Positions 1 through 64,000 of a DNA stretch of 64,000 bases are shown here, one piece after another (position 1 is the first letter of the stretch; every line of letters begins with the position of its first letter). The notes below the pieces were generated by a model. That model searched no databases. It had not been told where the DNA came from and saw only the letters and a list, made by a program, of their open reading frames with translations. Origin of the DNA: an uncultured Bacteroidales bacterium (GTDB lineage: Bacteria; Bacteroidota; Bacteroidia; Bacteroidales; Bacteroidaceae). The stretch is taken from the NCBI GenBank assembly GCA_902779845.1, contig CACZCZ010000009.1, positions 1-64,000 of the forward strand. The letters are read 5' to 3'. The translations under genes and the position numbers were made by a program.

Positions 1-97
1 CGTTGAAAGCTTGCTTTCATAAGAACACTCATGAGCGCAGACCGTAGGCCGAAGGCCACAGACAGCAGCAGCGGGGTTTTTAATGTTTTTGTCTTAA

Positions 98-125
98 TCT
101 TGAATCTTGAATCTTGAATCTTGAA
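98..125. repeat. 7-bp tandem repeat (TCTTGAA x4) upstream of argH
   Basis: Four exact copies of TCTTGAA occupy 98-125 and end about 25 bases before the argH start. The rest of 1-151 holds a small hairpin (GAAAGC-TT-GCTTTC, 5-18). I see no TAnnTTTG promoter box and no gene. Short A/T-rich tracts of this sort recur in many spacers of the window. Confidence 0.85.
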
Positions 126-151
126 TCTGTGGTTCATAAAAACAAATCATA

Positions 152-1495
152 ATGGCAACAAAACTCTGGGAGAAGAATTTTACTCCGACAGCGGAGATTG
201 AGCGCTTCACAGTGGGGCGCGACCGCGAGTTGGACGCGTACCTGGCAGAGAGCGATGTGCTGGGTTCTATGGCACATATCACCATGCTGGAGAGCATAGG
301 GCTGCTGACAGCCGACGAACTCAAGGTGCTGCTGGCTGAGCTGCGCCACATCCTGGGCGAGATACGTGCGGGTGAGTTCACCATCGAAGAGGGTGTGGAG
401 GACGTACACTCCGAGGTGGAGTTGCTGCTGACACAGCGTCTGGGCGACATTGGCAAGAAGATACACAGCGGACGCTCGCGCAACGACCAGGTGCTGGTGG
501 ACCTGAAACTGTGGACACGACGTCAGCTGCGCGAGGTGGTGGAGCTCGTGAAGGTGCTCTTCGATGAGCTGCAGGCACAGAGCGAGAAGTACAAGAACGT
601 GCTCATGCCGGGCTACACACACCTGCAGGTGGCCATGCCCAGCAGCTTCGGCCTCTGGTTTGGCGCCTATGCCGAGAGCCTCACCGACGACATGCTCTTC
701 CTGCAGGCGGCTTACAAAATGGTCAACCGCAACCCGCTGGGTTCGGCAGCCGGCTACGGCAGCAGCTTCCCCCTGAAGCGGCAGATGACAACGGACCTGC
801 TGGGCTTCGACTCCATGGACTATAATGTCGTCTATGCGCAGATGGGACGCGGTAAGATGGAGCGCAACGTGGCCTTCGCCATCGCCACCGTGGCAGGCAC
901 CATCGCCAAACTGGCCTTCGACGCCTGCCTGTTCAACTCGCAGAACTTCGCCTTCGTGAAGCTCCCCAACGAGTGCACCACGGGCTCCAGCATCATGCCG
1001 CATAAGAAGAACCCGGATGTCTTTGAACTCACACGCGCCAAATGCAACAAGCTGCAGGCGCTGCCACAGCAGGTGATGCTCATCATGAACAACCTGCCCA
1101 GCGGATACTTCCGCGACCTGCAGATCATCAAGGAGGTGTTCCTGCCGGCTTTCGCTGAGCTGAAGGACTGCCTGCAGATGACGGCTTACATCATCAACAA
1201 GATGCAGGTGAACGACCACATCCTGGACGATCCGCGCTACGACTTGATGTTCTCCGTTGAGGAGGTCAACAGGCTGGCAGCCAACGGGATGCCGTTCCGC
1301 GATGCCTACAAGAAGGTGGGACTGGACATCGAGGCTGGGAAGTTCCAGCCCGTCAAGGATGTCCACCACACGCACGAAGGCTCCATCGGCAACTTGTGTA
1401 CTGCCGAGATAGCTGCCCTCATGAACAACATCCTCTCCAACTTCGGCTTCGAGAAGGTGGAAGCAGCGGAAAGGAAGCTCGCAGAAGAAAAGTGA
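152..1495 (+). CDS. argH: Argininosuccinate lyase
   Basis: Cytosolic enzyme of the last step of arginine synthesis, splitting argininosuccinate into arginine and fumarate. The 447 residues are close to the usual length of about 460. The fumarase/aspartase-superfamily signature GSSIMPHKKNPD lies at residues 278-289, and the substrate-binding stretch SGRSRNDQV is near residue 108. The N-terminus (MATKLWEKNF) matches the family start, so the ATG at 152 is secure; an A-rich leader precedes it and there is no Shine-Dalgarno. No other arg gene lies nearby in the window. The stop is followed at once by a simple-repeat block that runs into the next gene. Confidence 0.97.
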   Translation: MATKLWEKNFTPTAEIERFTVGRDRELDAYLAESDVLGSMAHITMLESIGLLTADELKVLLAELRHILGEIRAGEFTIEEGVEDVHSEVELLLTQRLGDIGKKIHSGRSRNDQVLVDLKLWTRRQLREVVELVKVLFDELQAQSEKYKNVLMPGYTHLQVAMPSSFGLWFGAYAESLTDDMLFLQAAYKMVNRNPLGSAAGYGSSFPLKRQMTTDLLGFDSMDYNVVYAQMGRGKMERNVAFAIATVAGTIAKLAFDACLFNSQNFAFVKLPNECTTGSSIMPHKKNPDVFELTRAKCNKLQALPQQVMLIMNNLPSGYFRDLQIIKEVFLPAFAELKDCLQMTAYIINKMQVNDHILDDPRYDLMFSVEEVNRLAANGMPFRDAYKKVGLDIEAGKFQPVKDVHHTHEGSIGNLCTAEIAALMNNILSNFGFEKVEAAERKLAEEK

Positions 1496-1620
1496 AAAGT
1501 GAAAGAATGAAAAGTGAAAGAATGAAAAGTGAAAAATCTTATAGGGCTTATAGGTCTCATAGGGCTTATAGGTCTTATAAGCTTTATTTTTCACTTTTCA
1601 CTCTTTCACTTTTCACTCTA
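1489..1620. repeat. Simple-repeat block AAAGTGAAAGAATG / TATAGGGCT, inverted at its ends
   Basis: The block has three parts. About 1489-1535 is a run of AAAGTGAAAGAATG-type units. About 1536-1585 is a run of TATAGG(G/T)CT(C/T)A-type units. About 1587-1617 is the reverse complement of the first part (TTTTTCACTTTTCACTC). The two ends could pair over about 25 bases. The last part encodes the hydrophobic core of the signal peptide of the following lipoprotein. Confidence 0.85.
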
Positions 1621-2130
1621 TTGGTTTCTTGTGAGAAGGCGGAGCAGGCGTATAGCAATCATGTGGCGCGCTTCAGCTTCTCGCCCACCAACACTGTGCC
1701 GCAGCTGAACGCTGCGCTGAACAACCCAGGGCAGTTCTGCACCATCGCAGCGCGCAACAGCCAGTATGTCTTCCATAGTCCGGGCATCCGTGAGGACTAC
1801 AAATACACGCTCACGGAACTGGACCGGAAATCGAAGTATGTGCTGGGGTTGAGCGGCTTCATCGTGGGCGTTCCCATCATGGCCGATCAGCTAAGTGCGC
1901 AGTCCTCTGTGGTCTGCTTCGACCTGGCCTGTCCCAACTGCTACGAGGAAGCCAGCATCACACGCGACCTGACGCTCCTGGAGAACCAACGGGCTAAGTG
2001 TGGGCGCTGTGGACGCCTCTATGACCTCAACAACCAAGGCATCATCGTTGACGGCGAACAGGGCACGAGCCTCTATCGCTATCGCATACAGTACTACCCC
2101 TCAGGGAACAACATGACAGTGAACAACTGA
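1522..2130 (+). CDS. Lipoprotein with Rieske-like Cys4 cluster
   Basis: Predicted lipoprotein of about 200 residues, not named with confidence. The signal peptide core FSLFTLSLFTLLVSC ends in a lipobox cysteine near residue 37. In the C-terminal half CPNC (C137, C140) is followed about 20 residues later by CGRC (C160, C163) and a GRLYDLNNQG stretch. The layout is that of a Rieske domain (C-x-H then C-x2-H with a following hydrophobic-Gly loop), but with cysteine where Rieske proteins carry histidine, so zinc or an all-cysteine site is more likely than a classical 2Fe-2S centre. ATGs at 1507 and 1522 both lie in the simple-repeat block; I chose 1522. The long basic N-region (SYRAYRSHRAYRSYK) is itself encoded by repeats. 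The downstream neighbour is convergent. Confidence 0.7.
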   Translation: MKSEKSYRAYRSHRAYRSYKLYFSLFTLSLFTLLVSCEKAEQAYSNHVARFSFSPTNTVPQLNAALNNPGQFCTIAARNSQYVFHSPGIREDYKYTLTELDRKSKYVLGLSGFIVGVPIMADQLSAQSSVVCFDLACPNCYEEASITRDLTLLENQRAKCGRCGRLYDLNNQGIIVDGEQGTSLYRYRIQYYPSGNNMTVNN

Positions 2131-2158
2131 GGGAGCTCTTAGGGCCCATAAGTCAGCC

Positions 2159-4660
2159 CTATTGCACAGGAATCACCACCTTACCGGATAGCTTGCGCTG
2201 TGGGTCGTTGACCTTCAGCGTCAGATTGCCTGCTTGCTTGCCAGCCTGCACGACCACCACCAGCTGCCCTGCAAAGAGCTTCATGGTGGGCTGCGTGAAG
2301 GATTCCAGGGAGGTGGCGTCGCCGTTGCAGACAGCACGGAACTGACCAGCACCCTCGACGCTGAAGGTCAGGGCATCGGCGGCATCAGGAATGAGCGTGC
2401 CGTTCTTGTCCGTGAGGCTGACGGTGATGAAGGCGAGGTCGTCGCCATCGGCGTGGAGGAGGGGAGTGCTGTCGTGCTGTGTCCAGACATCCAGCTGCAG
2501 GCGGGCTGCCTTGCCTGCCGTGCACAGGATCTGGGAACCTGCCGCCTTGCCGTCGGCATCATATACGACGACTTTCAGTTCACCCGGTTCATACTTCACC
2601 TCATTCCAGCGCAGGCGATAGCGGTCAAGCCGGCCCTCACTTAATTTTTCACTTTTCATTCTTTCACTTTTCACTTTCTTCCCTTGGCTCTTTCCATTCA
2701 CGAACAGCTCGGCCGTGGGATAGTCGGTGTAGCAATAGACGGGTGTGACCTCACCGATGCGCTCCTTGCCCCAAGACCAATGGGGTAGGAGGTGGATGGT
2801 GTGCTCCTGTGTGTTCCAATGCGAGCGATAGAGGAAGTAGCGGTCCTTGGGCAGACCTGCCAGGTCGCAGATGCCGAAGTAGCTGCTGCGCGAGGGCCAG
2901 TATTCATCGTAGGGCGTGGGCTCGCCCAGGTAGTCGAAGCCCGTCCACACGAACTCGCCGATGACCCATGGATTGTCGTCCTGCCAACGCCAGTCGTCGT
3001 CGGGAAGGTTGCTCCACGGGCACCATTCCACGTCGTAGCCCGAGCACTGGCCGTCGGGGTGCTGCCCTCTGTCGGTAGGGGTGACGGGGAAGTAGTAGCA
3101 GCCGCGCGAGCTGACGGTGGAGGCCGTCTCGCTGCCCAGCAGGAAGCCGTGCGTCAGGGTCTCGTAGGCTTTCTGGTATTTGTTCAGGCGATAGTTGAGG
3201 CCCGGCACATCCATGGCCTGCATGAAGCCGCTGCTGAGGGCGTTGTCCACGCGGTCGCAGCCCTGTGTGACGGGGCGTGTGGGGTCGAGCGCGTGGCAGA
3301 GGCCCTGCAGGCGGATGGCAATCTGGCGCCCTTCCTCACTCCACTGCTCGGGGATCTCGTTGCCGATACTCCACATCACGATAGAGGGGTGGTTGCGGTT
3401 CGCCAGCACCAGATTGGTGATGTCCTTGTCAGCCCACTCGCGGAAGAAGCGGGCGTAGCCGTTCTTGCACTTGGGATAGAGCCACATGTCGAACGACTCG
3501 GCCATCACCATCATTCCTAATGAGTCGCAGATTTCCATCTGCCACTGCGAGGGCATATTATGTGCTGTGCGGATGGCATCGCAGCCCATCGCCTTCATGA
3601 TTTTAATCTGGCGAATGAGGGCCGCTTTGTTCACGGCAGCCCCCAAGGGCCCGAGGTCATGGTGCAGGCAGACGCCCTTCAGCTTGCGTGTCTGGCCGTT
3701 GAGCTGGAAGCCGTGTTCGCGCGAGACGCGGACGGTGCGCAGGCCCGTCTTGATGGTTTTGCTATCGAGGAGTTCATACGACTGACCGTCATAGACTTCT
3801 TGGGAGGTGTTCCTGCCCACACGATTCACCATGGCCGTGACCGTATATAAATAAGGTGTCTCCGGCGACCAGAGTTTGGCATTCTTGAAGAAGAAATTCG
3901 TGTGGAACGAACCATCATCGGCCAAGCGCAGGTCATCGCTGTTGACGGTTTTGCCATCGGGTGTCGTCATGACCACCTTGGCCATCACTGCGCCAGCCGA
4001 TCCCCTCCCTGACGGGAGGGGTTGGGTCTTCAAGACCTTGCCATCTACTTCGACCCTCAGAATGCCTTTATCATTGATATTTGTAGCGCGCACCACGAGG
4101 CTCCAGTCGTCAAGGTGAGTCTTGTCTGTCAGCACCAGCTTCACGGGGCGGAAGATGCCGGCACCCGGGTACCAGCGCGAGCTCTCCTCCATATTCTTCA
4201 GATGCACCTCTAACAGGTTCTCGCCCGGATGGATGAAGGGCGTGATATCCACGCGGAACGTGTTGTAGCCGTAGGCCCAGTAGCCCGCTTTCTGACCGTT
4301 GACGGAGACCGTAGGTTGCGCCATGGCGCCGTCGAAGAGCAGCTCGGCGTGACCGTTGAAGCCTTCGGGAATAGTGAACGAACGCTTGTAGCGACCCTCA
4401 CCAATCCACGGCAGGGCACCCGAGCGTCCGCTCTTCTCTGTGGCTTCCTTCTCGCCGTTCTGCACGATGGCCACGCGCTGCAGGTCCCATTTCTTGTCGA
4501 AGGGTCCGGCGATGGCCCAGTCATGCGGTACGCTGACGGTCTGCCATTGGGCATCGCCGTCGCGCTGGAACTGCCAGTCGTGGCTCAGGAGTGTTTCGGT
4601 GCGTTGGGCTTGCATGCCGACAGCTGCTGTCAGCAGGCTTAGAAGGAATAGGCGTTTCAT
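2159..4660 (-). CDS. Glycoside hydrolase family 2, beta-galactosidase-like, exported
   Basis: Exported retaining beta-glycosidase, most probably a beta-galactosidase, of 833 residues with a signal peptide (MKRLFLLSLLTAAVGMQAQ). The order is sugar-binding jelly roll (about 25-190), Ig-like domain (about 190-310), TIM barrel (about 310-600), then C-terminal Ig-like domains. The acid/base is Glu435 in WSIGNE and the likely nucleophile is Glu569 in VIGEFVWTGFDY. Two repeat-derived inserts are visible. PLPSGRG at about 211-220 comes from the G-rich palindromic element at 4002-4030. KKVKSERMKSEK at about 660-674 comes from an AAAGTGAAA tract at 2641-2684. Both keep the frame and lie between core elements, so activity may survive. 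It is last in the leftward group from 7.7 kb. The exact substrate cannot be read from sequence. Confidence 0.9.
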   Translation of the reverse strand: MKRLFLLSLLTAAVGMQAQRTETLLSHDWQFQRDGDAQWQTVSVPHDWAIAGPFDKKWDLQRVAIVQNGEKEATEKSGRSGALPWIGEGRYKRSFTIPEGFNGHAELLFDGAMAQPTVSVNGQKAGYWAYGYNTFRVDITPFIHPGENLLEVHLKNMEESSRWYPGAGIFRPVKLVLTDKTHLDDWSLVVRATNINDKGILRVEVDGKVLKTQPLPSGRGSAGAVMAKVVMTTPDGKTVNSDDLRLADDGSFHTNFFFKNAKLWSPETPYLYTVTAMVNRVGRNTSQEVYDGQSYELLDSKTIKTGLRTVRVSREHGFQLNGQTRKLKGVCLHHDLGPLGAAVNKAALIRQIKIMKAMGCDAIRTAHNMPSQWQMEICDSLGMMVMAESFDMWLYPKCKNGYARFFREWADKDITNLVLANRNHPSIVMWSIGNEIPEQWSEEGRQIAIRLQGLCHALDPTRPVTQGCDRVDNALSSGFMQAMDVPGLNYRLNKYQKAYETLTHGFLLGSETASTVSSRGCYYFPVTPTDRGQHPDGQCSGYDVEWCPWSNLPDDDWRWQDDNPWVIGEFVWTGFDYLGEPTPYDEYWPSRSSYFGICDLAGLPKDRYFLYRSHWNTQEHTIHLLPHWSWGKERIGEVTPVYCYTDYPTAELFVNGKSQGKKVKSERMKSEKLSEGRLDRYRLRWNEVKYEPGELKVVVYDADGKAAGSQILCTAGKAARLQLDVWTQHDSTPLLHADGDDLAFITVSLTDKNGTLIPDAADALTFSVEGAGQFRAVCNGDATSLESFTQPTMKLFAGQLVVVVQAGKQAGNLTLKVNDPQRKLSGKVVIPVQ
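2640..2684. repeat. AAAGTGAAA-type tract inside the GH2 gene
   Basis: On the plus strand this reads as TTTTTCACTTTTCATTC-type units, the same simple repeat found between genes at about 1.5, 5.1, 16.3, 23.6, 45.3 and 61.3 kb. It is read in frame as KVKSERMKSEK within a linker between C-terminal domains. Confidence 0.85.
4002..4030. repeat. G-rich palindromic element, copy A (inside GH2)
   Basis: CCCCTCCCTGACGGGAGGGG followed by TTGGGTCTT. It is a single copy of the element that occurs in pairs in the L-galactose operon. Read on the minus strand it gives KTQPLPSGRG in the linker before or within the Ig-like domain of the GH2 protein. Confidence 0.85.
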
Positions 4661-4677
4661 CTTTATGGTTGTCTAAA

Positions 4678-5139
4678 TTATAGTTTTCTGAAGTAAAGGA
4701 CTGTGTCGGCGCGCTCCAGCACCAGGGCATCGCTGTCCAGCTGGCGTGTGCGATAGCGGGCGTCGAGGCTATGGATGCCCCAGGCATCCATGATGCCACC
4801 ACGCATCTCTTCCTCGGTAATCCAATCGTCGTCATCGTTCTTGTCGCGATGCAGCGAAGCATGGGCGAAGTCGTAGAAGCGGATGCTGTCGCCCTCATGC
4901 ACGAAGTGAGCGTAGAAGGTGGTGCCGTTGTTGTCCCATTGGCTCAGGTGGAGCTGTATGGAGAGGTAGGCGCGTGTGGACTTGACATCGCGCGTTGACT
5001 CGGGGGTCTGAATGGTGGTGAGCTGCCACAAACCGTCGAGATCACCATTGATGGGCACTTTGTCACAACTGTTCAACAGAAGGGTGAACAGTGAGAGAAT
5101 GAAAAGTGAGAAATGATGATGAATAAATATCTTTTTCAT
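4678..5139 (-). CDS. Small lipoprotein, lipocalin-like
   Basis: Predicted lipoprotein of 153 residues (MKKIFIHHHF start; an ATG at 5151 is also possible). The signal core FSLFILSLFTLLLNSC has its lipobox cysteine near residue 25 and is encoded by the same TTTCACT repeat as the lipoprotein at 1.5 kb. After NGDLDGLWQLTTI the chain shows alternating beta-strand patterns, which resemble the small lipocalin-like domains of Bacteroidota (DUF4847/DUF5004 type). Family membership is inference. It lies 17 bp upstream of the GH2 gene and downstream of the Wzi-like gene, all leftward and probably one transcript. Confidence 0.65.
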   Translation of the reverse strand: MKKIFIHHHFSLFILSLFTLLLNSCDKVPINGDLDGLWQLTTIQTPESTRDVKSTRAYLSIQLHLSQWDNNGTTFYAHFVHEGDSIRFYDFAHASLHRDKNDDDDWITEEEMRGGIMDAWGIHSLDARYRTRQLDSDALVLERADTVLYFRKL

Positions 5140-5188
5140 AGGAGCTTTCAACTTTAAACTCTAAACCTTAAACCTTAAACTTTCAACT
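5085..5188. repeat. Simple-repeat tracts over signal peptide and spacer
   Basis: About 5085-5125 contains GAGAATGAAAAGTGAGAAATG-type units that encode the signal peptide core of the lipoprotein. 5148-5188 contains a run of related CTTTAAACT / CCTTAAA / CTTTCAACT units filling the spacer to the Wzi-like gene. No promoter box is seen here. Confidence 0.8.
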
Positions 5189-5193
5189 CTCAA

Positions 5194-6735
5194 CTACTTC
5201 CCCAGCGCTAAGCGCTTGCGGATGGTGAGCTGTCCGCCGAAGCTGTTGCCGATGAGGCTGCCGTGGTCGAAGCCTAGGCCCAGAGCGCCCTCCCAGCCTT
5301 TGGCCCAACGGGGACGGTAGGTGCCTTCCGCGAAGGTGTAGATCTGCCGACGCGGGTCGGGCTGCGGGAGTGCGTAGCTGCCCCAGTTCTTGCTGAAGGA
5401 AGCCAGCAGACGCCAGTGCCATTCGGCCGAGGGGTCGCCAGAGAGTCCTACGTGCCACGCCTTGATGCGGTTGTTGTAGAAGTGCAGGTGGTGGCTGAGG
5501 TCTATCCCGTCGAAGCCGAGGGCCTCGTTGTACAGGGGTGATGTGATGAGCGGATTGCCGAGCGTCTGGCCGTAGTGTTGCCAGCCGGCGTAGTGGAGGT
5601 GGTTGTAGTAGTCATCGCGACCGGCCATCGCATCGGGGAGGTTATGTGTGCCATCGTGATAGACGGCGCCGGCCTGGTCGGTGGAGGTGAGGTATTCGAG
5701 TACTGCGCTGGAGAGGTAGGGGTTCTTGGGCAGCGTCACCTCGGCACCGATGAGCATATCGCGGATGCCATACTGCACGGTGAGCATGGAGTGGTCCTCG
5801 AAGAAGCGCTCCCAGTAGGCACGGGCCTGCCACTTCTCGCCGTGGTACTTCAGCTGCATCACGTAGCTGCCCAGATGGTTGCCCGAGACGTTGGGGTTGC
5901 TGCCGTCGGTGGCGTCGCTGCCACGACAGAGCAGGGCATCCCAGTAGGCGCGCAGACCGTTGTCATGTTCATAAACCGTCTTCTGCCCCTCGTGGGCACG
6001 GGGCGTCTGCACATTGTAGCTGCTGCCGCCGAACTCCGCCATCATCCGCAGGCCGATCTCATAGGTGAGAGGGAAGACATCCGCGCGACCGAATTGCCAG
6101 TAGAGGGCTTTCTCGTGGTAGCGTGTGTTCTTGGCATAGCGCGAGCCGTCGGCGACCCAGCCTTCCTGCCAGCGGCCGTCGGTCATCCAGCCGTAGGCAC
6201 ATGTCAGCTTCCATTTCCACCAGCCTTTGGTGCCAGGGAAGGAGAACCAGTCGATGTCCAGACGTGCCTGCGGGATGGGACGTGCGTTGATGCCTGCTGA
6301 CAGGGCACCGCTGCTGAGCTCTGGGTTCTTCGTCTCCATCGGCAGCTGCTTGGCGCCAAGGGTGAGGCGAATACACTTCCAAGCTCCCTCGACATAAGCC
6401 TGCTGCACGATGCCGATGCGTTCGTGGCCTGCGGCGACAGCCAGGTCAAGACCATAGCCCAAACGCCAGTCGCGCTGGGCATCGTGGGCGATGTCACGCT
6501 CTACGCGCACGCGCGCATATCCTGAATAAGGTGCAACGCTGCTGAGGCCATAGCGGTTGGCTGTAAGCCACAGCGGAGCGAAGTCGCCGGAGGCTGCTGT
6601 GCCGGAGGCTTCCAGCGTCAGCTCGGTCTCGGCGAGCCAGCGGCGCCGTGTGCTGTCGGCTTCTTCAGCGGCAGCAGCCGTGCTGCTCAGCACGAGGGCT
6701 GCCATGAGGAGGAGATATTTCATTGTAGGTGTCAT
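5194..6735 (-). CDS. Capsule assembly Wzi family outer-membrane protein
   Basis: Predicted outer-membrane beta-barrel of 513 residues with a signal peptide (MKYLLLMAALVLSSTAAAA). Features of the Caps_assemb_Wzi family are the early LTANRYGLSS stretch, many alternating aromatic strands such as WQARAYWERFFEDHSML, and a final strand ending LTIRKRLALGK. In enteric bacteria Wzi anchors capsule to the surface; in Bacteroidota the relatives are of unproven role. The ATG at 6735 overlaps the upstream stop by four bases (ATGA), suggesting coupling; the ATG at 6723 is the alternative and gives a more standard signal peptide. The upstream partner is a UPF0104 membrane protein. Confidence 0.82.
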   Translation of the reverse strand: MTPTMKYLLLMAALVLSSTAAAAEEADSTRRRWLAETELTLEASGTAASGDFAPLWLTANRYGLSSVAPYSGYARVRVERDIAHDAQRDWRLGYGLDLAVAAGHERIGIVQQAYVEGAWKCIRLTLGAKQLPMETKNPELSSGALSAGINARPIPQARLDIDWFSFPGTKGWWKWKLTCAYGWMTDGRWQEGWVADGSRYAKNTRYHEKALYWQFGRADVFPLTYEIGLRMMAEFGGSSYNVQTPRAHEGQKTVYEHDNGLRAYWDALLCRGSDATDGSNPNVSGNHLGSYVMQLKYHGEKWQARAYWERFFEDHSMLTVQYGIRDMLIGAEVTLPKNPYLSSAVLEYLTSTDQAGAVYHDGTHNLPDAMAGRDDYYNHLHYAGWQHYGQTLGNPLITSPLYNEALGFDGIDLSHHLHFYNNRIKAWHVGLSGDPSAEWHWRLLASFSKNWGSYALPQPDPRRQIYTFAEGTYRPRWAKGWEGALGLGFDHGSLIGNSFGGQLTIRKRLALGK

Positions 6736-7736
6736 ACCTTGGATTTTGTCGGATAGAGTTTCATAAGACCTAAGCCGAGTGAGGTGAAGAAGAGTTCGCG
6801 CACACGGCAGATGATGGAGATGAACAGCCCGGTGCCACCCGTGAGGCCCAGCTGGGCTGTCGAGAGGGCGAAACCTCCCTCGCGGCCGCCCAGCTGCAAG
6901 GGGATGAAGCCCAAGAGATTGGCGAAGAGCGAGGTGAAGGCCAGGATGAGGATGCTATCGACGAAGGTCATCCAGCTGAAGGCTGCGCCGAAGAGGAGAA
7001 GCATGAACATGATCTCCAACGACTGCATCACGCGTCCTACATATTCCAGCAACAGCGAGGCGTAGAAAGAGCGGCGGCTCTGGCTGTGGAGGGCGGCAAT
7101 CTGCTCGTCGATGCGATGCAGCGACTCCTCGTGCGATGCGGCGAAGCGCTGTGCCCACGAGCGCAGGCCAGGAAGATGACCCAGCCAGCGGATGCCGCGA
7201 ACGACGAGGCCGTAGCGGTAGCCGCGCAGGAAGAAATAGATGCCTGTGGCGCAGAACACGGAGGCCACCGTCAGCAGGATGATCATCCCCACATTCAAGG
7301 GCTTCAGGAACAGCCACAGCACGATGGCTGTCACCCAGTAGCAGAAATGCGTGAAGATATGCATCATGGTGAACAGCAACACCGACGACGTGGCGCGCTG
7401 AACACCCACGACGGGCGTCATCTCCATAATCTTATAGGGCTCGCCGCCCAGCAGGCCCACAGGGGTGGCGGAGTTCAGGGCAAAGCCGGAAAGGACAATC
7501 TTGAACAGATGCAGGAACGAGATGTTCACAGGGCCACTCTCGCGAAGTATCAGCCACCAGGAGAGCGTGTTCATGAGGTAGAGCACGCACCACAGCAGCA
7601 GGATGGCCACCAGCCAGTAGCCGGCGTGGCAGAGGTCCGACCACAGGACATCCCAGCTGACATCAAAGGTGACAATCATCACCACGACCGATGCCAGGCC
7701 GATGAAGAAAAGGATGTTTTTTATCTTGCTGTTCAT
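6732..7736 (-). CDS. Lysylphosphatidylglycerol synthase TM-domain (UPF0104) membrane protein
   Basis: Inner-membrane protein of 334 residues with about eight hydrophobic segments, of the flippase-like domain family of MprF (PF03706). Family-typical pieces are the GFALNSATPVGLLGGEPYK loop and the C-terminal LGGREGGFAL segment. No synthase domain is attached, so lipid or glycan-lipid translocation is the usual guess rather than aminoacylation. The ATG at 7736 was chosen because the -7 box of its promoter is at 7751-7758 on the same strand, so a start further upstream would fall outside the transcript. It is the first gene of the leftward group ending with GH2. Confidence 0.85.
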   Translation of the reverse strand: MNSKIKNILFFIGLASVVVMIVTFDVSWDVLWSDLCHAGYWLVAILLLWCVLYLMNTLSWWLILRESGPVNISFLHLFKIVLSGFALNSATPVGLLGGEPYKIMEMTPVVGVQRATSSVLLFTMMHIFTHFCYWVTAIVLWLFLKPLNVGMIILLTVASVFCATGIYFFLRGYRYGLVVRGIRWLGHLPGLRSWAQRFAASHEESLHRIDEQIAALHSQSRRSFYASLLLEYVGRVMQSLEIMFMLLLFGAAFSWMTFVDSILILAFTSLFANLLGFIPLQLGGREGGFALSTAQLGLTGGTGLFISIICRVRELFFTSLGLGLMKLYPTKSKV

Positions 7737-7750
7737 ATCCTTAGCGAGCG

Positions 7751-7758
7751 CAAAGATA
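7751..7758 (-). promoter_or_regulatory. Promoter -7 box (TATCTTTG) of the leftward UPF0104-Wzi-GH2 group
   Basis: TATCTTTG on the minus strand, an exact match to Bacteroidota TAnnTTTG, ends 14 bases before the ATG at 7736. It settles the start of the downstream gene. Confidence 0.7.
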
Positions 7759-7822
7759 AGGCTTTTGTGGGACTTGCACACAAAAAAACGGTCAAAAAGT
7801 TGGCTGTATCGTAAAAACTACG

Positions 7823-7830
7823 TACCTTTG
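7823..7830 (+). promoter_or_regulatory. Promoter -7 box (TACCTTTG) of tRNA-Lys
   Basis: Exact TAnnTTTG match about 42 bases upstream of the mature tRNA 5' end, leaving a short 5' leader for RNase P. Confidence 0.7.
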
Positions 7831-7871
7831 CCGCGCAAAAACGGGCAGGAGCTCGTTTTGCTGGTGAAAAA

Positions 7872-7944
7872 GATCCGCTAGCTCAGCAGGTAGAGCACAA
7901 CACTTTTAATGTTGGGGTCTTGGGTTCGAGCCCCAAGCGGATCA
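7872..7944 (+). tRNA. tRNA-Lys (anticodon TTT)
   Basis: A full cloverleaf can be drawn. The acceptor pairs are GATCCGC with GCGGATC plus discriminator A. The D stem is GCTC/GAGC. The anticodon stem is CAACA/TGTTG around loop CTTTTAA. The T arm is TTGGG-TTCGAGC-CCCAA. The anticodon TTT reads lysine codons. The 3' CCA is not encoded. Confidence 0.96.
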
Positions 7945-7949
7945 CTTCA

Positions 7950-7979
7950 AGAGAGGCTTTGGCCTCTCTTTTGTTTTTT
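7950..7979 (+). terminator. Rho-independent terminator after tRNA-Lys
   Basis: AGAGAGG-CTTTGG-CCTCTCT hairpin followed by TTTTGTTTTTT, starting six bases after the tRNA. Confidence 0.9.
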
Positions 7980-8036
7980 GGGGGCTCTCAATGTGTATTT
8001 TTTTACAAGAATTGCTGCGCGTTCAAAAATTTTTCC

Positions 8037-8044
8037 TACTTTTG
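8037..8044 (+). promoter_or_regulatory. Promoter -7 box (TACTTTTG) of the L-galactose operon
   Basis: Exact TAnnTTTG match 29 bases upstream of the aldo-keto reductase ATG at 8074. No other box is obvious up to 17.5 kb, which supports one long transcript through uxaA. Confidence 0.7.
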
Positions 8045-8073
8045 CAACGAAATTTCTTCAAAAAGTAGCCACA

Positions 8074-9021
8074 ATGAACTATTATGCACTGGGCCGCACA
8101 GGATTGAAGGTGTCGCAGCTGAGCTTCGGCGCGTCATCGCTGGGCGGCGTCTTCCACGACATCGACGAAGGACGGGCCATCGAAGCCGTCTTCACAGCCC
8201 TCGATGGAGGGATGAACCTGATTGACGTGTCGCCGTACTATGGCCACTACAAGGCCGAAACCGTGTTGGGCAAGGCGCTGCGGCAGATTCCACGCGACCG
8301 ATACATCCTCTCCACGAAGGTGGGGCGCTACGGCAAGGATGGCGTGAACACATGGGACTACAGTGGCAAGCGCGCACAAGAGAGCGTCTATGAGAGTATG
8401 GAGCGTCTGGGCGTGGAACACATCGATCTGATTCACGTCCACGACATCGAGTTCCAGGCATCCCTGCCCGGTGGCCTGCAGAAGGTCGTGGATGAGACGT
8501 TGCCTGCGCTCGTGGAGCTGAAGGAGAAAGGGCTCGTCAGCCATGTCGGCATCACAGACCTGCAGATTCCCAACCTGCGCTGGGTCATCGACCACAGCCA
8601 GGAAGGTACGGTGGAGACGGTGCTGAACTTCTGCCACTACTGCCTTTGCGACGATGCGCTGGCTGACAACCTCGACTACTTCGAGGCGCACGGCATCGGG
8701 CTCATCAATGCCTCGCCGCTGTCCATGGGTCTGCTGTCTGAACGTGGCGTGCCAGCATGGCATCCGGCACCGAAGCCGCTGGTGGAGGCGTGTCAGCGGG
8801 CTGTCCAGCATTGCAAGGCGAAGGGCTATCCCATCGAGAAGCTCGCCATGCAGTTCTCTGTCAGCAATCCTCGTATCCCTTCCACGCTCTTCTCCTCGGC
8901 CAACCCCGATAATGTCCGTCGGAACCTCGCGTTCATCGAAGACCCCATTGACTGGCAGCTGGTGAAGGAGGTGCAGGAGATCATTGGTGATCAAAAGAGG
9001 GTGACGTGGGCTAATAGCTAA
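8074..9021 (+). CDS. Aldo-keto reductase, probable L-galactose 1-dehydrogenase
   Basis: NAD(P)-dependent aldo-keto reductase of 315 residues. Start MNYYALGRTGLKVSQLSFG and the LIHVHDIEF stretch with following DETLPALVELKEKG and GITDLQIP resemble plant L-galactose dehydrogenases more than general AKRs. AKR tetrad residues fit Asp and Tyr in LIDVSPYYG, Lys in STKVGRYG and His in LIHVHD. Predicted reaction: L-galactose to L-galactonolactone; L-fucose is a plausible alternative substrate because it differs only at C6. The start at 8074 follows the promoter box at 8037-8044; longer in-frame readings cross the tRNA. It is the first gene of the operon with lactonase, fucI, fucP, Zn-dehydrogenase, uxaB and uxaA. 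Confidence 0.85.
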   Translation: MNYYALGRTGLKVSQLSFGASSLGGVFHDIDEGRAIEAVFTALDGGMNLIDVSPYYGHYKAETVLGKALRQIPRDRYILSTKVGRYGKDGVNTWDYSGKRAQESVYESMERLGVEHIDLIHVHDIEFQASLPGGLQKVVDETLPALVELKEKGLVSHVGITDLQIPNLRWVIDHSQEGTVETVLNFCHYCLCDDALADNLDYFEAHGIGLINASPLSMGLLSERGVPAWHPAPKPLVEACQRAVQHCKAKGYPIEKLAMQFSVSNPRIPSTLFSSANPDNVRRNLAFIEDPIDWQLVKEVQEIIGDQKRVTWANS

Positions 9022-9057
9022 AAGACCCACCCCCGACCCCTCCCGTAATGGAGGGGA
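9021..9057. repeat. G-rich palindromic element, copy B
   Basis: Lies directly after the aldo-keto reductase stop. The 34 bases at 9023-9056 are the exact reverse complement of copy C at 9119-9152. The internal palindrome is CCCCTCCCGTAATGGAGGGG. It ends with GTTACCTA just beyond, a right end it shares with copy D. Confidence 0.92.
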
Positions 9058-9077
9058 GAAAAGTTACCTATCAAGAC

Positions 9078-10058
9078 ATGAAATCAATAGATAATCATCA
9101 CACATCGCGCCAGCCCCTCCCCTCCATTACGGGAGGGGTCGGGGGTGGGTCTTTAATTGACGCCCACTCCCATCTCTGGCTTCGCCAAGACACAGTGGTG
9201 AATGGTTATCCCATCCACACGCTGGAGCAGAACCGCAGCCGCAGCCTCTTCTTTGGTGAGGAGCGGCAGATGTTGCCGCCCTTCATGATAGACGGATGTA
9301 ACACGGCAGAGGTCTTCCTGAGCAATATGGATTATGCGCAGGTGGGTGGTGCTGTCGTGGTGCAGGAAGTGATTGACGGCTGTCAGAATGCTTATCTGGA
9401 GCAGGTGCAGAAGGAATATCCCGACCGCTTCTTCTGTATGGGAATGGCATGGAACCTCGAGGAGGCGCAGGCCGTTGCCGAGGCTGGGTTGAGGGGTATC
9501 GCCTTCCCCGGTCATCGCTTCAAGGACTCGCTGCTGACGCTCATGCCCGTGTTCAAATTCATGGAAGAGCGCGGCATGATTGTCTCGATGTGCCTGGCTG
9601 ACGGCGACAAGCAGGTGGGGGAGATGCGCGAGGTGATTGCCGAATGTCCGCGCCTGAAGATTGCCATCGGTCATCTCGGAATGGCAGACCAGCCCACAAC
9701 GCCGCCTTGGGAGAACGAGAACTGGCGGCAGGAGATCCTGCTGGCGCGCCACGAGAATGTCATGGTGGAGAGCGGCGGCATCACCTGGCTCTACAACCCA
9801 GAGTTCTATCCATTCCCCTCAGCTGTGCGCGCTATTCGTGAAGCTGCCGACCTCGTGGGGTGGGACAAGCTGATGTGGGGCAGCGACTATCCACGCACCA
9901 TCACCGCCATCACCTATCGTATGTCCTACGACTTCATCACCAAGTCCTCAGAGCTCACCGCCGAACAGAAGGCTGCCTTCCTCGGAGGAAACGCTCAGTG
10001 CTTCTATGGATTCAATGCATTGCCAGAGTTACCTTATATAAAGAATATGAGCGAGTAA
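9078..10058 (+). CDS. Amidohydrolase-fold lactonase, probable L-galactonolactonase
   Basis: Metal-dependent TIM-barrel hydrolase of the amidohydrolase-2 family (COG3618 type) to which sugar lactonases belong. The start of the fold, IDAHSHLW, carries the HxH metal ligands, and GSDYPRT near the C-terminus supplies the conserved Asp. Predicted role: opening L-galactono-lactone made by the preceding enzyme. The N-terminus is odd: about 20 residues before IDAHSH ([14 protein letters not shown]) are encoded by repeat copy C. ATG 9048 lies inside repeat copy B and ATG 9078 in the loop between the copies. I chose 9078 because fucP has the same arrangement. Length about 326 residues. Confidence 0.82.
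9118..9153. repeat. G-rich palindromic element, copy C
   Basis: Exact inverted partner of copy B, translated in frame as [13 protein letters not shown] at the N-terminus of the lactonase. The plus strand carries GGGAGGGGTCGGGGGTGGG, four G-runs that satisfy the usual G-quadruplex pattern. Confidence 0.92.
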
Positions 10059-10066
10059 ACTCATCG

Positions 10067-10097
10067 TAATAACGAAATATCGAACAATCGTAATATC
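10067..10097. repeat. Degenerate CGTAATAACGAAATATCGAA tract
   Basis: The spacer between lactonase and fucI is filled with short units CGTAATA / CGAAATAT / CGAACAAT. Similar tracts lie at 14455-14485 before uxaB and about 23638-23680 before the DUF4292 gene. No promoter box is seen. Confidence 0.7.
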
Positions 10098-10107
10098 GAA
10101 AAGCCTT

Positions 10108-11925
10108 ATGAACACTTACCCCAAAATTGGCATTCGCCCGACCATCGACGGTCGTCAGGGCGGCGTCCGCGAAAGCCTTGAAGAGAAAACGATGTGCCTG
10201 GCTAAGGCTGTGGCGGAGTTAATCACCAAGAACCTGCGCAACGGCGACGGCTCGCCTGTGGAGTGTGTCATTGCCGACGGAACCATCGGTCGTGTGGCCG
10301 AGAGTGCTGCCTGTGCCGAGAAATTCGAGCGCGAGGGCGTGGGGAGCACCATCACCGTGACCTCTTGCTGGTGCTATGGCAGTGAGACGATGGACATGAA
10401 CCCGCATTACCCGAAGGCTGTCTGGGGTTTCAATGGCACGGAGCGCCCGGGTGCTGTTTATCTGGCTGCCGTGCTGGCGGCTCATGCCCAGAAGGGGCTG
10501 CCTGCCTTTGGCATCTATGGCCACGATGTACAGGACATTGCCGACAACACCATCCCTGTCGACGTCGCAGAGAAGATTCTGCGCTTCGCCCGTGCGGCAC
10601 AGGCGGTAGCCACGATGCGTGGCAAGAGCTACCTCTCGCTGGGCAACACCTGCATGGGAATTGCCGGCTCCATCGTGGATGCCGACTTCCTGCAGCACTA
10701 TCTCGGTATGCGTACGGAATATGTCTCGCTCGTTGAGATCCTGCGTCGCGTTGATTTCAATATCTTCGACCCCGAGGAGTTCAAGAAAGCCATGGCGTGG
10801 GTGGAAAAATACTGCAAGCCACAGGAAGGCCACGACTATAACGAGGACCGTCCGCTCTTTCCCGGCACCCCGATGACCACCTTCAACGGAAAGGGTAAGG
10901 GAAAGACACGCGAGGAGAAGGATGCAGACTGGGAGTTCACCGTGAAGACGATGATGATCATTCGCGACCTGATGCATGGCAATCCCAACCTTCTGGAGAT
11001 GGGCTACAAGGAGGAGGCACTCGGCCATAACGCCCTCTTCGGCGGCGTGCAGGGCCAGCGCCAGTGGACGGACTATCGTCCGAACTTCGACTTCCCCGAG
11101 GCCATGCTCTGCACCAGCTTCGACTGGAACGGCGTGCGCGAAGCCGATGTGCTGGCCACCGAGAACGACTTCCTCAACGGCCTCTCCATGCTCTTTGGCC
11201 ATCTGCTCACGAATCGCGGCGTGATGTTCTCCGACATCCGCACCTATTGGAGCCCCGAGGCTGTAGAACGTGTGGCTGGTAAGAAACCTGAAGGCCAAGC
11301 TGCCGGGGGCTTCATCCACCTCATTAACAGTGGCGCCACCACCCTCGATGCCACTGGTGCGATGACCGCTGCCGACGGTAAACCCACCATCAAGGAGCCT
11401 TGGAACATCACCAACGAGGATGTGGAAGCCTGCCTGAAGGCTACCTCGTGGATGCCAGCAGACCGCGACTACTTCCGTGGTGGCGGCTACAGCTCGCACT
11501 TCGTTACCAAGGGCGGAATGCCGATGACGATGATGCGTGTGAATATGGTGGCGGGCCTTGGTCCTGTGTTGCAGCTGGCAGAAGGCTGGACCGTGGAGCT
11601 CGACCCGAAGACCCACGACATCCTCGACAAACGCACCGACCCCACATGGCCAACGACTTGGTTCGTGCCACGTCTCGATCCATCGAAGGACTGCTTCAAG
11701 GATGTCTATAGCGTCATGAACTGCTGGGGCGCCAACCACGGTGCCATCGCCTATGGACATATCGGTGCCGACCTCATCACGCTGTGCTCCATCCTCCGCA
11801 TCCCCGTCTGCATGCACAATGTCGCCGATGCCGACATCTTCCGTCCTGCCGCCTGGAATGCCTTTGGCATGGATAAGGAAGGCGCCGACTACCGTGCCTG
11901 CCAGAATTTCGGGCCGTTGTATTGA
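10108..11925 (+). CDS. fucI: L-fucose isomerase
   Basis: Cytosolic manganese-dependent ketol isomerase of 605 residues (family length about 590-600). The N-terminus [19 protein letters not shown] and the motifs [25 protein letters not shown] and the C-terminal [19 protein letters not shown] identify the family. It converts L-fucose to L-fuculose and related enzymes accept D-arabinose and, weakly, L-galactose. No fuculokinase or aldolase gene is in the window, and its neighbours build an oxidative route, so it may act on L-galactose or feed a pathway encoded elsewhere. It is followed after 5 bp by repeat copy D. Confidence 0.95.
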
Positions 11926-11930
11926 GCCCC

Positions 11931-11970
11931 TCCTCACTCCCCCTTGTAGGGGGAGGGTGGTTACCTATGC
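11931..11970. repeat. G-rich palindromic element, copy D
   Basis: CCCCTCCTCACTCCCCCTTG followed by TAGGGGGAGGGTGGTTACCTA, just after the fucI stop. It is the inverted partner of copy E at 12029-12068, with the fucP start codon in the loop between them. Confidence 0.85.
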
Positions 11971-12000
11971 AACCTGAAACTAATTCCTTATTTATATTAT

Positions 12001-13362
12001 ATGGAAGCATCCAGTCAAATACATTCTACTCCCCTCCCTACAAGGGAGGGGCAGGGGGGAGGGTCTGCTTTAGTCCCCAGGAAATACCTTCTCACCTTCA
12101 TCCTCATCACCTCGCTGTTCGCTCTGTGGGGCTTTGCCAACGACATCACGAACCCGATGGTGGCGGCGTTCCAGACGCTGATGGAGATCTCGGCGGCGAA
12201 GGCTTCGATGGTGCAGTTTGCGTTCTATGGCGGCTATGCCACGATGGCTGTGCCCGCTGCGCTGTTCATCCGCAAGTACTCCTACAAGGTCGGTGTGCTC
12301 ATCGGCCTCGGACTCTATGCCGTGGGCGCTTTCCTGTTTATCCCAGCTGCGCAGTTCCAAGAGTTTGCTTTCTTCTGCGTGTCGCTGTACATCCTCACCT
12401 TCGGTCTGGCCTTCCTTGAGACCAGCGCCAACCCCTTCATCCTCTCGTTGGGCGACAAGAGCAACTCCACACGTCGCCTGAACCTGGCGCAGGCCTTCAA
12501 CCCTGTCGGTTCTCTGTCGGGTATGGCTGTTGCCTCGTTCATCGTGCTGCCCAACCTCATCTCCGACAAGCGCGATGCTGCCGGACAGGTCATCTTCCAT
12601 GGATTGAGTGAGGCTGAGAAGGCTGATATCCGTCTGCATGACCTCGCCGTCATCCGCGATCCCTACGTTGCCATCGGCCTTGTGGTCCTCGTGATGTTCG
12701 TCATCATCGCCCTCACCAAGATGCCTTCGCTCAAAGGAGAGAATGATGCGACCACCAGTGCCCGCACTACGCTCTCCCGTCTCTGGCACAACAAGATCTA
12801 CCGCAATGGCGTGCTGGCGCAGGTGCTCTATGTCGCTGCTCAAATCATGGTGTGGACCTTCATCATCCAATATGCCGATCACCTGGGCATCGACAAGGCG
12901 ACAGCCCAGCGGTGGAACATCTTAGCGATGTCGCTATCATTGACGGGCCGTTTCGTTGGCACTTACATTATGAAATGGATTAACCAGCGCCGCCTGCTAA
13001 TGATATTCGGCATCGGCGCTTCCGTCTGCACGCTCGGTGCTATCTGCATCGAAGGCATGTTGGGCCTGTACTCGTTGGTGTGCATCAGCCTCTTCATGTC
13101 CATCATGTTCCCCAGTATCTACGGTATTGCCCTTGAGAACGTGCAGACTGAGGACACTTCCCTCGGTGCCGCATTCCTCGTGATGGCCATCGTGGGTGGT
13201 GCCTTGATGCCTCCGTTGCAGGGTCATCTCATCGACCAGCAGGTCATCTTCGGCTGGCCTGCCGTCAACTTCTCCTTTATCCTCCCCTTCGTCTGCTTCA
13301 TCTTCATCACCATCTACGGCTATCGTACTTTTAAGCAGACCCGCCCCTCACCCTCCTTTTAA
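12001..13362 (+). CDS. fucP: MFS permease, L-fucose/L-galactose:H+ symporter type
   Basis: Twelve-helix major facilitator of 453 residues in the FucP family. Helix 1 begins YLLTFILITSLFALWGFAND, the usual FucP signature with the N-D pair, and FLETSANPFIL and AFNPVGSLSG are also typical. The substrate is inferred to be L-fucose or L-galactose from the operon. The first about 24 residues (MEASSQIHSTPLPTREGQGG and on) are not typical and are encoded by repeat copy E; the last residues RPSPSF and the stop lie in copy F. Thus both ends of the gene have been rewritten by the same element. Confidence 0.9.
   Translation: MEASSQIHSTPLPTREGQGGGSALVPRKYLLTFILITSLFALWGFANDITNPMVAAFQTLMEISAAKASMVQFAFYGGYATMAVPAALFIRKYSYKVGVLIGLGLYAVGAFLFIPAAQFQEFAFFCVSLYILTFGLAFLETSANPFILSLGDKSNSTRRLNLAQAFNPVGSLSGMAVASFIVLPNLISDKRDAAGQVIFHGLSEAEKADIRLHDLAVIRDPYVAIGLVVLVMFVIIALTKMPSLKGENDATTSARTTLSRLWHNKIYRNGVLAQVLYVAAQIMVWTFIIQYADHLGIDKATAQRWNILAMSLSLTGRFVGTYIMKWINQRRLLMIFGIGASVCTLGAICIEGMLGLYSLVCISLFMSIMFPSIYGIALENVQTEDTSLGAAFLVMAIVGGALMPPLQGHLIDQQVIFGWPAVNFSFILPFVCFIFITIYGYRTFKQTRPSPSF
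12029..12068. repeat. G-rich palindromic element, copy E
   Basis: CTCCCCTCCCTACAAGGGAG and on to GGGTCTGC, translated as TPLPTREGQGGGSA at the N-terminus of FucP. The plus strand has four G-runs (GGG, GGGG, GGGGGG, GGG) within 25 bases. Confidence 0.88.
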
Positions 13363-13381
13363 GGGAGGGGGTAGTCACCTA
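13337..13381. repeat. G-rich palindromic element, copy F
   Basis: AGACCCGCCCCTCACCCTCC, then TTTTAAGGGAGGGGGTAGTCACCTA, covering the last codons and stop of fucP. Orientation is opposite to copy E, so the two flank the gene. Confidence 0.85.
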
Positions 13382-13435
13382 ACCAGACCCCATAACCTAA
13401 AAAACATGTTAAATAGTTAATTTTCAAATACAATC

Positions 13436-14452
13436 GTGAAAGCATTACAGATTACTGACACCAAACAGCTCGAGGTCATCGAGCTTTCTGCGCCGCAGCC
13501 CGCCGCAGGCGAGGTGCTGCTGCGCATCAATTATGTAGGCTTCTGCGGCTCGGACCTCAATACGTTCCGTGGCCGCAACGCGTTGGCGCTGAAGCCCGTC
13601 ATCCCTGGGCATGAGATCAGTGCTACCGTAGAAAGGGTGGGAGAGGGTGTGCCGGCTAAGTTCCAGACGGGACAGGTCGTGACCGTAGATCCCTATACCG
13701 CTTGCGGTAACTGTCCCAGCTGCCGCCGTCGCCGTTTTAATGCCTGTCAGCACAACGAGACGCTGGGCGTGCAGCGCCACGGTGCGATGCGCGAGTTTAT
13801 CAGCGTGCCTTGGCAGAAGGTTATTCCTGCAGAAGGACTTGCGCCACAGGACATCGCGCTGATAGAGCCGATGAGTGTGGGCTTCCACGCCGTGGATCGC
13901 GGACAGGTGACAGACAGCGACACGGTGCTGGTGATTGGCTGCGGCATGATTGGCGTGGGTGCCATCGTGCGTGCCAGTCTGCGTGGCGCCACCGTGATTG
14001 CTATGGATCTCGATGATGAGAAGCTGGCGCTGGCACGTGAGCTCGGCGCTGCAGCCACCGTGAACAGCGGCACCGAGGATGTCCACGCCCGTCTGCAGGA
14101 GCTGACAGATGGTGCCGGTCCCGATGTCGTCATCGAAGCTGTAGGCGCAACGCCTACTTACAACTGCGCTGTCAACGAGGTGGCCTTCACGGGGCGTATC
14201 GTCTGCATCGGCTATGCTCCTGGCGATGTGCCTCTGCCCACCCGTTTCTTTGTGCAGAAGGAATTGGACATACGAGGCTCACGCAACGCCCTGCCCGATG
14301 ACTTCCGCGCCGTCATCCGCTATCTGCTTCGCGGCACTTGTCCTACTGCGCGCCTCATCTCAGGCATCGTGAAGCCCGAAGAGGCTGCTCGGGCCATGGC
14401 AGACTGGGATGCCGCACCAGGTAAAGTGTTCCGCATTTTAGTGAAATTCTAA
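13436..14452 (+). CDS. Zinc-binding dehydrogenase, probable L-galactonate 5-dehydrogenase
   Basis: Medium-chain Zn dehydrogenase of 338 residues. The catalytic zinc ligands are Cys in GFCGSD and the His-Glu of PGHE. The structural zinc cysteines are in CGNCPSCRRRRFNAC. The Rossmann glycine motif is VIGCGMIGVGA. It resembles E. coli LgoD/RspB-type enzymes. Position between the lactonase and tagaturonate reductase points to oxidation of L-galactonate to D-tagaturonate. The start is GTG at 13436, giving MKALQITD, which fits the family. It is preceded by repeat copy F and a 55-base spacer without a promoter box. Confidence 0.82.
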   Translation: MKALQITDTKQLEVIELSAPQPAAGEVLLRINYVGFCGSDLNTFRGRNALALKPVIPGHEISATVERVGEGVPAKFQTGQVVTVDPYTACGNCPSCRRRRFNACQHNETLGVQRHGAMREFISVPWQKVIPAEGLAPQDIALIEPMSVGFHAVDRGQVTDSDTVLVIGCGMIGVGAIVRASLRGATVIAMDLDDEKLALARELGAAATVNSGTEDVHARLQELTDGAGPDVVIEAVGATPTYNCAVNEVAFTGRIVCIGYAPGDVPLPTRFFVQKELDIRGSRNALPDDFRAVIRYLLRGTCPTARLISGIVKPEEAARAMADWDAAPGKVFRILVKF

Positions 14453-14454
14453 TT

Positions 14455-14485
14455 GTCGTAATAACGTAATAACGTAATAACGAAA
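14455..14485. repeat. CGTAATAA tandem tract before uxaB
   Basis: Repeats of CGTAATAA (three units, then CGAAAG) fill the 37-base gap between the Zn-dehydrogenase stop and the uxaB ATG. Confidence 0.75.
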
Positions 14486-14489
14486 GAAA

Positions 14490-15971
14490 ATGCAAGAACT
14501 CAACAGCACCACCGCTCTTAAGGTACAACGCCCTGAGCGCATCATACAATTCGGCGAGGGCAACTTCCTTCGCGCTTTCATAGATTGGATTGTTTGGCAG
14601 ATGGATAAGAAAACAGATTTCGATGCCTCTGTCGTCATCGTGCAACCCATAGCACAGGGTATGGCTGAGCGCCTGCAAGCACAGGATTGCCTCTATCACG
14701 TGAATCTGCAGGGTCTCATCGACGGTCAGGCCGTGAACTCATTGGAACTCATTGACAGCGTCAGCCGCACGGTGAATCCCTATGCCGACCATGCTGCTTT
14801 CTTGGCACTGGCCACACAACCCGATGTGCGCTTTGTCATCTCCAACACCACCGAGGCCGGTATTGCCTTCGACCCCGCTTGTCGGCTGAACGATGCGCCG
14901 CCGGCCTCTTATCCCGGCAAGCTCACACAGTTGCTCTACCACCGCTTCCGTGCTTTCAACGGCGACCCTGCCAAAGGACTTATCATCATGCCTTGCGAAC
15001 TCATCTTCCAAAATGGTCATCACCTTGTGGATTGCATCCGCAAGTATATTGAGCTGTGGAAAGAAGACCTCGGGGCCGACTTCGAGGCATTCCGCCAGTG
15101 GTTTGAGCAGTCGTGCTATGTCTGTGCTACACTGGTGGACCGCATCGTACCGGGCTTTCCGCGCAAGGATATCGACGCCATCCAGCAGAAAGTCGGCTAT
15201 GCCGACCAGATGGTGGTTCAGGCAGAGGCTTTCCACCTCTGGGTAATTGAAACCGCTGCCAACCTGCCTCTCGAGCAGTTGGCACGGGAGTTCCCTGCCG
15301 ACAAGGCTGGCCTGCACGTCATCTTCACCCATGATGAGTCGCCCTACCACGAGCGCAAGGTGACGCTCTTGAATGGTCCGCACACAGTCCTCTCGCCTGT
15401 CGCCTTCCTGGCAGGACTCAACATTGTGCGCGATGCTTGCCAGCACGAGATCATCGGGCCCTTCATCCGCCGTGTGATGTACGATGAATTACTACCGACG
15501 TTGAATCTCCCCGAGGATGAATTGCTCCACTTCGCAGACGATGTGATGGAGCGCTTCTGCAACCCCTTCGTGGATCACCAGCTCACCAGCATCATGCTCA
15601 ACTCGTTCCCGAAGTTCCAGACACGTGACCTGCCAGGCTTGAAGACCTACCTCGAGCGCAAGGGTACACTGCCAAAGGGAATCGTCCTCGGTCTGGCTGC
15701 CATTTGTGTCTATTACCGTGGTGGTCAGCGTGGCGACGGCACGGCCATTCAGCCCAACGACGATCCTCGTATCATGCAGTTGCTCACGGACCTGTGGGCA
15801 ACGGGTGATGTGCGTAAAGTTGCCGAGGGCGTTCTCGCTGCCCAGGACCTCATCTGGCACGAGCATGGTGACCTCAACACCATCCCCGGCCTCACCGACC
15901 TCCTCACAGAGAGCATCCAGAGCATTCTGGATTGCGGGATGATGGAGACGGTGAAGAAATTGAAAGATTGA
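14490..15971 (+). CDS. uxaB: Tagaturonate reductase (altronate oxidoreductase)
   Basis: NAD-dependent mannitol-dehydrogenase-family enzyme of 493 residues (E. coli UxaB is similar in length). The N-terminus has the family pattern RIIQFGEGNFLRAFIDW, and VLSPVAFLAG and DDVMERFCNPFVDH occur in the C-terminal helical domain. It reduces D-tagaturonate to D-altronate. It normally serves galacturonate breakdown; here it would take tagaturonate formed from L-galactonate. No uxaC (uronate isomerase) is in the window, which supports entry from L-galactose rather than galacturonate. Confidence 0.93.
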   Translation: MQELNSTTALKVQRPERIIQFGEGNFLRAFIDWIVWQMDKKTDFDASVVIVQPIAQGMAERLQAQDCLYHVNLQGLIDGQAVNSLELIDSVSRTVNPYADHAAFLALATQPDVRFVISNTTEAGIAFDPACRLNDAPPASYPGKLTQLLYHRFRAFNGDPAKGLIIMPCELIFQNGHHLVDCIRKYIELWKEDLGADFEAFRQWFEQSCYVCATLVDRIVPGFPRKDIDAIQQKVGYADQMVVQAEAFHLWVIETAANLPLEQLAREFPADKAGLHVIFTHDESPYHERKVTLLNGPHTVLSPVAFLAGLNIVRDACQHEIIGPFIRRVMYDELLPTLNLPEDELLHFADDVMERFCNPFVDHQLTSIMLNSFPKFQTRDLPGLKTYLERKGTLPKGIVLGLAAICVYYRGGQRGDGTAIQPNDDPRIMQLLTDLWATGDVRKVAEGVLAAQDLIWHEHGDLNTIPGLTDLLTESIQSILDCGMMETVKKLKD

Positions 15972-16018
15972 AAAGTTTCGATAGTTCGAATTTGTTCACA
16001 CGTTAATTAGTTAATCCA

Positions 16019-17554
16019 TTGAAGCAGTTCCTTCAAATCCATCCTGCCGACACAGTGGCTGTGGCCCTGCAGGATCTTCCTGGCATCCCCGCAGGCCATA
16101 AGTTTGCCCTTCGCGACATTGCAGAGGGTGAGGATGTTATCAAGTATGGCAACCCCATCGGCCATGCCACGCGCCTTATCCGCAAAGGTGAGTTGGTGGA
16201 TCACCACAATATCGCCACCAATCTCAGTGGGACGATAGATTACGGAGGAGTGAAAAATGAAAGAATGAACAATGAACAATTCAATCATTCTTCACATTTC
16301 ACTTTTAATGGCTACCCTCGTCCCGACGGTCAGGTTGGTATCCGCAATGACATCTGGGTGATCCCCACCGTAGGTTGTGTCAATGGAATCTGTAAGCAGA
16401 TTGTGGAAAGGGCAGAAAAGGCCCTCTCCCAGCTCCCCCGTAATGGGGAGAGCCTCGCTCCGCTCGATAGCTGCGCACCAGCTACTCCCCTCCCTGACGG
16501 GAGGGGTCAGGGGGTGGGTCTGCATCATTTCCCCCATCCCTTTGGCTGCTCGCAACTCGGTGAGGACCATGAGGACACACGTAAGATTCTGCGGGATATG
16601 GTGTTGCACCCCAATGCCGGTGGCGTACTCGTCGTGGGCCTCGGTTGCGAGAACAACCAGCCGCGCGAGTTTGAGAAACTGCTAGGTGATTACGATCGTC
16701 AGCGCATCCGCTTCCTCGTCTCGCAGGAAGTGGAGGGCGACGAGGTGGAAGCGGGTGTGGAGATTGTCAAGGAACTCTATACCCAGGCGCAGTCCTTCAA
16801 GCGTGTACCCGTACCTATTTCAAAGTTGCGCATAGGTCTTAAATGCGGCGGCTCTGATGGGCTCTCCGGCATCACCGCCAACCCGCTGCTGGGCTGTTTC
16901 TCCGACTGGCTCTGTGCGCAGGGTGGAACCACCATCCTGACAGAGGTTCCTGAGATGTTCGGTGCAGAGCACCTGCTAATGAAGCGTGCCATCTCCGATG
17001 ACGTTCTGCAGGCCACCATCCGTCTCATCAACGACTTCAAAGAGTACTACCTCAGCCACGGCCAGCCCGTAGGCGAGAATCCTTCGCCCGGCAATAAAGC
17101 CGGCGGCATCTCAACTCTCGAAGAGAAGGCGCTTGGCTGTACGCAGAAGTCAGGCTCCTCGCCCGTCGTAGGAGTGCTGAAGTATGGGGAACGCCTTCAT
17201 TCTTCATTGAGCCCGTCGGGGCTATTCCTCCTCTGTGCTCCCGGCAACGACCTTGTGGCCTCAACAGCGTTGGCTGCTGCCGGCTGCCAGCTGGTCTTGT
17301 TCACCACGGGGCGCGGCACGCCCTTCTCCACGTTCGTCCCGACGTTGAAGGTTGCTACAAACAGCGGGCTGTACCGCCGTAAGCCCCATTGGATGGACTT
17401 CAATGCGGGCATTCTTCTGGATGATGTGCCGATGGAGGAACTTGTTAAGCGCTTTGCCGCTCTCATCCTCGATGTCGCCAACGGACAGCCGGTGAAGGCA
17501 GAACTTTCCGGTACACCCGAGTTCGCCATCTGGAAGAATGGCGTTACGCTGTGA
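16019..17554 (+). CDS. uxaA: Altronate dehydratase with two repeat-encoded inserts
   Basis: Iron-dependent enzyme turning D-altronate into 2-keto-3-deoxygluconate. It has 511 residues from a TTG start (MKQFLQIHPADTVAVALQDL). The N-terminal SAF-type domain is followed by the catalytic part with IPTVGCVNGI, GCSQLG (176-181), LGCENNQ, CGGSDGLSGITANP and NPSPGNKAGG. Compared with E. coli UxaA as I recall it, two stretches are foreign. About 78-97 (VKNERMNNEQFNHSSHFTF) in the inter-domain linker comes from an AAAGTGAAA-type tract. About 136-169 (with PLPDGRGQGVG) comes from paired G-rich elements just ahead of the conserved GCSQLG. Frame is kept. Whether the enzyme is active is open. It is the last gene of the operon. 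Confidence 0.9.
   Translation: MKQFLQIHPADTVAVALQDLPGIPAGHKFALRDIAEGEDVIKYGNPIGHATRLIRKGELVDHHNIATNLSGTIDYGGVKNERMNNEQFNHSSHFTFNGYPRPDGQVGIRNDIWVIPTVGCVNGICKQIVERAEKALSQLPRNGESLAPLDSCAPATPLPDGRGQGVGLHHFPHPFGCSQLGEDHEDTRKILRDMVLHPNAGGVLVVGLGCENNQPREFEKLLGDYDRQRIRFLVSQEVEGDEVEAGVEIVKELYTQAQSFKRVPVPISKLRIGLKCGGSDGLSGITANPLLGCFSDWLCAQGGTTILTEVPEMFGAEHLLMKRAISDDVLQATIRLINDFKEYYLSHGQPVGENPSPGNKAGGISTLEEKALGCTQKSGSSPVVGVLKYGERLHSSLSPSGLFLLCAPGNDLVASTALAAAGCQLVLFTTGRGTPFSTFVPTLKVATNSGLYRRKPHWMDFNAGILLDDVPMEELVKRFAALILDVANGQPVKAELSGTPEFAIWKNGVTL
16249..16311. repeat. AAAGTGAAA-type tract inside uxaA
   Basis: GTGAAAAATGAAAGAATGAA units followed by an inverted TTCTTCACATTTCACTTTT part. It is translated in frame as the linker between the SAF-like and catalytic parts of altronate dehydratase. 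Confidence 0.85.
16423..16523. repeat. G-rich palindromic element pair, copies G1 and G2, inside uxaA
   Basis: G1 (16423-16453) contains CTCCCCCGTAATGGGGAG. G2 (16485-16523) contains CTCCCCTCCCTGACGGGAGG then GGTCAGGGGGTGGGTCTGC. They are in opposite orientation with about 31 bases between them, the same head-to-head layout as B/C and D/E, but entirely within a coding frame. Confidence 0.9.
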
Positions 17555-17567
17555 TGACGAGAAACCG

Positions 17568-18926
17568 TTAAATGATGGGGAAACTCATACCGTTGATCTT
17601 GCGGTAGAAGTCGAGGGCATAGACATCTGTCATGCCTGAGATGTAGTCGAGGACAGCCATGAGGCGGTCGTAGAGACGAGGCGCACAAATCTGGTACTGT
17701 CGCGAGACGCGGTTGATGAGGAGTTGCGAGTAGGCGCGGTCAGGGTGCATCGCAGCCTCCACCATCAGGTCGATGAGGAAGGTCATGACGCGGAAACCGG
17801 CGAGCTCGATATCTACGACGTCCTTGGAGTGGTAGATATGTCCGTAGCTGGTGCGCGCACATGCTTCATAAGCCAGACGTGGCGTGTCGTCAATATGTTC
17901 GATGAGCGAACCTTCGAAACGACCATCAAGAATCTCCTGTTCGTGATCGACGAAGGCGCGGACACACTCGCCCTCCAGCATATTGATGACGCAGGAGCGG
18001 AGATAGACCACCTGCTCGTTGACATCATGAACGTCCAACTGCTGCAGGTTCTGCTTGATCTCATCGCGTCGCTTGGGAGAGAAGTATGCCAAGAGCAGCT
18101 CCTTGACATCCGCCGTTGACAGGATCTTCAACTTGTGGGCATCTTCAATATCCATGATCTCATAGCAGATGTCATCGGCAGCCTCTACGAGGTATGCCAG
18201 CGGGAAGCGGGCGTAGCAGAGTGTGCCTGGTGTGGACTCCCGGCGCAAGATTCCTAACTCATCGGCAATCTTCTGGTAGTCTTCACGTTCGGCATCAAAG
18301 AAGCCAAACTTTTGGTGGTCACCGGCGAGGTCGCTGCAGAAGGGATATTTCACGATGGAGGCCAGTGTGCTGTAGGTCATCACGAAGCCTCCGCGACGGC
18401 GACCGTTGAAGTGGTGGGTGAGCAGACGGAGGGCGTTGGCGTTGCCGTCGAAATGTGTGAGGTCGTTCCACTGCGTGGGTGTGAGGCTGTCGCCCGTGAC
18501 GGGGTCTTTGTAGGTCTGAAGCCAGCTGCCGTTGCCCTCGCTGAAATAGGTGGCGATGGCGCGCTCGCCGGAGTGTCCGAATGGCGGGTTGCCGAGGTCG
18601 TGGGCGAGGCAGGCGGCGCTGACGATGCTGCCGAGTTCGGTGAGGTGTGTGTCGCTCAGTTCAGGATGGCGTTCCAGCAGCAGGCGTGCGCTGTCGTTGC
18701 CCAGGGAGCGCCCTACGCTGGACACCTCCAGGCTGTGTGTCAGTCTGTTGTGGACGAAGATGGAGCCCGGGAGCGGGAACACCTGCGTCTTGTTCTGCAG
18801 ACGGCGGAAGGGTGCCGAGAAGATGAGGCGGTCATAGTCGCGCTGGAATTCAGTGCGGTCGTCGGGTTGCTGTTTATGGCTCTCCAGGCCAAAGCGCTTG
18901 CTGCTGAGAAGTTGGGACCAAATCAT
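17568..18926 (-). CDS. dgt: Deoxyguanosinetriphosphate triphosphohydrolase-like HD protein
   Basis: HD-domain dNTP triphosphohydrolase of 452 residues, releasing tripolyphosphate from dGTP or other dNTPs. Family signatures are RDYDRLIFSAPFRRLQNKTQ, HNRLTHSLEV and the HD motif AACLAHDLGNPPFGHSGE, followed by the histidine in HFDGNANALR. The ATG at 18926 is preferred over an upstream TTG. A -7 box (TACTTTTG, minus strand) is at 18984-18991. It converges on uxaA with only 13 bases between stops, and no separate terminator is seen. Probably a housekeeping gene unrelated to the sugar operon. Confidence 0.93.
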   Translation of the reverse strand: MIWSQLLSSKRFGLESHKQQPDDRTEFQRDYDRLIFSAPFRRLQNKTQVFPLPGSIFVHNRLTHSLEVSSVGRSLGNDSARLLLERHPELSDTHLTELGSIVSAACLAHDLGNPPFGHSGERAIATYFSEGNGSWLQTYKDPVTGDSLTPTQWNDLTHFDGNANALRLLTHHFNGRRRGGFVMTYSTLASIVKYPFCSDLAGDHQKFGFFDAEREDYQKIADELGILRRESTPGTLCYARFPLAYLVEAADDICYEIMDIEDAHKLKILSTADVKELLLAYFSPKRRDEIKQNLQQLDVHDVNEQVVYLRSCVINMLEGECVRAFVDHEQEILDGRFEGSLIEHIDDTPRLAYEACARTSYGHIYHSKDVVDIELAGFRVMTFLIDLMVEAAMHPDRAYSQLLINRVSRQYQICAPRLYDRLMAVLDYISGMTDVYALDFYRKINGMSFPII

Positions 18927-18983
18927 CGTGAAGTAATGATTCAATATTTAAGGGAAAAGTGCATATAGTGTTGTAAAACGATG

Positions 18984-18991
18984 CAAAAGTA
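18984..18991 (-). promoter_or_regulatory. Promoter -7 box (TACTTTTG) of dgt
   Basis: Exact TAnnTTTG match on the minus strand, 57 bases upstream of the dgt ATG. Confidence 0.65.
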
Positions 18992-19033
18992 ATTAAAAAT
19001 ATGATGAAAACACTTCATGAAAGAAAAAAAATG

Positions 19034-19041
19034 TACCTTTG
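19034..19041 (+). promoter_or_regulatory. Promoter -7 box (TACCTTTG) of the GH43-PL10 gene
   Basis: Exact TAnnTTTG match 47 bases upstream of the ATG at 19089. The initial transcribed GCGTCCGAAA is similar to the start after the dut box (GCGCCCGAAA) and the sufC box (GCACCCGAAA). Confidence 0.7.
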
Positions 19042-19088
19042 CGTCCGAAAAGTGGTAGTTACAACAAAAAACATTAGATACACGAATC

Positions 19089-21119
19089 ATGTCGGTGATG
19101 AAAAAGGTTGTTACAGCTATATGTCTTATCATGCTTGCCCTGCCGATAGCAGGGATGGCGCAACAGGGAGTCACGGAAAAGGATATGGGGGCGTACCTCT
19201 TCACCTACTTCAGCGACCCGACACACTCGCTCTTCATGGCTATCAGCTACGATGGCTACACGTTTACGCCCGTGAACGACGGAGCGCCCATCATCGCGGG
19301 CGACAGCATTGCCCAGCAACACGGCATCCGCGACCCGCACATCTACAGGGCACCCAATGGCAAGTTCTATATCGCCATGACAGATCTGCATGTCTTTGGT
19401 CGTGAGCGGGGTTATCGGACAACGCAGTGGGAGCGCCCCGAGAAGTACGGGTGGGGCAACAACCGCGGACTTGTACTCATGGCCTCCGACGACCTCATAC
19501 ACTGGACACACCACGTGGCCCGCATCGACCGTCTCTTTCCCGAACGTTTCGGCGAGTTAGGCTGTGCATGGGCACCGCAGACCATCTGGGACCCTGCCGT
19601 GGGAAAGCCTATGGTCTATTTCACCATCCGTCAGAAGCCCGGTGGCCGTACAAAAATGTACTACAGCTATGCCAACGAGTCGTTCACGCGTCTGGAGACG
19701 GAGCCGCAACTGCTCTTCGAGTACCCTGACACCACCATACAAGTGCTTGATGCCGACATCTGCCCGATGCCGGACGGGCGCTACTTCATGACCTACGTGG
19801 CCCAGGAGAATCCAGGGGGCATCAAGTACATGATCAGCGAGCGCATCAACCACTTCGACGACTACCATGCCGAGCAGATCGACGCTGAGCGCAGCGGGTG
19901 TGAGGCACCCAATATGTGGAAACGCATTGGTCAGGACAAATGGGTGCTGATGTACGACATCTACAGCGTGCGGCCCCATAACTTCGGTTTCGTGGAGACC
20001 TCCGATTTCAAGACATTCACGCCACTGGGACACTTCAACGAAGGGGTGATGAAGCTCACAAACTTCACCTCGCCCAAGCACGGCAGCGTTATCCACATCA
20101 CGAAGGCAGAAGCCGAGCGGCTGGAACGCTACTGGCGCGAGCAGCCGCACACGGCACAGCCCGTGCGAGTGCGGTCATCACAAGATAATCTGATCCTGCG
20201 CACGCGCGACAGCCTTTTCTTCAAGACCGACGAGGCCCGACGGATCGGCGACCAGCTGTTGCTCTTTCAGCGTGTCACGGGCGGTTGGCCCAAGAACATC
20301 AACATGGTGAAGCCGTTGACGGATGAGGAGGCCGAGGCCGTGCGGGTCAGCAAGTCGCGTCAGGATGACTCGACCATCGACAACCACGCGACCATCATGC
20401 AGATGGCGTTCCTGGCACGGCTCTTCCAGCAGACACGAGACGAGCGCTACAAGACAGCCTTTTGTCAGGCTGTGGAGTACCTGCTCAGCGGACAATATGA
20501 CAATGGCGGATGGCCGCAGTTCTGGCCGCAGAACAAAGGCTATCAGGTGCATATCACCTACAACGACGATGCCATGATGAATGTGATGAAGTTCCTGCGG
20601 GATGTGCTGCAACAGACATCCCCCTATGATGCAACATTAGTGGACGGACCTCTGCGACAGCGCTGTGAGCAAGCCTTCAACAAGGGCATCGATTGCATCC
20701 TGCGCACACAGATTGTAGTTGATGGCGAGCCCACTGTCTGGTGTCAGCAACACGACCATGAGACATTGCAACCCGCGAAGGCACGTGCCTATGAGTTGCC
20801 CTCGTTCGTCTCCCATGAGAGTGCCACCATCGTCGCCTTCCTGATGCAGCTCCCATCTCCCGATGAGCGCATCGTCCGTGCTGTCAATGGTGCTATGAGA
20901 TGGTTCGCAGCCCACCAGTTGAAAGCCGACCATCCGCTGTGGGCACGCTTCTACGACCTGCAGGAGGGCCTTCCGCTCTTCTGCGACCGCGACGGACAGC
21001 CTCGGCGCAACCTGCAGGACATCAGCTACGAACGCCGCAACGGCTACAGTTGGTATAGCAACAGTCCCGCTGCGCTGTTTGCGCCGTATGAGAAGTGGAA
21101 AGCCAGGAATCAGAGATGA
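19089..21119 (+). CDS. Exported two-domain enzyme: GH43-like propeller plus PL10 pectate lyase
   Basis: A 676-residue exported protein. The signal peptide is MKKVVTAICLIMLALPIAGMAQ; ATG 19098 is an alternative start. Residues about 30-350 have a five-bladed propeller pattern of GH43 type (IRDPHIYRAPNGKFYIAMTD, AWAPQTIWDP, and ending with a SPKHGSVIHIT strand). Residues about 375-670 match pectate lyase family 10, with GGWPKNINM, DDSTIDNHATIMQMAFLARL, DNGGWPQFWPQNKG, and YERRNGYSWY at the end. PL10 cleaves polygalacturonate by beta-elimination with calcium, and the GH43-like part may act on arabinan side chains. Substrates are inferred. It stands alone between dgt and dut with its own promoter. 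Confidence 0.87.
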   Translation: MSVMKKVVTAICLIMLALPIAGMAQQGVTEKDMGAYLFTYFSDPTHSLFMAISYDGYTFTPVNDGAPIIAGDSIAQQHGIRDPHIYRAPNGKFYIAMTDLHVFGRERGYRTTQWERPEKYGWGNNRGLVLMASDDLIHWTHHVARIDRLFPERFGELGCAWAPQTIWDPAVGKPMVYFTIRQKPGGRTKMYYSYANESFTRLETEPQLLFEYPDTTIQVLDADICPMPDGRYFMTYVAQENPGGIKYMISERINHFDDYHAEQIDAERSGCEAPNMWKRIGQDKWVLMYDIYSVRPHNFGFVETSDFKTFTPLGHFNEGVMKLTNFTSPKHGSVIHITKAEAERLERYWREQPHTAQPVRVRSSQDNLILRTRDSLFFKTDEARRIGDQLLLFQRVTGGWPKNINMVKPLTDEEAEAVRVSKSRQDDSTIDNHATIMQMAFLARLFQQTRDERYKTAFCQAVEYLLSGQYDNGGWPQFWPQNKGYQVHITYNDDAMMNVMKFLRDVLQQTSPYDATLVDGPLRQRCEQAFNKGIDCILRTQIVVDGEPTVWCQQHDHETLQPAKARAYELPSFVSHESATIVAFLMQLPSPDERIVRAVNGAMRWFAAHQLKADHPLWARFYDLQEGLPLFCDRDGQPRRNLQDISYERRNGYSWYSNSPAALFAPYEKWKARNQR

Positions 21120-21241
21120 CAGAGCTTAAAACGGGCGATTTCATCAGTGTCTGAAGCTAAAAGACGGACATCTCATGGCCAAAATGCTTGGCTTTTATTC
21201 ACTTTTTTATTTCTGTTGGCTTTAATCTCGTAGTTTTTATC

Positions 21242-21249
21242 TACCTTTG
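21242..21249 (+). promoter_or_regulatory. Promoter -7 box (TACCTTTG) of dut and following genes
   Basis: Exact TAnnTTTG match 23 bases before the dut ATG. Confidence 0.7.
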
Positions 21250-21272
21250 CGCCCGAAATAAGGAATAAGAAT

Positions 21273-21704
21273 ATGCAAATCCCTGTCATCAATCGTTCGC
21301 ATCACGCGCTGCCGCAATATGCGACATCCCAGTCTGCGGGTGTAGATCTGCGTGCAAATTTAGACAACCCCATCGTCATCGAACCGCTGGCGCGTGCCTT
21401 GGTGCCCACAGGCCTCTTCATTGCACTGCCTGCTGGGGTAGAGGCACAGGTGCGACCCCGTAGCGGTCTTGCCATCAAGCATGGTATCACCGTCTTGAAC
21501 TCACCTGGCACCATCGACGCAGACTATCGCGGTGAGATATGTGTCATTCTGGTGAACCTCAGCAATGAGCCCTTTACGGTGAACGATGGCGAACGCATCG
21601 CTCAGATGGTGATAGCACGCCATGAGCAGGCTGAATGGCAACTCACGGACTCGTTGGACGAAACGGAACGCGGCGCAGGTGGCTTTGGACATAGTGGAAT
21701 GTGA
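21273..21704 (+). CDS. dut: dUTP diphosphatase
   Basis: Trimeric dUTPase of 143 residues, hydrolysing dUTP to dUMP and pyrophosphate. The five conserved motifs are visible: [43 protein letters not shown] and the flexible C-terminal [10 protein letters not shown]. It is the first gene of a rightward group with a TPR lipoprotein, a DUF4292 protein and an EnvC-like protein, an order I recall as common in Bacteroidota. Confidence 0.97.
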
Positions 21705-21740
21705 TGGGGAGGGCCTCGCAAGGCGAGAGCCTGAGCGTTT

Positions 21741-21790
21741 ATAGTTCAAAGTTTAAAGTTCAAAGTTCAAAGTTTCAAGGGGTTTAAAAG
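21741..21790. repeat. Simple tract GTTTAAAGTTCAAAGTTCAAA
   Basis: Tandem AAAGTT(C/T)A units fill the spacer between dut and the TPR gene and reach its GTG start; the AAAAGTGAAAGTAAAAG that follows is already coding. Confidence 0.75.
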
Positions 21791-23598
21791 TGAAAGTAAA
21801 AGAGTTTTTTTTCTTGCTTTTCACTTTGGTGCTGTGCAGTTGTGGCAGTTCCAAAAGGAGTACCGCGTTGTCCGACGCGGTGCCGCAGCGCGTGGTGAAT
21901 GCTGCGCGCGAAGCGTTGTCTGAGGGCGACCGCCAGCGACTGGAGTACTACTACCTGGAAGCTTCGAAGCAGAAGATGCTGGGGAACCACGCAGCAGCGT
22001 ATGAGTTGTATCGCTACTGCCTGGACATTTGCCCCGATGCCCCCGAGGTGCTCTTCGACTTAGCACTTTACCACCTGGGAATGCGCGAGGACTCCCTGGC
22101 ACTGCAGCGTCTGCAGCGTGCCACGGAGCTGGACCCACGGAACACTTACTATCGTGAGATACTGGCCAGCTACTATCTGGATCACAATAAGACGAAGGAG
22201 GCGTTGGCACAACTCGAGGATATGGCGATGCTGACGCCCAAACGCTCCGATGTGCTCGGACAGCTGACACGTCTCTATATCGCACAGGACCGCTTAGCAG
22301 AAGCCATACACACGCTGAACCGCATTGAGTTGTTGGAGGGTAAGATGGCCAATGTGAGCTACCAGAAGTTTGCGCTCTACAAGGAGTTGGGCCAGGAGAA
22401 GAAGGCCTTCGCTGAGCTGGAGAGCCTGTGCAAGGAGTACCCCCATGAGATGAGCTACCGCCTGGCCATAGGCAATCAGTTGATGGCCGTTGACCGCCTG
22501 ACCGAGGCACAGAAGGTCTATGAGCAGGTGCGGAAGATAGACCCCGATAATGCAAGCCTGAAACTGTCGATGCTGGAATACTATCATCGCACGGGGGCTG
22601 ACTCGCTGTTTACGGGTCTGCGCGACTCGCTGCTTTATGCCACTGCGACGCCGTCGGAGGTGCGCACCACACTGCTGCGCGACATGGTGACGGGTGAGAT
22701 GCAGAACGATAGCGTGGGGCGTCCGCGTGTGATGGCGACGCTCGACAGCCTCGACCACCTCTTCCCCAAGGACTTGGATATCCTGCAGCTGCGCGCTGCC
22801 TATTTCGCCACCTACGACAAGAGCAACGACTCAGCCTTTGTGGAGGTGATGGACAGGGTCATCGACCTGGAGCCCGAGAATACGCAGGCGCTGTTCTTCC
22901 TGATTCAGTACTATGGTCAGCGGCAGGACTTCGTGCGGCTGGAGAACCTGTGCCGTCGTGGCGTGCTGACGCATCCCGAGGAGCTACCTTGCCACTACTA
23001 CCTGGGCATCGCCTGCTACCAACAAGACAAGAAGACCGAGGCGCTGCAGGCTTTCAGCGAGGGCATCCGACAGAAGAAGCCCGACAGCCGTCCGGAGATG
23101 GTGTCGGACCTCTATGGCATCATGGGCGACCTGCTGCATGAGATGGGGCGCCAGCAAGAGTGCTTTGCCGCTTATGACTCCTGCCTCGTTTATCAGGATG
23201 ACAATGCCAGTTGCCTGAACAACTACGCCTATTATCTGTCACTGCAGGACAAGGATTTAGACCGTGCCGAGGAGATGAGCTACCGTTCCATCCGCCTGCA
23301 ACCCGACAACAAGACATTCCTGGACACCTACGCATGGATTCTCTTCATGAAGGGACGCTACGGCGAGGCGCAGGCATATATGAATAAGGTGTGTCCTCCC
23401 GAGGCGGATGACTCCTTGCTACTTAGCGACCCCTATATTGGTGGCGTCGTGCTGGAACATGCAGGTGACATCGCTGCCATGAACGACCTCCCCGATCAGG
23501 CCCTCCGCTTCTGGCAGTTGGCAGAGAAAGCGGGCGGCGACGGCATTACCGCCGTGCTGCCCAAGAAGATAAAACTCAAGAAGTATGTGAAGGAGTAA
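21790..23598 (+). CDS. TPR-repeat lipoprotein
   Basis: Predicted lipoprotein of 602 residues with GTG start. The signal peptide is MKVKEFFFLLFTLVLCSC with the lipobox cysteine at about 18. It is built of tetratricopeptide repeats along most of its length, for example AAAYELYRYCLDICPDAPEV, SLALQRLQRATELDPRNTYY, and a late DNASCLNNYAYYLSL / PDNKTFLDTYAWILFMKGRY pair. TPR proteins are scaffolds; in this neighbourhood (before DUF4292 and EnvC-like) an envelope role is likely. No catalytic domain is seen. Confidence 0.88.
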   Translation: MKVKEFFFLLFTLVLCSCGSSKRSTALSDAVPQRVVNAAREALSEGDRQRLEYYYLEASKQKMLGNHAAAYELYRYCLDICPDAPEVLFDLALYHLGMREDSLALQRLQRATELDPRNTYYREILASYYLDHNKTKEALAQLEDMAMLTPKRSDVLGQLTRLYIAQDRLAEAIHTLNRIELLEGKMANVSYQKFALYKELGQEKKAFAELESLCKEYPHEMSYRLAIGNQLMAVDRLTEAQKVYEQVRKIDPDNASLKLSMLEYYHRTGADSLFTGLRDSLLYATATPSEVRTTLLRDMVTGEMQNDSVGRPRVMATLDSLDHLFPKDLDILQLRAAYFATYDKSNDSAFVEVMDRVIDLEPENTQALFFLIQYYGQRQDFVRLENLCRRGVLTHPEELPCHYYLGIACYQQDKKTEALQAFSEGIRQKKPDSRPEMVSDLYGIMGDLLHEMGRQQECFAAYDSCLVYQDDNASCLNNYAYYLSLQDKDLDRAEEMSYRSIRLQPDNKTFLDTYAWILFMKGRYGEAQAYMNKVCPPEADDSLLLSDPYIGGVVLEHAGDIAAMNDLPDQALRFWQLAEKAGGDGITAVLPKKIKLKKYVKE

Positions 23599-23681
23599 AA
23601 AAGTGAAAAATGAAGGAGTGAAGAGTGAAAAATGCTTCGAAATAACGAAATAAAGTTATAACGAAATAACGTAAAATAGAA
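23598..23681. repeat. Simple tracts GTGAAAAATGAAGGAGTGAA and CGAAATAACG
   Basis: The spacer between the TPR and DUF4292 genes has an AAGTGAAAAATG tract followed by repeated CGAAATAA / GTTATAACG units. No promoter box is seen, so co-transcription is likely. Confidence 0.75.
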
Positions 23682-23684
23682 AAA

Positions 23685-24593
23685 ATGAAAATATTAATGC
23701 AGAAATATGGCTTCCTGGCATTGCTCATGGTGGCTATGCTCGTGGCTGGTTGCCGCTCCAGTCGCAAGGCTGCGAAGGAGGCAGAAGGAACGGAAGTAAC
23801 AACGTCTGTTGACGGCGTTACCACGACAGTGCCCGAGGTGACAACGTTGAAGGCCAGCAAGCAATCTTCGACAGCCGTGACTAAGGTGGCAGAGAACCGG
23901 CAGAGTGTGCGCGGCATTCGTTCCAAACTGAATGTGGCGTTGCTGAGTGGTTCGCAGATGTCCGCAGGCGGCACACTGAAGATGAAGCGTGACGAGATCA
24001 TCCAGATCTCCTTGTCTGCTGTCCTGGGAATGGTGGAGGTGGGACGTCTGGAGATGACGCCCGAGTACTTGCTCATCCAGGACCGCATCAACCATCAGTA
24101 CATGAAAGCCCTGTGGCACGGCATCCCTCATCTTGGTGCCGCCGGCATCAATTTCTACACCTTCCAGAGTTTGTTCTGGGACGAGCTCTTCGTGCCTGGC
24201 AAGATGGCGCCTGATGCCTCGGATTTCGAGACCAAGAAGCAGGGTGACGACTATGTGATGACCCTCGCCGGCAGCGCTGACAGCGATGCCATGCTGAAGT
24301 TCCTGGTTGAGGTAGCAACGGGACTGGTGCGCCAGACTTCTGTGAGCTCCACAAATGTCAACGCTGCTGTGGCGCTGGACTGGACCTACAGCTCATGGAC
24401 GACGCTGGGTGGCAAGCCCTTTCCCACGCAGATGCAGATGGACCTCAACTCCAGCAACGGCCTGACATCGGCGCGCTTCACACTGTCGCGGCCACAGGTC
24501 GATGAGACAATGGGTGACATCCGCACTACCATCGACACCAACCGCTACGAACAGGTGAATATCTACCGACTTCTCAACCGCCTTTTCAAATAA
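23685..24593 (+). CDS. DUF4292 family lipoprotein
   Basis: Predicted lipoprotein of 302 residues. The signal sequence is MQKYGFLALLMVAMLVAGC with the lipobox cysteine near residue 23. The DUF4292 pattern is a LolA/LolB-like half barrel with KLNVALLSGSQMSAGGTLKM, IIQISLSAVLGMVEVGRLEM and MTPEYLLIQDRINHQYMKA. The function is unproven; the fold suggests binding of lipid or lipoprotein in the periplasm. It lies 10 bp before the EnvC-like gene, and the same trio occurs in other Bacteroidota as I recall. Confidence 0.85.
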   Translation: MKILMQKYGFLALLMVAMLVAGCRSSRKAAKEAEGTEVTTSVDGVTTTVPEVTTLKASKQSSTAVTKVAENRQSVRGIRSKLNVALLSGSQMSAGGTLKMKRDEIIQISLSAVLGMVEVGRLEMTPEYLLIQDRINHQYMKALWHGIPHLGAAGINFYTFQSLFWDELFVPGKMAPDASDFETKKQGDDYVMTLAGSADSDAMLKFLVEVATGLVRQTSVSSTNVNAAVALDWTYSSWTTLGGKPFPTQMQMDLNSSNGLTSARFTLSRPQVDETMGDIRTTIDTNRYEQVNIYRLLNRLFK

Positions 24594-24602
24594 CAGCAGC
24601 CG

Positions 24603-25898
24603 ATGAAACAGCGCTTCCTCTTCGCCATCCTGTCGCTGGCAGTAGCCATGGGTGCTGCTGCCCAGACCAAGCAAATCAAGGACCTCAAGAGCCAGAAGGT
24701 CCAGATGGAGCGTGGCATCCAGAAAAAGAAAACAGAGCTGGACAAGACGCGCCACGATGCCGTGAAGAAGGAGCAAACCGTTGATTTCATCGAGGATCAG
24801 CTGCAGAGTCGCCTGCGCTATATGCAAGGCCTACAGCGTGACATCGACACATTGGACAACCGCATCGTAGCCCTCACCGAGGAGCGTCGCCAGCTGCAGC
24901 ATGAGTTGGACGAGCGTCGGGACAAGTACATCCGCAGCTTGCGTACGGCGCGCTACTCAAGCAACCTGCGCAACCCCCTCCTGTTCATGTTCTCGGCCAA
25001 ATCCTTCCCACAACTCTATCGACGTATGCGCTATGCCCGTGAGTTCGCAGCCCTACAGAAGCGGTTGGGCATACAGGTCATTGAGCAGCAAAACCGCGTA
25101 CGCGATAAGCAGAACGAGCTCCTTGAGGTGAAGGAAGAACGCAGCAACACGATGCGCGAAGTCATTCGCCAACGCAAGCAACTGACAGCCGAACACTCCA
25201 TCGTGAAGTTCAACGCCGCCAAGCTGCGCCAGCGCCAGAAGCAGATAGAAAAAGAAGTGGCTGAGCAACAAAGGAAACTCAATGCACTCAGCAAGAAAAT
25301 CGATGAACTCGTGGCCTACGAGATTGAGCAGGCCCGCAAGCGTGCCGAAGCCGAGGCCAAGCGTAAGCGCGAAGCCGAAGAACGGGCACGTGCTGCCAAG
25401 AACGCCAAGGGAAAGAGTGGGAAGACGGCTCCCAGCAACACCTCCAAGAGTACTGCAACCACGAAATGGCTGACCGCCGAGGACAAGAAACTCAACGGAA
25501 GCCTGGAGCAGAACAAAGGCCGACTGCCCGTGCCCATCACAGGACCCTATCGCATCGAACGCCGCTTTGGCCTTACGCACATCACCAACTCCGTGGTGCT
25601 TGACAACAAAGGCATCAACTACCAGGGACAGGCTGGTGCCCACGCCCGTTCCATCTTCGACGGCGAGGTCTCAGCCGTCTTCCAGCTTGGCAACATGAAG
25701 AACGTGCTGGTGCGCCATGGCTCCTACATCTCGGTTTATTGCAACCTCTCCAGCACCATCGTCACACGCGGTCAGAAGGTGAAGGCCCGAGACCTCATTG
25801 GTACCGTCGCTCCCGATGACCGCGGACAGTTTATCCTCCACTTCCAGCTCCGCAAGGAAGTCACCAAGCTCAACCCCGAACAGTGGATAGGGCGCTAA
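24603..25898 (+). CDS. EnvC-like murein hydrolase activator with degenerate LytM domain
   Basis: Exported protein of 431 residues. The signal peptide is MKQRFLFAILSLAVAMGAAAQ. A long coiled coil spans about residues 22-260 (charged heptads, KKKTELDKTRHDAVKKEQTV), then a basic/alanine linker and a C-terminal M23/LytM fold (about 305-431). Zinc ligands expected in active LytM enzymes look replaced: NKGIN stands where HxGxD is usual, and ILHFQ has one His of the HxH pair. This is the pattern of EnvC, which activates amidases at the septum rather than cutting peptidoglycan itself. It closes the dut group and converges with the GH43 gene 16 bases away. Confidence 0.82.
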   Translation: MKQRFLFAILSLAVAMGAAAQTKQIKDLKSQKVQMERGIQKKKTELDKTRHDAVKKEQTVDFIEDQLQSRLRYMQGLQRDIDTLDNRIVALTEERRQLQHELDERRDKYIRSLRTARYSSNLRNPLLFMFSAKSFPQLYRRMRYAREFAALQKRLGIQVIEQQNRVRDKQNELLEVKEERSNTMREVIRQRKQLTAEHSIVKFNAAKLRQRQKQIEKEVAEQQRKLNALSKKIDELVAYEIEQARKRAEAEAKRKREAEERARAAKNAKGKSGKTAPSNTSKSTATTKWLTAEDKKLNGSLEQNKGRLPVPITGPYRIERRFGLTHITNSVVLDNKGINYQGQAGAHARSIFDGEVSAVFQLGNMKNVLVRHGSYISVYCNLSSTIVTRGQKVKARDLIGTVAPDDRGQFILHFQLRKEVTKLNPEQWIGR

Positions 25899-25914
25899 GG
25901 CGCTATGCTCCAGT

Positions 25915-27006
25915 TTATGGCTGTTGTGCTTTCACGTCAGTCTGTGCCGTTGCCGTTCCCAGCTCCGGCCAGCCGTCGGCCGTCCAGTTGATGGGGCGTT
26001 GGATGAGCATTGCGGCACCGTTCTGGGTGGCGCTGTAGCCGTGGCAGATGAAGACATCCTCGCCGTCGAAGGTGTAGGCGGCGCAGTGCCCTGCAGCCTC
26101 CCATTCCTTCTTGTCACCCTCTAAGAACAGCGTGCCGCCGCCCATGAGCATGTCCTTGCCGCTGCGGTCGAGGTAAGGGCCGCTGACGCTCTTGCTGCGC
26201 CCCACGGCCACGCGGTAGTTGCTCTTGGCACCGCGGCAGCAGTAGTCCCATGATACGAACAGGTAGTAGTAACCGCCGTGCTTGAAGATGAACGGCGCCT
26301 CAATGGCATTACGACCGGCAAAGCGCGAGGTGGGGTTCTCCGCTGCCGTAGGGTCACCCGGACGGTGGCGGCGGGCGATGGTACGCGGACTGCCGGCCAT
26401 GTGCATCGTAGTGTCGAGCGGCGCCAGCTGGATGCCATCCCAAAAGGAGCCCCACACCAGCCAAGGCATATCGTTGTCGTCGATGACGAAGTTCGGGTCT
26501 ATGGCGTTCCAGTTGTCACCCGTCATCTGTCCGTCGGCACCCTTCTTCCAGTCGTGCGAGCATACGATGCAGCCCTCATCCTTCCACATATCCGACCGCA
26601 GCGAGCGCGTGCTCAGCAGTCCTATGGCCGAGCCGTTCTTGCCGAAGGTGGAGCAGCTGTAGGCCAGCCACCAGCGGCCGTGCCACTGGATGACATCGGG
26701 CGCCCACACATGGCTACCGAAGCCAGGCACAGAATCCGTCGTCCAGCCTGGGATGACAGTCATCACAGGCCGAGGCAGCACCGTCCACGTCTTCCTGTCC
26801 TTCGAGGTCATCTGTTGGATGCCCATGCCCGTAGCGTAGAGATAGTACGTGTCACCCTCCTTGGCCATCACGGGGTCGTGGGCCATCGGTGTCTCTGTCT
26901 GAAAAGCTTCGCGCTGGAAGCGGGGGCGGCGCGGCCCCTGAGCCTGTGCAGCCATGCAGCAGGCTGCTACTGTCAATGTGAGAAAGAGTTTGTGCTTCAT
27001 TGCCAT
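25915..27006 (-). CDS. GH43 endo-arabinanase-like, exported
   Basis: Exported five-bladed propeller glycosidase of 363 residues. Signal peptide MKHKLFLTLTVAACCMAAQA. The GH43 acids are Asp in AHDPVMAK, Asp in NAIDPNFVID and Glu in NAIEAPFIF. The HVWAPDVIQWHGRWWLAYSC and VWGSFWDGIQL stretches are typical of endo-1,5-alpha-L-arabinanases. The ATG is at 27006 (27000 is possible); a -7 box at 27035-27042 excludes longer forms. With GH43-PL10 and GH127 elsewhere in the window it would serve arabinan or pectin use. Confidence 0.88.
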   Translation of the reverse strand: MAMKHKLFLTLTVAACCMAAQAQGPRRPRFQREAFQTETPMAHDPVMAKEGDTYYLYATGMGIQQMTSKDRKTWTVLPRPVMTVIPGWTTDSVPGFGSHVWAPDVIQWHGRWWLAYSCSTFGKNGSAIGLLSTRSLRSDMWKDEGCIVCSHDWKKGADGQMTGDNWNAIDPNFVIDDNDMPWLVWGSFWDGIQLAPLDTTMHMAGSPRTIARRHRPGDPTAAENPTSRFAGRNAIEAPFIFKHGGYYYLFVSWDYCCRGAKSNYRVAVGRSKSVSGPYLDRSGKDMLMGGGTLFLEGDKKEWEAAGHCAAYTFDGEDVFICHGYSATQNGAAMLIQRPINWTADGWPELGTATAQTDVKAQQP

Positions 27007-27034
27007 AGAACAATTCGTTTGCTTGTGTTGCGTG

Positions 27035-27042
27035 CAAAGATA
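27035..27042 (-). promoter_or_regulatory. Promoter -7 box (TATCTTTG) of GH43 arabinanase
   Basis: Exact TAnnTTTG match on the minus strand 28 bases before the ATG at 27006. Confidence 0.7.
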
Positions 27043-27120
27043 CTCATCATCTTTCATCCGACCAAAAAGAATCCCTACTTTTCGATGTTGGGGGCCATTT
27101 TTCGGTCGCATTAACTCATA

Positions 27121-27158
27121 AACAAACAGAAACGGCCCTTCTCACGAAGAGCCGTTCC
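27121..27158 (-). terminator. Terminator of the candidate RNA
   Basis: Read leftward: AACGGC, a one-base bulge, CTTC-GTGA-GAAG, a bulge, GCCGTT, followed by TCTGTTTGTTT. It ends transcription arriving from 27.46 kb or from nadB. Confidence 0.75.
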
Positions 27159-27462
27159 TAAAGCTATGAACAAATCTTTGTTGAATCTCAGAATAACTTA
27201 GAGAACCTAAAACGAAGTTTTTTCTCTTGCTTCTTCTGGTCGCATCACTGCGGCAGTAGTGCTTTTTTCGCTATTCCGAATAGATACCCCGAAGGGTATC
27301 CTGCAATCAACTTACCTTAACTAACTTACCTAAAGTGTGAGCAGCAAACACTGCTCGGAGATGAAAACCTTTAAAACTAACCTAATACCATGAAAAACCG
27401 TATATTATAGATGTATCTTCTCAGACACCTTCTATCTGTTGGAAATGTCTTTTCTCTTAAAG
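27124..27462 (-). ncRNA. Candidate structured small RNA between nadB and GH43
   Basis: A stretch of about 340 bases without a reading frame, opened by an exact promoter box TACCTTTG (27469-27476, minus) and closed by an intrinsic terminator (27121-27158). Between them, on the minus strand, are several clean hairpins: GAGCAG-TGTTTG-CTGCTC, GATACCC-TTCG-GGGTATC with a UUCG tetraloop (27283-27300), and ACTGC-C-GCAGT. A TTAGTTAAGGTAAGTTGATT stretch resembles one in the candidate RNA at 40.3 kb. I do not recognise the family. The alternative is a nadB 3' region, but the internal promoter argues for an independent transcript. Confidence 0.55.
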
Positions 27463-27468
27463 ACACTG

Positions 27469-27476
27469 CAAAGGTA
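27469..27476 (-). promoter_or_regulatory. Promoter -7 box (TACCTTTG) of candidate RNA
   Basis: Exact TAnnTTTG match on the minus strand in the gene-free gap downstream of nadB. Confidence 0.65.
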
Positions 27477-27547
27477 TGGAGATTTCGTGTATGTTGTACA
27501 CTAATTGATATTTTTATTGTACATTTTCCATCCTTTCTTGATATATA

Positions 27548-29134
27548 TCAAATATCGTAGGCGTGCTTGGGGTAATCGACGGTGTAGTGGAGGCCGCGGC
27601 TTTCCTTGCGCTCAATAGCCTGACGTGTAATGAGATAGCCGACATTGACCATGTTGCGGAGCTCGCAGATGTCCTTGGAGGCTTTCACGCGCTTGAAGAG
27701 TTCTTCGGTCTCCTCGTAGATGATGTCGAGGCGCGTCCAGGCGCGATGGAGGCGTAGGTCGGAGCGTACGATGCCGACGTAGTTGGACATAATCTGTCCG
27801 ACCTCCTTCATGTCCTGTGCGATGAGCACTTTCTCCTCGTTGGTCAGCGTGCCCTCGTCGTTCCACTCGGGCACCTGCGTGTTAAACTGGTACTCGTCGA
27901 TATGCGCGATGCTGTGTTCTGCGGCTTTGTCGGCATAGACGACGGCTTCGATGAGGGAGTTCGAGGCGAGGCGGTTGCCGCCGTGCAGACCTGTGCAGGA
28001 GCACTCGCCTACGGCGTAGAGGCGGTGGATGGTGCTCTCGCCGTTGAGATCCACCTTGATGCCGCCGCACATGTAGTGGGCACAGGGCACCACGGGGATG
28101 TACTGCTTCGTAATGTCGATGCCGATGCTGAGGCACTTGGCGTAGATGTTGGGGAAGTGGTGCTTGGTCTCCTCGGGGTCTTTATGGGTGACGTCGAGGC
28201 AGACGTGGTCGATGCCGTGGATCTTCATCTCCTTGTCGATGGCGCGGGCCACGATGTCACGGGGTGCCAGCGAGAGGCGCTTGTCGTACTTCTGCATGAA
28301 CTCCTCGCCGTTGGGCAGGCGCAGGATGCCGCCGTAGCCGCGCATGGCCTCGGTGATGAGATAGGCGGGATGCGTCTCGGCAGGGTTATAGAGCGCCGTG
28401 GGGTGGAACTGCACGAACTCCATGTCCTTGACGATGCCCTTGGCGCGATAGACCATGGCGATGCCGTCGCCGGTGGCGATGTTGGGATTCGTGGTGGTGG
28501 CATAGACGGCACCCGTGCCGCCGGTGGCCATCAGCGTGACGCGCGAGAGGAAGGTGTCAATCTTATGCGTGTCGGGGTCGAGGACATAGGCGCCGTAGCA
28601 CTCGATGTCGTTCATGTGGCGGTTCACCTCGCGGCCGAGGTGGTGCTGGGTGATGATTTCCACGGCGAAGTGGTTCTCCAGCACGGTGATGCGCTTGTTG
28701 CGGCGCACGGCGCGGATGAGGCCCTGCTGGATCTCGTGGCCCGTGTCGTCGGCGTGGTGGAGGATGCGGAACTCGCTGTGGCCGCCTTCGCGGTGGAGGT
28801 CAAACTCACCGTCGTCGTTCTTGTCGAAGTTCACACCCCATTTCACGAGGTCTGCGATGCCCTTGGGCGCGTTCTTCACCACCTGCTCCACAGCGGCGGG
28901 GTCGCTGATGAAGTCGCCAGCCACCATCGTGTCCTGGATATGCTTGTCGAAGTTATCTACCTTGAGGTTGGTGACAGATGCCACGCCGCCCTGTGCCTTG
29001 TCCGTATTGGCCTCGTCGATGGTCGTCTTACAGATGAGAGCCACCTTGCCCTTGCCGCTTTGCGCCACCTTGAGGGCATAACTCATTCCGGCTACACCTG
29101 AGCCGATGATGAGGAAATCGAATTTACGTATCAC
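27548..29134 (-). CDS. nadB: L-aspartate oxidase
   Basis: FAD enzyme of 528 residues making iminoaspartate, the first step of NAD synthesis. The FAD-binding glycine motif is IIGSGVAGMSYALKVA. Further family marks are TDKAQGGVASV, HREGGHSEFRILHHADDTGHEI, and CAHYMCGGIKVDLNGEST followed by GECSCTGLHGGNRLASNSL. In anaerobes the electron acceptor is fumarate, giving succinate. It is divergent from a class I fumarase, and the promoters of the two share a motif. nadA and nadC are not in the window. Confidence 0.96.
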   Translation of the reverse strand: MIRKFDFLIIGSGVAGMSYALKVAQSGKGKVALICKTTIDEANTDKAQGGVASVTNLKVDNFDKHIQDTMVAGDFISDPAAVEQVVKNAPKGIADLVKWGVNFDKNDDGEFDLHREGGHSEFRILHHADDTGHEIQQGLIRAVRRNKRITVLENHFAVEIITQHHLGREVNRHMNDIECYGAYVLDPDTHKIDTFLSRVTLMATGGTGAVYATTTNPNIATGDGIAMVYRAKGIVKDMEFVQFHPTALYNPAETHPAYLITEAMRGYGGILRLPNGEEFMQKYDKRLSLAPRDIVARAIDKEMKIHGIDHVCLDVTHKDPEETKHHFPNIYAKCLSIGIDITKQYIPVVPCAHYMCGGIKVDLNGESTIHRLYAVGECSCTGLHGGNRLASNSLIEAVVYADKAAEHSIAHIDEYQFNTQVPEWNDEGTLTNEEKVLIAQDMKEVGQIMSNYVGIVRSDLRLHRAWTRLDIIYEETEELFKRVKASKDICELRNMVNVGYLITRQAIERKESRGLHYTVDYPKHAYDI

Positions 29135-29169
29135 GTTGCTTCTTGACGTTTAAAAGATTCAACTGAAAA

Positions 29170-29192
29170 GCTCAAATTTGAGCACAAAAGTA
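29170..29192 (-). promoter_or_regulatory. nadB promoter box with adjoining 14-bp palindrome
   Basis: The -7 box TACTTTTG is at 29185-29192 on the minus strand. Immediately downstream, where transcription should begin, is the perfect palindrome GCTCAAATTTGAGC (29170-29183), a candidate operator. The fumarase promoter has the related TTTGTGCACAAATTGAGC just after its box. Confidence 0.6.
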
Positions 29193-29277
29193 GGAGAAAA
29201 TGTGAAGCCACGCAATAATCGCGGTGAAAAAAGATGATTTTTCACTCAATTTTTATGATATGAAAAAGAAAAAGCTC

Positions 29278-29285
29278 TATCTTTG
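29278..29285 (+). promoter_or_regulatory. Promoter -7 box (TATCTTTG) of fumarase
   Basis: Exact TAnnTTTG match 76 bases before the ATG at 29362; the transcript would begin in GCACAAATTGAGC. Confidence 0.7.
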
Positions 29286-29361
29286 TGCACAAATTGAGCG
29301 CCTAAACTCAAAACTCACTAAATATTCATCGCTAAACGAAAACGTTAAACAAATAAAGACT

Positions 29362-31008
29362 ATGGCTACAGCACCCGATTTCAAGTACGCCCCGATGTTT
29401 CAGCTGGGCGAAGACAAAACCGAATACCGCCTTCTGACGAAGGAGGGCGTCACCACTTCCTCTTTCGAGGGCAAGGAGATTGTCAAGGTCTCGCCCGAGG
29501 CCCTGACACTGCTGGCCCAGCAGGCCTTCCACGATGTGGAGTTCATGCTGCGCCGCGAGCACAACCTGCAGGTGGCTGCCATCCTCGATGACCCCGAGGC
29601 CAGCGAGAACGACAAGTACGTGGCGCTGCAGTTCCTGCGCAACGCCGAGGTGGCTGCCAAGGGCATCCTGCCCTTCTGCCAGGACACCGGCACCGCCATC
29701 ATCCACGGCGAGAAAGGCCAGCAGGTGTGGACGGGCTTCGAGGATGAAGAGGCGCTCTCACGCGGCGTCTTCAACACCTTCACGCAGGACAACCTGCGCT
29801 ACTCGCAGAACGCTCCGCTGAACATGTACGACGAGGTCAACACGCGCTGCAACCTGCCCGCACAGATTGACATCGAGGCCACCGAGGGCGCCGAATACCG
29901 CTTCGTGATGGTCGCCAAGGGCGGCGGCTCGGCCAACAAGACCTATTTCTACCCGATGACCAAGGCCACCATCCAGAACGAGGGAACGCTCATCCCCTTC
30001 CTCGTTGAGAAGATGAAGAGCCTCGGCACCGCAGCCTGCCCGCCATACCACATCGCCTTCGTCATCGGCGGCACCTCGGCTGAGAAGAACCTGCTCACCG
30101 TGAAGCTCGCCAGCATCAAATATTACGACAGCCTGCCCACCACGGGCGACGAGACGGGCCGCGCTTTCCGCGACATCGACCTCGAGAAGAAGCTGCTCAA
30201 GGAAGCCCACAACATCGGCCTCGGCGCACAGTTCGGCGGCAAGTACGTGGCCCACGACATCCGCGTTATCCGTCTGCCGCGCCACGGCGCCAGCTGCCCC
30301 ATCGGCATGGGCGTCAGCTGCTCGGCCGACCGCAACATCAAGGCCAAGATCAACCGCGACGGCATCTGGCTGGAGAAGATGGACAGCAACCCCGCAGAGC
30401 TGATTCCCGCGCAGTACGCCAAGGCTGGTGAGGGCAAGAATACCATCGTCATCGACCTGAACCAGGGCATCGACGCTGTGCGCAAGGAACTGACCAAATA
30501 TCCTGTTTCCACGAGGGTAAACCTGCGTGGCACAATTATTGTGGCGCGCGACATCGCCCACGCCAAGCTGAAGGCCCGCATCGATGCCGGCGAACCCATG
30601 CCGCAGTACTTCAAGGACTACCCCGTCCTCTATGCCGGTCCCGCCAAGACGCCCGAGGGTTACCCCTGCGGCTCCATGGGTCCCACGACAGCCAACCGCA
30701 TGGATCCCTATGTGGATGAGTTCCAGAGCCTTGGCGCCAGCCTCGTGATGATTGCCAAGGGTAACCGTTCGCAGGCCGTCACCGACGCCTGCCAGAAGCA
30801 CGGCGGCTTCTACCTCGGCAGCATCGGCGGCGTGGCAGCCGTCCTCTCTCAGTCCAGCATCAAGAGCATCGAGTGCGTGGAGTACCCCGAGCTGGGCATG
30901 GAAGCCATCTGGAAGATTGAGGTCGAGGACTTCCCCGCCTTCATCCTCGTCGATGACAAGGGCAACGACTTCTTCAAGCAGCTGAAGCCCCTCTGTTGCA
31001 AGAACTAA
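29362..31008 (+). CDS. Class I (iron-sulfur) fumarate hydratase
   Basis: Oxygen-sensitive 4Fe-4S fumarase of 548 residues interconverting fumarate and malate, part of the reductive branch to succinate. The alpha-type part has [11 protein letters not shown] and a later [10 protein letters not shown]. The beta-type part has [21 protein letters not shown] and [20 protein letters not shown], as in single-chain FumA/FumB. The ATG at 29362 starts [16 protein letters not shown]; a longer in-frame reading crosses the promoter box at 29278-29285. It is divergent from nadB and followed by a 16-bp-stem hairpin. Confidence 0.94.
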
Positions 31009-31061
31009 GTCGACGTTCCCGTGGGATGCAGCCTTTCGCTGCTCATCATCCACTGCCCCTA

Positions 31062-31103
31062 AAACACCCTATGGAGCATCCGCCTTCGCTCCATAGGGTG
31101 TTT
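31062..31103. terminator. Strong inverted repeat after fumarase
   Basis: AAACACCCTATGGAGC and GCTCCATAGGGTGTTT form a perfect 16-bp stem with a 10-base loop. Only a short T-rich stretch follows, so it may be a terminator or part of the repeat block beyond it. Confidence 0.65.
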
Positions 31104-31154
31104 ACGTTTTCTCCATGGCGTGTTTGCGTTTCTTCCATACCTTGTACGCGCCCT
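31089..31154. repeat. Three 22-bp tandem repeats after fumarase
   Basis: Units at 31089-31110, 31111-31132 and 31133-31154 begin CTCCATAGGG, CTCCATGGCG and TTCCATACCT. The first two share TGTTTNCGTTT; the third is diverged. The period is exactly 22. The same period recurs at 38.5, 39.1 and 53.0 kb. Confidence 0.75.
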
Positions 31155-31224
31155 CTTCAGAGAGACTTTTTTGTGTCCCCTCTTGAAAAATCGGATATTT
31201 TTGTGCGCGTAAAGAAATAATCGC

Positions 31225-31232
31225 TATCTTTG
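31225..31232 (+). promoter_or_regulatory. Promoter -7 box (TATCTTTG) of the DUF1016 gene
   Basis: Exact TAnnTTTG match 45 bases before the ATG at 31278; it rules out in-frame starts before about 31239. Confidence 0.65.
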
Positions 31233-31277
31233 CAGGCAGAAATGACGAAACTTACCTATAAAAGACTAGGTGTACAG

Positions 31278-32456
31278 ATGAATTTCGAATCACTTGTAGG
31301 ACATATCAATCAGGTGCAGGACGTGCTTCAGGCGCAGGCCGCACATGCCGTAAACCTATCACTCACAGCCCGCAACTGGCTGGTGGGATATTATATCGTG
31401 GAGTATGAGCAGCATGGTGAAGACCGTGCCAGATATGGAGACAATCTCATCAATCGCTTGGCTAAAGATATTAATCGTAAGGGCTTTGAGCCTCGTAGAT
31501 TGCGTGAGTATAGGCAAATCTATATCGTTTATCCCCAATTAGGGACTTCAATTGCATCGTATTTACAGAAGAATAGCAAGGAGCTACCTGCTTCTGGTGC
31601 CCTTTCAATTTGGCAGACAGCGTCCGCCAAATTACAAACGCCCGAAAATCAAGCAGATGGAATTTGGCGGTCAGCGTCCGCCAAATTGGAAGAGTGGGCA
31701 ACGCCCCCTGATAGATTGTTCTACCGCTTGAATTTCTCCAGTTTACTATATATCGCAGGTTTAGAGGGACCTCTGAAGCGTGCATTCTACGAGCAAGAGG
31801 CCATTCGCGGCTGTTGGACTTATAGGGAGCTTGACCGTCAGGTGTCCTCACAATACTACGAGCGCATGGGGTTGTCGAAGGACAAGAAAGCGCTGCAAAA
31901 GCTTGCCGTGAAGGACGCTCAGCAATTGGCTCCGCGCGACATTCTGCACAATCCCGTGACGCTCGAATTCCTGGGTTTGGAGTCGCAGGAAGTTTATACG
32001 GAAACCAAGTTGGAGTCATACATCCTGAACCATCTGCAGGCGTTCCTGCTGGAGATGGGACGCGGTTTCTGCTTCGAGGCGCGTCAGAAGCGAATCCTCA
32101 TAGACCAGGATTATTTCAAAGCTGACCTCATTTTCTACCACCGCATCCTGAAGTGCCATGTCATCATCGATTTGAAGATAGACCGTTTCCGTCATGAGTA
32201 TGCCTCGCAGCTGAACCTCTACATGAACTACTACAAGCATGAAGTGATGCAGGCTGACGACAACCCGCCTATCGGCTTACTGCTGTGTACCGACTACGGC
32301 GTGACCACCGTCCAGTATGCCACTGAAGGCCTCTCACAGAATCTCTTTGTCAGCAAATACCGCCTCCAGCTGCCATCCGAAGACGATATCAAGCAATATC
32401 TGCTGGAGAACATATCAGAAGAGAAGTTCAAGGAATTGAAGGAAGAAGAGGAGTAA
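31278..32456 (+). CDS. DUF1016 (YhcG-type) PD-(D/E)XK nuclease protein
   Basis: 392-residue protein of the DUF1016 family. The N-terminal helical domain has the usual LTARNWLVGYYIVEYEQHG and RYGDNLINRLAKDI. The C-terminal PD-(D/E)XK-like domain has GFCFEARQKRI, DYFKADLIFYHRILKCHVIIDLKI and LNLYMNYYKHEV. Relatives are associated with restriction systems and defence islands; the target is unknown. The middle of the protein holds IWQTASAKL and, 18 residues later, IWRSASAKL, encoded by two copies of a 27-bp palindrome (31607-31633, 31661-31687). The start at 31278 fits the family; 31242 would be nearly leaderless. It opens an AT-richer accessory patch. Confidence 0.88.
   Translation: MNFESLVGHINQVQDVLQAQAAHAVNLSLTARNWLVGYYIVEYEQHGEDRARYGDNLINRLAKDINRKGFEPRRLREYRQIYIVYPQLGTSIASYLQKNSKELPASGALSIWQTASAKLQTPENQADGIWRSASAKLEEWATPPDRLFYRLNFSSLLYIAGLEGPLKRAFYEQEAIRGCWTYRELDRQVSSQYYERMGLSKDKKALQKLAVKDAQQLAPRDILHNPVTLEFLGLESQEVYTETKLESYILNHLQAFLLEMGRGFCFEARQKRILIDQDYFKADLIFYHRILKCHVIIDLKIDRFRHEYASQLNLYMNYYKHEVMQADDNPPIGLLLCTDYGVTTVQYATEGLSQNLFVSKYRLQLPSEDDIKQYLLENISEEKFKELKEEEE
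31607..31687. repeat. Two copies of a 27-bp palindrome inside the DUF1016 gene
   Basis: Copies at 31607-31633 and 31661-31687 have arms AATTTGGC(A/G)G and CCGCCAAATT around a 7-base centre (CAGCG). Spacing is 54 bases, 18 codons, so the frame is kept. Confidence 0.85.
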
Positions 32457-32537
32457 AAGAAACCTCAAAAAGAATATGTCAGTAATAAGTGACATGATAT
32501 AACCCCATCTAATTACAAATACGAAAAGTCGTTTGAT

Positions 32538-33203
32538 ATGAATACAATTCTTAAAGAACAGATAAAGAAATTCTATGAATCTGGTGAGATGCTTGAAACA
32601 CGTATGAAGGATTTAGCAAAATGTTTTCTCTATGGTGGGTACATAAATATCAGAAACCAATATCATATATATGTCAAGGCTGTAGAATTCTATTATCATG
32701 AAGAAGATGGAGATATAAAAGACCCTATCATGTATCACCGTAACGATTATTTTATTAAGGGAGATGTTCCATACTTTACTCCTCTAAGTTTCAATTCGCA
32801 TGATACTGGTGTTGATATAACATTTGAGAACGAGGAAAAGAAGATTCGTGCTTCTGTATTAATAAGGGCATACGAGGTAATAGATTGTAAAAAAGGAATG
32901 CGACTGGTTTGGAATCCATCAGTTGAGCAATTCCAAGAGTATGTCGGAGGTAAGACAAAATATAATACCCAATGTCTTTATCTAAAGAGAATCCTAAATG
33001 GTTTTACATCTGAAGGTACACCCGATATCACATGGGAAGATGATGTGTCCAATCTTAAAGAGATTAGCGATAAAGACATTACGCCAATTCATCGTCAAGG
33101 TGTTTATAAATCTCTTGATAATAAAAGATACAAAGCCAATAGAGGGGAAATAGATGAAAAGAAATGGGGATTCCGCAGAGAAAAGGAGATTGTATTGCAA
33201 TAG
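32538..33203 (+). CDS. Hypothetical protein, AT-rich
   Basis: A 221-residue protein I do not recognise. There is no signal peptide or membrane segment. It is rich in charged and aromatic residues, with HIYVKAVEFYYHEEDGDIKD, a SFNSHDTGVDITFENE strand pair and ASVLIRAYEVIDCKKGMRLV. The layout, a His/Tyr-rich first half and a GVDITF...IRAYEV centre, suggests a compact alpha/beta enzyme or binding domain, but no family can be named. The codon use is much more A/T-rich than the surrounding core genes, a sign of transfer. It lies between a DUF1016 nuclease and a toxin-antitoxin pair. No promoter box is seen. Confidence 0.75.
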   Translation: MNTILKEQIKKFYESGEMLETRMKDLAKCFLYGGYINIRNQYHIYVKAVEFYYHEEDGDIKDPIMYHRNDYFIKGDVPYFTPLSFNSHDTGVDITFENEEKKIRASVLIRAYEVIDCKKGMRLVWNPSVEQFQEYVGGKTKYNTQCLYLKRILNGFTSEGTPDITWEDDVSNLKEISDKDITPIHRQGVYKSLDNKRYKANRGEIDEKKWGFRREKEIVLQ

Positions 33204-33230
33204 TTTCCCTGCATAAAACTCTCCTGTTCT

Positions 33231-33416
33231 TTAGAATGGACATTCACTCTCTACTGGGAAGTCATCTATGACTAAAATGCTATTGACGCATACTTTTTTC
33301 TCTGCCCAATAGTTGGTGTCCGGGAAATCGTTGTCGAAGGAAGTAAGATAGTCGAGGTCAATGACGGTATTCCAAGGTTGCATAAAGGGTACTCCGTGCT
33401 TGACCTCCTGAAAGTC
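33231..33416 (-). pseudogene. C-terminal remnant of a protein-coding gene
   Basis: On the minus strand a 61-codon open frame ends in TAA at 33231-33233 and reads DFQEVKHGVPFMQPWNTVID, then LDYLTSFDNDFPDTNYWAEK, then a hydrophobic IDDFPVESECPF end. It has protein-like composition but no start codon of its own. Upstream it runs into a CCCTTAACCCTTAATC simple tract with stops. This looks like the tail of a deleted gene. The parent family is not recognised. Confidence 0.5.
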
Positions 33417-33459
33417 GCATAACCCTTAACCCTTAATCATTAACCCTTATTCACCCCAT

Positions 33460-33516
33460 AAACTGTTTATGAAATAAACCACATTAGATAGACATACAGA
33501 CTGAAGCGTCCGCTTA
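33460..33516 (+). repeat. 57-bp direct repeat, left copy
   Basis: Identical over all 57 bases to 34352-34408. It contains two dyads, GTTTAT-GAA-ATAAAC and AAGCG-TC-CGCTT, about 28 bases apart. The copies bracket the HEPN/MNT pair; start-to-start distance is 892 bases. Confidence 0.95.
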
Positions 33517-33522
33517 AAATAA

Positions 33523-33555
33523 TCGTCCTCCCGCACTCTCGGGAGGACTTTTTTT
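33523..33555 (+). terminator. Rho-independent terminator
   Basis: GTCCTCCCG-CACT-CTCGGGAGGAC stem-loop followed by TTTTTTT. It insulates the toxin-antitoxin pair from upstream transcription. Confidence 0.85.
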
Positions 33556-33618
33556 GTATTTTCCGCCCCTTTCCGCGTTTTTCCGTGCAATTTCTTTTGC
33601 GCGCATCGATTTAATCCC

Positions 33619-33626
33619 TACTTTTG
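33619..33626 (+). promoter_or_regulatory. Promoter -7 box (TACTTTTG) of the HEPN/MNT pair
   Basis: Exact TAnnTTTG match 30 bases before the HEPN ATG at 33657. Confidence 0.7.
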
Positions 33627-33656
33627 TGGCGTGAAACCCTTTTTATACCGTGTTAT

Positions 33657-34055
33657 ATGGCTATAGACAGAGTCAAATATTGGTTGGATTTAGCAGATTA
33701 CGACCTTGGAACTGCTGAAGATCTTTTTCAGAGTCGTCGTTGGCTCTATGTTGCTTTCATGTGTCATCAGGTAATAGAAAAAACGCTTAAAGCTTACTGG
33801 TGTGCGACCCAAGAGAATGATCCTCCATACATTCATCATTTGGCAAATCTTGCCATTCGCAGTAGCCTCTATGAACAGATGACAGAAACGCAGCAGGAGT
33901 TTATAGCGCTTCTGATGCCCATGAATATCGAGGCTCGATACCCCGACTATAAGCAGAAGTTAGCAGCAAACCTTAATAAGGAGAGTTGCACACACCTCAT
34001 CAATGAAACCAAAGAATTACAGCAGTGGATAAAGAACAAGCTATCAGAATCGTAA
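33657..34055 (+). CDS. HEPN-domain protein, toxin of a HEPN/MNT pair
   Basis: 132-residue helical HEPN-domain protein. MAIDRVKYWLDLADYDLGTA is the usual start of the type that pairs with minimal nucleotidyltransferases, followed by RRWLYVAFMCHQVIEKTLKA. The conserved polar motif is RYPDY near residue 94. HEPN proteins in such pairs are often RNases silenced by the partner. The ATG at 33657 follows a promoter box, and an in-frame GTG at 33624 lies inside that box. The end overlaps the MNT gene by 31 bases. Confidence 0.88.
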   Translation: MAIDRVKYWLDLADYDLGTAEDLFQSRRWLYVAFMCHQVIEKTLKAYWCATQENDPPYIHHLANLAIRSSLYEQMTETQQEFIALLMPMNIEARYPDYKQKLAANLNKESCTHLINETKELQQWIKNKLSES

Positions 34056-34321
34056 AGGACTACAAAGCAGCCATCGCTGATTTGTTTGATTCCGCAAAGG
34101 TGTATCTCTATGGATCTTATAGCAAAGGAACTGCACATCCAGAGAGCGATATTGACGTGGCTGTTATTGTCCCCGAACTTCAGGGAGATTGGCTCAAGCT
34201 GTCCACTCGCCTTTGGGTAATTGCGCCAAAAATCAATTACCTTATTGAACCTGTCTTAATGGAAGAAAACGAACCATCTCCGCTGTACGATGACGTCATG
34301 AAAACTGGCATCGCCGTATAA
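34025..34321 (+). CDS. MNT-domain nucleotidyltransferase, antitoxin of a HEPN/MNT pair
   Basis: 98-residue minimal nucleotidyltransferase with GTG start. The catalytic pattern GSYSKGTAHPESDIDVAV starts at residue 30, with metal-binding Asp42 and Asp44. Family members add AMP to the HEPN partner and so block its RNase activity. The 31-base overlap with the HEPN gene is typical of the pair. The pair sits between perfect 57-bp direct repeats. Confidence 0.9.
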   Translation: MDKEQAIRIVKDYKAAIADLFDSAKVYLYGSYSKGTAHPESDIDVAVIVPELQGDWLKLSTRLWVIAPKINYLIEPVLMEENEPSPLYDDVMKTGIAV

Positions 34322-34351
34322 TATAGGAACTCTTAAACCTCTTAAACCCTT

Positions 34352-34408
34352 AAACTGTTTATGAAATAAACCACATTAGATAGACATACAGACTGAAGCG
34401 TCCGCTTA
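34352..34408 (+). repeat. 57-bp direct repeat, right copy
   Basis: Identical to 33460-33516. Sequence before the two copies is similar (CTTAACCC / CTTAAACCC tracts); sequence after them differs completely. Confidence 0.95.
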
Positions 34409-34450
34409 GATTCTTGTTCTTGAAATTCGCCAAATTAAAGTAAGCACCAA

Positions 34451-34496
34451 GAGTAAAAGTCCCGGATGCTCACGCCGATGGCGTGGGCTTTTACTC
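34451..34496. repeat. Long hairpin after the TA region
   Basis: Outer arms GAGTAAAAG and CTTTTACTC enclose inner arms CACGCC and GGCGTG. No T-run follows closely, so terminator or palindromic element are both possible. Nothing else is seen in 34322-34608. Confidence 0.65.
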
Positions 34497-34608
34497 GTTA
34501 AAGGTGCAAAGGTGTTTGGCGATACCTGTAGGACATAGACGAAGTGAAGTCCACGTTTTTTGTATATTAGCGAACTTCCTAATCACCAACCCATCTTAAC
34601 ATAAAATC

Positions 34609-35148
34609 ATGAAGTTAAAAAGTTTTATACTATCGCTCCTGTGCCTTCTGACAGCGTCGGCTTCTGCTGTAAAGGCTACAGACGAGACGGAACCGTTAAG
34701 TGTTCTGGAGATTGCCGTTCCCAACACGGACCAGGACCCAGAAGCTCAGTTCACCTACATTGAACTATCGCAGCAACCCATCATCAGTTGTCATCATCAG
34801 TTGATGACCATCATCTGGCTGGATGCAGAGAAGGGTTATCAGGAATTACAATTGCCTGAAGGAGTAAGATTGCGCCTTATCCGTCCTTCGGAAATGCCTA
34901 ATGCCATTCATGCAACACGAGAGCACGTGGGGAGTGTCGTTTTCGATATGAAGGAGCCGGACATTGTGCACGTACGTGGATTGAAACAAGGTATGCGTGT
35001 AACTGCATTCTCCACAGGCGGACAGTCCGTGAAGACGGCTGTGGCCAACGCTAGCGGCGAAACGACCCTCAGCCTGAAAGGCCTTGCACGTGGCATTTAT
35101 GTCATCAGTGCGGGTGAACGTGAAACCTTTAAAATCGTGAAACAATGA
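34609..35148 (+). CDS. Exported protein with type IX-like C-terminal sorting domain
   Basis: 179 residues with signal peptide MKLKSFILSLLCLLTASASA. The last about 65 residues (VRGLKQGMRVTAFSTGGQSV, then LSLKGLARGIYVISAGERET, then FKIVKQ) follow the pattern of type A sorting domains of type IX secretion: a hydrophobic/glycine strand, G-x-Y-hydrophobic and a terminal K-hydrophobic strand. The middle (about 25-110) is not recognised. First of three exported genes; it overlaps the next by four bases (ATGA). Confidence 0.7.
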   Translation: MKLKSFILSLLCLLTASASAVKATDETEPLSVLEIAVPNTDQDPEAQFTYIELSQQPIISCHHQLMTIIWLDAEKGYQELQLPEGVRLRLIRPSEMPNAIHATREHVGSVVFDMKEPDIVHVRGLKQGMRVTAFSTGGQSVKTAVANASGETTLSLKGLARGIYVISAGERETFKIVKQ

Positions 35149-36698
35149 AGAAGCTTATACTTTCCCTCATAGTAATTGCCACCTCGCTGACAGCCATGGC
35201 ACAACAATTCGTCATCATCGACGGACAGGTTGATAAGGGCTATGGTGTTGTCGTTCAAGAACAACAGGCTTTTCTTGCCGATGACATCGAAAGTATTCGA
35301 TATGAGAAGGATCCGGAGTTCATCCTCATGGCTGATGCCATCGCAGGCGATCAGAAGATTCAGCTATTTAGTCAGGCCCTGCAGCTGACGGGGCTGGCAG
35401 ACTCCTTGTCAGCCTATTATGACTATGATTATGATGGCCGTGACTTTATCAATCTTGACGGTAGATATTACGTTAGTAATCATTTCCAATATGTCGAGAT
35501 GCTTCGTCGGCGCTACTTGAGATTCACGGCCTTCGTGGAAACAGATGAGGTGCTGGCTGCTCACGGCATTACGACGCTGGATGACTTAAAGGCTTATGCC
35601 AAGACTGTTTATGACGAGGTCTATCCAGAGGATGCTGGCATCACAGACCCCACAGACCGTCGTCACTCGCTGAATCGCTTCGTGGCCTATCATCTTCTGC
35701 CATTTGCAGATTATGGAAGAATGCTGACGGCCTTCCCCAACTTTTTCAACCAAGAGCTGGCAGATGTGGCCGACTGGTATCCCACGCTGATGCCCCATGC
35801 CTCGCTGAAGGTGTCACAACCACGCGCAGCAAACGACCCCGCCTCGTCACTCGGCTATTTCCTGAACAGGCGCGGACTGCAGGAGGGCCCGGACAAGTAT
35901 GGCGTGCAGGTGCCGGGCATCAAGATAGACCTCATGGGCTCTTATGATACACGCAACGGAGTCATCTTCTACATTGACGACATCCTCACCTACGACAAGA
36001 AGACGCAGACAGAGGCGCTACAAGAGCGTTGGCGAGTGGATTTCGTGACCCTCTCCACAGACTTCTTAAACGCACAGACACGACATAAGATGGCATCATC
36101 CTATGACCCTCCCGAATCCCCAAGTAGTGCTGCCATCGGCTTTGTCAGCGAATATACTCAGGGAATCAGCTGGAACGATGACGCAAACCTCTTCATCGCT
36201 CCAATCCGCTCGTACTATTGGTGCTATGGCGGCGATGAAGTGTACATGACCAGCGAAAATAATAGGTATGACGTCAGCATAGACCTGCCCTCTTTGCCAG
36301 AGGGCGATTGGGAGCTGCGTCTTGGTACTTGTCGGATGCCTTCTGCACCAGTGGTGCGCTTCAGCTTGGACGATGAGGTGATTTGCGACAACGTGTCATT
36401 AGCTACTTCTTCTTCTGGTTCTGCTGAGGAAGGCTGGTTGCCGGGACCTGCAGAATACAGGTATGCCAACGTAAACCTTGACATCTCTTCATTTTGGACA
36501 GAAAATAATTCCTCACCTATGTCTTCAGCTAAAAATCTTAGCCGGCGCATCATCGGACGCTTCCATTCTGACGGCAAGACAGACCACCAGTTGCGGATTA
36601 CCTCTATCTCTGCTGAAGGATACGCTGTGCTGAATCTTGATTATCTGGAGTTCTGTCCCGTCAGCATCGCCGACCATCCGACAATCCCAGAGGACTGA
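35145..36698 (+). CDS. Exported fasciclin-like protein
   Basis: 517 residues with signal peptide MKKLILSLIVIATSLTAMAQ. Residues about 110-235 look like a fasciclin (FAS1) domain of the Bacteroidota surface type: YLRFTAFVETDEVLAAHGIT, LDDLKAYAKTVYDEVYPEDA, RRHSLNRFVAYHLLP. The remainder is beta-rich with YRYANVNLDISSF and a C-terminal LRITSISAEGYAVLNLDYLEF. It is probably a cell-surface adhesion or structural protein. It is coupled to the preceding gene (ATGA overlap) and 27 bp before the next. Confidence 0.7.
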   Translation: MKKLILSLIVIATSLTAMAQQFVIIDGQVDKGYGVVVQEQQAFLADDIESIRYEKDPEFILMADAIAGDQKIQLFSQALQLTGLADSLSAYYDYDYDGRDFINLDGRYYVSNHFQYVEMLRRRYLRFTAFVETDEVLAAHGITTLDDLKAYAKTVYDEVYPEDAGITDPTDRRHSLNRFVAYHLLPFADYGRMLTAFPNFFNQELADVADWYPTLMPHASLKVSQPRAANDPASSLGYFLNRRGLQEGPDKYGVQVPGIKIDLMGSYDTRNGVIFYIDDILTYDKKTQTEALQERWRVDFVTLSTDFLNAQTRHKMASSYDPPESPSSAAIGFVSEYTQGISWNDDANLFIAPIRSYYWCYGGDEVYMTSENNRYDVSIDLPSLPEGDWELRLGTCRMPSAPVVRFSLDDEVICDNVSLATSSSGSAEEGWLPGPAEYRYANVNLDISSFWTENNSSPMSSAKNLSRRIIGRFHSDGKTDHQLRITSISAEGYAVLNLDYLEFCPVSIADHPTIPED

Positions 36699-36725
36699 TT
36701 GTTAAACCTTAACGACACAAAGAAA

Positions 36726-38309
36726 ATGAAACGAATACTTTTTCTCATCATAACGTTGCTGTCATCGGTTATGGCCGTGACAGCGCAGGAGGTACTCATC
36801 GTCAAAATGAAGGATGGCCGCGTGCTGTCGTTTCCCAACGGCATCGAATATACTGATATCTCTTTCTGGGGAACAGCCACAGAGGGCGAAGAACAAGCCG
36901 AGTTCATGGCTTCAGACGAAAGCAGCCAGTGGCAGCCCGCGTGTGAAGAGCTACACGTTTCCGACTACTCTCACGTGTCGGGGCAATACGCCGTAGCCAT
37001 TGCCTGGCCCCTTGTGAGGGGCGTGCCCAGATGCGCTCGAATGGGTATCTGCATCGGCAGGGAGCCGAATGTTTCGGCCGAAAACTGCGACTCTATCTAT
37101 TATCCCGCATATAATCCCAATTACCCTACAGCTAACGATTTTCTTGCAGAAGCCTTGTTTCCACGAAGCGCAGAGCACCCCTATTGTTGCTACACATTAT
37201 TGGGAGACTCCCTGACCTTCTTCAAAGGTAATAATGACAACGGGAAGAGGCAATGGTTAGGTACACGTGTTTCAACCGAACAGTGGGCGGTTAACGACCG
37301 ATTCCCATGGTTCAACTGCCCCTTGGAAAATGGTGAGACATACTACTATCGCGTCATTGCCAACCTGCCCTACAATGAGAACACCGGCGAGGCCTTCTTC
37401 TATGGTCCGGAGATGAGCTTCCGTGTACCCAACCTGAAAGCGGATGCAGGCTATGACAGCGGCGACATCTATTTCTCCGATGAGGCCTGGGCTTCATTTA
37501 TGCAACACTTCCCCGCAGACATGCCAGCCGACAAATCAGCAACGTGGCAGAAGGTGATGCGCTCCTTACAGCAGAAATGGGAAGCAACCTTAGAGAACTC
37601 TCCATACGAACTGACGACGGCCACCAAACTCACTTTCGACGACGGCATCGCTTACGTCCTGCCGGAAGTGCCCGAGGCCTTCTATACGTGGATGAGCACA
37701 CGCGAGCTCGTCATCCACGCCTCACAGGAGAGCGAGTATTGCAGTGCAGAAATAAACGTGAACAACCAAAAGGAACCGCAGACATCCTTTGAAATAGTGA
37801 GTAATGTGGATGCCTCATGGGATATTCCTTCAAACAGCTATCTCGTGTGCACTCCCGCTGTCTATGAAGGGGTGACAAGCAACATCTCTGCCTCCGTCTA
37901 TTTCAACCTCTCCGAGGCTGTGCCAGGCATACGCTACAAGCTGACCATTACCCTTGCCCCCGAGACACGTTATACGCCAGAGAAGGATGAATCGGGTAAT
38001 TATATTGGTGAGAATGCATCACATTTCCTGCCTGTACCCATACGAATAGACAGCTATTCTCTGACATCAACAGGGAGCAACGTAACGCCCTTTGGTATTC
38101 TCGGACGTCGCACATCGGTTGAGAGCAAATATACTACAGCAGCCATCGCAAAAGATGTCATTGTGCATGATGAAGAGATGTTTGACTTCTCGTGTTCGCT
38201 GCTGAATATTCAGAGCACTCCTTCACGAAGTCAGCTTAATCGCGGAACGCAGACAAATGAACTGCACATTGCTGAAGTGCGTCTCACCCCCATACACAAC
38301 GATGAGTAA
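36726..38309 (+). CDS. Exported protein of unknown function
   Basis: 527 residues with signal peptide MKRILFLIITLLSSVMAVTAQ. After it comes VLIVKMKDGRVLSFPNGIEY, a short motif (hydrophobic strand, DGR, SFP) that heads many Bacteroidota surface proteins. The central part has YYYRVIANLPYNENTGEAFF, like fibronectin type III-type repeats. The rest is unrecognised. The ATG at 36726 was preferred over a TTG at 36699 because it gives a direct signal peptide. Third of three co-transcribed exported genes. Confidence 0.65.
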   Translation: MKRILFLIITLLSSVMAVTAQEVLIVKMKDGRVLSFPNGIEYTDISFWGTATEGEEQAEFMASDESSQWQPACEELHVSDYSHVSGQYAVAIAWPLVRGVPRCARMGICIGREPNVSAENCDSIYYPAYNPNYPTANDFLAEALFPRSAEHPYCCYTLLGDSLTFFKGNNDNGKRQWLGTRVSTEQWAVNDRFPWFNCPLENGETYYYRVIANLPYNENTGEAFFYGPEMSFRVPNLKADAGYDSGDIYFSDEAWASFMQHFPADMPADKSATWQKVMRSLQQKWEATLENSPYELTTATKLTFDDGIAYVLPEVPEAFYTWMSTRELVIHASQESEYCSAEINVNNQKEPQTSFEIVSNVDASWDIPSNSYLVCTPAVYEGVTSNISASVYFNLSEAVPGIRYKLTITLAPETRYTPEKDESGNYIGENASHFLPVPIRIDSYSLTSTGSNVTPFGILGRRTSVESKYTTAAIAKDVIVHDEEMFDFSCSLLNIQSTPSRSQLNRGTQTNELHIAEVRLTPIHNDE

Positions 38310-38395
38310 GAAACACCCGACACTTCAATCTAAGTGTTTGTTCTGTTACTGAATAATGATTCAGTTCATACATTTTCATTAGTCTTGGTTTAATT

Positions 38396-38458
38396 CCCCC
38401 CCCCCGAGCTCTTGAGGTTCCATATCCAGCAGGCTGCATCGCACGATGCAGCCTGCTG
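38396..38458. repeat. C10 homopolymer and perfect 15-bp-stem hairpin
   Basis: Ten consecutive C at 38396-38405, then CAGCAGGCTGCATCG and CGATGCAGCCTGCTG (38427-38458) separated by two bases. No T-run follows. It opens a gene-free block of about 940 bases (38310-39247). Confidence 0.85.
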
Positions 38459-38468
38459 TCCTCTCATG

Positions 38469-38534
38469 CTCTACAGAGGGGGCTCTATAGTCTCCAAACG
38501 TACCCTCTACAGTGTCTGCGCGTAGTCTCTATAG
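38469..38534. repeat. CTCTAYAG palindromic units at 14, 22 and 22 bp spacing
   Basis: CTCTACAG or CTCTATAG starts at 38469, 38483, 38505 and 38527. Several extend to CTCTATAGAG, a perfect palindrome. Confidence 0.75.
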
Positions 38535-38669
38535 AGGGTCAGGCGAGGGAGTAGTAGTGTCTTGCGTGCGGGGTTAGAAAAAACTTTTGCGAAAAACTAT
38601 ACGAACCCTCCGCAGGCGGCTGACATCAAAAAAGAGCTCTTGGTAATTCTTATGCCCATGATTTTTGCG

Positions 38670-38938
38670 TACCTTCATCATTTTTAGTTAATTGGCGGAA
38701 TATTAGCGGATTGCATGGTTTTAAACCTACATGGAACCTACATGGAACCTACATGAAATCTGCATGAAACCTACGTGAAATCTGCATTATTTCTGCATGG
38801 CCGCGCAAGCGTCATGATGGATACAATTGCAATGACGGTGCATGTAGGAATCATGTAGGTTTCATGTAGGAATCATGTAGGTTTGTTTGTGCGCATCTGG
38901 CTGGTTTCCAATCTGTTAATCGCAAAATGATGAAGGTA
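38670..38938. repeat. Nested inverted-repeat element with 11-bp tandem arrays
   Basis: Outer arms are TACCTTCATCATTTT (38670-38684) and its exact complement (38924-38938). Inside the left arm are seven 11-bp units of AACCTACATGA type (38724-38800). Inside the right arm are four 11-bp units of CATGTAGGAAT/CATGTAGGTTT (38841-38884), the same word in reverse. The centre has CGTCAT (38810-38815) pairing with ATGACG (38832-38837). The whole can fold as one hairpin of about 270 bases. No open reading frame is convincing. Confidence 0.9.
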
Positions 38939-39063
38939 GCGCGAAGGAGTAGAATCTTTCGTCATTTCTATGTTTTTTTGCATGAGGGGTGCTTGAAAAG
39001 AAGGTCTGGTCCCTATGGCGATAAGGTCATGCCCTTATGGGCTGAAGAACTGGTTCTTCTTGT

Positions 39064-39129
39064 TTTTCTCACCAGTGATAAAAGGTTTTCTCACCAGTGA
39101 TAAAATATTTTCTCACCAGTGAGAAACTC
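39064..39129. repeat. Three 22-bp tandem repeats with TCACCAGTGA core
   Basis: Units at 39064-39085, 39086-39107 and 39108-39129, each with TTTTCTCACCAGTGA. The third extends to TTTCTCACCAGTGAGAAA, a perfect palindrome. Confidence 0.92.
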
Positions 39130-39131
39130 GG

Positions 39132-39219
39132 TAGGACCTAGGTCTTCGGGCGATAGGAGCTTGGTCTTCGAGCTGTAGGACCATAGTCTTCGAGCTGCAG
39201 GAGCTTGGTGTTTGGGCGG
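39132..39219. repeat. Four 22-bp tandem repeats with GGACCTAGGTC-type core
   Basis: Units at 39132-39153, 39154-39175, 39176-39197 and 39198-39219, starting TAGGACCTAGGTCTTC, TAGGAGCTTGGTCTTC, TAGGACCATAGTCTTC and CAGGAGCTTGGTGTTT. The core is related to the repeats inside the HAD gene at 52963-53028. They end 60 bases before the metF promoter box. Confidence 0.92.
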
Positions 39220-39278
39220 TTTTGCTGGGTTTTGAGGTGTTTTTGCCATGTTTTCTTGGCTGTTAGAAAGAAAAAGGG

Positions 39279-39286
39279 TACTTTTG
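39279..39286 (+). promoter_or_regulatory. Promoter -7 box (TACTTTTG) of metF
   Basis: Exact TAnnTTTG match, with TTGG about 20 bases upstream, 25 bases before the ATG at 39311. I see no riboswitch-like leader. Confidence 0.7.
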
Positions 39287-39310
39287 CGGGCGCAAAAAGC
39301 AAACAACGAC

Positions 39311-40264
39311 ATGATAGAACAATTATATAGCGGCGCGAGCGATGCCACGGGCTTCAGCTTTGAGGTGCTGCCGCCGCTGAAGGGAACGGGAACGGGGACG
39401 CTGTTTCAGACGATCGAGACGCTGGCACCCTTTAAGCCTCGTCACATCAACATCACCACACACCGAGCCGAGTACGTCTATCGCGAGTTGGAGGGCGGAC
39501 TGGTGGAGCGCAGCCGCGTGCGCCGTCGGCCAGGCACAATCGCCATCGCAGCGGCCATCCAGCAGCGTTGGGGCATCCCTGTGATTCCGCATCTCGTGTG
39601 TTCCGGCTCCACGAAGGAGGACATCGAGTATGCGCTGCTGGACCTGCAGTTCCTGGGCATCGAGGATGTGTTCCTGCTGCGCGGCGACAAGGCCAAGGAG
39701 GAGAGCATGTACCAGCCCACGCCCGGCGGCTACACCCATGCGCTGGAGTTGATAGAGCAGGTGAACCGCTTCAACGACGGTTTCTTCGCTGACGGAACGC
39801 CGATGAAGGTGCGCGGCAAGCGCTTTGAGTTCGGCGTGGCGGCCTACCCTGAGAAGCACGAGGAGGCGCCGAATCTGGAGAGCGACATCCGCGTGCTGCT
39901 GGAGAAGCAGCAGGCAGGTGCCTCGATGGCCATCACACAACTGTTCTACGACAACGAGAAGTTCTATCAGTTTGTGGCACAGGCGCGTGCCGCTGGCGTC
40001 ACCATCCCCATCATCCCAGGCCTGAAGCCCCTGTCCAAACTCAGCCAGCTTGCCACTGTGCCCAAGACGTTCCGCTGCGACCTCCCCTTTGCGCTCAGCG
40101 AGGAACTGCGACGTTGCAAGAGCGATGACGAGGTGAAGCAGGTGGGCATTGAATGGGGCATTGCCCAGTGCCGCGACCTCATCGCCCACGGCATCCCCAG
40201 CCTCCATTTCTACACGCTAAGCGCTGTTGACAGCATCCGCCAGATTGCCGAGGCCATCTACTGA
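39311..40264 (+). CDS. metF: 5,10-methylenetetrahydrofolate reductase
   Basis: FAD-dependent TIM-barrel enzyme of 317 residues making 5-methyl-tetrahydrofolate for methionine synthesis. Family marks: FSFEVLPPLKGTGTGTLFQT with the catalytic Glu, HINITTH, VIPHLVCSGSTKEDIEYALL, VFLLRGD and ASMAITQLFYDNEKFYQFV. The start at 39311 (MIEQLYSGASD) lies just after the promoter box; a longer in-frame reading crosses that box. No other methionine gene is adjacent. Confidence 0.95.
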   Translation: MIEQLYSGASDATGFSFEVLPPLKGTGTGTLFQTIETLAPFKPRHINITTHRAEYVYRELEGGLVERSRVRRRPGTIAIAAAIQQRWGIPVIPHLVCSGSTKEDIEYALLDLQFLGIEDVFLLRGDKAKEESMYQPTPGGYTHALELIEQVNRFNDGFFADGTPMKVRGKRFEFGVAAYPEKHEEAPNLESDIRVLLEKQQAGASMAITQLFYDNEKFYQFVAQARAAGVTIPIIPGLKPLSKLSQLATVPKTFRCDLPFALSEELRRCKSDDEVKQVGIEWGIAQCRDLIAHGIPSLHFYTLSAVDSIRQIAEAIY

Positions 40265-40289
40265 GACATGGCCCGGCAGCAGGGCTTAT

Positions 40290-40391
40290 ATAAAAAAGAA
40301 AAGCGATGATCCTCACGGACAATCGCTTACGAAATCATTTACCTTATAAACTAACTAACTAAATCTCTATGCAATGGGACTCTTCCCTTTT
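40290..40391 (-). ncRNA. Candidate small RNA between metF and sufC
   Basis: About 100 bases on the minus strand, opened by TACCTTTG (40398-40405) and closed by an intrinsic terminator: AAGCGAT, inner GTCC-GTGA-GGAT, ATCGCTT, then TTCTTTTTT (about 40292-40328). It contains TTAGTTAGTTAGTTT and AAGGTAAATGATTT, similar to the candidate RNA at 27.1-27.5 kb, and both terminators have a GTGA loop. There is no open frame. It is antisense to nothing known and faces metF. Confidence 0.55.
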
Positions 40392-40397
40392 GCGCTG

Positions 40398-40405
40398 CAA
40401 AGGTA
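40398..40405 (-). promoter_or_regulatory. Promoter -7 box (TACCTTTG) of candidate RNA
   Basis: Exact TAnnTTTG match on the minus strand in the metF-sufC gap. Confidence 0.65.
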
Positions 40406-40510
40406 CGGCGAGATTCTGGAATAGGTGTAGGATTTATGTTGAGAAGCATAATATTTTGCATTTTCCTTGACTTTTGTCAATTCAGAATGCGGTGATTCGA
40501 GATTTTATTG

Positions 40511-40518
40511 TACCTTTG
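40511..40518 (+). promoter_or_regulatory. Promoter -7 box (TACCTTTG) of sufC
   Basis: Exact TAnnTTTG match 25 bases before the sufC ATG. It shows that sufC starts its own transcript here. Confidence 0.7.
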
Positions 40519-40542
40519 CACCCGAAATCAAACAACACACGG

Positions 40543-41283
40543 ATGTTAGAAATCAAGAATCTGCACGCCACAATCGGTGGCAAAGAGATACTGAAAGGCA
40601 TCGACTTGACAGTGCGCCCAGGCGAGATTCATGCGCTGATGGGTCAGAACGGTGCTGGGAAATCGACGCTCTCCAACGTGCTCGTGGGTCATCCGGCTTA
40701 TACGGTGACAGAGGGCACGGTGACCTTCCACGGCAAGGACCTGTTGGCGATGTCGCCCGACGAGCGTGCGCATGAGGGTTTGTTCCTGTCGTTCCAGCAG
40801 CCGGTGGAAATCCCTGGGGTGTCGATGGTGAATTTCATGCGTGCAGCCCTCAATGCAAAGCGCAAGTACCAGGGCCTGGAGCCGCTGGACGCTGCTGCCT
40901 TCCTGAAGCTGATGCGCGAGCGCCGCAAGATCGTGGAGCTGGACAACAAGCTCACCAGCCGCTCTGTGAACGAAGGGTTCAGCGGCGGCGAGAAGAAGCG
41001 CAATGAGATCTTCCAGATGGCCATGCTGGAGCCCACGATGTGCATCCTTGACGAGACGGATTCCGGCCTCGACGTGGATGCTCTGCGCATCGTGGCGGAA
41101 GGTTTCAACAAGTTGCGCACGCCGGAGACCGCAGCCATCGTGATTACGCACTACCAGCGTCTGCTGGACTATCTGAAACCCGATGTCGTCCACGTGCTCA
41201 TCGACGGCCGTATCGTGAAGACGGGCGGACCGGAGCTGGCGCTGGAAATTGAACAAAAGGGATTTGGGGACTTGAAAGACTGA
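40543..41283 (+). CDS. sufC: Fe-S assembly ATPase SufC
   Basis: Cytosolic ABC-type ATPase of the SufBCD scaffold, 246 residues. Walker A GQNGAGKS is at 34-41, the signature is SGGEKKRNEIFQMAML, Walker B is CILDETDSGLDVDAL, and the Q-loop is FLSFQQPVEIPG. The ATG at 40543 follows the promoter box. It lies 4 bp before sufD. No sufB lies upstream, where it would commonly be. Confidence 0.96.
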   Translation: MLEIKNLHATIGGKEILKGIDLTVRPGEIHALMGQNGAGKSTLSNVLVGHPAYTVTEGTVTFHGKDLLAMSPDERAHEGLFLSFQQPVEIPGVSMVNFMRAALNAKRKYQGLEPLDAAAFLKLMRERRKIVELDNKLTSRSVNEGFSGGEKKRNEIFQMAMLEPTMCILDETDSGLDVDALRIVAEGFNKLRTPETAAIVITHYQRLLDYLKPDVVHVLIDGRIVKTGGPELALEIEQKGFGDLKD

Positions 41284-41287
41284 GACA

Positions 41288-42472
41288 TTGAAAGGGACGG
41301 ATCAATATATTGAATTGTGGCGGGCAGAGCGTGCGCGCATTGATGCCTGTGCTCCAGCGGCGCTGAATGCGCGTCGCGAGGCGGCAGCTGCTGCTTTCGA
41401 GCGCATGGGATTCCCTTCGCGAAAGGTGGAGAGGTATAAATACACCGATGTGGCGGCGGCTTTCGCACCCAACTACGGACTGCAGCTGGCCACAGCACCT
41501 GCAGCTCCCTTGACGGAGGCTGCAGCTGCCCGCTACGGCACGCTGGCCGACGTGGAGACGGATGCCGTCACGGCGCTGAACACCATGCTCGTGCAGGACG
41601 TCCTCGTCATCCATGTGGCTGCCGGCGAGCGGAAGGAGCATCCCGTGCAGATCACGAATACGCTGCGTGCTACGGCGCCGCTGATGCAGAACCGCCGTCT
41701 GCTGATTCTTGCTGAGGCTGGCGCACACGTGCAGGTGATTCTCAGCGACAGGGCCGCCGCAGACCAGGATTTCCTGACGACGCAGGTCACGGAGGTCTTC
41801 GTGGAGCCGGGTGCCCATGTGGAACTCTACGACATAGAGGATACCGCAGAGCGCTGCCATCGCTTCCATCAGGTCTTTGCCGAGGTGGCGGCTGGTGGTC
41901 ATCTCACCCACACCACATTCACGCTGGCAGGCGGCCTGAGCCGCAACCAGACGGACGTGCGCCTGAAGGGAAAGGGCGCGGAGGCGGTGCTGCTGGGCTG
42001 TGCCATCACCAACGGCACACAACACGTGGACAACAATACGCTCATCGACCACTGTGCCCCTGGTGGCGTCAGTCGTGAGCTATATAAATATGTAGTGGAC
42101 CAGCAATCTACGGGCGCCTTTGCCGGCAAGGTGCTGGTGCGCGAGGGTGCTGTGCAGACGGACTCCGTGGAGCGCAATGCCAACCTGGTCTGCACGGAGC
42201 AGGCGCGGATGTGGACACAGCCGATGCTGGAGATCTACGCCGACGACGTGAAATGCTCCCACGGCAGCACGGTGGGACAGCTCAACGACGAAGCGCTCTT
42301 CTATATGCGGCAGCGCGGCATCAGCGAGGTGGAAGCCCGTACGCTGCTGAAGCAGGCTTTTGCCAGTGAAGTCCTCAACGAAATACCCCTCGAAGCCTTA
42401 CAGCAGCGCCTCCACGTGCAGGTGGAAAAGCGCTTCCGCTCCTGCGAGGATTGTAAATTGTGTGCCAAGTGA
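41288..42472 (+). CDS. sufD: Fe-S assembly protein SufD
   Basis: Partner of SufB and SufC in Fe-S cluster assembly, 394 residues. N-terminal helical region with GFPSRKVERYKYTDV, then the right-handed beta-helix core and C-terminal KCSHGSTVGQLNDEALFYMR, ending in CEDCKLCAK. Start is TTG, four bases after the sufC stop. The following ybeY start overlaps its stop. Confidence 0.93.
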   Translation: MKGTDQYIELWRAERARIDACAPAALNARREAAAAAFERMGFPSRKVERYKYTDVAAAFAPNYGLQLATAPAAPLTEAAAARYGTLADVETDAVTALNTMLVQDVLVIHVAAGERKEHPVQITNTLRATAPLMQNRRLLILAEAGAHVQVILSDRAAADQDFLTTQVTEVFVEPGAHVELYDIEDTAERCHRFHQVFAEVAAGGHLTHTTFTLAGGLSRNQTDVRLKGKGAEAVLLGCAITNGTQHVDNNTLIDHCAPGGVSRELYKYVVDQQSTGAFAGKVLVREGAVQTDSVERNANLVCTEQARMWTQPMLEIYADDVKCSHGSTVGQLNDEALFYMRQRGISEVEARTLLKQAFASEVLNEIPLEALQQRLHVQVEKRFRSCEDCKLCAK

Positions 42473-42891
42473 TATCGTTTCAGACCATAAACGTGGCGAT
42501 GCCCGACGTGGATGCCGCAAGCATCAGGAAATGGGTGCAGGCGGTGGCCTGCGACTATGGTCGTCGAGTGGGAGATATTGCCTACGTCTTCGTCGATGAC
42601 GAGGAGATATTGCGCGTCAACCGCCAGTTCCTGCAGCACGATTACTACACAGACATCATCACGTTCGACGACAGCCAGGGCGCAGTCATCAATGGCGACT
42701 TGTTCATCAGCCTTGACACCGTCCGCTCCAACGCTGCCGGTCTGGGTGTCGCCTATGAGCAGGAACTCCGCCGCGTCATCATCCATGGCATCCTCCATCT
42801 GTGTGGCATCAACGACAAAGGACCGGGCGAGCGCGAGATCATGGAAGACGCCGAGAACAAGGCGCTGGCGCAATATCCATCAGCCTCGTAG
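42469..42891 (+). CDS. ybeY: Endoribonuclease YbeY (16S rRNA maturation)
   Basis: Single-domain metal-dependent RNase of 140 residues involved in 16S rRNA 3' end maturation. The catalytic HGILHL (His106, His110) is followed by CGINDKGPGERE; the third His of the textbook motif is Lys, as I recall for Bacteroidota YbeY. YYTDIITFD is conserved. The start was set at GTG 42469, giving MISFQTINVAMPD, which matches relatives; this GTG overlaps the sufD stop (GTGA). ATG 42499 would cut off the first strand. Confidence 0.88.
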   Translation: MISFQTINVAMPDVDAASIRKWVQAVACDYGRRVGDIAYVFVDDEEILRVNRQFLQHDYYTDIITFDDSQGAVINGDLFISLDTVRSNAAGLGVAYEQELRRVIIHGILHLCGINDKGPGEREIMEDAENKALAQYPSAS

Positions 42892-42931
42892 TCCCAAAAG
42901 CATCATTACCAAACCCCTAAATAAAACATCT

Positions 42932-44041
42932 ATGAAGAAAGTTCTCTCTTTTGCTGCGCTTGCCATTATGTTGTGCATAGCAGCCTGTAAAGACAATGGC
43001 TACAAGGTGACAGGTACTGCCACAGGTGCTGAGGATGGTGACACCGTCATCCTGGCCAATATCCAGAACCGTTTTGACATCGACACGATTGCCGTCACCA
43101 CGGTGAAGAACGGCAAGTTCGTGTTCGAGGGCGTTCAGGACACCGCTGCCATGCGTTATGTCATCTGGCGTTCCAACACCAATGAGGACCTGGCTATTGC
43201 CACGCAGTTTGCACTGGAAAACGCTGCTATCACCATTCAGCTGGACACCGCAGCGAATGCTGTGGCCGTCATCAGCGGAACCCCCATCAACGATGCCATC
43301 ACAGAGCTCTCTCGTAAGGAGCTTGAGATCAATGAGGTGGGCGAGAAAGTCTTTGCCACCTTCAATAATCCTGAGGCCAGCGACGAGATGCGCGCTGATG
43401 CTGAGAAGCAGCTCAACGACCTGCAGGAAAAAATGACCGCTATCTACAAGGACTTCATCGCTGCGAATATCCAGAACGTGGCTGGCCAAAGCTATCTCGC
43501 CACCTATGCGCCCATGATGGAGGATGAATTTGTTATCGAACAGCTGGCAGCTATCCCCGAGGGTGCTGACAACGAGCGCATAGCCAAGCTCCGCGAGATC
43601 TACGACGTGAAGGCCGCCACGGCCGTTGGCAAACCCTACAAGGACATCAAGGCCGCAACACCCGAGGGCGTTGAACTCGCTGTCAGCGACGTTGCCAAGA
43701 CGGCAAAGGTGCTCATGATTGATTTCTGGGCCAGTTGGTGTGGTCCCTGCCGCGCTGAGATGCCCCATGTGAAGGCTGCCTACGACAAGTTCCACGCCCA
43801 GGGCTTTGAAATCATCGGCGTAAGCCTTGACAACGATGCCGATGCATGGAAGCAGGCACTCAAGGACCTCCTAATGGAATGGCCGCAGATTTCTGACCTC
43901 AAAGGTTGGGAATGCGAGGGTGCTGCCACCTATGGCGTTCGCTCTATTCCTGCAACCGTGCTTATCAAGGATGGTATCATCGTTGCTCGCGACCTGCGTG
44001 GCGATAAGCTCGCAGAGAAAGTTGAGGACCTGCTGAAATAA
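42932..44041 (+). CDS. TlpA-like thioredoxin lipoprotein with DUF4369 domain
   Basis: Predicted lipoprotein of 369 residues. The signal is MKKVLSFAALAIMLCIAAC with the lipobox Cys at 19. The N-terminal DUF4369 part (KVTGTATGAEDGDTVILANI) is followed by a helical linker and a C-terminal thioredoxin fold with WASWCGPC (Cys270, Cys273). Such proteins reduce disulfides in the periplasm; the specific client is unknown. Longer in-frame readings overlap ybeY and are not likely. It lies 6 bp upstream of the next gene. Confidence 0.88.
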   Translation: MKKVLSFAALAIMLCIAACKDNGYKVTGTATGAEDGDTVILANIQNRFDIDTIAVTTVKNGKFVFEGVQDTAAMRYVIWRSNTNEDLAIATQFALENAAITIQLDTAANAVAVISGTPINDAITELSRKELEINEVGEKVFATFNNPEASDEMRADAEKQLNDLQEKMTAIYKDFIAANIQNVAGQSYLATYAPMMEDEFVIEQLAAIPEGADNERIAKLREIYDVKAATAVGKPYKDIKAATPEGVELAVSDVAKTAKVLMIDFWASWCGPCRAEMPHVKAAYDKFHAQGFEIIGVSLDNDADAWKQALKDLLMEWPQISDLKGWECEGAATYGVRSIPATVLIKDGIIVARDLRGDKLAEKVEDLLK

Positions 44042-44047
44042 AAGTTC

Positions 44048-45319
44048 GTGACCTTGAATGCCGCCACGTTAGAGTTCATCCATGCACACGCCAACGACGA
44101 TGTCCGGCAGTTGGCATTGAGGCGTGTACCCGATGGCGTGAACCTACGTGAGGCTTTGACACAGATTGAAGGCCGTCAGTTGGCAGCGTGCAAGCTCCCC
44201 GCTTGTGCTGCCACCGGCGGCTTCCTCTTTCCTCCCCGCCTCAGCTTAGAACAGTGTTCCAGCGAGGCCACGGCTTCCTATAAGCGGCGGGTTGCGGAGC
44301 GCCTGCTCGCATCGTCACTTCAGGAAGAAGGAGGAGGGGGGGCTGCTACCTCCGCAGATCTCACGACTTCCTTCGCAGATCTCACAGGAGGCCTCGGCAT
44401 CGACTTCATGGCCATCGCGCCTCTCTTCAAGAGCGCCACTTATGTGGAACGCAACCTTGAGCTCTGTGAGCTGGCACGCCATAACCTGCCCCTCATGGGC
44501 TGCCCTCATGCAGAAGTCGTCTGTCAGGAATTAGAGGCAGAGAGCGCCTCGTTCTTCACTCGTTGCTATACCTTATTATATATAGATCCTGCACGTCGTG
44601 ATGCAGCAGGCAGGAAGGTGGCACGCATTGAGGACTGCACACCCGATGTGTGTGTGCTGCAGAAGCAGCTTCGTACCCATGCCGGCCACGTCCTTATCAA
44701 GCTGTCCCCCATGCTCGACCTCACGTCCGCCCTCCGTGCCCTTGATGGCATCGTTGAGGCTCATGTGATCAGTGTGGGAGGGGAGTGCAAGGAGCTTTTG
44801 TTGGTGATGAAAGGGGGTGTCTGCCCAGACTCTCCTCGGATGGAGGAGATTCCCATCTATTGTGTGGATTTGAAGGCGCATCCCACCGCTTTTTGCTTTA
44901 CGATAGCCGAAGAGAAGGCTGCCGCATCGACCTCTCTTCACGAAGGGTGGAAAGGAGTTGGCTTCTTCCTCCACGAGCCCAATGCCGGCATCCTCAAGGC
45001 TGGAGCTTTCAAGACGCTGTGCCAGCGCTTTCCTGTGCAGCAGCTGGCGCCTAACAGTCACCTCTATGCAGCAGAGACCATCGTCCCCGATTTCCCAGGT
45101 CGCTGTTGGCGCATTGTGGATCAGGCTACGTTCAACAAGAAGGAGCTGAAGCGCTTGTTGCAGGGCTTGGAGGCTGCAGAGCTCACCGTAAGAGGGTTCC
45201 CCGCTTCTGTGGCTACGCTGCGCAAACAGTTACGGTTGCGCGATGGCGGCGATGCCCATTTCATCGCGACGACTCTTGCTGACAATACAAAACTTCTGCT
45301 GAAAGTCCTGCCCGTCTAA
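44048..45319 (+). CDS. THUMP-like (PG_1098 type) SAM-dependent methyltransferase
   Basis: 423-residue protein of a Bacteroidota family with an N-terminal helical part, a Rossmann methyltransferase core (FADLTGGLGIDFMAIAPLFK, YVERNLELCELARHNL, LLYIDPARRD with the DPAR catalytic loop) and a C-terminal THUMP-like part (RGFPASVATLRKQL). The likely target is RNA. The GTG start at 44048 is 6 bp after the preceding stop. A low-complexity EEGGGGAATSADLTTSFADL stretch precedes the SAM motif. Confidence 0.82.
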   Translation: MTLNAATLEFIHAHANDDVRQLALRRVPDGVNLREALTQIEGRQLAACKLPACAATGGFLFPPRLSLEQCSSEATASYKRRVAERLLASSLQEEGGGGAATSADLTTSFADLTGGLGIDFMAIAPLFKSATYVERNLELCELARHNLPLMGCPHAEVVCQELEAESASFFTRCYTLLYIDPARRDAAGRKVARIEDCTPDVCVLQKQLRTHAGHVLIKLSPMLDLTSALRALDGIVEAHVISVGGECKELLLVMKGGVCPDSPRMEEIPIYCVDLKAHPTAFCFTIAEEKAAASTSLHEGWKGVGFFLHEPNAGILKAGAFKTLCQRFPVQQLAPNSHLYAAETIVPDFPGRCWRIVDQATFNKKELKRLLQGLEAAELTVRGFPASVATLRKQLRLRDGGDAHFIATTLADNTKLLLKVLPV

Positions 45320-45320
45320 C

Positions 45321-45377
45321 ATTTTTCACTTTTCATTTTTCACTTTTCATTTTTCACTCTTTCACTTTTCACTCTCA
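45321..45377. repeat. TTTTTCACTTTTCAT tandem tract
   Basis: Four to five units of CATTTTTCACTTTT, then CACTCTTTCACTTTTCACTC, filling the spacer and abutting the TTG start of the WbqC gene. Confidence 0.85.
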
Positions 45378-45899
45378 TTGACTACAGCCTACCTCGCACC
45401 CATCTCATGGTATCGCACCTTTCGTGCCACCCCCGACGCCGTCATCGACGCCGATGAGCACTATGTAAAGCAGACGATGCGCAACCGTTGTACCATCGCC
45501 ATGCCCGACGGCCCTCAGCATCTGGTCATCCCTGTGGTGGCAGCCTCCAGTCATGTCCCTGTCCGCGACATCCGCATCAGTGAACACGGCAACTGGCGCC
45601 ATCACCACTGGAACGCCCTGCGCACAGCCTATGGCAAGAGTCCTTTCTTCGAGTATTATGCTGATGAGATGGCTGTTTTCTACCAGTCGCGCACCCATGA
45701 TTTCCTCATTGACTTCAATGCAGCACTGCATGAAGTGGTTTGCGGCTTGCTGGATGTGCAGCAGCAGGTGCCTGCGGAACAGCGTCGTACCGGTGAGCCT
45801 TACTACCAGGTCTTCGCACAGCGATTGGGCTTCCTGCCCGACTTGAGCATCGTCGATCTTCTCTTTAATATGGGCCCCGAGTCCATCTTTTACCTTTGA
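45378..45899 (+). CDS. WbqC family protein
   Basis: 173-residue protein with the WbqC-like pattern: AYLAPISWYRTF at the start, then a variable loop and NWRHHHWNALRTAYGKSPFFEYY, a conserved His/Trp-rich motif. WbqC-like genes occur in polysaccharide loci and are of unknown enzymatic role. Start is TTG at 45378, directly after the repeat tract. The last codons (TTT TAC CTT TGA) double as the promoter box for the next gene. Confidence 0.82.
   Translation: MTTAYLAPISWYRTFRATPDAVIDADEHYVKQTMRNRCTIAMPDGPQHLVIPVVAASSHVPVRDIRISEHGNWRHHHWNALRTAYGKSPFFEYYADEMAVFYQSRTHDFLIDFNAALHEVVCGLLDVQQQVPAEQRRTGEPYYQVFAQRLGFLPDLSIVDLLFNMGPESIFYL
45891..45898 (+). promoter_or_regulatory. Possible promoter -7 box (TACCTTTG) of GH127, inside the WbqC stop
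   Basis: Exact TAnnTTTG match overlapping the last codons and stop of the WbqC gene, 36 bases before the GH127 ATG. Confidence 0.5.
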
Positions 45900-45933
45900 A
45901 CATTTGATTATAACCAACTAACATCATTCAACA

Positions 45934-47943
45934 ATGAGAACACTCCTTATTCCGCTGTTATGCCTGGCCACAACATTGCAGGCAAAGACCAGCGAACACC
46001 CTGCCACGGGTTATCCCATCACTCCTGTTCCATTCACCAGCGTCAGCGTGACCGACAACTTCTGGGGCCAGCGTCTGCGTGCTACCCGTGAGGTGACCGT
46101 TCCCTTGGCTTTCTCCAAGTGCGAGGAGACCGGACGCTACCGCAATTTCGAGAATGCCACCGCCCACCTGAAAGACCCCTCCAAGGTTTTTGAAGTCAAG
46201 GAGAGCACCTTCCCCTTCGATGACACTGACCCCTACAAAACCATCGAGGGCGCCAGCTATCTCCTGCAGACCTACCCCGACAAGCACCTGCGCCATTACA
46301 TCGACTCCATCATCGACATCATCGGGGCTGCCCAGGAGCCCGACGGCTATCTCTACACAGCTCGCACACAGAATCCTGCCCACCCTCATCCCTGGTCGGG
46401 TAGCAGCCGTTGGTCAAGCGAAGAGCAGGGCAGTCATGAGCTCTACAACTTGGGTCACATGGTGGAGGCGGCCATTGCACACTACCAAGCCACAGGCTCG
46501 CGCAAGTTCCTGGACATAGCCATCCGCTATGCCGATTGTGTCTGCCGGGAGGTGGGGCCTGCTGCTGGTCAGGCTTGTATCGTCCCGGGTCATCAGATTC
46601 CGGAGATGGCGCTGGCAAAGCTCTACCTCGTCACAGGAGACAAGAAGTACCTCGACGAGGCGAAGTTCCTGTTGGACTATCGCGGCAAGACGACGATCGT
46701 ACATGAGTACTCTCAGGCCCATAGGCCTGTAGTAGAGCAAGATGAGGCCGTGGGTCATGCTGTCCGCGCTGCCTATATGTACGCCGGAATGGCCGATGTC
46801 GCAGCGCTCACGGGTGACACAGCTTATATCCATGCCATTGATCGCATCTGGGATAACATCGTGAGTAAGAAACTGTACATCACAGGTGGTATCGGTGCCA
46901 CCAACCAAGGTGAAGCCTTCGGCAAGAACTATGAGCTGCCCAATATGACAGCCTACTGCGAGACCTGCGCTGCCATCGGTTTCACCTATGTCAACCATCG
47001 TCTCTTCCTGCTTCACGGCGAGTCCAAGTACTACGATGTACTGGAGCGTACTCTTTACAATGGTCTCATTAGCGGTGTCAGCCTCGACGGCGGCACTTTC
47101 TACTATCCCAACCCATTGGCCTCCAATGGTCAGCACAAGCGCCAGCCTTGGTTTGGCTGTGCCTGCTGCCCCTCGAACATCTGTCGCTTCATCCCCTCGC
47201 TGCCAGGCTATGTCTATGCCGTCCGCGACCGTTCAGTCTATGTCAACCTCTTTTTGGCCAACAGTGCCACGATGACGGTGGGCGGAAAGCGTGTACAGCT
47301 AAGCCAGCAGACCTCCTACCCATGGAATGGTGACATAACAATCACTGTCGATAAGAACGCTGCCGGCAGCTTTGCCCTGAAGATCCGCATCCCAGGGTGG
47401 TTGCAGGGACACGTTCTTCCCTCGGACCTCTACAGCTATAGCGATGACATAAAATCGCAGGGATACACTTGCACGCTTAATGGTGAGGAGGTGCTGAATA
47501 CGACCGCTGCAACCCTCACAGCCGATGGCTATCTCACCCTTGCAGACAGGAAATGGAAGAAGGGCGACCGTGTACAGCTACACTTCGATATGCAGCCTCG
47601 TACTGTCCGCGCCGATGCTCATGTGCGTGAGGATCGTGGCATGATTTGCGTGGAGCGTGGCCCGCTGGTTTATTGTGCCGAGCGGCCTGACGGATATGCT
47701 GCCGCTGAGAACGACTTTGACATTACACGTCTGCTTGTGAACCAGAAGCCCCACTTCCAGTTGGGTAGCCTGACAATCGCTAATACGCCGGTTACCACAC
47801 TCATTACGGATGCCCAGCTGCTGGACTTCGATGCGCAGGGCCGTCTGTCTCCCACCGATGTCCGCCTGACGCTCATACCTTACTACGCCTGGTGTCATCG
47901 TGGCAGTGGTAAGATGCGTGTCTGGTTGAGACGGGATTTATAA
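45934..47943 (+). CDS. GH127 beta-L-arabinofuranosidase-like, exported
   Basis: 669 residues with a short signal peptide (MRTLLIPLLCLATTLQA). An (alpha/alpha)6 barrel is followed by beta-sandwich domains. Typical pieces are TDNFWGQRLRATREVTVP, PDGYLYT and LYNLGHMVEAAIAHY. The zinc/catalytic set is also present: YCETCAA with the conserved Glu-x-Cys, and GCACCPSN with the cysteine pair. GH127 enzymes use a zinc-bound cysteine nucleophile to release beta-L-arabinofuranose. Natural substrates would be plant hydroxyproline glycans or rhamnogalacturonan II. Confidence 0.9.
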   Translation: MRTLLIPLLCLATTLQAKTSEHPATGYPITPVPFTSVSVTDNFWGQRLRATREVTVPLAFSKCEETGRYRNFENATAHLKDPSKVFEVKESTFPFDDTDPYKTIEGASYLLQTYPDKHLRHYIDSIIDIIGAAQEPDGYLYTARTQNPAHPHPWSGSSRWSSEEQGSHELYNLGHMVEAAIAHYQATGSRKFLDIAIRYADCVCREVGPAAGQACIVPGHQIPEMALAKLYLVTGDKKYLDEAKFLLDYRGKTTIVHEYSQAHRPVVEQDEAVGHAVRAAYMYAGMADVAALTGDTAYIHAIDRIWDNIVSKKLYITGGIGATNQGEAFGKNYELPNMTAYCETCAAIGFTYVNHRLFLLHGESKYYDVLERTLYNGLISGVSLDGGTFYYPNPLASNGQHKRQPWFGCACCPSNICRFIPSLPGYVYAVRDRSVYVNLFLANSATMTVGGKRVQLSQQTSYPWNGDITITVDKNAAGSFALKIRIPGWLQGHVLPSDLYSYSDDIKSQGYTCTLNGEEVLNTTAATLTADGYLTLADRKWKKGDRVQLHFDMQPRTVRADAHVREDRGMICVERGPLVYCAERPDGYAAAENDFDITRLLVNQKPHFQLGSLTIANTPVTTLITDAQLLDFDAQGRLSPTDVRLTLIPYYAWCHRGSGKMRVWLRRDL

Positions 47944-47949
47944 AACAAT

Positions 47950-47990
47950 GCAGGAGGCCTCAAGAATGGGGCCTCCTGCTGTTTTCTGTT
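47950..47990. terminator. Terminator between convergent GH127 and glsB
   Basis: GCAGGAGGCC-TCAAGAATGG-GGCCTCCTGC stem followed rightward by TGTTTTCTGTTGTT; on the other strand an ATTGTTTTA follows, so it may work both ways. Confidence 0.85.
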
Positions 47991-48003
47991 GTTATCTGTT
48001 GTC

Positions 48004-48981
48004 TTAGGAGATGACTTTGTTAGCGCCGCTGGTGGGCCTGATGGCTTCGGGATGCTCGCGGGCGAAGCTGTCAATGTGGCGAACACGTTTCTCGTCGAGA
48101 ATCTCATCGATGGCGATGAGGATGCCTGTCTCCTCAACATCTCCAAAGCCGTAGTTGATGGCTGTTCCGAACATTCTCATGGTAGGCGAGAGACTCATGT
48201 AGGCGTTCACAAGAGGTGGGATGTCGTAGCCCCGCAAGCGTACTTCGCGGTTGAGGATGCGATAGTCGGCCTTGAATTCATCTTCGCAGAAGAGCGCTGC
48301 CAGCTGCGTTGTGTCTGCCTCAATTTGCAAAGGTTTCATCGGGATGATGAGCTTGTCGGGGTCGGCAAAGTGCTTCTGCAGGAAGAAGAGAATCATGTCG
48401 CGTGCTTGGCGATCATAGCTGGGGTACATGGTCATCTTGCCGAAGAGATAGCGTATCTCGGGCATCACCACGGTGAGCGCACCGAGACCATCCCACAAGT
48501 TGTCGAGGGCGAAGAGTGCTTTCGCGCCCGCGCGCGTACTTTGATATTCTAATGTCACCCAGCTGCGACCCAGCTCGATGGTGTAGGGCAGGTAGTCACG
48601 GATGAAACGCTCGGAGAAATGAAACATGTGGGACGTGGCAAGAATGGGCTGACCCTCGGCATCGAACTGTGCTTCTGTGCCCAGTAGGTAGCGGTAGCCA
48701 CCAAGTATCTTCTCGTCCTCAGGATCCCAGACGATGAGTTGCTTGTAGGGATTCTCCATGGTGTCGAACTCATCGAGGTCGAGGGGCTTGCCCGTGCCAC
48801 CGCCGGCCGCGCGGAAGGCAATCTCACGCAGGCGTCCGATCTCACGCAGCACGTTGGGAGCGTTTTGCCAAGTGACAATATAAACCTCGTTGTGGCTCTT
48901 GTTGGTGAACCGCAGCCGCTTGTCTGCCGTGAGTTCGCTCTTGAGGATCTCAACAGGGATGGGGGCAATAATCTCTTCCAT
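48004..48981 (-). CDS. glsB: Glycine N-acyltransferase of glycine-lipid synthesis (GlsB-like)
   Basis: GNAT-fold acyltransferase of 325 residues of the ornithine-lipid OlsB / hemolysin-like family: LREIGRLREIAFRAAGGGTG, YKQLIVWDPEDEKILGGYRY, IELGRSWVTLEYQ. In Bacteroides the homologue transfers a 3-hydroxy fatty acid to glycine, and an adjacent PlsC-type enzyme adds the second chain, giving glycine and flavolipin-type lipids. The same two-gene arrangement is present here: glsA-like ends 17 bp upstream. The call is by family and context. Confidence 0.82.
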   Translation of the reverse strand: MEEIIAPIPVEILKSELTADKRLRFTNKSHNEVYIVTWQNAPNVLREIGRLREIAFRAAGGGTGKPLDLDEFDTMENPYKQLIVWDPEDEKILGGYRYLLGTEAQFDAEGQPILATSHMFHFSERFIRDYLPYTIELGRSWVTLEYQSTRAGAKALFALDNLWDGLGALTVVMPEIRYLFGKMTMYPSYDRQARDMILFFLQKHFADPDKLIIPMKPLQIEADTTQLAALFCEDEFKADYRILNREVRLRGYDIPPLVNAYMSLSPTMRMFGTAINYGFGDVEETGILIAIDEILDEKRVRHIDSFAREHPEAIRPTSGANKVIS

Positions 48982-48998
48982 ATCTTTCAGCTTTCAAC

Positions 48999-49820
48999 TC
49001 AAAGTTTATATACTTCATCCTGTACCCACTGTGCCCATTCGGCAGGACTGTGGGAATGGTCGAAGGTTTGCCAAGGGATGGGCTTTCCGAAGCGCACGGT
49101 GAAATGCTTGCCGCATGAGCGGTACATCTCATCGGGCAGAAACAGCTGGGCCAAGTTGAACTTGATGCCTAAGCGCTTGCACCAGTTCGCTATGCGATAG
49201 AAGCGAGGCGAGTTTTGTGCGATGAAATGGATGGGTACGACATCGCGCTGTGTCTGTACGCTCTTCTGTATGAACGCCTTCCCCCAAGGGAGATCATGTA
49301 TCACGCCGTTAATCTTGCGTGAGCAGATGCCGGCGGGGAACATGATGATGTGGTTGTCGCTCTGAAAAGCACCATCTATCAGCTGCGGCAGGTTACGTGC
49401 CTGAGCGCCAAACTTATTGATGCCGATGCACAGCGGTGCCAGACCCTTGATGTTCATCAGCAAGTCGTTGACCAGATACTTGACATGGCCGTTGTACTTG
49501 CTGCCAATGATACCGCCCAAAGCAACGCCGTCGATACCGCCAAGAGGATGGTTGGAGACAAATGTGAAGCGGCCCTCTGCAGGCAATTCGTCCAAGCCTT
49601 CTATCGTCAAATGGGCACCAAGGTACTCGATACCCTTCGTGCAGAAATCGACGCCTATATAGCCGCGGCGGAGAAATTCGTTGATAAAGTCCTCGTGGAT
49701 GAAGCGCTTGAGCCAACGTATGACGAAACCGGGTACGCGCTTGCCCGCTCTCTCACGGATGATGCGCTCTAAGTCGATGGTCAGTTCGTTGTGCTCAGAC
49801 TCGGACATACATACGTTCAA
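48999..49820 (-). CDS. glsA: O-acyltransferase of glycine-lipid synthesis (GlsA-like, PlsC family)
   Basis: 273-residue 1-acylglycerol-3-phosphate acyltransferase-like protein. The acyltransferase block SNHPLGGIDGVALG has His91 and Asp97, one residue wider than the textbook HX4D. MFPAGICSRK supplies the second conserved block. It would esterify the hydroxyl of N-acyl-glycine made by the next gene. ATG 49820 overlaps the preceding stop (ATGA); 49808 is an alternative start. Confidence 0.82.
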   Translation of the reverse strand: MNVCMSESEHNELTIDLERIIRERAGKRVPGFVIRWLKRFIHEDFINEFLRRGYIGVDFCTKGIEYLGAHLTIEGLDELPAEGRFTFVSNHPLGGIDGVALGGIIGSKYNGHVKYLVNDLLMNIKGLAPLCIGINKFGAQARNLPQLIDGAFQSDNHIIMFPAGICSRKINGVIHDLPWGKAFIQKSVQTQRDVVPIHFIAQNSPRFYRIANWCKRLGIKFNLAQLFLPDEMYRSCGKHFTVRFGKPIPWQTFDHSHSPAEWAQWVQDEVYKL

Positions 49821-50173
49821 TAAATGGTGAACTTACGGTTGTTAATCAGGTAACTGCCTTTGGGTAGTCCGGAAATCCAGTTGGTACCCTTGGAAAGACG
49901 TACTGCCGTGTAGAATGTCCCGTTTTCCGTATAGACGGGCAACAATTGGTTGTAGCGGCTTTGCACACAAAGCTGTCGCCCTTGTTGGCGGATGCTGACT
50001 GGCAGCGGGCTCGTCATCATACGGGGGTGCACTTCGGATCCCTGTTGCGTTAGCACAGGCTGCCGCGACAGCGTGTCGTTGCGCTGCACCTGCGATGCCG
50101 CATGGGCAGGCAAAAGTGCAACGGCGACCAGGGCGATGCCGGCAAAAATCAGGTTGCGGAAGTGCTTATACAT
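49817..50173 (-). CDS. Small exported protein
   Basis: 118 residues with signal peptide MYKHFRNLIFAGIALVAVALLPAHAASQ. The C-terminal ISGLPKGSYLINNRKFTI resembles the last strands of a type IX sorting domain, but the rest is too short to tell. It is first in the transcript ahead of glsA and glsB (promoter box at 50209-50216). The function is unknown. Confidence 0.65.
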   Translation of the reverse strand: MYKHFRNLIFAGIALVAVALLPAHAASQVQRNDTLSRQPVLTQQGSEVHPRMMTSPLPVSIRQQGRQLCVQSRYNQLLPVYTENGTFYTAVRLSKGTNWISGLPKGSYLINNRKFTIY

Positions 50174-50208
50174 ATATTATATGTTTGCCAAGAGGCGATT
50201 TTTCGGAG

Positions 50209-50216
50209 CAAAGGTA
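50209..50216 (-). promoter_or_regulatory. Promoter -7 box (TACCTTTG) of the gls transcript
   Basis: Exact TAnnTTTG match on the minus strand 35 bases before the ATG at 50173. Confidence 0.7.
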
Positions 50217-50255
50217 GGCATTTCTCTCTGCCTGACCAAATTCTCGGGCAAAAAA

Positions 50256-50304
50256 GATTCAAAAAATAGCGCAGAAACATATTTTTAGGTGCTGTTTCTG
50301 CGCT
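50256..50304 (-). terminator. Rho-independent terminator after the DUF4468 gene
   Basis: On the minus strand AGCGCAGAAACA and TGTTTCTGCGCT form a 12-bp stem followed by ATTTTTTG. Confidence 0.88.
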
Positions 50305-50320
50305 TAGGGGTGGATAAAAA

Positions 50321-51046
50321 TCACCAATCGTCGTCTTCGTTGCCTACAATTCCATTCTTCACGGCCTCCTCCACTTTGTCCATGATAGCGTTGGAATAAG
50401 CGTGTGTCATTACCAGCGCTTTGGCGCAAGTGCGCTTTTTGTTGTCTTTGGGCACAAAGGGATAATGTTGGGCAATCTCCCACTGCTCATCGTAGAGGTT
50501 GGCATTGGTCTTGTCCTCGGCCTTCCGCTTGGAGTCTCCGTAGGTTTTCTTGTCATCGGAGGTGGGACTGAGCCAGCCGCCGCTGATGTCTGCGAGCACA
50601 TCGTAGTTCTGGACGGTGTAGGTGACGCGCACACGTCCTTCCTTGATATCGAGACGGATGACGGGTGTGATGCTGATACTGTACTTGTTGAGGGTTCCCA
50701 TGTGTTCGGCGATATTGGCAATGGTCGAGGAGACGATGATGCAGCCGGCGTCCTTGTCGTTGAGGGTGATGGCCTGCTTGTCCTTGAAGGTGGAAGTGAC
50801 CCAGTAGTTCAGCGCCACATAGAGCTGTTCCCTGCTCTTGCCCGGAGCCTCGATAACCTGTTGATAGGTTAGCGACTGGTTCTTGTCGAGGGTGAGGCCG
50901 CTGGCGATGTTGGCAGCTGCGTCCAGCCACTTGCTGCCGTAGCGGTTTTTGGCGTATTTTTCCAAATCGGCAGCTTTCATGACTTGTGCACTCACAGCGC
51001 CACAAATGAGGAAAGCGGTAGTCAGGATGAAAAGGATTTTTCTCAT
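50321..51046 (-). CDS. Exported DUF4468-like protein
   Basis: 241 residues with signal peptide MRKILFILTTAFLICGAVSA. REQLYVALNYWVTSTFKDKQ and an alternating DAGCIIVSSTIANI / VIRLDIKEGRVRVTYTVQNY strand pattern fit the TBP-like fold of DUF4468 proteins common in Bacteroidota. The function is unknown. The ATG at 51046 gives the signal peptide; a longer reading would overlap the inositol-phosphate synthase gene. It lies 67 bp downstream of that gene and ends in its own terminator. Confidence 0.72.
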   Translation of the reverse strand: MRKILFILTTAFLICGAVSAQVMKAADLEKYAKNRYGSKWLDAAANIASGLTLDKNQSLTYQQVIEAPGKSREQLYVALNYWVTSTFKDKQAITLNDKDAGCIIVSSTIANIAEHMGTLNKYSISITPVIRLDIKEGRVRVTYTVQNYDVLADISGGWLSPTSDDKKTYGDSKRKAEDKTNANLYDEQWEIAQHYPFVPKDNKKRTCAKALVMTHAYSNAIMDKVEEAVKNGIVGNEDDDW

Positions 51047-51113
51047 ATCTTGTTTTGAAAAGGGACACATTATTCCGCCTTTTTGAAGGGCTCTCGCTGT
51101 CTGCTCAGCCTCG

Positions 51114-52442
51114 TTAGTCGAGCTCCTCATCTGCCTCGTAGCCGCCCATTTCGCGCAGGGCGTTCTTCAGCAATGTATGTTGCTGGTAGAGGTTGTTGAC
51201 GGGACTTTCGTTGGCGGTGTAGTCGTGCATCGGGCTCTTCAGATAGAAACTGAGGAAGCGCTGTATGCCATAGCGCCCGGCACGGGCAGCGAGGTCGCTG
51301 AGCAGACAGAGGTCCAGACAGAGGGGGGCTGCCAGGATGCTGTCGCGACACAGGAAGTTGATTTTCACCTGCATGGGGTAGCCCATCCAACCGAAGATGT
51401 CAATATTGTCCCAGCCTTCCTTGTTGTCGTTGCGAGGGGGGTAGTAGTTGATACGTACCTTGTGGAAGTATTGCGTGTCCTCGTCATTGCCATGGCCGTA
51501 AAGGTCGGGCTGCAGGTCGGGGCGCAGGATGGTTTCGAGGGTGGAAAGCTTGGAGACTTCTTTTGTACGGAAGTTCTCTGGCTCGTCGAGCACCAAGCCG
51601 TCGCGATTGCCCAGAATATTGGTGGAGAACCAGCCGTTGAGGCCCAGACAGCGGGATCCTATGATGGGCGCGAAGCCGCTCTTGACCAGCGTCTGTCCTG
51701 TCTTGAAGTCCTTACCGGCAATGGGCATACGGGTCTTTTCTGCCAACTCCCACATCGCCGGGATATCGACGGTGGTGTTGGGGGCACCCATGATGAAGGG
51801 AGCGCCTTCGGACAGGGCGGCATAGGCGTAGCACATGGAGGGGGCTATGCGTTGGCGGTCGTCGGCGTGCATGGCAGCTTCGAGGTCAGCGAGGTGGTAG
51901 TGGACGCTTTCGTCAACAGGCACATAGATTTCTGTGGACGCGGCCCATAGCACGACGATGCGTGCACAGCCTTTTTCAGCCTTGAAGCGGCGGATGTCTT
52001 CGCGCACGGCTTCCACCATCTCCCAGCGAGTGTGGCAGGGCTTGATGTGATCGCCATTCAGGCGTTTGGCATAGTTGTGGTCGAAGGCTGCAGGCATCGG
52101 CACAATCTGCTCCAGTTCTTCGCGAACGGGCTCGATGTCCTTCTCGCGCAACACCTCGGCGTAGATGGCAGCCTGGTAGGCATTCTGCGGATAGACATCC
52201 CAGCAGCCGAAGACGAGGTCGTCGAGCGATGCCAGGGGGACGATGTCACCATATTTGAGATAGCGCTTGTCTGCGCCACGGCCGACGCGGATCTTGTCGT
52301 ACTGCGTCATCGCACCGACAGGCTTGGCCAGGCCCTTGCGGGCCATGAACACACCTGTCATGAAGGTGGTGGCGACAGCGCCGTTGCCGACAATGAGGAT
52401 ACCCAGCTTACCATCAGCGGGTTGTACGTTGTTTAGGCTCAT
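51114..52442 (-). CDS. Inositol-3-phosphate synthase
   Basis: NAD-dependent isomerase making myo-inositol phosphate from glucose 6-phosphate, 442 residues. Dinucleotide motif ILIVGNGAVATTFMTG, then WDVYPQNAYQAA, VVLWAASTEIYV, GAPNTTVDIPA and DFKTGQTLVKSGFAPIIGSR with the catalytic lysines, followed by GLNGWFSTNILGNRDG. This is the archaeal/bacterial length class. It begins the inositol-lipid route whose other steps are encoded directly upstream in the same direction. Own promoter box at 52484-52491. Confidence 0.94.
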   Translation of the reverse strand: MSLNNVQPADGKLGILIVGNGAVATTFMTGVFMARKGLAKPVGAMTQYDKIRVGRGADKRYLKYGDIVPLASLDDLVFGCWDVYPQNAYQAAIYAEVLREKDIEPVREELEQIVPMPAAFDHNYAKRLNGDHIKPCHTRWEMVEAVREDIRRFKAEKGCARIVVLWAASTEIYVPVDESVHYHLADLEAAMHADDRQRIAPSMCYAYAALSEGAPFIMGAPNTTVDIPAMWELAEKTRMPIAGKDFKTGQTLVKSGFAPIIGSRCLGLNGWFSTNILGNRDGLVLDEPENFRTKEVSKLSTLETILRPDLQPDLYGHGNDEDTQYFHKVRINYYPPRNDNKEGWDNIDIFGWMGYPMQVKINFLCRDSILAAPLCLDLCLLSDLAARAGRYGIQRFLSFYLKSPMHDYTANESPVNNLYQQHTLLKNALREMGGYEADEELD

Positions 52443-52483
52443 ATATTTGGGTTGATATGTCAGTTCAAAGTAGTTTGCGGTTG

Positions 52484-52491
52484 CAAAGATA
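52484..52491 (-). promoter_or_regulatory. Promoter -7 box (TATCTTTG) of inositol-phosphate synthase
   Basis: Exact TAnnTTTG match on the minus strand 41 bases before the ATG at 52442. Confidence 0.7.
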
Positions 52492-52551
52492 ATCTTTTTC
52501 AGCGAGAATGAACGAATAAAATCGTTTTATTCACAAAAAAACTGAAAAAAA

Positions 52552-53265
52552 CTATTTTCTGAGCAATTGAGGCAAGGCGGAGAGGTGCTGAATGATGGCG
52601 GTCGGGATTGTTTCGTCCACTTTCTGCTCGTCCCACCCCTGGCCGCGCAACCATACGGTCTGGCAGCCGAGGCTATGGGCCGGAAGGATGTCTTTGTCAA
52701 ATGAATCGCCCACGACCACGACCTCTTCAGGGCGGAGCCCCAGGGCTTCAATGCCCAGTTGGAAGATGCGTGGTTCGGGCTTGCGGACGCCAACGACAGC
52801 GGATTCTATCACGGCGTGGAAACAGTCCAGATGGAAATCCCGCAAGACGGCATTCATGTTGCCGTAGAAGTTGCTCACGAGCGCCAATGGATAGCGCTGG
52901 CTCAGAGTGTGAAGCATTTCACGGTGGTTCTCGAGAATATGCAGTACATGGTCGTAGCAATGGAAGACCATGGTCTTAGCGGCAGAAGACCATTGTCTTC
53001 CGGCCATAAGACCTTGGTCTTTCTGCAGAAGGTATTGAATCTCGAGATTAACCTTGATGCGTAGCACATCCAGCATGGTGTGTTCTGGGCGTATCAGCGG
53101 TTGCCTTGCCAGTGTGCGTTCGCCATAGACATAGGCATCGCGGAAGTCGGCTTTGCCCACAGGTATCTCAGCAGCGACAAGGCCATTCCATAGCACCTCT
53201 GACCAATGGACACCGTCGGTGTCTATCGTGCCACCGTAGTCAAAGATCAGTCCCTTGCAGTTCAT
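52552..53265 (-). CDS. HAD-family hydrolase, candidate phosphatidylinositol-phosphate phosphatase
   Basis: 237-residue HAD protein. Motif I FDYGGTID keeps the nucleophile Asp, but the usual acid Asp two residues on is Gly. Motif II is ALVSN, the motif III Lys is in GVRKPEPRIF, and motif IV is VVVGDSFDKD. By context it could dephosphorylate phosphatidylinositol phosphate from the next enzyme. The cap region LLQKDQGLMAGRQWSSAAK is encoded by three 22-bp palindromic repeats (52963-53028). ATG 53265 (MNCKGLIFDYGG) was preferred to 53292; both overlap the upstream gene. Confidence 0.78.
   Translation of the reverse strand: MNCKGLIFDYGGTIDTDGVHWSEVLWNGLVAAEIPVGKADFRDAYVYGERTLARQPLIRPEHTMLDVLRIKVNLEIQYLLQKDQGLMAGRQWSSAAKTMVFHCYDHVLHILENHREMLHTLSQRYPLALVSNFYGNMNAVLRDFHLDCFHAVIESAVVGVRKPEPRIFQLGIEALGLRPEEVVVVGDSFDKDILPAHSLGCQTVWLRGQGWDEQKVDETIPTAIIQHLSALPQLLRK
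52963..53028. repeat. Three 22-bp palindromic tandem repeats inside the HAD gene
   Basis: Units at 52963-52984, 52985-53006 and 53007-53028 start GAAGACCATGGTCTT, GAAGACCATTGTCTT and TAAGACCTTGGTCTT. Total 66 bases, 22 codons, so the frame is kept. Confidence 0.92.
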
Positions 53266-54205
53266 CGGCGAATGTTCGGCAGAAATGTTCATGTTTGTAG
53301 CGCATATACAAGTAAATGACCAAAAGGACTGTCAACTCAAAGACGGGGAAAATCCAGGGCCTGTCAATGAGGCAGCCGACATAGAGCGTGACAGCTCGTG
53401 TGTTGAAAGTCAGGATGTTGGCCCATTTCATCAACGGCAGGCTCTGCTGGCGGAAACGGTTGCGGAAGTCCTGCGGAATGTCCTCGCCGTAGCGCTCCTT
53501 CAACAGATGCCACAGGCGTTGGAACTGTGGCGTGGCCAGCTCCTGAGTGTGGGTGTAGTTGACGTAGAACCATTGAAAGATTTTCTCGATTTCATGACCG
53601 CGGAAGGGCATTGATTGGAACTTGGCCTTCTGCTGAGCGTAGTGGTCGAATTCGCTGCCCTCTTTTCCTTGAAGAAAGTAGAGGTGGATATTGCGGTAGT
53701 AATCAGCAAGCTGACACTCGTAGGTGTGTGCGCCAAAGCCTGCTATGGCACTCAGTACAAAACTCCAGAGGCCCCACGTCTGGGTCTCGCAGAATGGTAT
53801 GACCTGAGGATAGAGTCGCAGGGAAATGAAGAAATAGATGGGGATGAACCACACGTCTGAGGAGGCACCGTCGAGGATGCGACCCAACGGCGTCTTCTGA
53901 CCCGTCATGCGAGCCAGCTGGCCATCAGCACTGTCATAGAAGTTTGCCCACATCAGCAGGAGAACGCCACACACGTTGAGGCCGAATCCGCTTGGCGTGT
54001 CAGCGTCGAAATAGAACATCACGCCAGAGGCGGCACCCAGCACCATTGACAGCACGGTGACGGTGTTGGGGTGGATGCCTAAACGTTTGAACAACAGTGC
54101 CCATCGGTAGCCAATGGGACGTGTGAACACCTTGTCGAGCCACTCTTCAGTATCTTGTGATTTGTAGGTGGCGCTTACTTCGTCTATCATCTCTTTCCTA
54201 TTCAT
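53240..54205 (-). CDS. CDP-alcohol phosphatidyltransferase, probable phosphatidylinositol-phosphate synthase
   Basis: Membrane enzyme of 321 residues. The CDP-alcohol motif is D91-SA-D94-G95-QL-A98-R99, eight residues, G108-RIL-D112-GASS-D117. The last interval has four residues rather than the textbook three. There are several hydrophobic segments on either side (VLSMVLGAASGVMFYF, FGLNVCGVLLLMWANF). It would join inositol phosphate to CDP-diacylglycerol. Start ATG 54205 overlaps the upstream stop (ATGA), and its end overlaps the HAD gene, so the three are tightly coupled. Confidence 0.85.
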   Translation of the reverse strand: MNRKEMIDEVSATYKSQDTEEWLDKVFTRPIGYRWALLFKRLGIHPNTVTVLSMVLGAASGVMFYFDADTPSGFGLNVCGVLLLMWANFYDSADGQLARMTGQKTPLGRILDGASSDVWFIPIYFFISLRLYPQVIPFCETQTWGLWSFVLSAIAGFGAHTYECQLADYYRNIHLYFLQGKEGSEFDHYAQQKAKFQSMPFRGHEIEKIFQWFYVNYTHTQELATPQFQRLWHLLKERYGEDIPQDFRNRFRQQSLPLMKWANILTFNTRAVTLYVGCLIDRPWIFPVFELTVLLVIYLYMRYKHEHFCRTFADELQGTDL

Positions 54206-55854
54206 TTTCTGCTAATCATAAGCATGTAGTGCGCTATGGCCTCTGCGGCTGCTTCGCGACAGCAGCTGAAGCTGGGCCAGTCGTTGAAGTCGAGTAGTGT
54301 GCATTGGCCGTCAGCCTCGATGATGGCATCGCCGCCATAGACAGGCACGCCAATGCAGGTGGCTACTGTCTCGCATTGTTCCTGAAGCGCCTTGGCATCG
54401 AAGGGGTAACGGTGTGGTGTAACGCTCGTGCTGTCGAGGCCGAACTTGTCAGGAGCTTCAGTGGCATAGCGCCACTCGAAGAAGCCCTCGCCAGCCACAC
54501 CGTAGAACTTAATCAGGTCGCCCTGGACATGGGCGCTGAAGGCCACCTCTCCGATCTCGCGACGGGCAAAAGCATCCAGTGCCTTGTGTGCCTCGGCTTC
54601 ATTGGAGGCGAAGATGATGTCGTCGGGCGTTTGGGAATGTTCCAAACTGCGCTTGATCCAAATGGGGTAGGGAAGTGTGTCCAGCAGCGCATAAGCATCA
54701 ACCGGATCATTGGGCCACCGTTCTTTGTAGAGGCTGCCAAACCAGGTTGGAGGCTGACGGAGTGCTGTCTGATGGAACCGGTTGTAGATCTGTTGGCGAT
54801 CGCTGCATGTGGTGATGCCGCTACCGCTGTTGACACATGGAATATGGTAGCATCGTTCCACAATGTCCAGCATGACGCAGGTCTGCAGGTTGCGGGACAT
54901 GGTGAAGATGCCGTTGGCGTGCCTCACCAAGGCATCCATCGATGGATCGTAGGTGGGGTTGTCGTCGGGAAAGGCATTGAGGAACTGCTCATCGGTGAGG
55001 CGTGTCACGATGGCGCCTGCTGCCTCCAGCCTTTTGGCCACTGCCTCGAAGATGGCGGCATCTGCTGTCTCACGGTTGGGCGAGGCTGAGGCATCGCGCT
55101 GTATTCCAATGATTTTCAATGCTTTGGTATTGCTGAGGAAGGCTTCGGCTTTGGTGATGTCGCTGACATGGTCCACATCAAGAATTTTTGAGAAGGGATA
55201 TGCGGTAAGGTGGAAGCCGTCGGCCACAAGGGCACGCTGGAAATTTCGCATCCGCTGTTGGCCTTCTTGAATGCAACGGTCGAGGGTGGCAAAACAACGG
55301 CTGTCGAGACCATAGATGCCCCCTGAGATATAGCGACATTCGCCTCCTGCTTTGCTCGCCTGAAACGATGCTTGTGTGTCGTGGAAGCCGCTGATGGTGA
55401 GATCTGCCATTGTCGAAACCCACAGTGGACGTTCGTCATCGATGAAGTCCGTCACAGCCATCATTCCGTCCAGCGAAGCGTCAGCATTGCTAAAAGCCTG
55501 GATAAAGCGATGGAACTCGTCTTCGTTGAAAATGGTGTCCACGGTGGTGAGAATGAAGCGCCCCTCGCCCAGCAATGGCATCAGAGCATGGAAACTGTGC
55601 ATGGAAGAGGGGGTCGTTTGAACAACCAAGTGCACTGGGTGTCCCTTGGCTTGCAGCTGAAGTACATGCTTTTGCGTCTGTAGCGATAAGTCGTTGGTGA
55701 TGACGGCTATCGTCTCTGCACCACAGCTCTCGAAGATGCGGATCAGTCTGTTCAGCATCGGCTCGCCCTGAAGTGTCACCATCGGCTTAGGCTCTTTTAT
55801 GCCTTCGGCCGCCAGGCGTGAGCCTTCGCCGGCAGCCAGGATTGCAAATTTCAT
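54202..55854 (-). CDS. Nucleotidyltransferase / ATP-grasp-like fusion in the inositol-lipid cluster
   Basis: 550-residue two-part protein. Residues 1 to about 240 are a sugar-phosphate nucleotidyltransferase fold: MKFAILAAGEGSRL, KEPKPMVTLQGEPML, TTVDTIF. This resembles CTP:inositol-1-phosphate cytidylyltransferases. Residues about 250-550 end in VPVYGGDAIIEADGQCTLLD FNDWPSF, the metal-binding end of an ATP-grasp domain, with IWIKRSLEH as a possible ATP-binding Lys. The ATG at 55854 follows a -7 box at 55878-55885. It could activate inositol phosphate or modify an inositol lipid head group; the reaction is not known from sequence. Confidence 0.78.
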   Translation of the reverse strand: MKFAILAAGEGSRLAAEGIKEPKPMVTLQGEPMLNRLIRIFESCGAETIAVITNDLSLQTQKHVLQLQAKGHPVHLVVQTTPSSMHSFHALMPLLGEGRFILTTVDTIFNEDEFHRFIQAFSNADASLDGMMAVTDFIDDERPLWVSTMADLTISGFHDTQASFQASKAGGECRYISGGIYGLDSRCFATLDRCIQEGQQRMRNFQRALVADGFHLTAYPFSKILDVDHVSDITKAEAFLSNTKALKIIGIQRDASASPNRETADAAIFEAVAKRLEAAGAIVTRLTDEQFLNAFPDDNPTYDPSMDALVRHANGIFTMSRNLQTCVMLDIVERCYHIPCVNSGSGITTCSDRQQIYNRFHQTALRQPPTWFGSLYKERWPNDPVDAYALLDTLPYPIWIKRSLEHSQTPDDIIFASNEAEAHKALDAFARREIGEVAFSAHVQGDLIKFYGVAGEGFFEWRYATEAPDKFGLDSTSVTPHRYPFDAKALQEQCETVATCIGVPVYGGDAIIEADGQCTLLDFNDWPSFSCCREAAAEAIAHYMLMISRK

Positions 55855-55877
55855 CGCTTGTTGCGTTGTTTCGGCTG

Positions 55878-55885
55878 CAAAAGTA
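55878..55885 (-). promoter_or_regulatory. Promoter -7 box (TACTTTTG) of the inositol-lipid cluster
   Basis: Exact TAnnTTTG match on the minus strand 23 bases before the ATG at 55854. Confidence 0.7.
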
Positions 55886-56077
55886 AGGAAAAAATCGTTA
55901 TGAAAACATCGAAGCAACAAAAAAGTGTGTTTTTATCTGCTTAATTAGCCAAAAACTACGATTTAAAGTTTTAAGTTAAACGAGAGCTTTAATTCATAAA
56001 CCCATTAAAAACGTGTAAATTATATTTTTTAACAAAAATATTTCGCAAAGGATGGTGCTCGAATGAAATATTGTTCG

Positions 56078-56085
56078 TACCTTTG
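56078..56085 (+). promoter_or_regulatory. Promoter -7 box (TACCTTTG) of the dcw cluster
   Basis: Exact TAnnTTTG match. Only four bases separate its end from the rsmH ATG at 56090, so the transcript should be leaderless or nearly so. Confidence 0.65.
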
Positions 56086-56089
56086 CGCC

Positions 56090-57013
56090 ATGGAAACCAG
56101 TTTCTATCACATTCCCGTGCTTCTGCAGCCTGCGCTGGAGGGGCTAAACATCAGGCGAGATGGGACATACGTGGATGTGACACTGGGCGGCGGAGGCCAT
56201 AGCCGAGCCATCCTCTCGCAGTTGCAGGGCGGGCGTTTGTTCAGCTTCGATCAAGATGCTGACGCCATTGAGAAATGTTCTGCTCTGCGTGAAGAAGCTC
56301 CCAATGGTAATGACTGGACGCTGGTGCGCTCCAACTTTCGCTATTTGCACAATTGGATGCGCTACTATGAGGTAGATGGCGTGGATGGTATTCTGGCCGA
56401 CCTCGGAGTCTCGAGTCACCATCTGGATGCTGCCGAGCGAGGATTCAGCTTCCGCGCCGACGCGCCGCTAGACATGCGAATGAATCAGTCGGCACAGCGC
56501 TCAGCCGCAGACATCATCAACAGCTACACGGCTGAGCAGTTGACTTCCATCTTCCGCCTCTATGGCGAGTTGCACCAGGCTTCGCGGCTGGCGACTGCCA
56601 TCGTCAGGGCACGTGCCAACAGGCAGATTGATACTACACTACAGCTGACCGAACTGCTGACGCCGCTTTTGGGACGCGATCGCGAGAAGAAGGATCTGGC
56701 TCGTGCCTTTCAGGCCCTGCGCATTGAGGTGAATGGCGAGATGGAAGCGTTGCGCTGCATGCTCACAGCCGCTGTTCAATTGTTGCGCCCGGGCGGACGG
56801 TTGGTGGTCATCGCTTATCATTCGCTGGAAGATCGCATGGTTAAGAACCTGATGCGCTCAGGCAATGTGGAAGGACAGACCGAGCAGGATGTTTTCGGCC
56901 GTTGTGATGTCCCCTTCCGCCTCATTGGTAAACCTGTGGTGGCCGACGATGATGAGCTACAGCGCAACCCTCGCAGCCGCAGTGCTCGTATGCGCATCGC
57001 CGAGAAACTGTAA
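56090..57013 (+). CDS. rsmH: 16S rRNA (cytosine-1402 N4)-methyltransferase
   Basis: SAM-dependent methyltransferase of 307 residues. METSFYHIPVLLQPALEGL at the start, SAM motif DVTLGGGGHSRAIL, then DGILADLGVSSHHLDAAERG FSF, DMRMNQ and VIAYHSLEDRMVK. It is usually second in the dcw cluster after mraZ; here no mraZ precedes it and the gene has its own promoter box directly at the start. An in-frame ATG at 56063 would lie before the promoter. Followed by the ftsL-like gene. Confidence 0.94.
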   Translation: METSFYHIPVLLQPALEGLNIRRDGTYVDVTLGGGGHSRAILSQLQGGRLFSFDQDADAIEKCSALREEAPNGNDWTLVRSNFRYLHNWMRYYEVDGVDGILADLGVSSHHLDAAERGFSFRADAPLDMRMNQSAQRSAADIINSYTAEQLTSIFRLYGELHQASRLATAIVRARANRQIDTTLQLTELLTPLLGRDREKKDLARAFQALRIEVNGEMEALRCMLTAAVQLLRPGGRLVVIAYHSLEDRMVKNLMRSGNVEGQTEQDVFGRCDVPFRLIGKPVVADDDELQRNPRSRSARMRIAEKL

Positions 57014-57121
57014 GGCTGGTGCCCAAAGGAAAAAAGAGAAAATAAGGAGTCAGAGGTGATAGAAAAAGGAGTAGAAACACCTCTACTATCAAAGAAAATA
57101 TACGGTAAAAGTGGAGCTCAC

Positions 57122-57676
57122 ATGAAAAGTAAGAAAGAAGTCCCCCAAGACGACGTGCGTCTCATTGTCACCAATCTCGAAGAAGAAGAGGACAAAGACG
57201 ACGTGGCTGATGTAGTGTCTGCCGATGAAGACGCAGTCACAGAGACTGTGCCCGACGACATCCCTGAGGCTGTGACAGCTGATGAGGTGCGCGATGGACG
57301 CCGTTCTGCATGGCGCCTGTTCTCGTCTGAGGACCTGCCACAAGTGTCGCTGCGTGAGATCCTCGGAGGCGACTACCTGCTGGGCAGTTTCCTGCGTAAG
57401 AACATCTGGTTTATCCTGCTGCTGGTGGTACTTGGCATTATCTACATCTCTAACCGCTACGGCGCCCAACAGGAGATTCTCGAGGAGGAAAACTTGCGCC
57501 ATGAGCTCGTGGAGAAGAAGAACTACGCTTTGACACAGTATGCAGAGCTCACGATGAAGAGCCGGCAGAGCAGCATTGAGCGCAAGTTGAAGCTGTTGGG
57601 AGACAGCTTGCTGACGAGCGCCACCGAACCACCATTCATCATTCATGTGGACAAAGACGACATGAAAAAGGAGTAA
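57122..57676 (+). CDS. FtsL-like division protein
   Basis: Small bitopic membrane protein of 184 residues, between rsmH and ftsI where ftsL belongs. A long acidic N-terminal tail (LEEEEDKDDVADVVSADEDA) is followed by SAWRLFSSEDLPQVSLREIL, one membrane segment NIWFILLLVVLGIIYIS and a periplasmic coiled coil (QEILEEENLRHELVEKKNYA). The acidic tail is longer than in enteric FtsL. Start at ATG 57122 or GTG 57056; the latter follows a GAAAATAAGGAGT leader shared with ftsI and murD. Confidence 0.82.
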   Translation: MKSKKEVPQDDVRLIVTNLEEEEDKDDVADVVSADEDAVTETVPDDIPEAVTADEVRDGRRSAWRLFSSEDLPQVSLREILGGDYLLGSFLRKNIWFILLLVVLGIIYISNRYGAQQEILEEENLRHELVEKKNYALTQYAELTMKSRQSSIERKLKLLGDSLLTSATEPPFIIHVDKDDMKKE

Positions 57677-57709
57677 GAAAAAAGAGTAAAGAGAGAGCAG
57701 AACGCAACA

Positions 57710-57724
57710 AGAAAATAAGGAGTC
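57710..57724 (+). promoter_or_regulatory. Recurring translation leader GAAAATAAGGAGT
   Basis: GAAAATAAGGAGT stands just before the ftsI ATG (57725) and the murD ATG (62687), and about 5 bases before GTG 57056. AAGGAG resembles a Shine-Dalgarno but lies only two bases from the start, and such sequences are rare in this genome. Confidence 0.5.
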
Positions 57725-59809
57725 ATGAAATTCGATCATAAACGTATCATCCCGCGCTACACCTTTGTCATCATCCTGTTGACACTGGTGGGTGTTGCCG
57801 TGATTGTCAGTGCCGGTTATTCGATGTTCTTCGAGAAGGACTACTGGGAAAAGATTCGCGAGCGTCTGGCATCGCGACAGAAGGACATCCCTGCCGTGCG
57901 AGGAAACATCTATTCCGCCGACGGACAGTTGCTGGTGGGTTCTATGCCTATCTACACGCTGTATGCTGACCTCGTGGTGGTTGATCGCAACGACAGTGTG
58001 GCAGAACGCAAACACCGCAAGCGCCGTGATGAAACTTTCCCGGCTAAGATAGACAGCCTCAGCATTGGGTTGAACCGCCTCTTCCCCAAGAAGAGCGTCA
58101 AGGAATACAAAGACCTCCTTAGTAAAGCGCTCCACAATGCAAAACTTCGTGAGACATCCAAGGCCAAATGTCAACGCACCTTCGTGCTCGCGCGTAACGC
58201 GTCCTATATACAATATCGTGAGTTCCTGAAATTGCCGTATGTGAACTTGGGACGCAACGAGTCGGGCTTCTACGGCGAAGAGATACCACAGCGCCAGAAA
58301 CCTTATGGAAATATGGCTACGCGCACGTTGGGTTCGCTGTTGTCATCCTGTGACTCTGCGATGAACGGTTTGGAACTGGCTTACGACAGCATCTTGCGTG
58401 GTGTGAACGGAAAGATGCATCGTGAGAAAGTGCGCAAACAGTGGACAGACCGCACTGATGTAGAACCCATCAATGGCCTCGACATCATTTCTACCATCGA
58501 TGTCGGGATGCAGGACGCTGCCGAGAAGATGATTGTGCGTAAGCTGCAGGAAGTCAACGGCGAGGTTGGCGTCGTGGTGCTGATGGAAGTGGCCACGGGC
58601 GACGTGAAAGCCATCGCCAATATGACACGCCTGGGAACGCCTGGCAACTACTACTATGCCGAGGTGAAGAACAATGCCATCACTGACCTCTGGGAGCCTG
58701 GCTCCACCTTCAAGACAGCCTCCATCATGGTAGCGCTGGAGGACGGAGTGGTGACGCGCAAGGATAGTGTGCAAGTGGGCAACGGACAGTATCTGATGCA
58801 CGGTCGCGTGATGAAGGATCACAACTGGCGCAAGGGTGGCTATGGTCGTCGTATCTCCGTGGATGAGTGTCTGATGTTCTCCTCCAACGTAGGTGTCAGC
58901 CGCATCATAGACGAAAACTATTTCAACCATCCAGAGAAATATGTCGACGGGCTCTATCGTGAAGGTGTTGGTGTACCCTTCACCTTGCCTTTCCAGGGCC
59001 AGGGTTTCCCACGTGTGCGACGTCCGAAGGCAGACGGCAGCAACTGGAGTAAGACGGCACTGGCGTGGATGAGCATCGGTTATGAAACGCAGATACCACC
59101 AATCTACACCCTCACCTTCTATAATGCGATCGCCAACAACGGTCGCATGGTGAAACCGCGCTTTGTGCGTGAGATTCAGAAGGATGGCGTGACACTCAAG
59201 GAATTCCCCGTGGAAGTCGTCAAGGAACACATCTGCAAGCCCAGCACGCTGAAGGACATCCATGAGATTCTGGAGCGCGTGGTCAACGACAAGACAGGTC
59301 TTGGCAAGAAGGCTGGTTGCAAGCAATTCAAGGTTTGTGGCAAGACAGGTACGGCTCAGGTGGCCGATGAACATGGAAGCTACCACGGCTCTCCGGCCCG
59401 TTATATGGTAAGCTTCTGTGGCTTCTACCCCTCCGAGTCGCCTAAATATTCTTGCATCGTGTGCATCAAGAAGAGCGGGCTGCCCGCTTCTGGTGGCGGA
59501 CAGTGCGGACCTGTTTTCTCTGAACTGGCGCAGTATGTGATGGCCAAGGGTGTCTTCCGCAATGCTGAAGAGGCCGCCGACAGCACTTCGGTCTTCGAGA
59601 TGCCAGATGCAGTCGAGATGCCTGAACTGCAGGAGGGTGTGATGCCTGATGTGACGGGTCTTGGAGCCCGCGACGCGGTCGCTGTCCTTGAAGCGTTGGG
59701 CCTGAAGGTGCGTCTCGTAGGACGCGGATTGGTACAAAAACAGAACATTGCCGCCGGAACTCATCTTAGCGAGGGGCAGACAGTCACCCTGTCCTTGAGC
59801 GATAAATAA
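57725..59809 (+). CDS. ftsI: Penicillin-binding protein FtsI with PASTA domain
   Basis: Septal peptidoglycan transpeptidase of 694 residues. Short cytoplasmic tail, membrane segment FVIILLTLVGVAVIVSAGYS, dimerisation domain starting VRGNIYSADGQLL, and transpeptidase domain with Ser327 in GSTFKTA, an SSN motif and Lys540 in CGKTGTAQ. The end is a PASTA domain (VMPDVTGLGARDAVAVLEAL and GLKVRLVGRG). PASTA-bearing FtsI is usual in Bacteroidota. It sits between the ftsL-like gene and murE. Confidence 0.95.
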   Translation: MKFDHKRIIPRYTFVIILLTLVGVAVIVSAGYSMFFEKDYWEKIRERLASRQKDIPAVRGNIYSADGQLLVGSMPIYTLYADLVVVDRNDSVAERKHRKRRDETFPAKIDSLSIGLNRLFPKKSVKEYKDLLSKALHNAKLRETSKAKCQRTFVLARNASYIQYREFLKLPYVNLGRNESGFYGEEIPQRQKPYGNMATRTLGSLLSSCDSAMNGLELAYDSILRGVNGKMHREKVRKQWTDRTDVEPINGLDIISTIDVGMQDAAEKMIVRKLQEVNGEVGVVVLMEVATGDVKAIANMTRLGTPGNYYYAEVKNNAITDLWEPGSTFKTASIMVALEDGVVTRKDSVQVGNGQYLMHGRVMKDHNWRKGGYGRRISVDECLMFSSNVGVSRIIDENYFNHPEKYVDGLYREGVGVPFTLPFQGQGFPRVRRPKADGSNWSKTALAWMSIGYETQIPPIYTLTFYNAIANNGRMVKPRFVREIQKDGVTLKEFPVEVVKEHICKPSTLKDIHEILERVVNDKTGLGKKAGCKQFKVCGKTGTAQVADEHGSYHGSPARYMVSFCGFYPSESPKYSCIVCIKKSGLPASGGGQCGPVFSELAQYVMAKGVFRNAEEAADSTSVFEMPDAVEMPELQEGVMPDVTGLGARDAVAVLEALGLKVRLVGRGLVQKQNIAAGTHLSEGQTVTLSLSDK

Positions 59810-59836
59810 ACCATGACAAATCAAAAGCACTGCTAT

Positions 59837-61288
59837 ATGAAACTCTCCGAACTCATCCAAGTCATCAGCCCGCTGTCCCTTATCGGAAACGCTGACATTG
59901 ACATCGCCGACATCGCCATAGATTCCAGACAGGTGAAGCCAGGCCATCTGTTTATCGCCGTACCTGGCACGCAGGTCGATGGTCACGCCTATATCGCCAA
60001 GGCCATCGAACAGGGTGCTGTGGCTGTTGTCTGTCAGACACTGCCCGAGAGTTGCCCTGAGACCGTGGCCTTCATACAGGTGGAGGACAGCGAGAAAGTT
60101 GTAGGCCCTCTGGCGCACCACTTCTTCGGTGATCCCACAGAGAAGCTCGATCTCATCGGTGTGACAGGCACAAATGGCAAGACAACCATTGCCACGCTCC
60201 TCTATCACATGTTCCGTCAGTTCGGCTACAAATGCGGCCTTTGTTCTACTGTTTGCAACTATATCGACGGCGAACCTATTCCCACAGAACATACCACGCC
60301 CGACCCCATCACGCTGAACCGCCTGTTAGGGCGCATGGCTGACGAAGGTTGCCGCTATGCCTTCATGGAGGTAAGCTCCCACAGCGTGGCACAGCATCGC
60401 ATAGGTGGCTTGAGGTTCAAGGGTGGCCTCTTCACCAACCTCACGCGCGATCATCTAGATTATCATAAGACCGTCGAGGCTTACCGTGATGCCAAGAAGG
60501 CATTCTTCGATGCCCTGCCTTCAGATGCCTTCGTTGTCACAAATGCGGATGACAAGAATGGTCTCTTCATGACACAGAACACCCTTGCGCAGGTGAAAAC
60601 CTATAGCTTGCGCACGATGGCAGACTTCCGCGCCCGCATTCTGGAAGAGGGCTTCGATGGAATGCAACTCAGCATCAACGACCGCGAGGTTTTCGTTCAG
60701 TTCATCGGACGCTTCAATGTTTCCAACCTCCTCGCCGTCTATGGTGCCGCCGTCTGCTTAGGCAAGAAGCCTGAGGATGTGTTGGTCGTGTTGAGTTCGT
60801 TAAAGCCTGTCAACGGACGTTTCGAGACCATTCGCTCACGCGAGGGTATTACCGCCATCGTCGATTATGCCCACACCCCCGATGCCCTCGACAATGTCCT
60901 TGCCACCATCAACGAGATCTTGAAGAAGCCGGGACAGTGTATCACCGTCTGCGGCGCTGGTGGCAACCGCGATAAAGGCAAACGTCCGCTGATGGCACAG
61001 TCGGCCGTGCGTGCCTCGGATCGTGTTGTCATCACCTCTGACAACCCCCGCTTTGAAGAACCGCAGGACATCATCAACGATATGCTCGCAGGCCTCACGG
61101 CCGAGGACATGCGTAAGGTCATCAGCATTGTGGATCGCCGCGAGGCCATCCGAACCGCTTGCATGATGGCACAGCCTGGCGACGTCATCCTCATCGCCGG
61201 CAAGGGCCATGAAGACTATCAGGACGTCAAGGGCGTCAAGCATCATTTCGACGATCACGAAGTGGTCCGCGAAGCCTTTGGATTATAA
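59837..61288 (+). CDS. murE: UDP-MurNAc-tripeptide synthetase (meso-DAP adding)
   Basis: Mur ligase of 483 residues adding the third stem-peptide residue. ATP loop [46 protein letters not shown], and the meso-diaminopimelate recognition motif DNPR starting at Asp402. The ATG at 59837 (MKLSELIQV) is the family start; an ATG at 59813 adds eight residues. Three bases separate the ftsI stop from that upstream ATG. Confidence 0.95.
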
Positions 61289-61348
61289 TTCATTCTTCAC
61301 TCTTCATTCTTCACTCTTCATTTTTCACTTCTCACACTTCATTCAATA
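61289..61348. repeat. TTCATTCTTCACTC tandem tract
   Basis: Repeated TTCATTCTTCACTC / TTCATTTTTCACTTC units make up the whole murE-mraY spacer. Confidence 0.85.
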
Positions 61349-62614
61349 ATGCTATACTATCTCTTTCGCTATCTTGGAACATTCGGCATTTCGGGAGCTC
61401 ACATGTGGAGCTATATTTCGTTCCGTGCCATTCTCACATTGGTGCTCTCGCTGGTCATCTCAGCTTGGTTTGGCGAGTGGTTCATTAAATATATGAAGCG
61501 CCATAACCTCAGCGAGGAGCAGCGCGATGCCATCACTGATCCCTATGGTGTGGAGAAGAAAGGTGTCCCCACGATGGGCGGTGTCATCATCATTGTATCT
61601 ACTTTGATTCCTGTTCTGCTCTTCGGACGTCTGCGTAACATTTATCTTTTGCTCATGGTTGGCACAACCATCTGGCTGGGCCTTCTGGGCTTCTGGGACG
61701 ATTACACGAAGATGACCAAGGGCAAGGACGGCATCCGTCCTCTGTTCAAGTTGGCAGGGCAGGCTCTCTTGGGATTGGTCATCGGGCTGGTTCTTTGGCA
61801 AAGCCCCGACGCTGTGGTACATGAGAATGTCACCACGGCCCGACAGAATGGTGTAGAGGTCGTGGCACATACGAGTGAGCCTGTCAAGAGTACGGTCACG
61901 ACGATTCCTTTCGTCAAGAACAATAACCTACGCTATTCCGACCTTTTCCAATGGCTTGGCAAGCGTCGCACGGCTGCGGGCTGGATACTCTTTGTGTTTG
62001 TGACCATCTTCATTGTCATGGCTGTCAGCAACGGTGCCAATATGAACGATGGAATGGATGGGATGTGCGCAGGCAATGCCGCCATTATCTGCTTCGCCTT
62101 GGGCATACTGGCTTACGTGTCGTCGCATATCAATTTAGCTGCCTACCTGAACATTATGTTTGTACCTGGTTCAGAGGAGCTGGTGGTCTTCCTGATGGCT
62201 TTCGTGGGCGCCCTCATCGGCTTCCTGTGGTATAATGCCTATCCCGCTCAGATTTTCATGGGCGATACAGGCTCGCTGGCCATCGGCGGCATCATTGCGG
62301 TGACGGCCATCATCATTCATAAGGAACTGCTGCTGCCACTCCTTTGCTTCATCTTCTTCATCGAGAGCGTGAGTGTGCTGCTGCAGACCAACTACGCCCG
62401 CTATGGCAACAAGCGCGGTCTGAAACTTCGCTTCTTCAAACGTGCTCCCCTGCACGACACCTTCCGCGTGAAGCCCGGACAGCTGCCTGCTGACTTCCGT
62501 GTGCTCCTGAACTGGCCAAAGGGTTGCTGGCTGGAGTCCAAGATTACCACCCGTTTCTGGATTATCACCATTATGATGTGCGCCCTCGCCATCGTCACGC
62601 TGAAGATTCGTTAA
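61349..62614 (+). CDS. mraY: Phospho-MurNAc-pentapeptide transferase
   Basis: Polytopic membrane enzyme of 421 residues transferring phospho-MurNAc-pentapeptide to undecaprenyl phosphate (lipid I). Conserved pieces: KKGVPTMGGVIII, GFWDDYTKMTKG with the Asp pair, NGANMNDGMDGMCAG, FMGDTGSLAIGG and FFIESVSVLLQT. It is about 60 residues longer than E. coli MraY owing to a periplasmic loop (about 150-190), as I recall for Bacteroidota. It lies within the dcw cluster. Confidence 0.95.
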   Translation: MLYYLFRYLGTFGISGAHMWSYISFRAILTLVLSLVISAWFGEWFIKYMKRHNLSEEQRDAITDPYGVEKKGVPTMGGVIIIVSTLIPVLLFGRLRNIYLLLMVGTTIWLGLLGFWDDYTKMTKGKDGIRPLFKLAGQALLGLVIGLVLWQSPDAVVHENVTTARQNGVEVVAHTSEPVKSTVTTIPFVKNNNLRYSDLFQWLGKRRTAAGWILFVFVTIFIVMAVSNGANMNDGMDGMCAGNAAIICFALGILAYVSSHINLAAYLNIMFVPGSEELVVFLMAFVGALIGFLWYNAYPAQIFMGDTGSLAIGGIIAVTAIIIHKELLLPLLCFIFFIESVSVLLQTNYARYGNKRGLKLRFFKRAPLHDTFRVKPGQLPADFRVLLNWPKGCWLESKITTRFWIITIMMCALAIVTLKIR

Positions 62615-62650
62615 GAGTTTAAGGTTTAAAGTTTAAGGTTTAAGGATTTA
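62615..62650. repeat. GTTTAAGGTTTAAAG tract
   Basis: Units of GTTTAA(G/A)G follow the mraY stop; similar words fill the spacers at 5148-5188 and 21741-21790. Confidence 0.75.
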
Positions 62651-62686
62651 GCCTCGTGCTAAGTAAAAAATAGAAAATAAGGAGTT

Positions 62687-64000
62687 ATGAGTAGAATTGT
62701 TATATTAGGTGCCGCAGAAAGCGGTGTGGGCGCAGCAGTACTCGCCAAGAAAGAAGGCTTTGATGTGTTCGTAACCGACATGGGAAAGATCAAGGCGCAT
62801 TACAAGGAGATGCTTGATGCGCATGGCATCTCTTGGGAAGAGGGCCAGCATACTGAAGCCAAGGTCCTGAATGCCGACGAGATCATCAAGAGCCCAGGCA
62901 TACCGGATACGGCACCAATGATTAAGAAAATAAAGGATGCAGGCATCAACATCATCAGCGAGATTGAGTTTGCAGGACGTTACACCCACTCCAAGATGAT
63001 CTGCATCACAGGCTCCAATGGCAAGACGACCACCACGAGCCTCATATATCATATCTTCAAGAAGGCCGGCTATGATGTTGGCCTGGCAGGAAATATTGGT
63101 CACAGTCTGGCACTGCAGGTGGCCGAGGAACCCCATGAATACTATGTCATCGAGCTCTCCAGCTTCCAACTGGATAATATGTATGACTTCCGTGCGAACA
63201 TCGCCGTGCTCCTCAACATCACCCCCGACCACCTCGACCGTTATGATAATTGCATGCAGAACTACACGGATGCCAAGATGCGTATTCTGCAGAACCAGAC
63301 GAAGGATGATGCCTTTGTGTACTGGAATGAAGACCCCATCATCCAGCACGAATTGGAGAAGTACCATATCGAGAGTCGTATGTGCCCTTTCAGTATCATC
63401 AAGAAGGAAGGAATGATTGGTTATATCGCCGATGGCGAGTACCACATCGAGCGTCCTACGCCTTTCAACATGGAACAGGAGTCCTTGGCGCTCTCCGGCA
63501 AGCACAATATGTACAACTCACTTGCCGCGGGCATTGCTGCCGACCTCAGCGGCATCTCTAACGATGTCATCCGCGAGAGCCTGAGCGATTTCGAGGGCGT
63601 TGAGCATCGCTTGGAATTCACCTGCAAAGTGCATGGCGTAACCTTCATCAATGACTCCAAGGCTACGAATGTCGATGCCTGCTGGTATGCGCTGGAGAGT
63701 ATGACACAGCCCACTATCCTCATCCTCGGTGGCTTGGACAAGGGCAACGACTACAGTGCCATCAAAGACTTGGTGCTGCAGAAGTGCAAAGGTCTTGTTT
63801 TCCTCGGTGTCGATAACCGCAAGCTGCATGAATTCTTTGATCCTCTGGGCCTCCCGACAGCTGAGACACACAGCATGAAAGACTGTGTCGATGCCTGCTA
63901 CAAGATGGCAGCACCCGGCGACACCGTTCTGCTCTCACCCTGCTGCGCCAGCTTCGACCTCTTCAAGAACATGGAGGATCGCGGCGAGCAGTTCAAGAGC
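62687..64000 (+). CDS. murD: UDP-N-acetylmuramoylalanine-D-glutamate ligase, 3' end outside window
   Basis: Mur ligase adding D-glutamate, 438 codons visible, cut by the window end shortly before the expected stop. The N-terminus is MSRIVILGAAESGVGAAVLA, followed by KSPGIPDTAP, ATP loop ITGSNGKTTTTSLIYH, ELSSFQL, LNITPDHLDRY, EHRLEF, NDSKATNVDA and SPCCASFD. The ATG at 62687 follows GAAAATAAGGAGTT. There is no sign of disruption. Confidence 0.95.
   Translation, partial: MSRIVILGAAESGVGAAVLAKKEGFDVFVTDMGKIKAHYKEMLDAHGISWEEGQHTEAKVLNADEIIKSPGIPDTAPMIKKIKDAGINIISEIEFAGRYTHSKMICITGSNGKTTTTSLIYHIFKKAGYDVGLAGNIGHSLALQVAEEPHEYYVIELSSFQLDNMYDFRANIAVLLNITPDHLDRYDNCMQNYTDAKMRILQNQTKDDAFVYWNEDPIIQHELEKYHIESRMCPFSIIKKEGMIGYIADGEYHIERPTPFNMEQESLALSGKHNMYNSLAAGIAADLSGISNDVIRESLSDFEGVEHRLEFTCKVHGVTFINDSKATNVDACWYALESMTQPTILILGGLDKGNDYSAIKDLVLQKCKGLVFLGVDNRKLHEFFDPLGLPTAETHSMKDCVDACYKMAAPGDTVLLSPCCASFDLFKNMEDRGEQFKS

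Follow-up and report, generated by a model that had tools for sequence, protein, structure and literature searches.

Most likely, the G-rich palindromic repeats analysed here are short non-autonomous mobile elements that spread as facing doublets and whose frame-keeping copies survive inside genes. The family as such, the fixed facing orientation of its arms, the partly shared interiors between them, the in-frame bias and the occurrence of empty and filled orthologous sites are direct observations, made on draft or metagenome assemblies, from sequence data alone and with predicted gene starts. A preliminary description of this DNA had recognized a palindromic family with in-frame insertions and facing pairs, and genome-wide and comparative tests support all three; it is amended in that the mobile unit is probably the pair rather than the single arm, and in that the copies show a preference for gene interiors and starts.

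The window, i.e. the whole stretch of 64,000 nucleotides that was analysed, stems from a rumen-type Prevotellaceae with a 2.92-Mb draft genome (47 contigs, 86% complete). The nearest relatives of its UxaA protein are encoded in uncultured Prevotellaceae, Bacteroidaceae and Bacteroidales genomes, and the word "rumen" appears in many of the titles. G/C-rich hairpins are present at all eight places for which they had been claimed. The consensus originally proposed, CCCCTCC-n-GGAGGGG plus GGGTCT, fits about five of these eight copies but not the others: the exact stem CCCCTCC-n6-GGAGGGG occurs at four places (4002, 9037, 9119 and 16487), and those at 11931, 13337 and 16423, all divergent partner arms, have different stems and lack a clean GGGTCT end. 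The facing pairs B/C, D/E and G1/G2, thought to have 30-60 bases between their arms, show spacings of 58, 58 and 31 nt, the last two values being taken from the coordinates of the preliminary description; arms B and C, each 38 nt long with 58 nt between them, are 100% complementary. Copies that overlap coding frames number six, not five, and involve a GH2 glycosidase (4002), an amidohydrolase (9118), FucP (12029 and 13337) and UxaA (16423 and 16485). The features concerned are:

2159-4660, minus strand: glycoside hydrolase family 2 gene, host of arm A
4000-4030, plus strand: arm A, a DNA hairpin encoding KTQPLPSGRGSAGA in frame on the minus strand, in the GH2-type glycosidase
9021-9058, minus strand: left arm B, immediately past the stop codon of an aldo/keto reductase gene
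9117-9154, plus strand: right arm C, in frame in the amidohydrolase, close to its N-terminus
9021-9154, unstranded: doublet unit B/C, its interior with an in-frame ATG at 9078
9078-10058, plus strand: predicted amidohydrolase gene; in-frame starts ahead of the conserved part lie inside unit B/C, at 9078 and 9048 (hairpin loop)
11926-11970, minus strand: divergent left arm D, immediately past the FucI stop codon
12029-12068, plus strand: right arm E, encoding STPLPTREGQGGGS in frame at the FucP N-terminus; missing in orthologues L033, L034 and L037
12001-13362, plus strand: FucP-like MFS transporter gene, host of arms E and F
13337-13381, plus strand: divergent arm F, in the last codons of FucP, with the stop codon (13360-13362) inside the hairpin loop
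16240-16306, plus strand: separate repeat family, GTGAAAAATGAAAG ... CTTCACATTTCACTTTT, in frame in UxaA linker 1
16420-16453, minus strand: left arm G1, of a short asymmetric doublet type
16485-16523, plus strand: right arm G2, encoding together with G1 LPRNGESLAPLDSCAPATPLPDGRGQGVGL, UxaA linker 2
16019-17554, plus strand: UxaA-type altronate dehydratase gene, host of G1/G2

Arm A lies between the Pfam domains Glyco_hydro_2_N and Glyco_hydro_2. Upon DNA folding, the B/C unit forms one single 38-bp hairpin (-51 kcal/mol, z -11.3). In Rfam, the window yields a tRNA at 7872-7944 and otherwise three weak matches far under the gathering score, two of which coincide with the B/C hairpin.

Within the window alone, a loose stem pattern exceeds expectation modestly (10 matches against a shuffle mean of 3.3, with 1 of 100 shuffles reaching 10). 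Genome-wide, the search called for in the preliminary description establishes that the repeats are real and distributed over the whole genome: GGAGGGGNNGGGGGNGGGTCT is matched 83 times at up to 2 mismatches and the reversed control not once, which excludes chance. At up to 1 mismatch, 30 of 151 genomes sampled from the family match the same pattern, with 57 copies in the source genome and at most 42 in any other; the reversed control gives one match each in two of the 151. Other genomes contain variants at high copy number, one with a GGGGTC end (112 matches in G017) and one with GAGTCT (78 matches in G160, the genome of locus L050; both at up to 2 mismatches).

The arm is laid out roughly as CGCGCCAGCC-n-CTCCCCTCCcTNACGGGAGGGG-nn-GGGGGTGGGTCT. 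A profile search of 290 kb of sampled sequence detected 104 arms in 70 units, 39 of which show only one arm to the profile, some of these being short doublets with a missed left arm. Neighbouring arms within 400 bp are arranged as '-+' in 30 of 35 cases (4 '--', 1 '++', 0 '+-'; one self-overlapping artefact match excluded), that is with the GGGTCT ends outward, against an expected quarter (binomial p 7e-14). The same holds for the variant in G160, where all 78 positions give 26 neighbour relations (21 '-+', 2 '--', 2 '++') and the single '+-' case falls between two adjacent pairs. The interiors of 30 pairs, 39-185 nt long, differ from random spacer and end in CCTGCGG (11) or a GCGCCAG-type sequence (19), all 11 CCTGCGG interiors having both; AATGACCC is present in six of the 30. 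The B/C interior recurs in L040, there ahead of FucP and not of the amidohydrolase. Partner arms resemble each other more than random partners do (similarity 22.6 versus 20.3, permutation p 0.0015). Yet the actual partner is the best-ranking arm for no more than 4 of 30 pairs, so that heterodimeric pairs are common. In L036 and L050 complementary loops occur in both arms of one unit. Facing orientation, partly shared interiors, partner-arm likeness and complementary loops together argue that the doublet rather than the single arm is probably the unit of spread, in the manner of a REPIN.

A simple codon score places 32 of 82 distinct copies in the middle of genes, 23 close to an N-terminus, 4 close to a C-terminus and the other 23 elsewhere. 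For 70 units the reading frame was judged independently from the two flanks by means of a small codon model, which is right for 91% of its own training genes, one of which (16530) is mis-phased. Single units with same-strand coding on both flanks are in frame and open in 17 of 18 cases (one third expected; p 1e-7), several of these "single" units being short doublets such as G1/G2 whose left arm the profile misses. Doublets and larger units are in frame and open in seven cases, in phase with an internal stop in three and in another phase in six; the two of the latter that were read, C2:119847 and C20:109845, are situated at gene junctions. The other 36 units have opposite-strand calls (8), one coding flank (22), none (5) or run off the end of the stretch (1), and in 19 of the 22 with one coding flank it is the 5' side of the gene that is coding. 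Five further genomes were sampled at 60 loci drawn from 177 matches: all 24 comparable single units are in frame, and nine doublets are in frame and open and one is not, counts that are partly non-independent since two insertions are common to G089 and G148.

The host genes are ordinary and in many cases essential ones: Pfam matches were obtained for all 26 mid-gene host open reading frames, 25 of them above the curated cut-off. Hosts comprise DnaG, an Mfd-type helicase, RecG, MutS2, YidC, carbamoyl-phosphate synthase, threonine synthase, glycine dehydrogenase, a methionine-synthase-type protein, IspD, a HemN-type radical-SAM protein, a pseudouridine synthase and an inositol-phosphatase-type enzyme, among others. 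A single domain match extends across the insert in each of threonine synthase, IspD and the inositol phosphatase. Two further lines of argument were discarded. The absence of stop codons from the loop of the used frame is circular, as the open reading frames had been defined as stop-free, and an apparent preference for divergent promoters, suggested by the eight opposite-strand units, was dropped because L004 and L009 show that some of these are in fact operon junctions with both genes in the same direction, which the codon model had misassigned.

Among 42 coding directions examined, some of which are likely chance frames, 18 have an in-frame ATG within the unit and no open frame arriving from upstream. 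By reading, nine pair interiors have an in-frame ATG with an (R/L)Q, stemming from the GCGCCAG end, no more than about 11 codons after it, and in six of these nine the ATG is preceded by GAAATAACG-type repeats. Some junction units thus seem to supply a start codon and a leader peptide to the downstream gene. For the amidohydrolase of the window the first ATG past unit B/C is 39 codons further on, and translation therefore probably begins at the ATG at 9078, or at 9048, inside the unit. N-terminal copies could also fall into leaders, should translation begin downstream.

A comparison with orthologous sites, also proposed at the outset, uncovered empty sites for FucP, the amidohydrolase, threonine synthase (ThrC) and UxaA. 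In three FucP orthologues that are 92-94% identical (L033, L034 and L037) the match starts at residue 24, just past arm E, and in L033 and L034 the junction consists of a stop codon, three bases and an ATG, without an element. In L040, whose amidohydrolase is 88% identical, overlapping genes are found at the position of the whole B/C unit of the window. The threonine synthase site could be read in 14 of 16 relatives and has almost invariant flanks. At least three of them (L225, L228 and L235) contain palindromic inserts, that of L225 being of the same type as in the source genome; the insert of L220 appears decayed, and most others have short linkers. DnaG was matched in 15 of 16 relatives, and the match breaks near the decorated linker in ten.

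In UxaA, palindrome-like DNA occupies either of two linkers in 17 of 77 sequences, the window included; control windows of the same genes contain such DNA in 2 of 385 cases. Native peptides should recur in distant orthologues, but linker palindromes occur in none of the 29 distant sequences. The two linkers are occupied by different elements in different species, and the linker-2 peptide of the window is common to L035 and L055 only among the 77 aligned sequences. In L050 both linkers have near-identical interiors, and its genome contains an additional doublet within a UxaA-like frame. An AlphaFold model of the UxaA protein of the window (mean pLDDT 86.7, pTM 0.88) depicts the inserts as loops on an intact core: the only stretch of at least three residues below pLDDT 50 is 145-163, within the G1/G2 insert, and the block of the separate repeat family, residues 81-90, has a mean pLDDT of 57.

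These observations can be accommodated in the following scheme. Each arm consists of a G-rich palindrome that carries a GGGTCT or GAGTCT tail, and the usual unit would consist of two head-to-head arms around a partly conserved interior of 39-185 nt, foldable into one long hairpin. Units and single arms would spread through the genome, the doublet presumably moving as a hairpin. Most insertions into genes would be lost, and those whose length and sequence keep the frame open would survive, such that selection would cause the frame bias and survivors would accumulate in flexible linkers, at gene starts and at junctions. At operon junctions some units may contribute a leader and an ATG, with a frame that stays open across the right arm, and may thereby create a new N-terminus for the downstream protein, provided that the unit's own ATG is used in translation. 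It is possible, though on balance doubtful, that the doublets are coding-adapted mobile cassettes that repeatedly rebuild protein linkers and N-termini across this bacterial family. Some lineages would then carry units whose length is a multiple of three and whose frame is open (SPPALP...RAGGES type), and others would carry a portable translation start made up of leader, ATG and open arm.

The structure of the units also recalls MITEs of a DDE transposase, the arms being terminal inverted repeats and movement proceeding by cut-and-paste. In agreement with such an origin, inverted arms of about 35-38 nt, perfect or nearly so, flank a conserved interior, and the B/C site, as the only one, can be read with a TAA duplication. 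However, no consistent target-site duplication emerged across 30 units, each arm forms a hairpin of its own, and only one arm is visible to the profile in 39 of the 70 units, even if some of these are short doublets that it misses. We therefore consider MITEs unlikely. A similarly low probability is assigned to the view that the palindromes are RNA or DNA signals, such as attenuators, terminators, mRNA stabilizers or protein-binding sites, placed by selection as proposed for classical REPs. While the strong hairpin and the tight location of units at operon junctions, right past stop codons and before or around start codons would suit signals, 32 of 82 copies are located mid-gene in unrelated genes, presence varies among close orthologues, and the preference for the 5' side in 19 of 22 one-flank units differs from REPs, which are mainly found downstream of genes in the account of PMC3733652. 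It is extremely improbable that native low-complexity linkers merely chance to be encoded by G/C-rich palindromes. The inserts are indeed located in flexible linkers, but the same DNA is also met between genes and within unrelated genes of a single genome, one linker is filled by different elements in different species, distant orthologues lack the inserts, and the empty sites already contradict this view.

Among known systems, Rickettsia palindromic elements and intragenic REPs are closest to the mobile elements proposed here. The first Rickettsia elements are described as about 150 bp long with a conserved peptide, residing in frame within unrelated genes whose products are likely functional proteins (PMC10969869, PMC3733652). 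The likeness noted in the preliminary description is real in that in-frame palindromes reside in unrelated coding genes in both cases and several families occur per genome. The present family differs in belonging to another phylum, in its GGGTCT/GAGTCT end motif, in forming doublets with partly shared interiors and in several N-terminal units with an in-frame ATG; none of the tags CGTC, TGTC and CCTC is found at the stem foot in the 82 copies read, a comparison that relies on the published description of the Rickettsia elements. With REPINs and BIMEs it shares two inverted, head-to-head palindromes, a short, partly conserved spacer, the capacity to fold into one hairpin and a patchy occurrence across species (Quentin et al., 2018, PMC6006769; Di Nocera et al., 2013, PMC3733652). 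It differs from them in being largely intragenic, in the absence of GT[AG]G from the stem foot of the 82 copies read, where GCC-n-CT and TTGGGGG are typical instead, and in that the source genome contains no convincing element-flanked RAYT. Facing dimers with some conserved spacers, ends that give stop codons and residence inside replication, repair and pseudouridine-synthase genes have been reported for intragenic GTAG and CGTC REPs, such as those of O. terrae and R. conorii (Di Nocera et al., 2013). Unlike these, the present family lacks the tags, has a large share of its copies in genes and refills the same linkers in different species. The TnpA-REP classification of Quentin et al. (2018) offers parallels in class 2.4, with in-frame REPs within transposase genes between the HUH and Tyr motifs, and in class 2.6, described as having "atypical secondary structures" near Bacteroidetes genes; the RAYT-like protein P0001 of the source genome differs from both by a large C-terminal part. 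As the preliminary description had supposed, a literature search matched the sequence to no named family, and it found no report of in-frame palindromes in Bacteroidota, with few subscription journals within its reach. New is thus a strongly gene-invading family; the kind itself is already known.

The title of reference 64 in PMC10969869 presents palindromes that code for protein as a unique feature of Rickettsia, and intragenic REPs are reported from some other species (PMC3733652). Here, such elements are found throughout rumen Bacteroidota whose genomes measure about 3 Mb and decorate replication, repair and biosynthesis enzymes at sites that vary between species. Two long-standing questions thereby become testable: how selfish repeats manage not to destroy the genes that they invade, and whether useful loops and new start sites arise from them. 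If the cassette interpretation were true, selfish DNA would be a standing source of new loops and start sites in essential proteins. For annotation, the inserts call for caution as they can shift start calls and add non-ancestral linkers.

As target duplications are not consistent, a Y1/HUH enzyme is easier to reconcile with the data than a DDE transposase, and a Y1/HUH (TnpA-REP-like) enzyme is the likely mobilizer. The search for a REP-associated tyrosine transposase (RAYT) advocated in the preliminary description did reveal RAYT-like genes, but a convincing tie to the element was not seen. The source genome (G000) has eight loci related to one Y1 protein; one locus is broken and the HUH motif was read in six. 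At seven of the eight no arm lies within 1.6 kb, and the eighth, a weak match on C5 in which no HUH motif was seen, is flanked by arms, 0.3 kb ahead of its frame and 1.4 kb behind it. RAYT-like matches are enriched in element-positive genomes (18 of 30 versus 22 of 121 others; p 1.3e-5, uncorrected for kinship), but only 8 of the 15 genomes with ten or more copies have one. In genus g30, the search for RAYT-like proteins gave no match in the element-rich G089, G148 and G120, and five genomes (G030, G053, G072, G105 and G134) have a match and no element. RAYT as the mobilizer was consequently left as a suggestion, given the seven armless loci and the element-rich genomes without a match. Pfam Y1 transposases were detected in 7 of 14 element-rich genomes, and a pattern search of the flanks of 13 Y1 loci located an element copy at two (L179 and L184). 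In G017, with its 112 copies of its own variant, three copies are near one RAYT-like gene, a suggestive hint of linkage.

A second repeat family, GTGAAAAATGAAAG / TTCACTTTTCA, separate from the palindromic element, lies within linker 1 of the altronate dehydratase-type gene UxaA (16019..17554, plus strand), one of its two repeatedly filled linkers. This family and the other short repeats of the window are located as follows.

Repeats in the window apart from the palindromic element
16240-16306: second family, in frame in UxaA linker 1
1468-1534, 1582-1622, 2640-2680, 5075-5111, 45323-45378, 61295-61356: further places of the second family
10066-10102, 14450-14494, 23639-23691: short tandem GTAATAACG / GAAATATCG repeats
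38723-38884, 39131-39218, 52962-53027: additional short arrays of palindromic or tandem type (AACCTACATGG; 22-nt GGTCTTCGAGCT)

A relative of the second family occupies the same linker 1 position in the UxaA gene sampled as L032, and in that of L038 a third repeat kind, tandem repeats of the GTCAACGATAACG type (NENENENVNVNDN), occupies linker 1 as well as linker 2, in each case in frame. The short tandem GTAATAACG / GAAATATCG repeats at 10066-10102 and 14450-14494 lie shortly before start codons, and such repeats are also present within the interiors of several doublets, that is, pairs of head-to-head element arms; they are perhaps portable A/T-rich leaders.

Some element arms of several genomes hold a nested insertion, CTCGGCTCGAAGAGACGCTTGACCCTTCAAGAAC or variants thereof, in their loop (loci L026, L134 and L135, L040 before FucP, and the UxaA genes of L042 and L050).

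In four RAYT-like paralogues of the source genome (L031, L166, L167 and L170) the HUH and tyrosine motifs are separated by an array of low complexity or of repeats, at the place for which in-frame REPs have been described in TnpA-REP class 2.4 (PMC6006769). In L183 (G019:C157), a long methylase-like ORF contains in frame a Y1 transposase-like stretch that is bordered on both sides by NRSAGVSPAS(D/Y)ITAGGT repeats.

A further doublet of the source genome (L009, G000:C3:195094-195246) is situated between two genes which, judged from their peptide ends, resemble groES and groEL. L288 (genome G161) and L295 (genome G160) have in common a long insert, in frame and with element arms at its borders, in a gene that resembles the one for CTP synthase.
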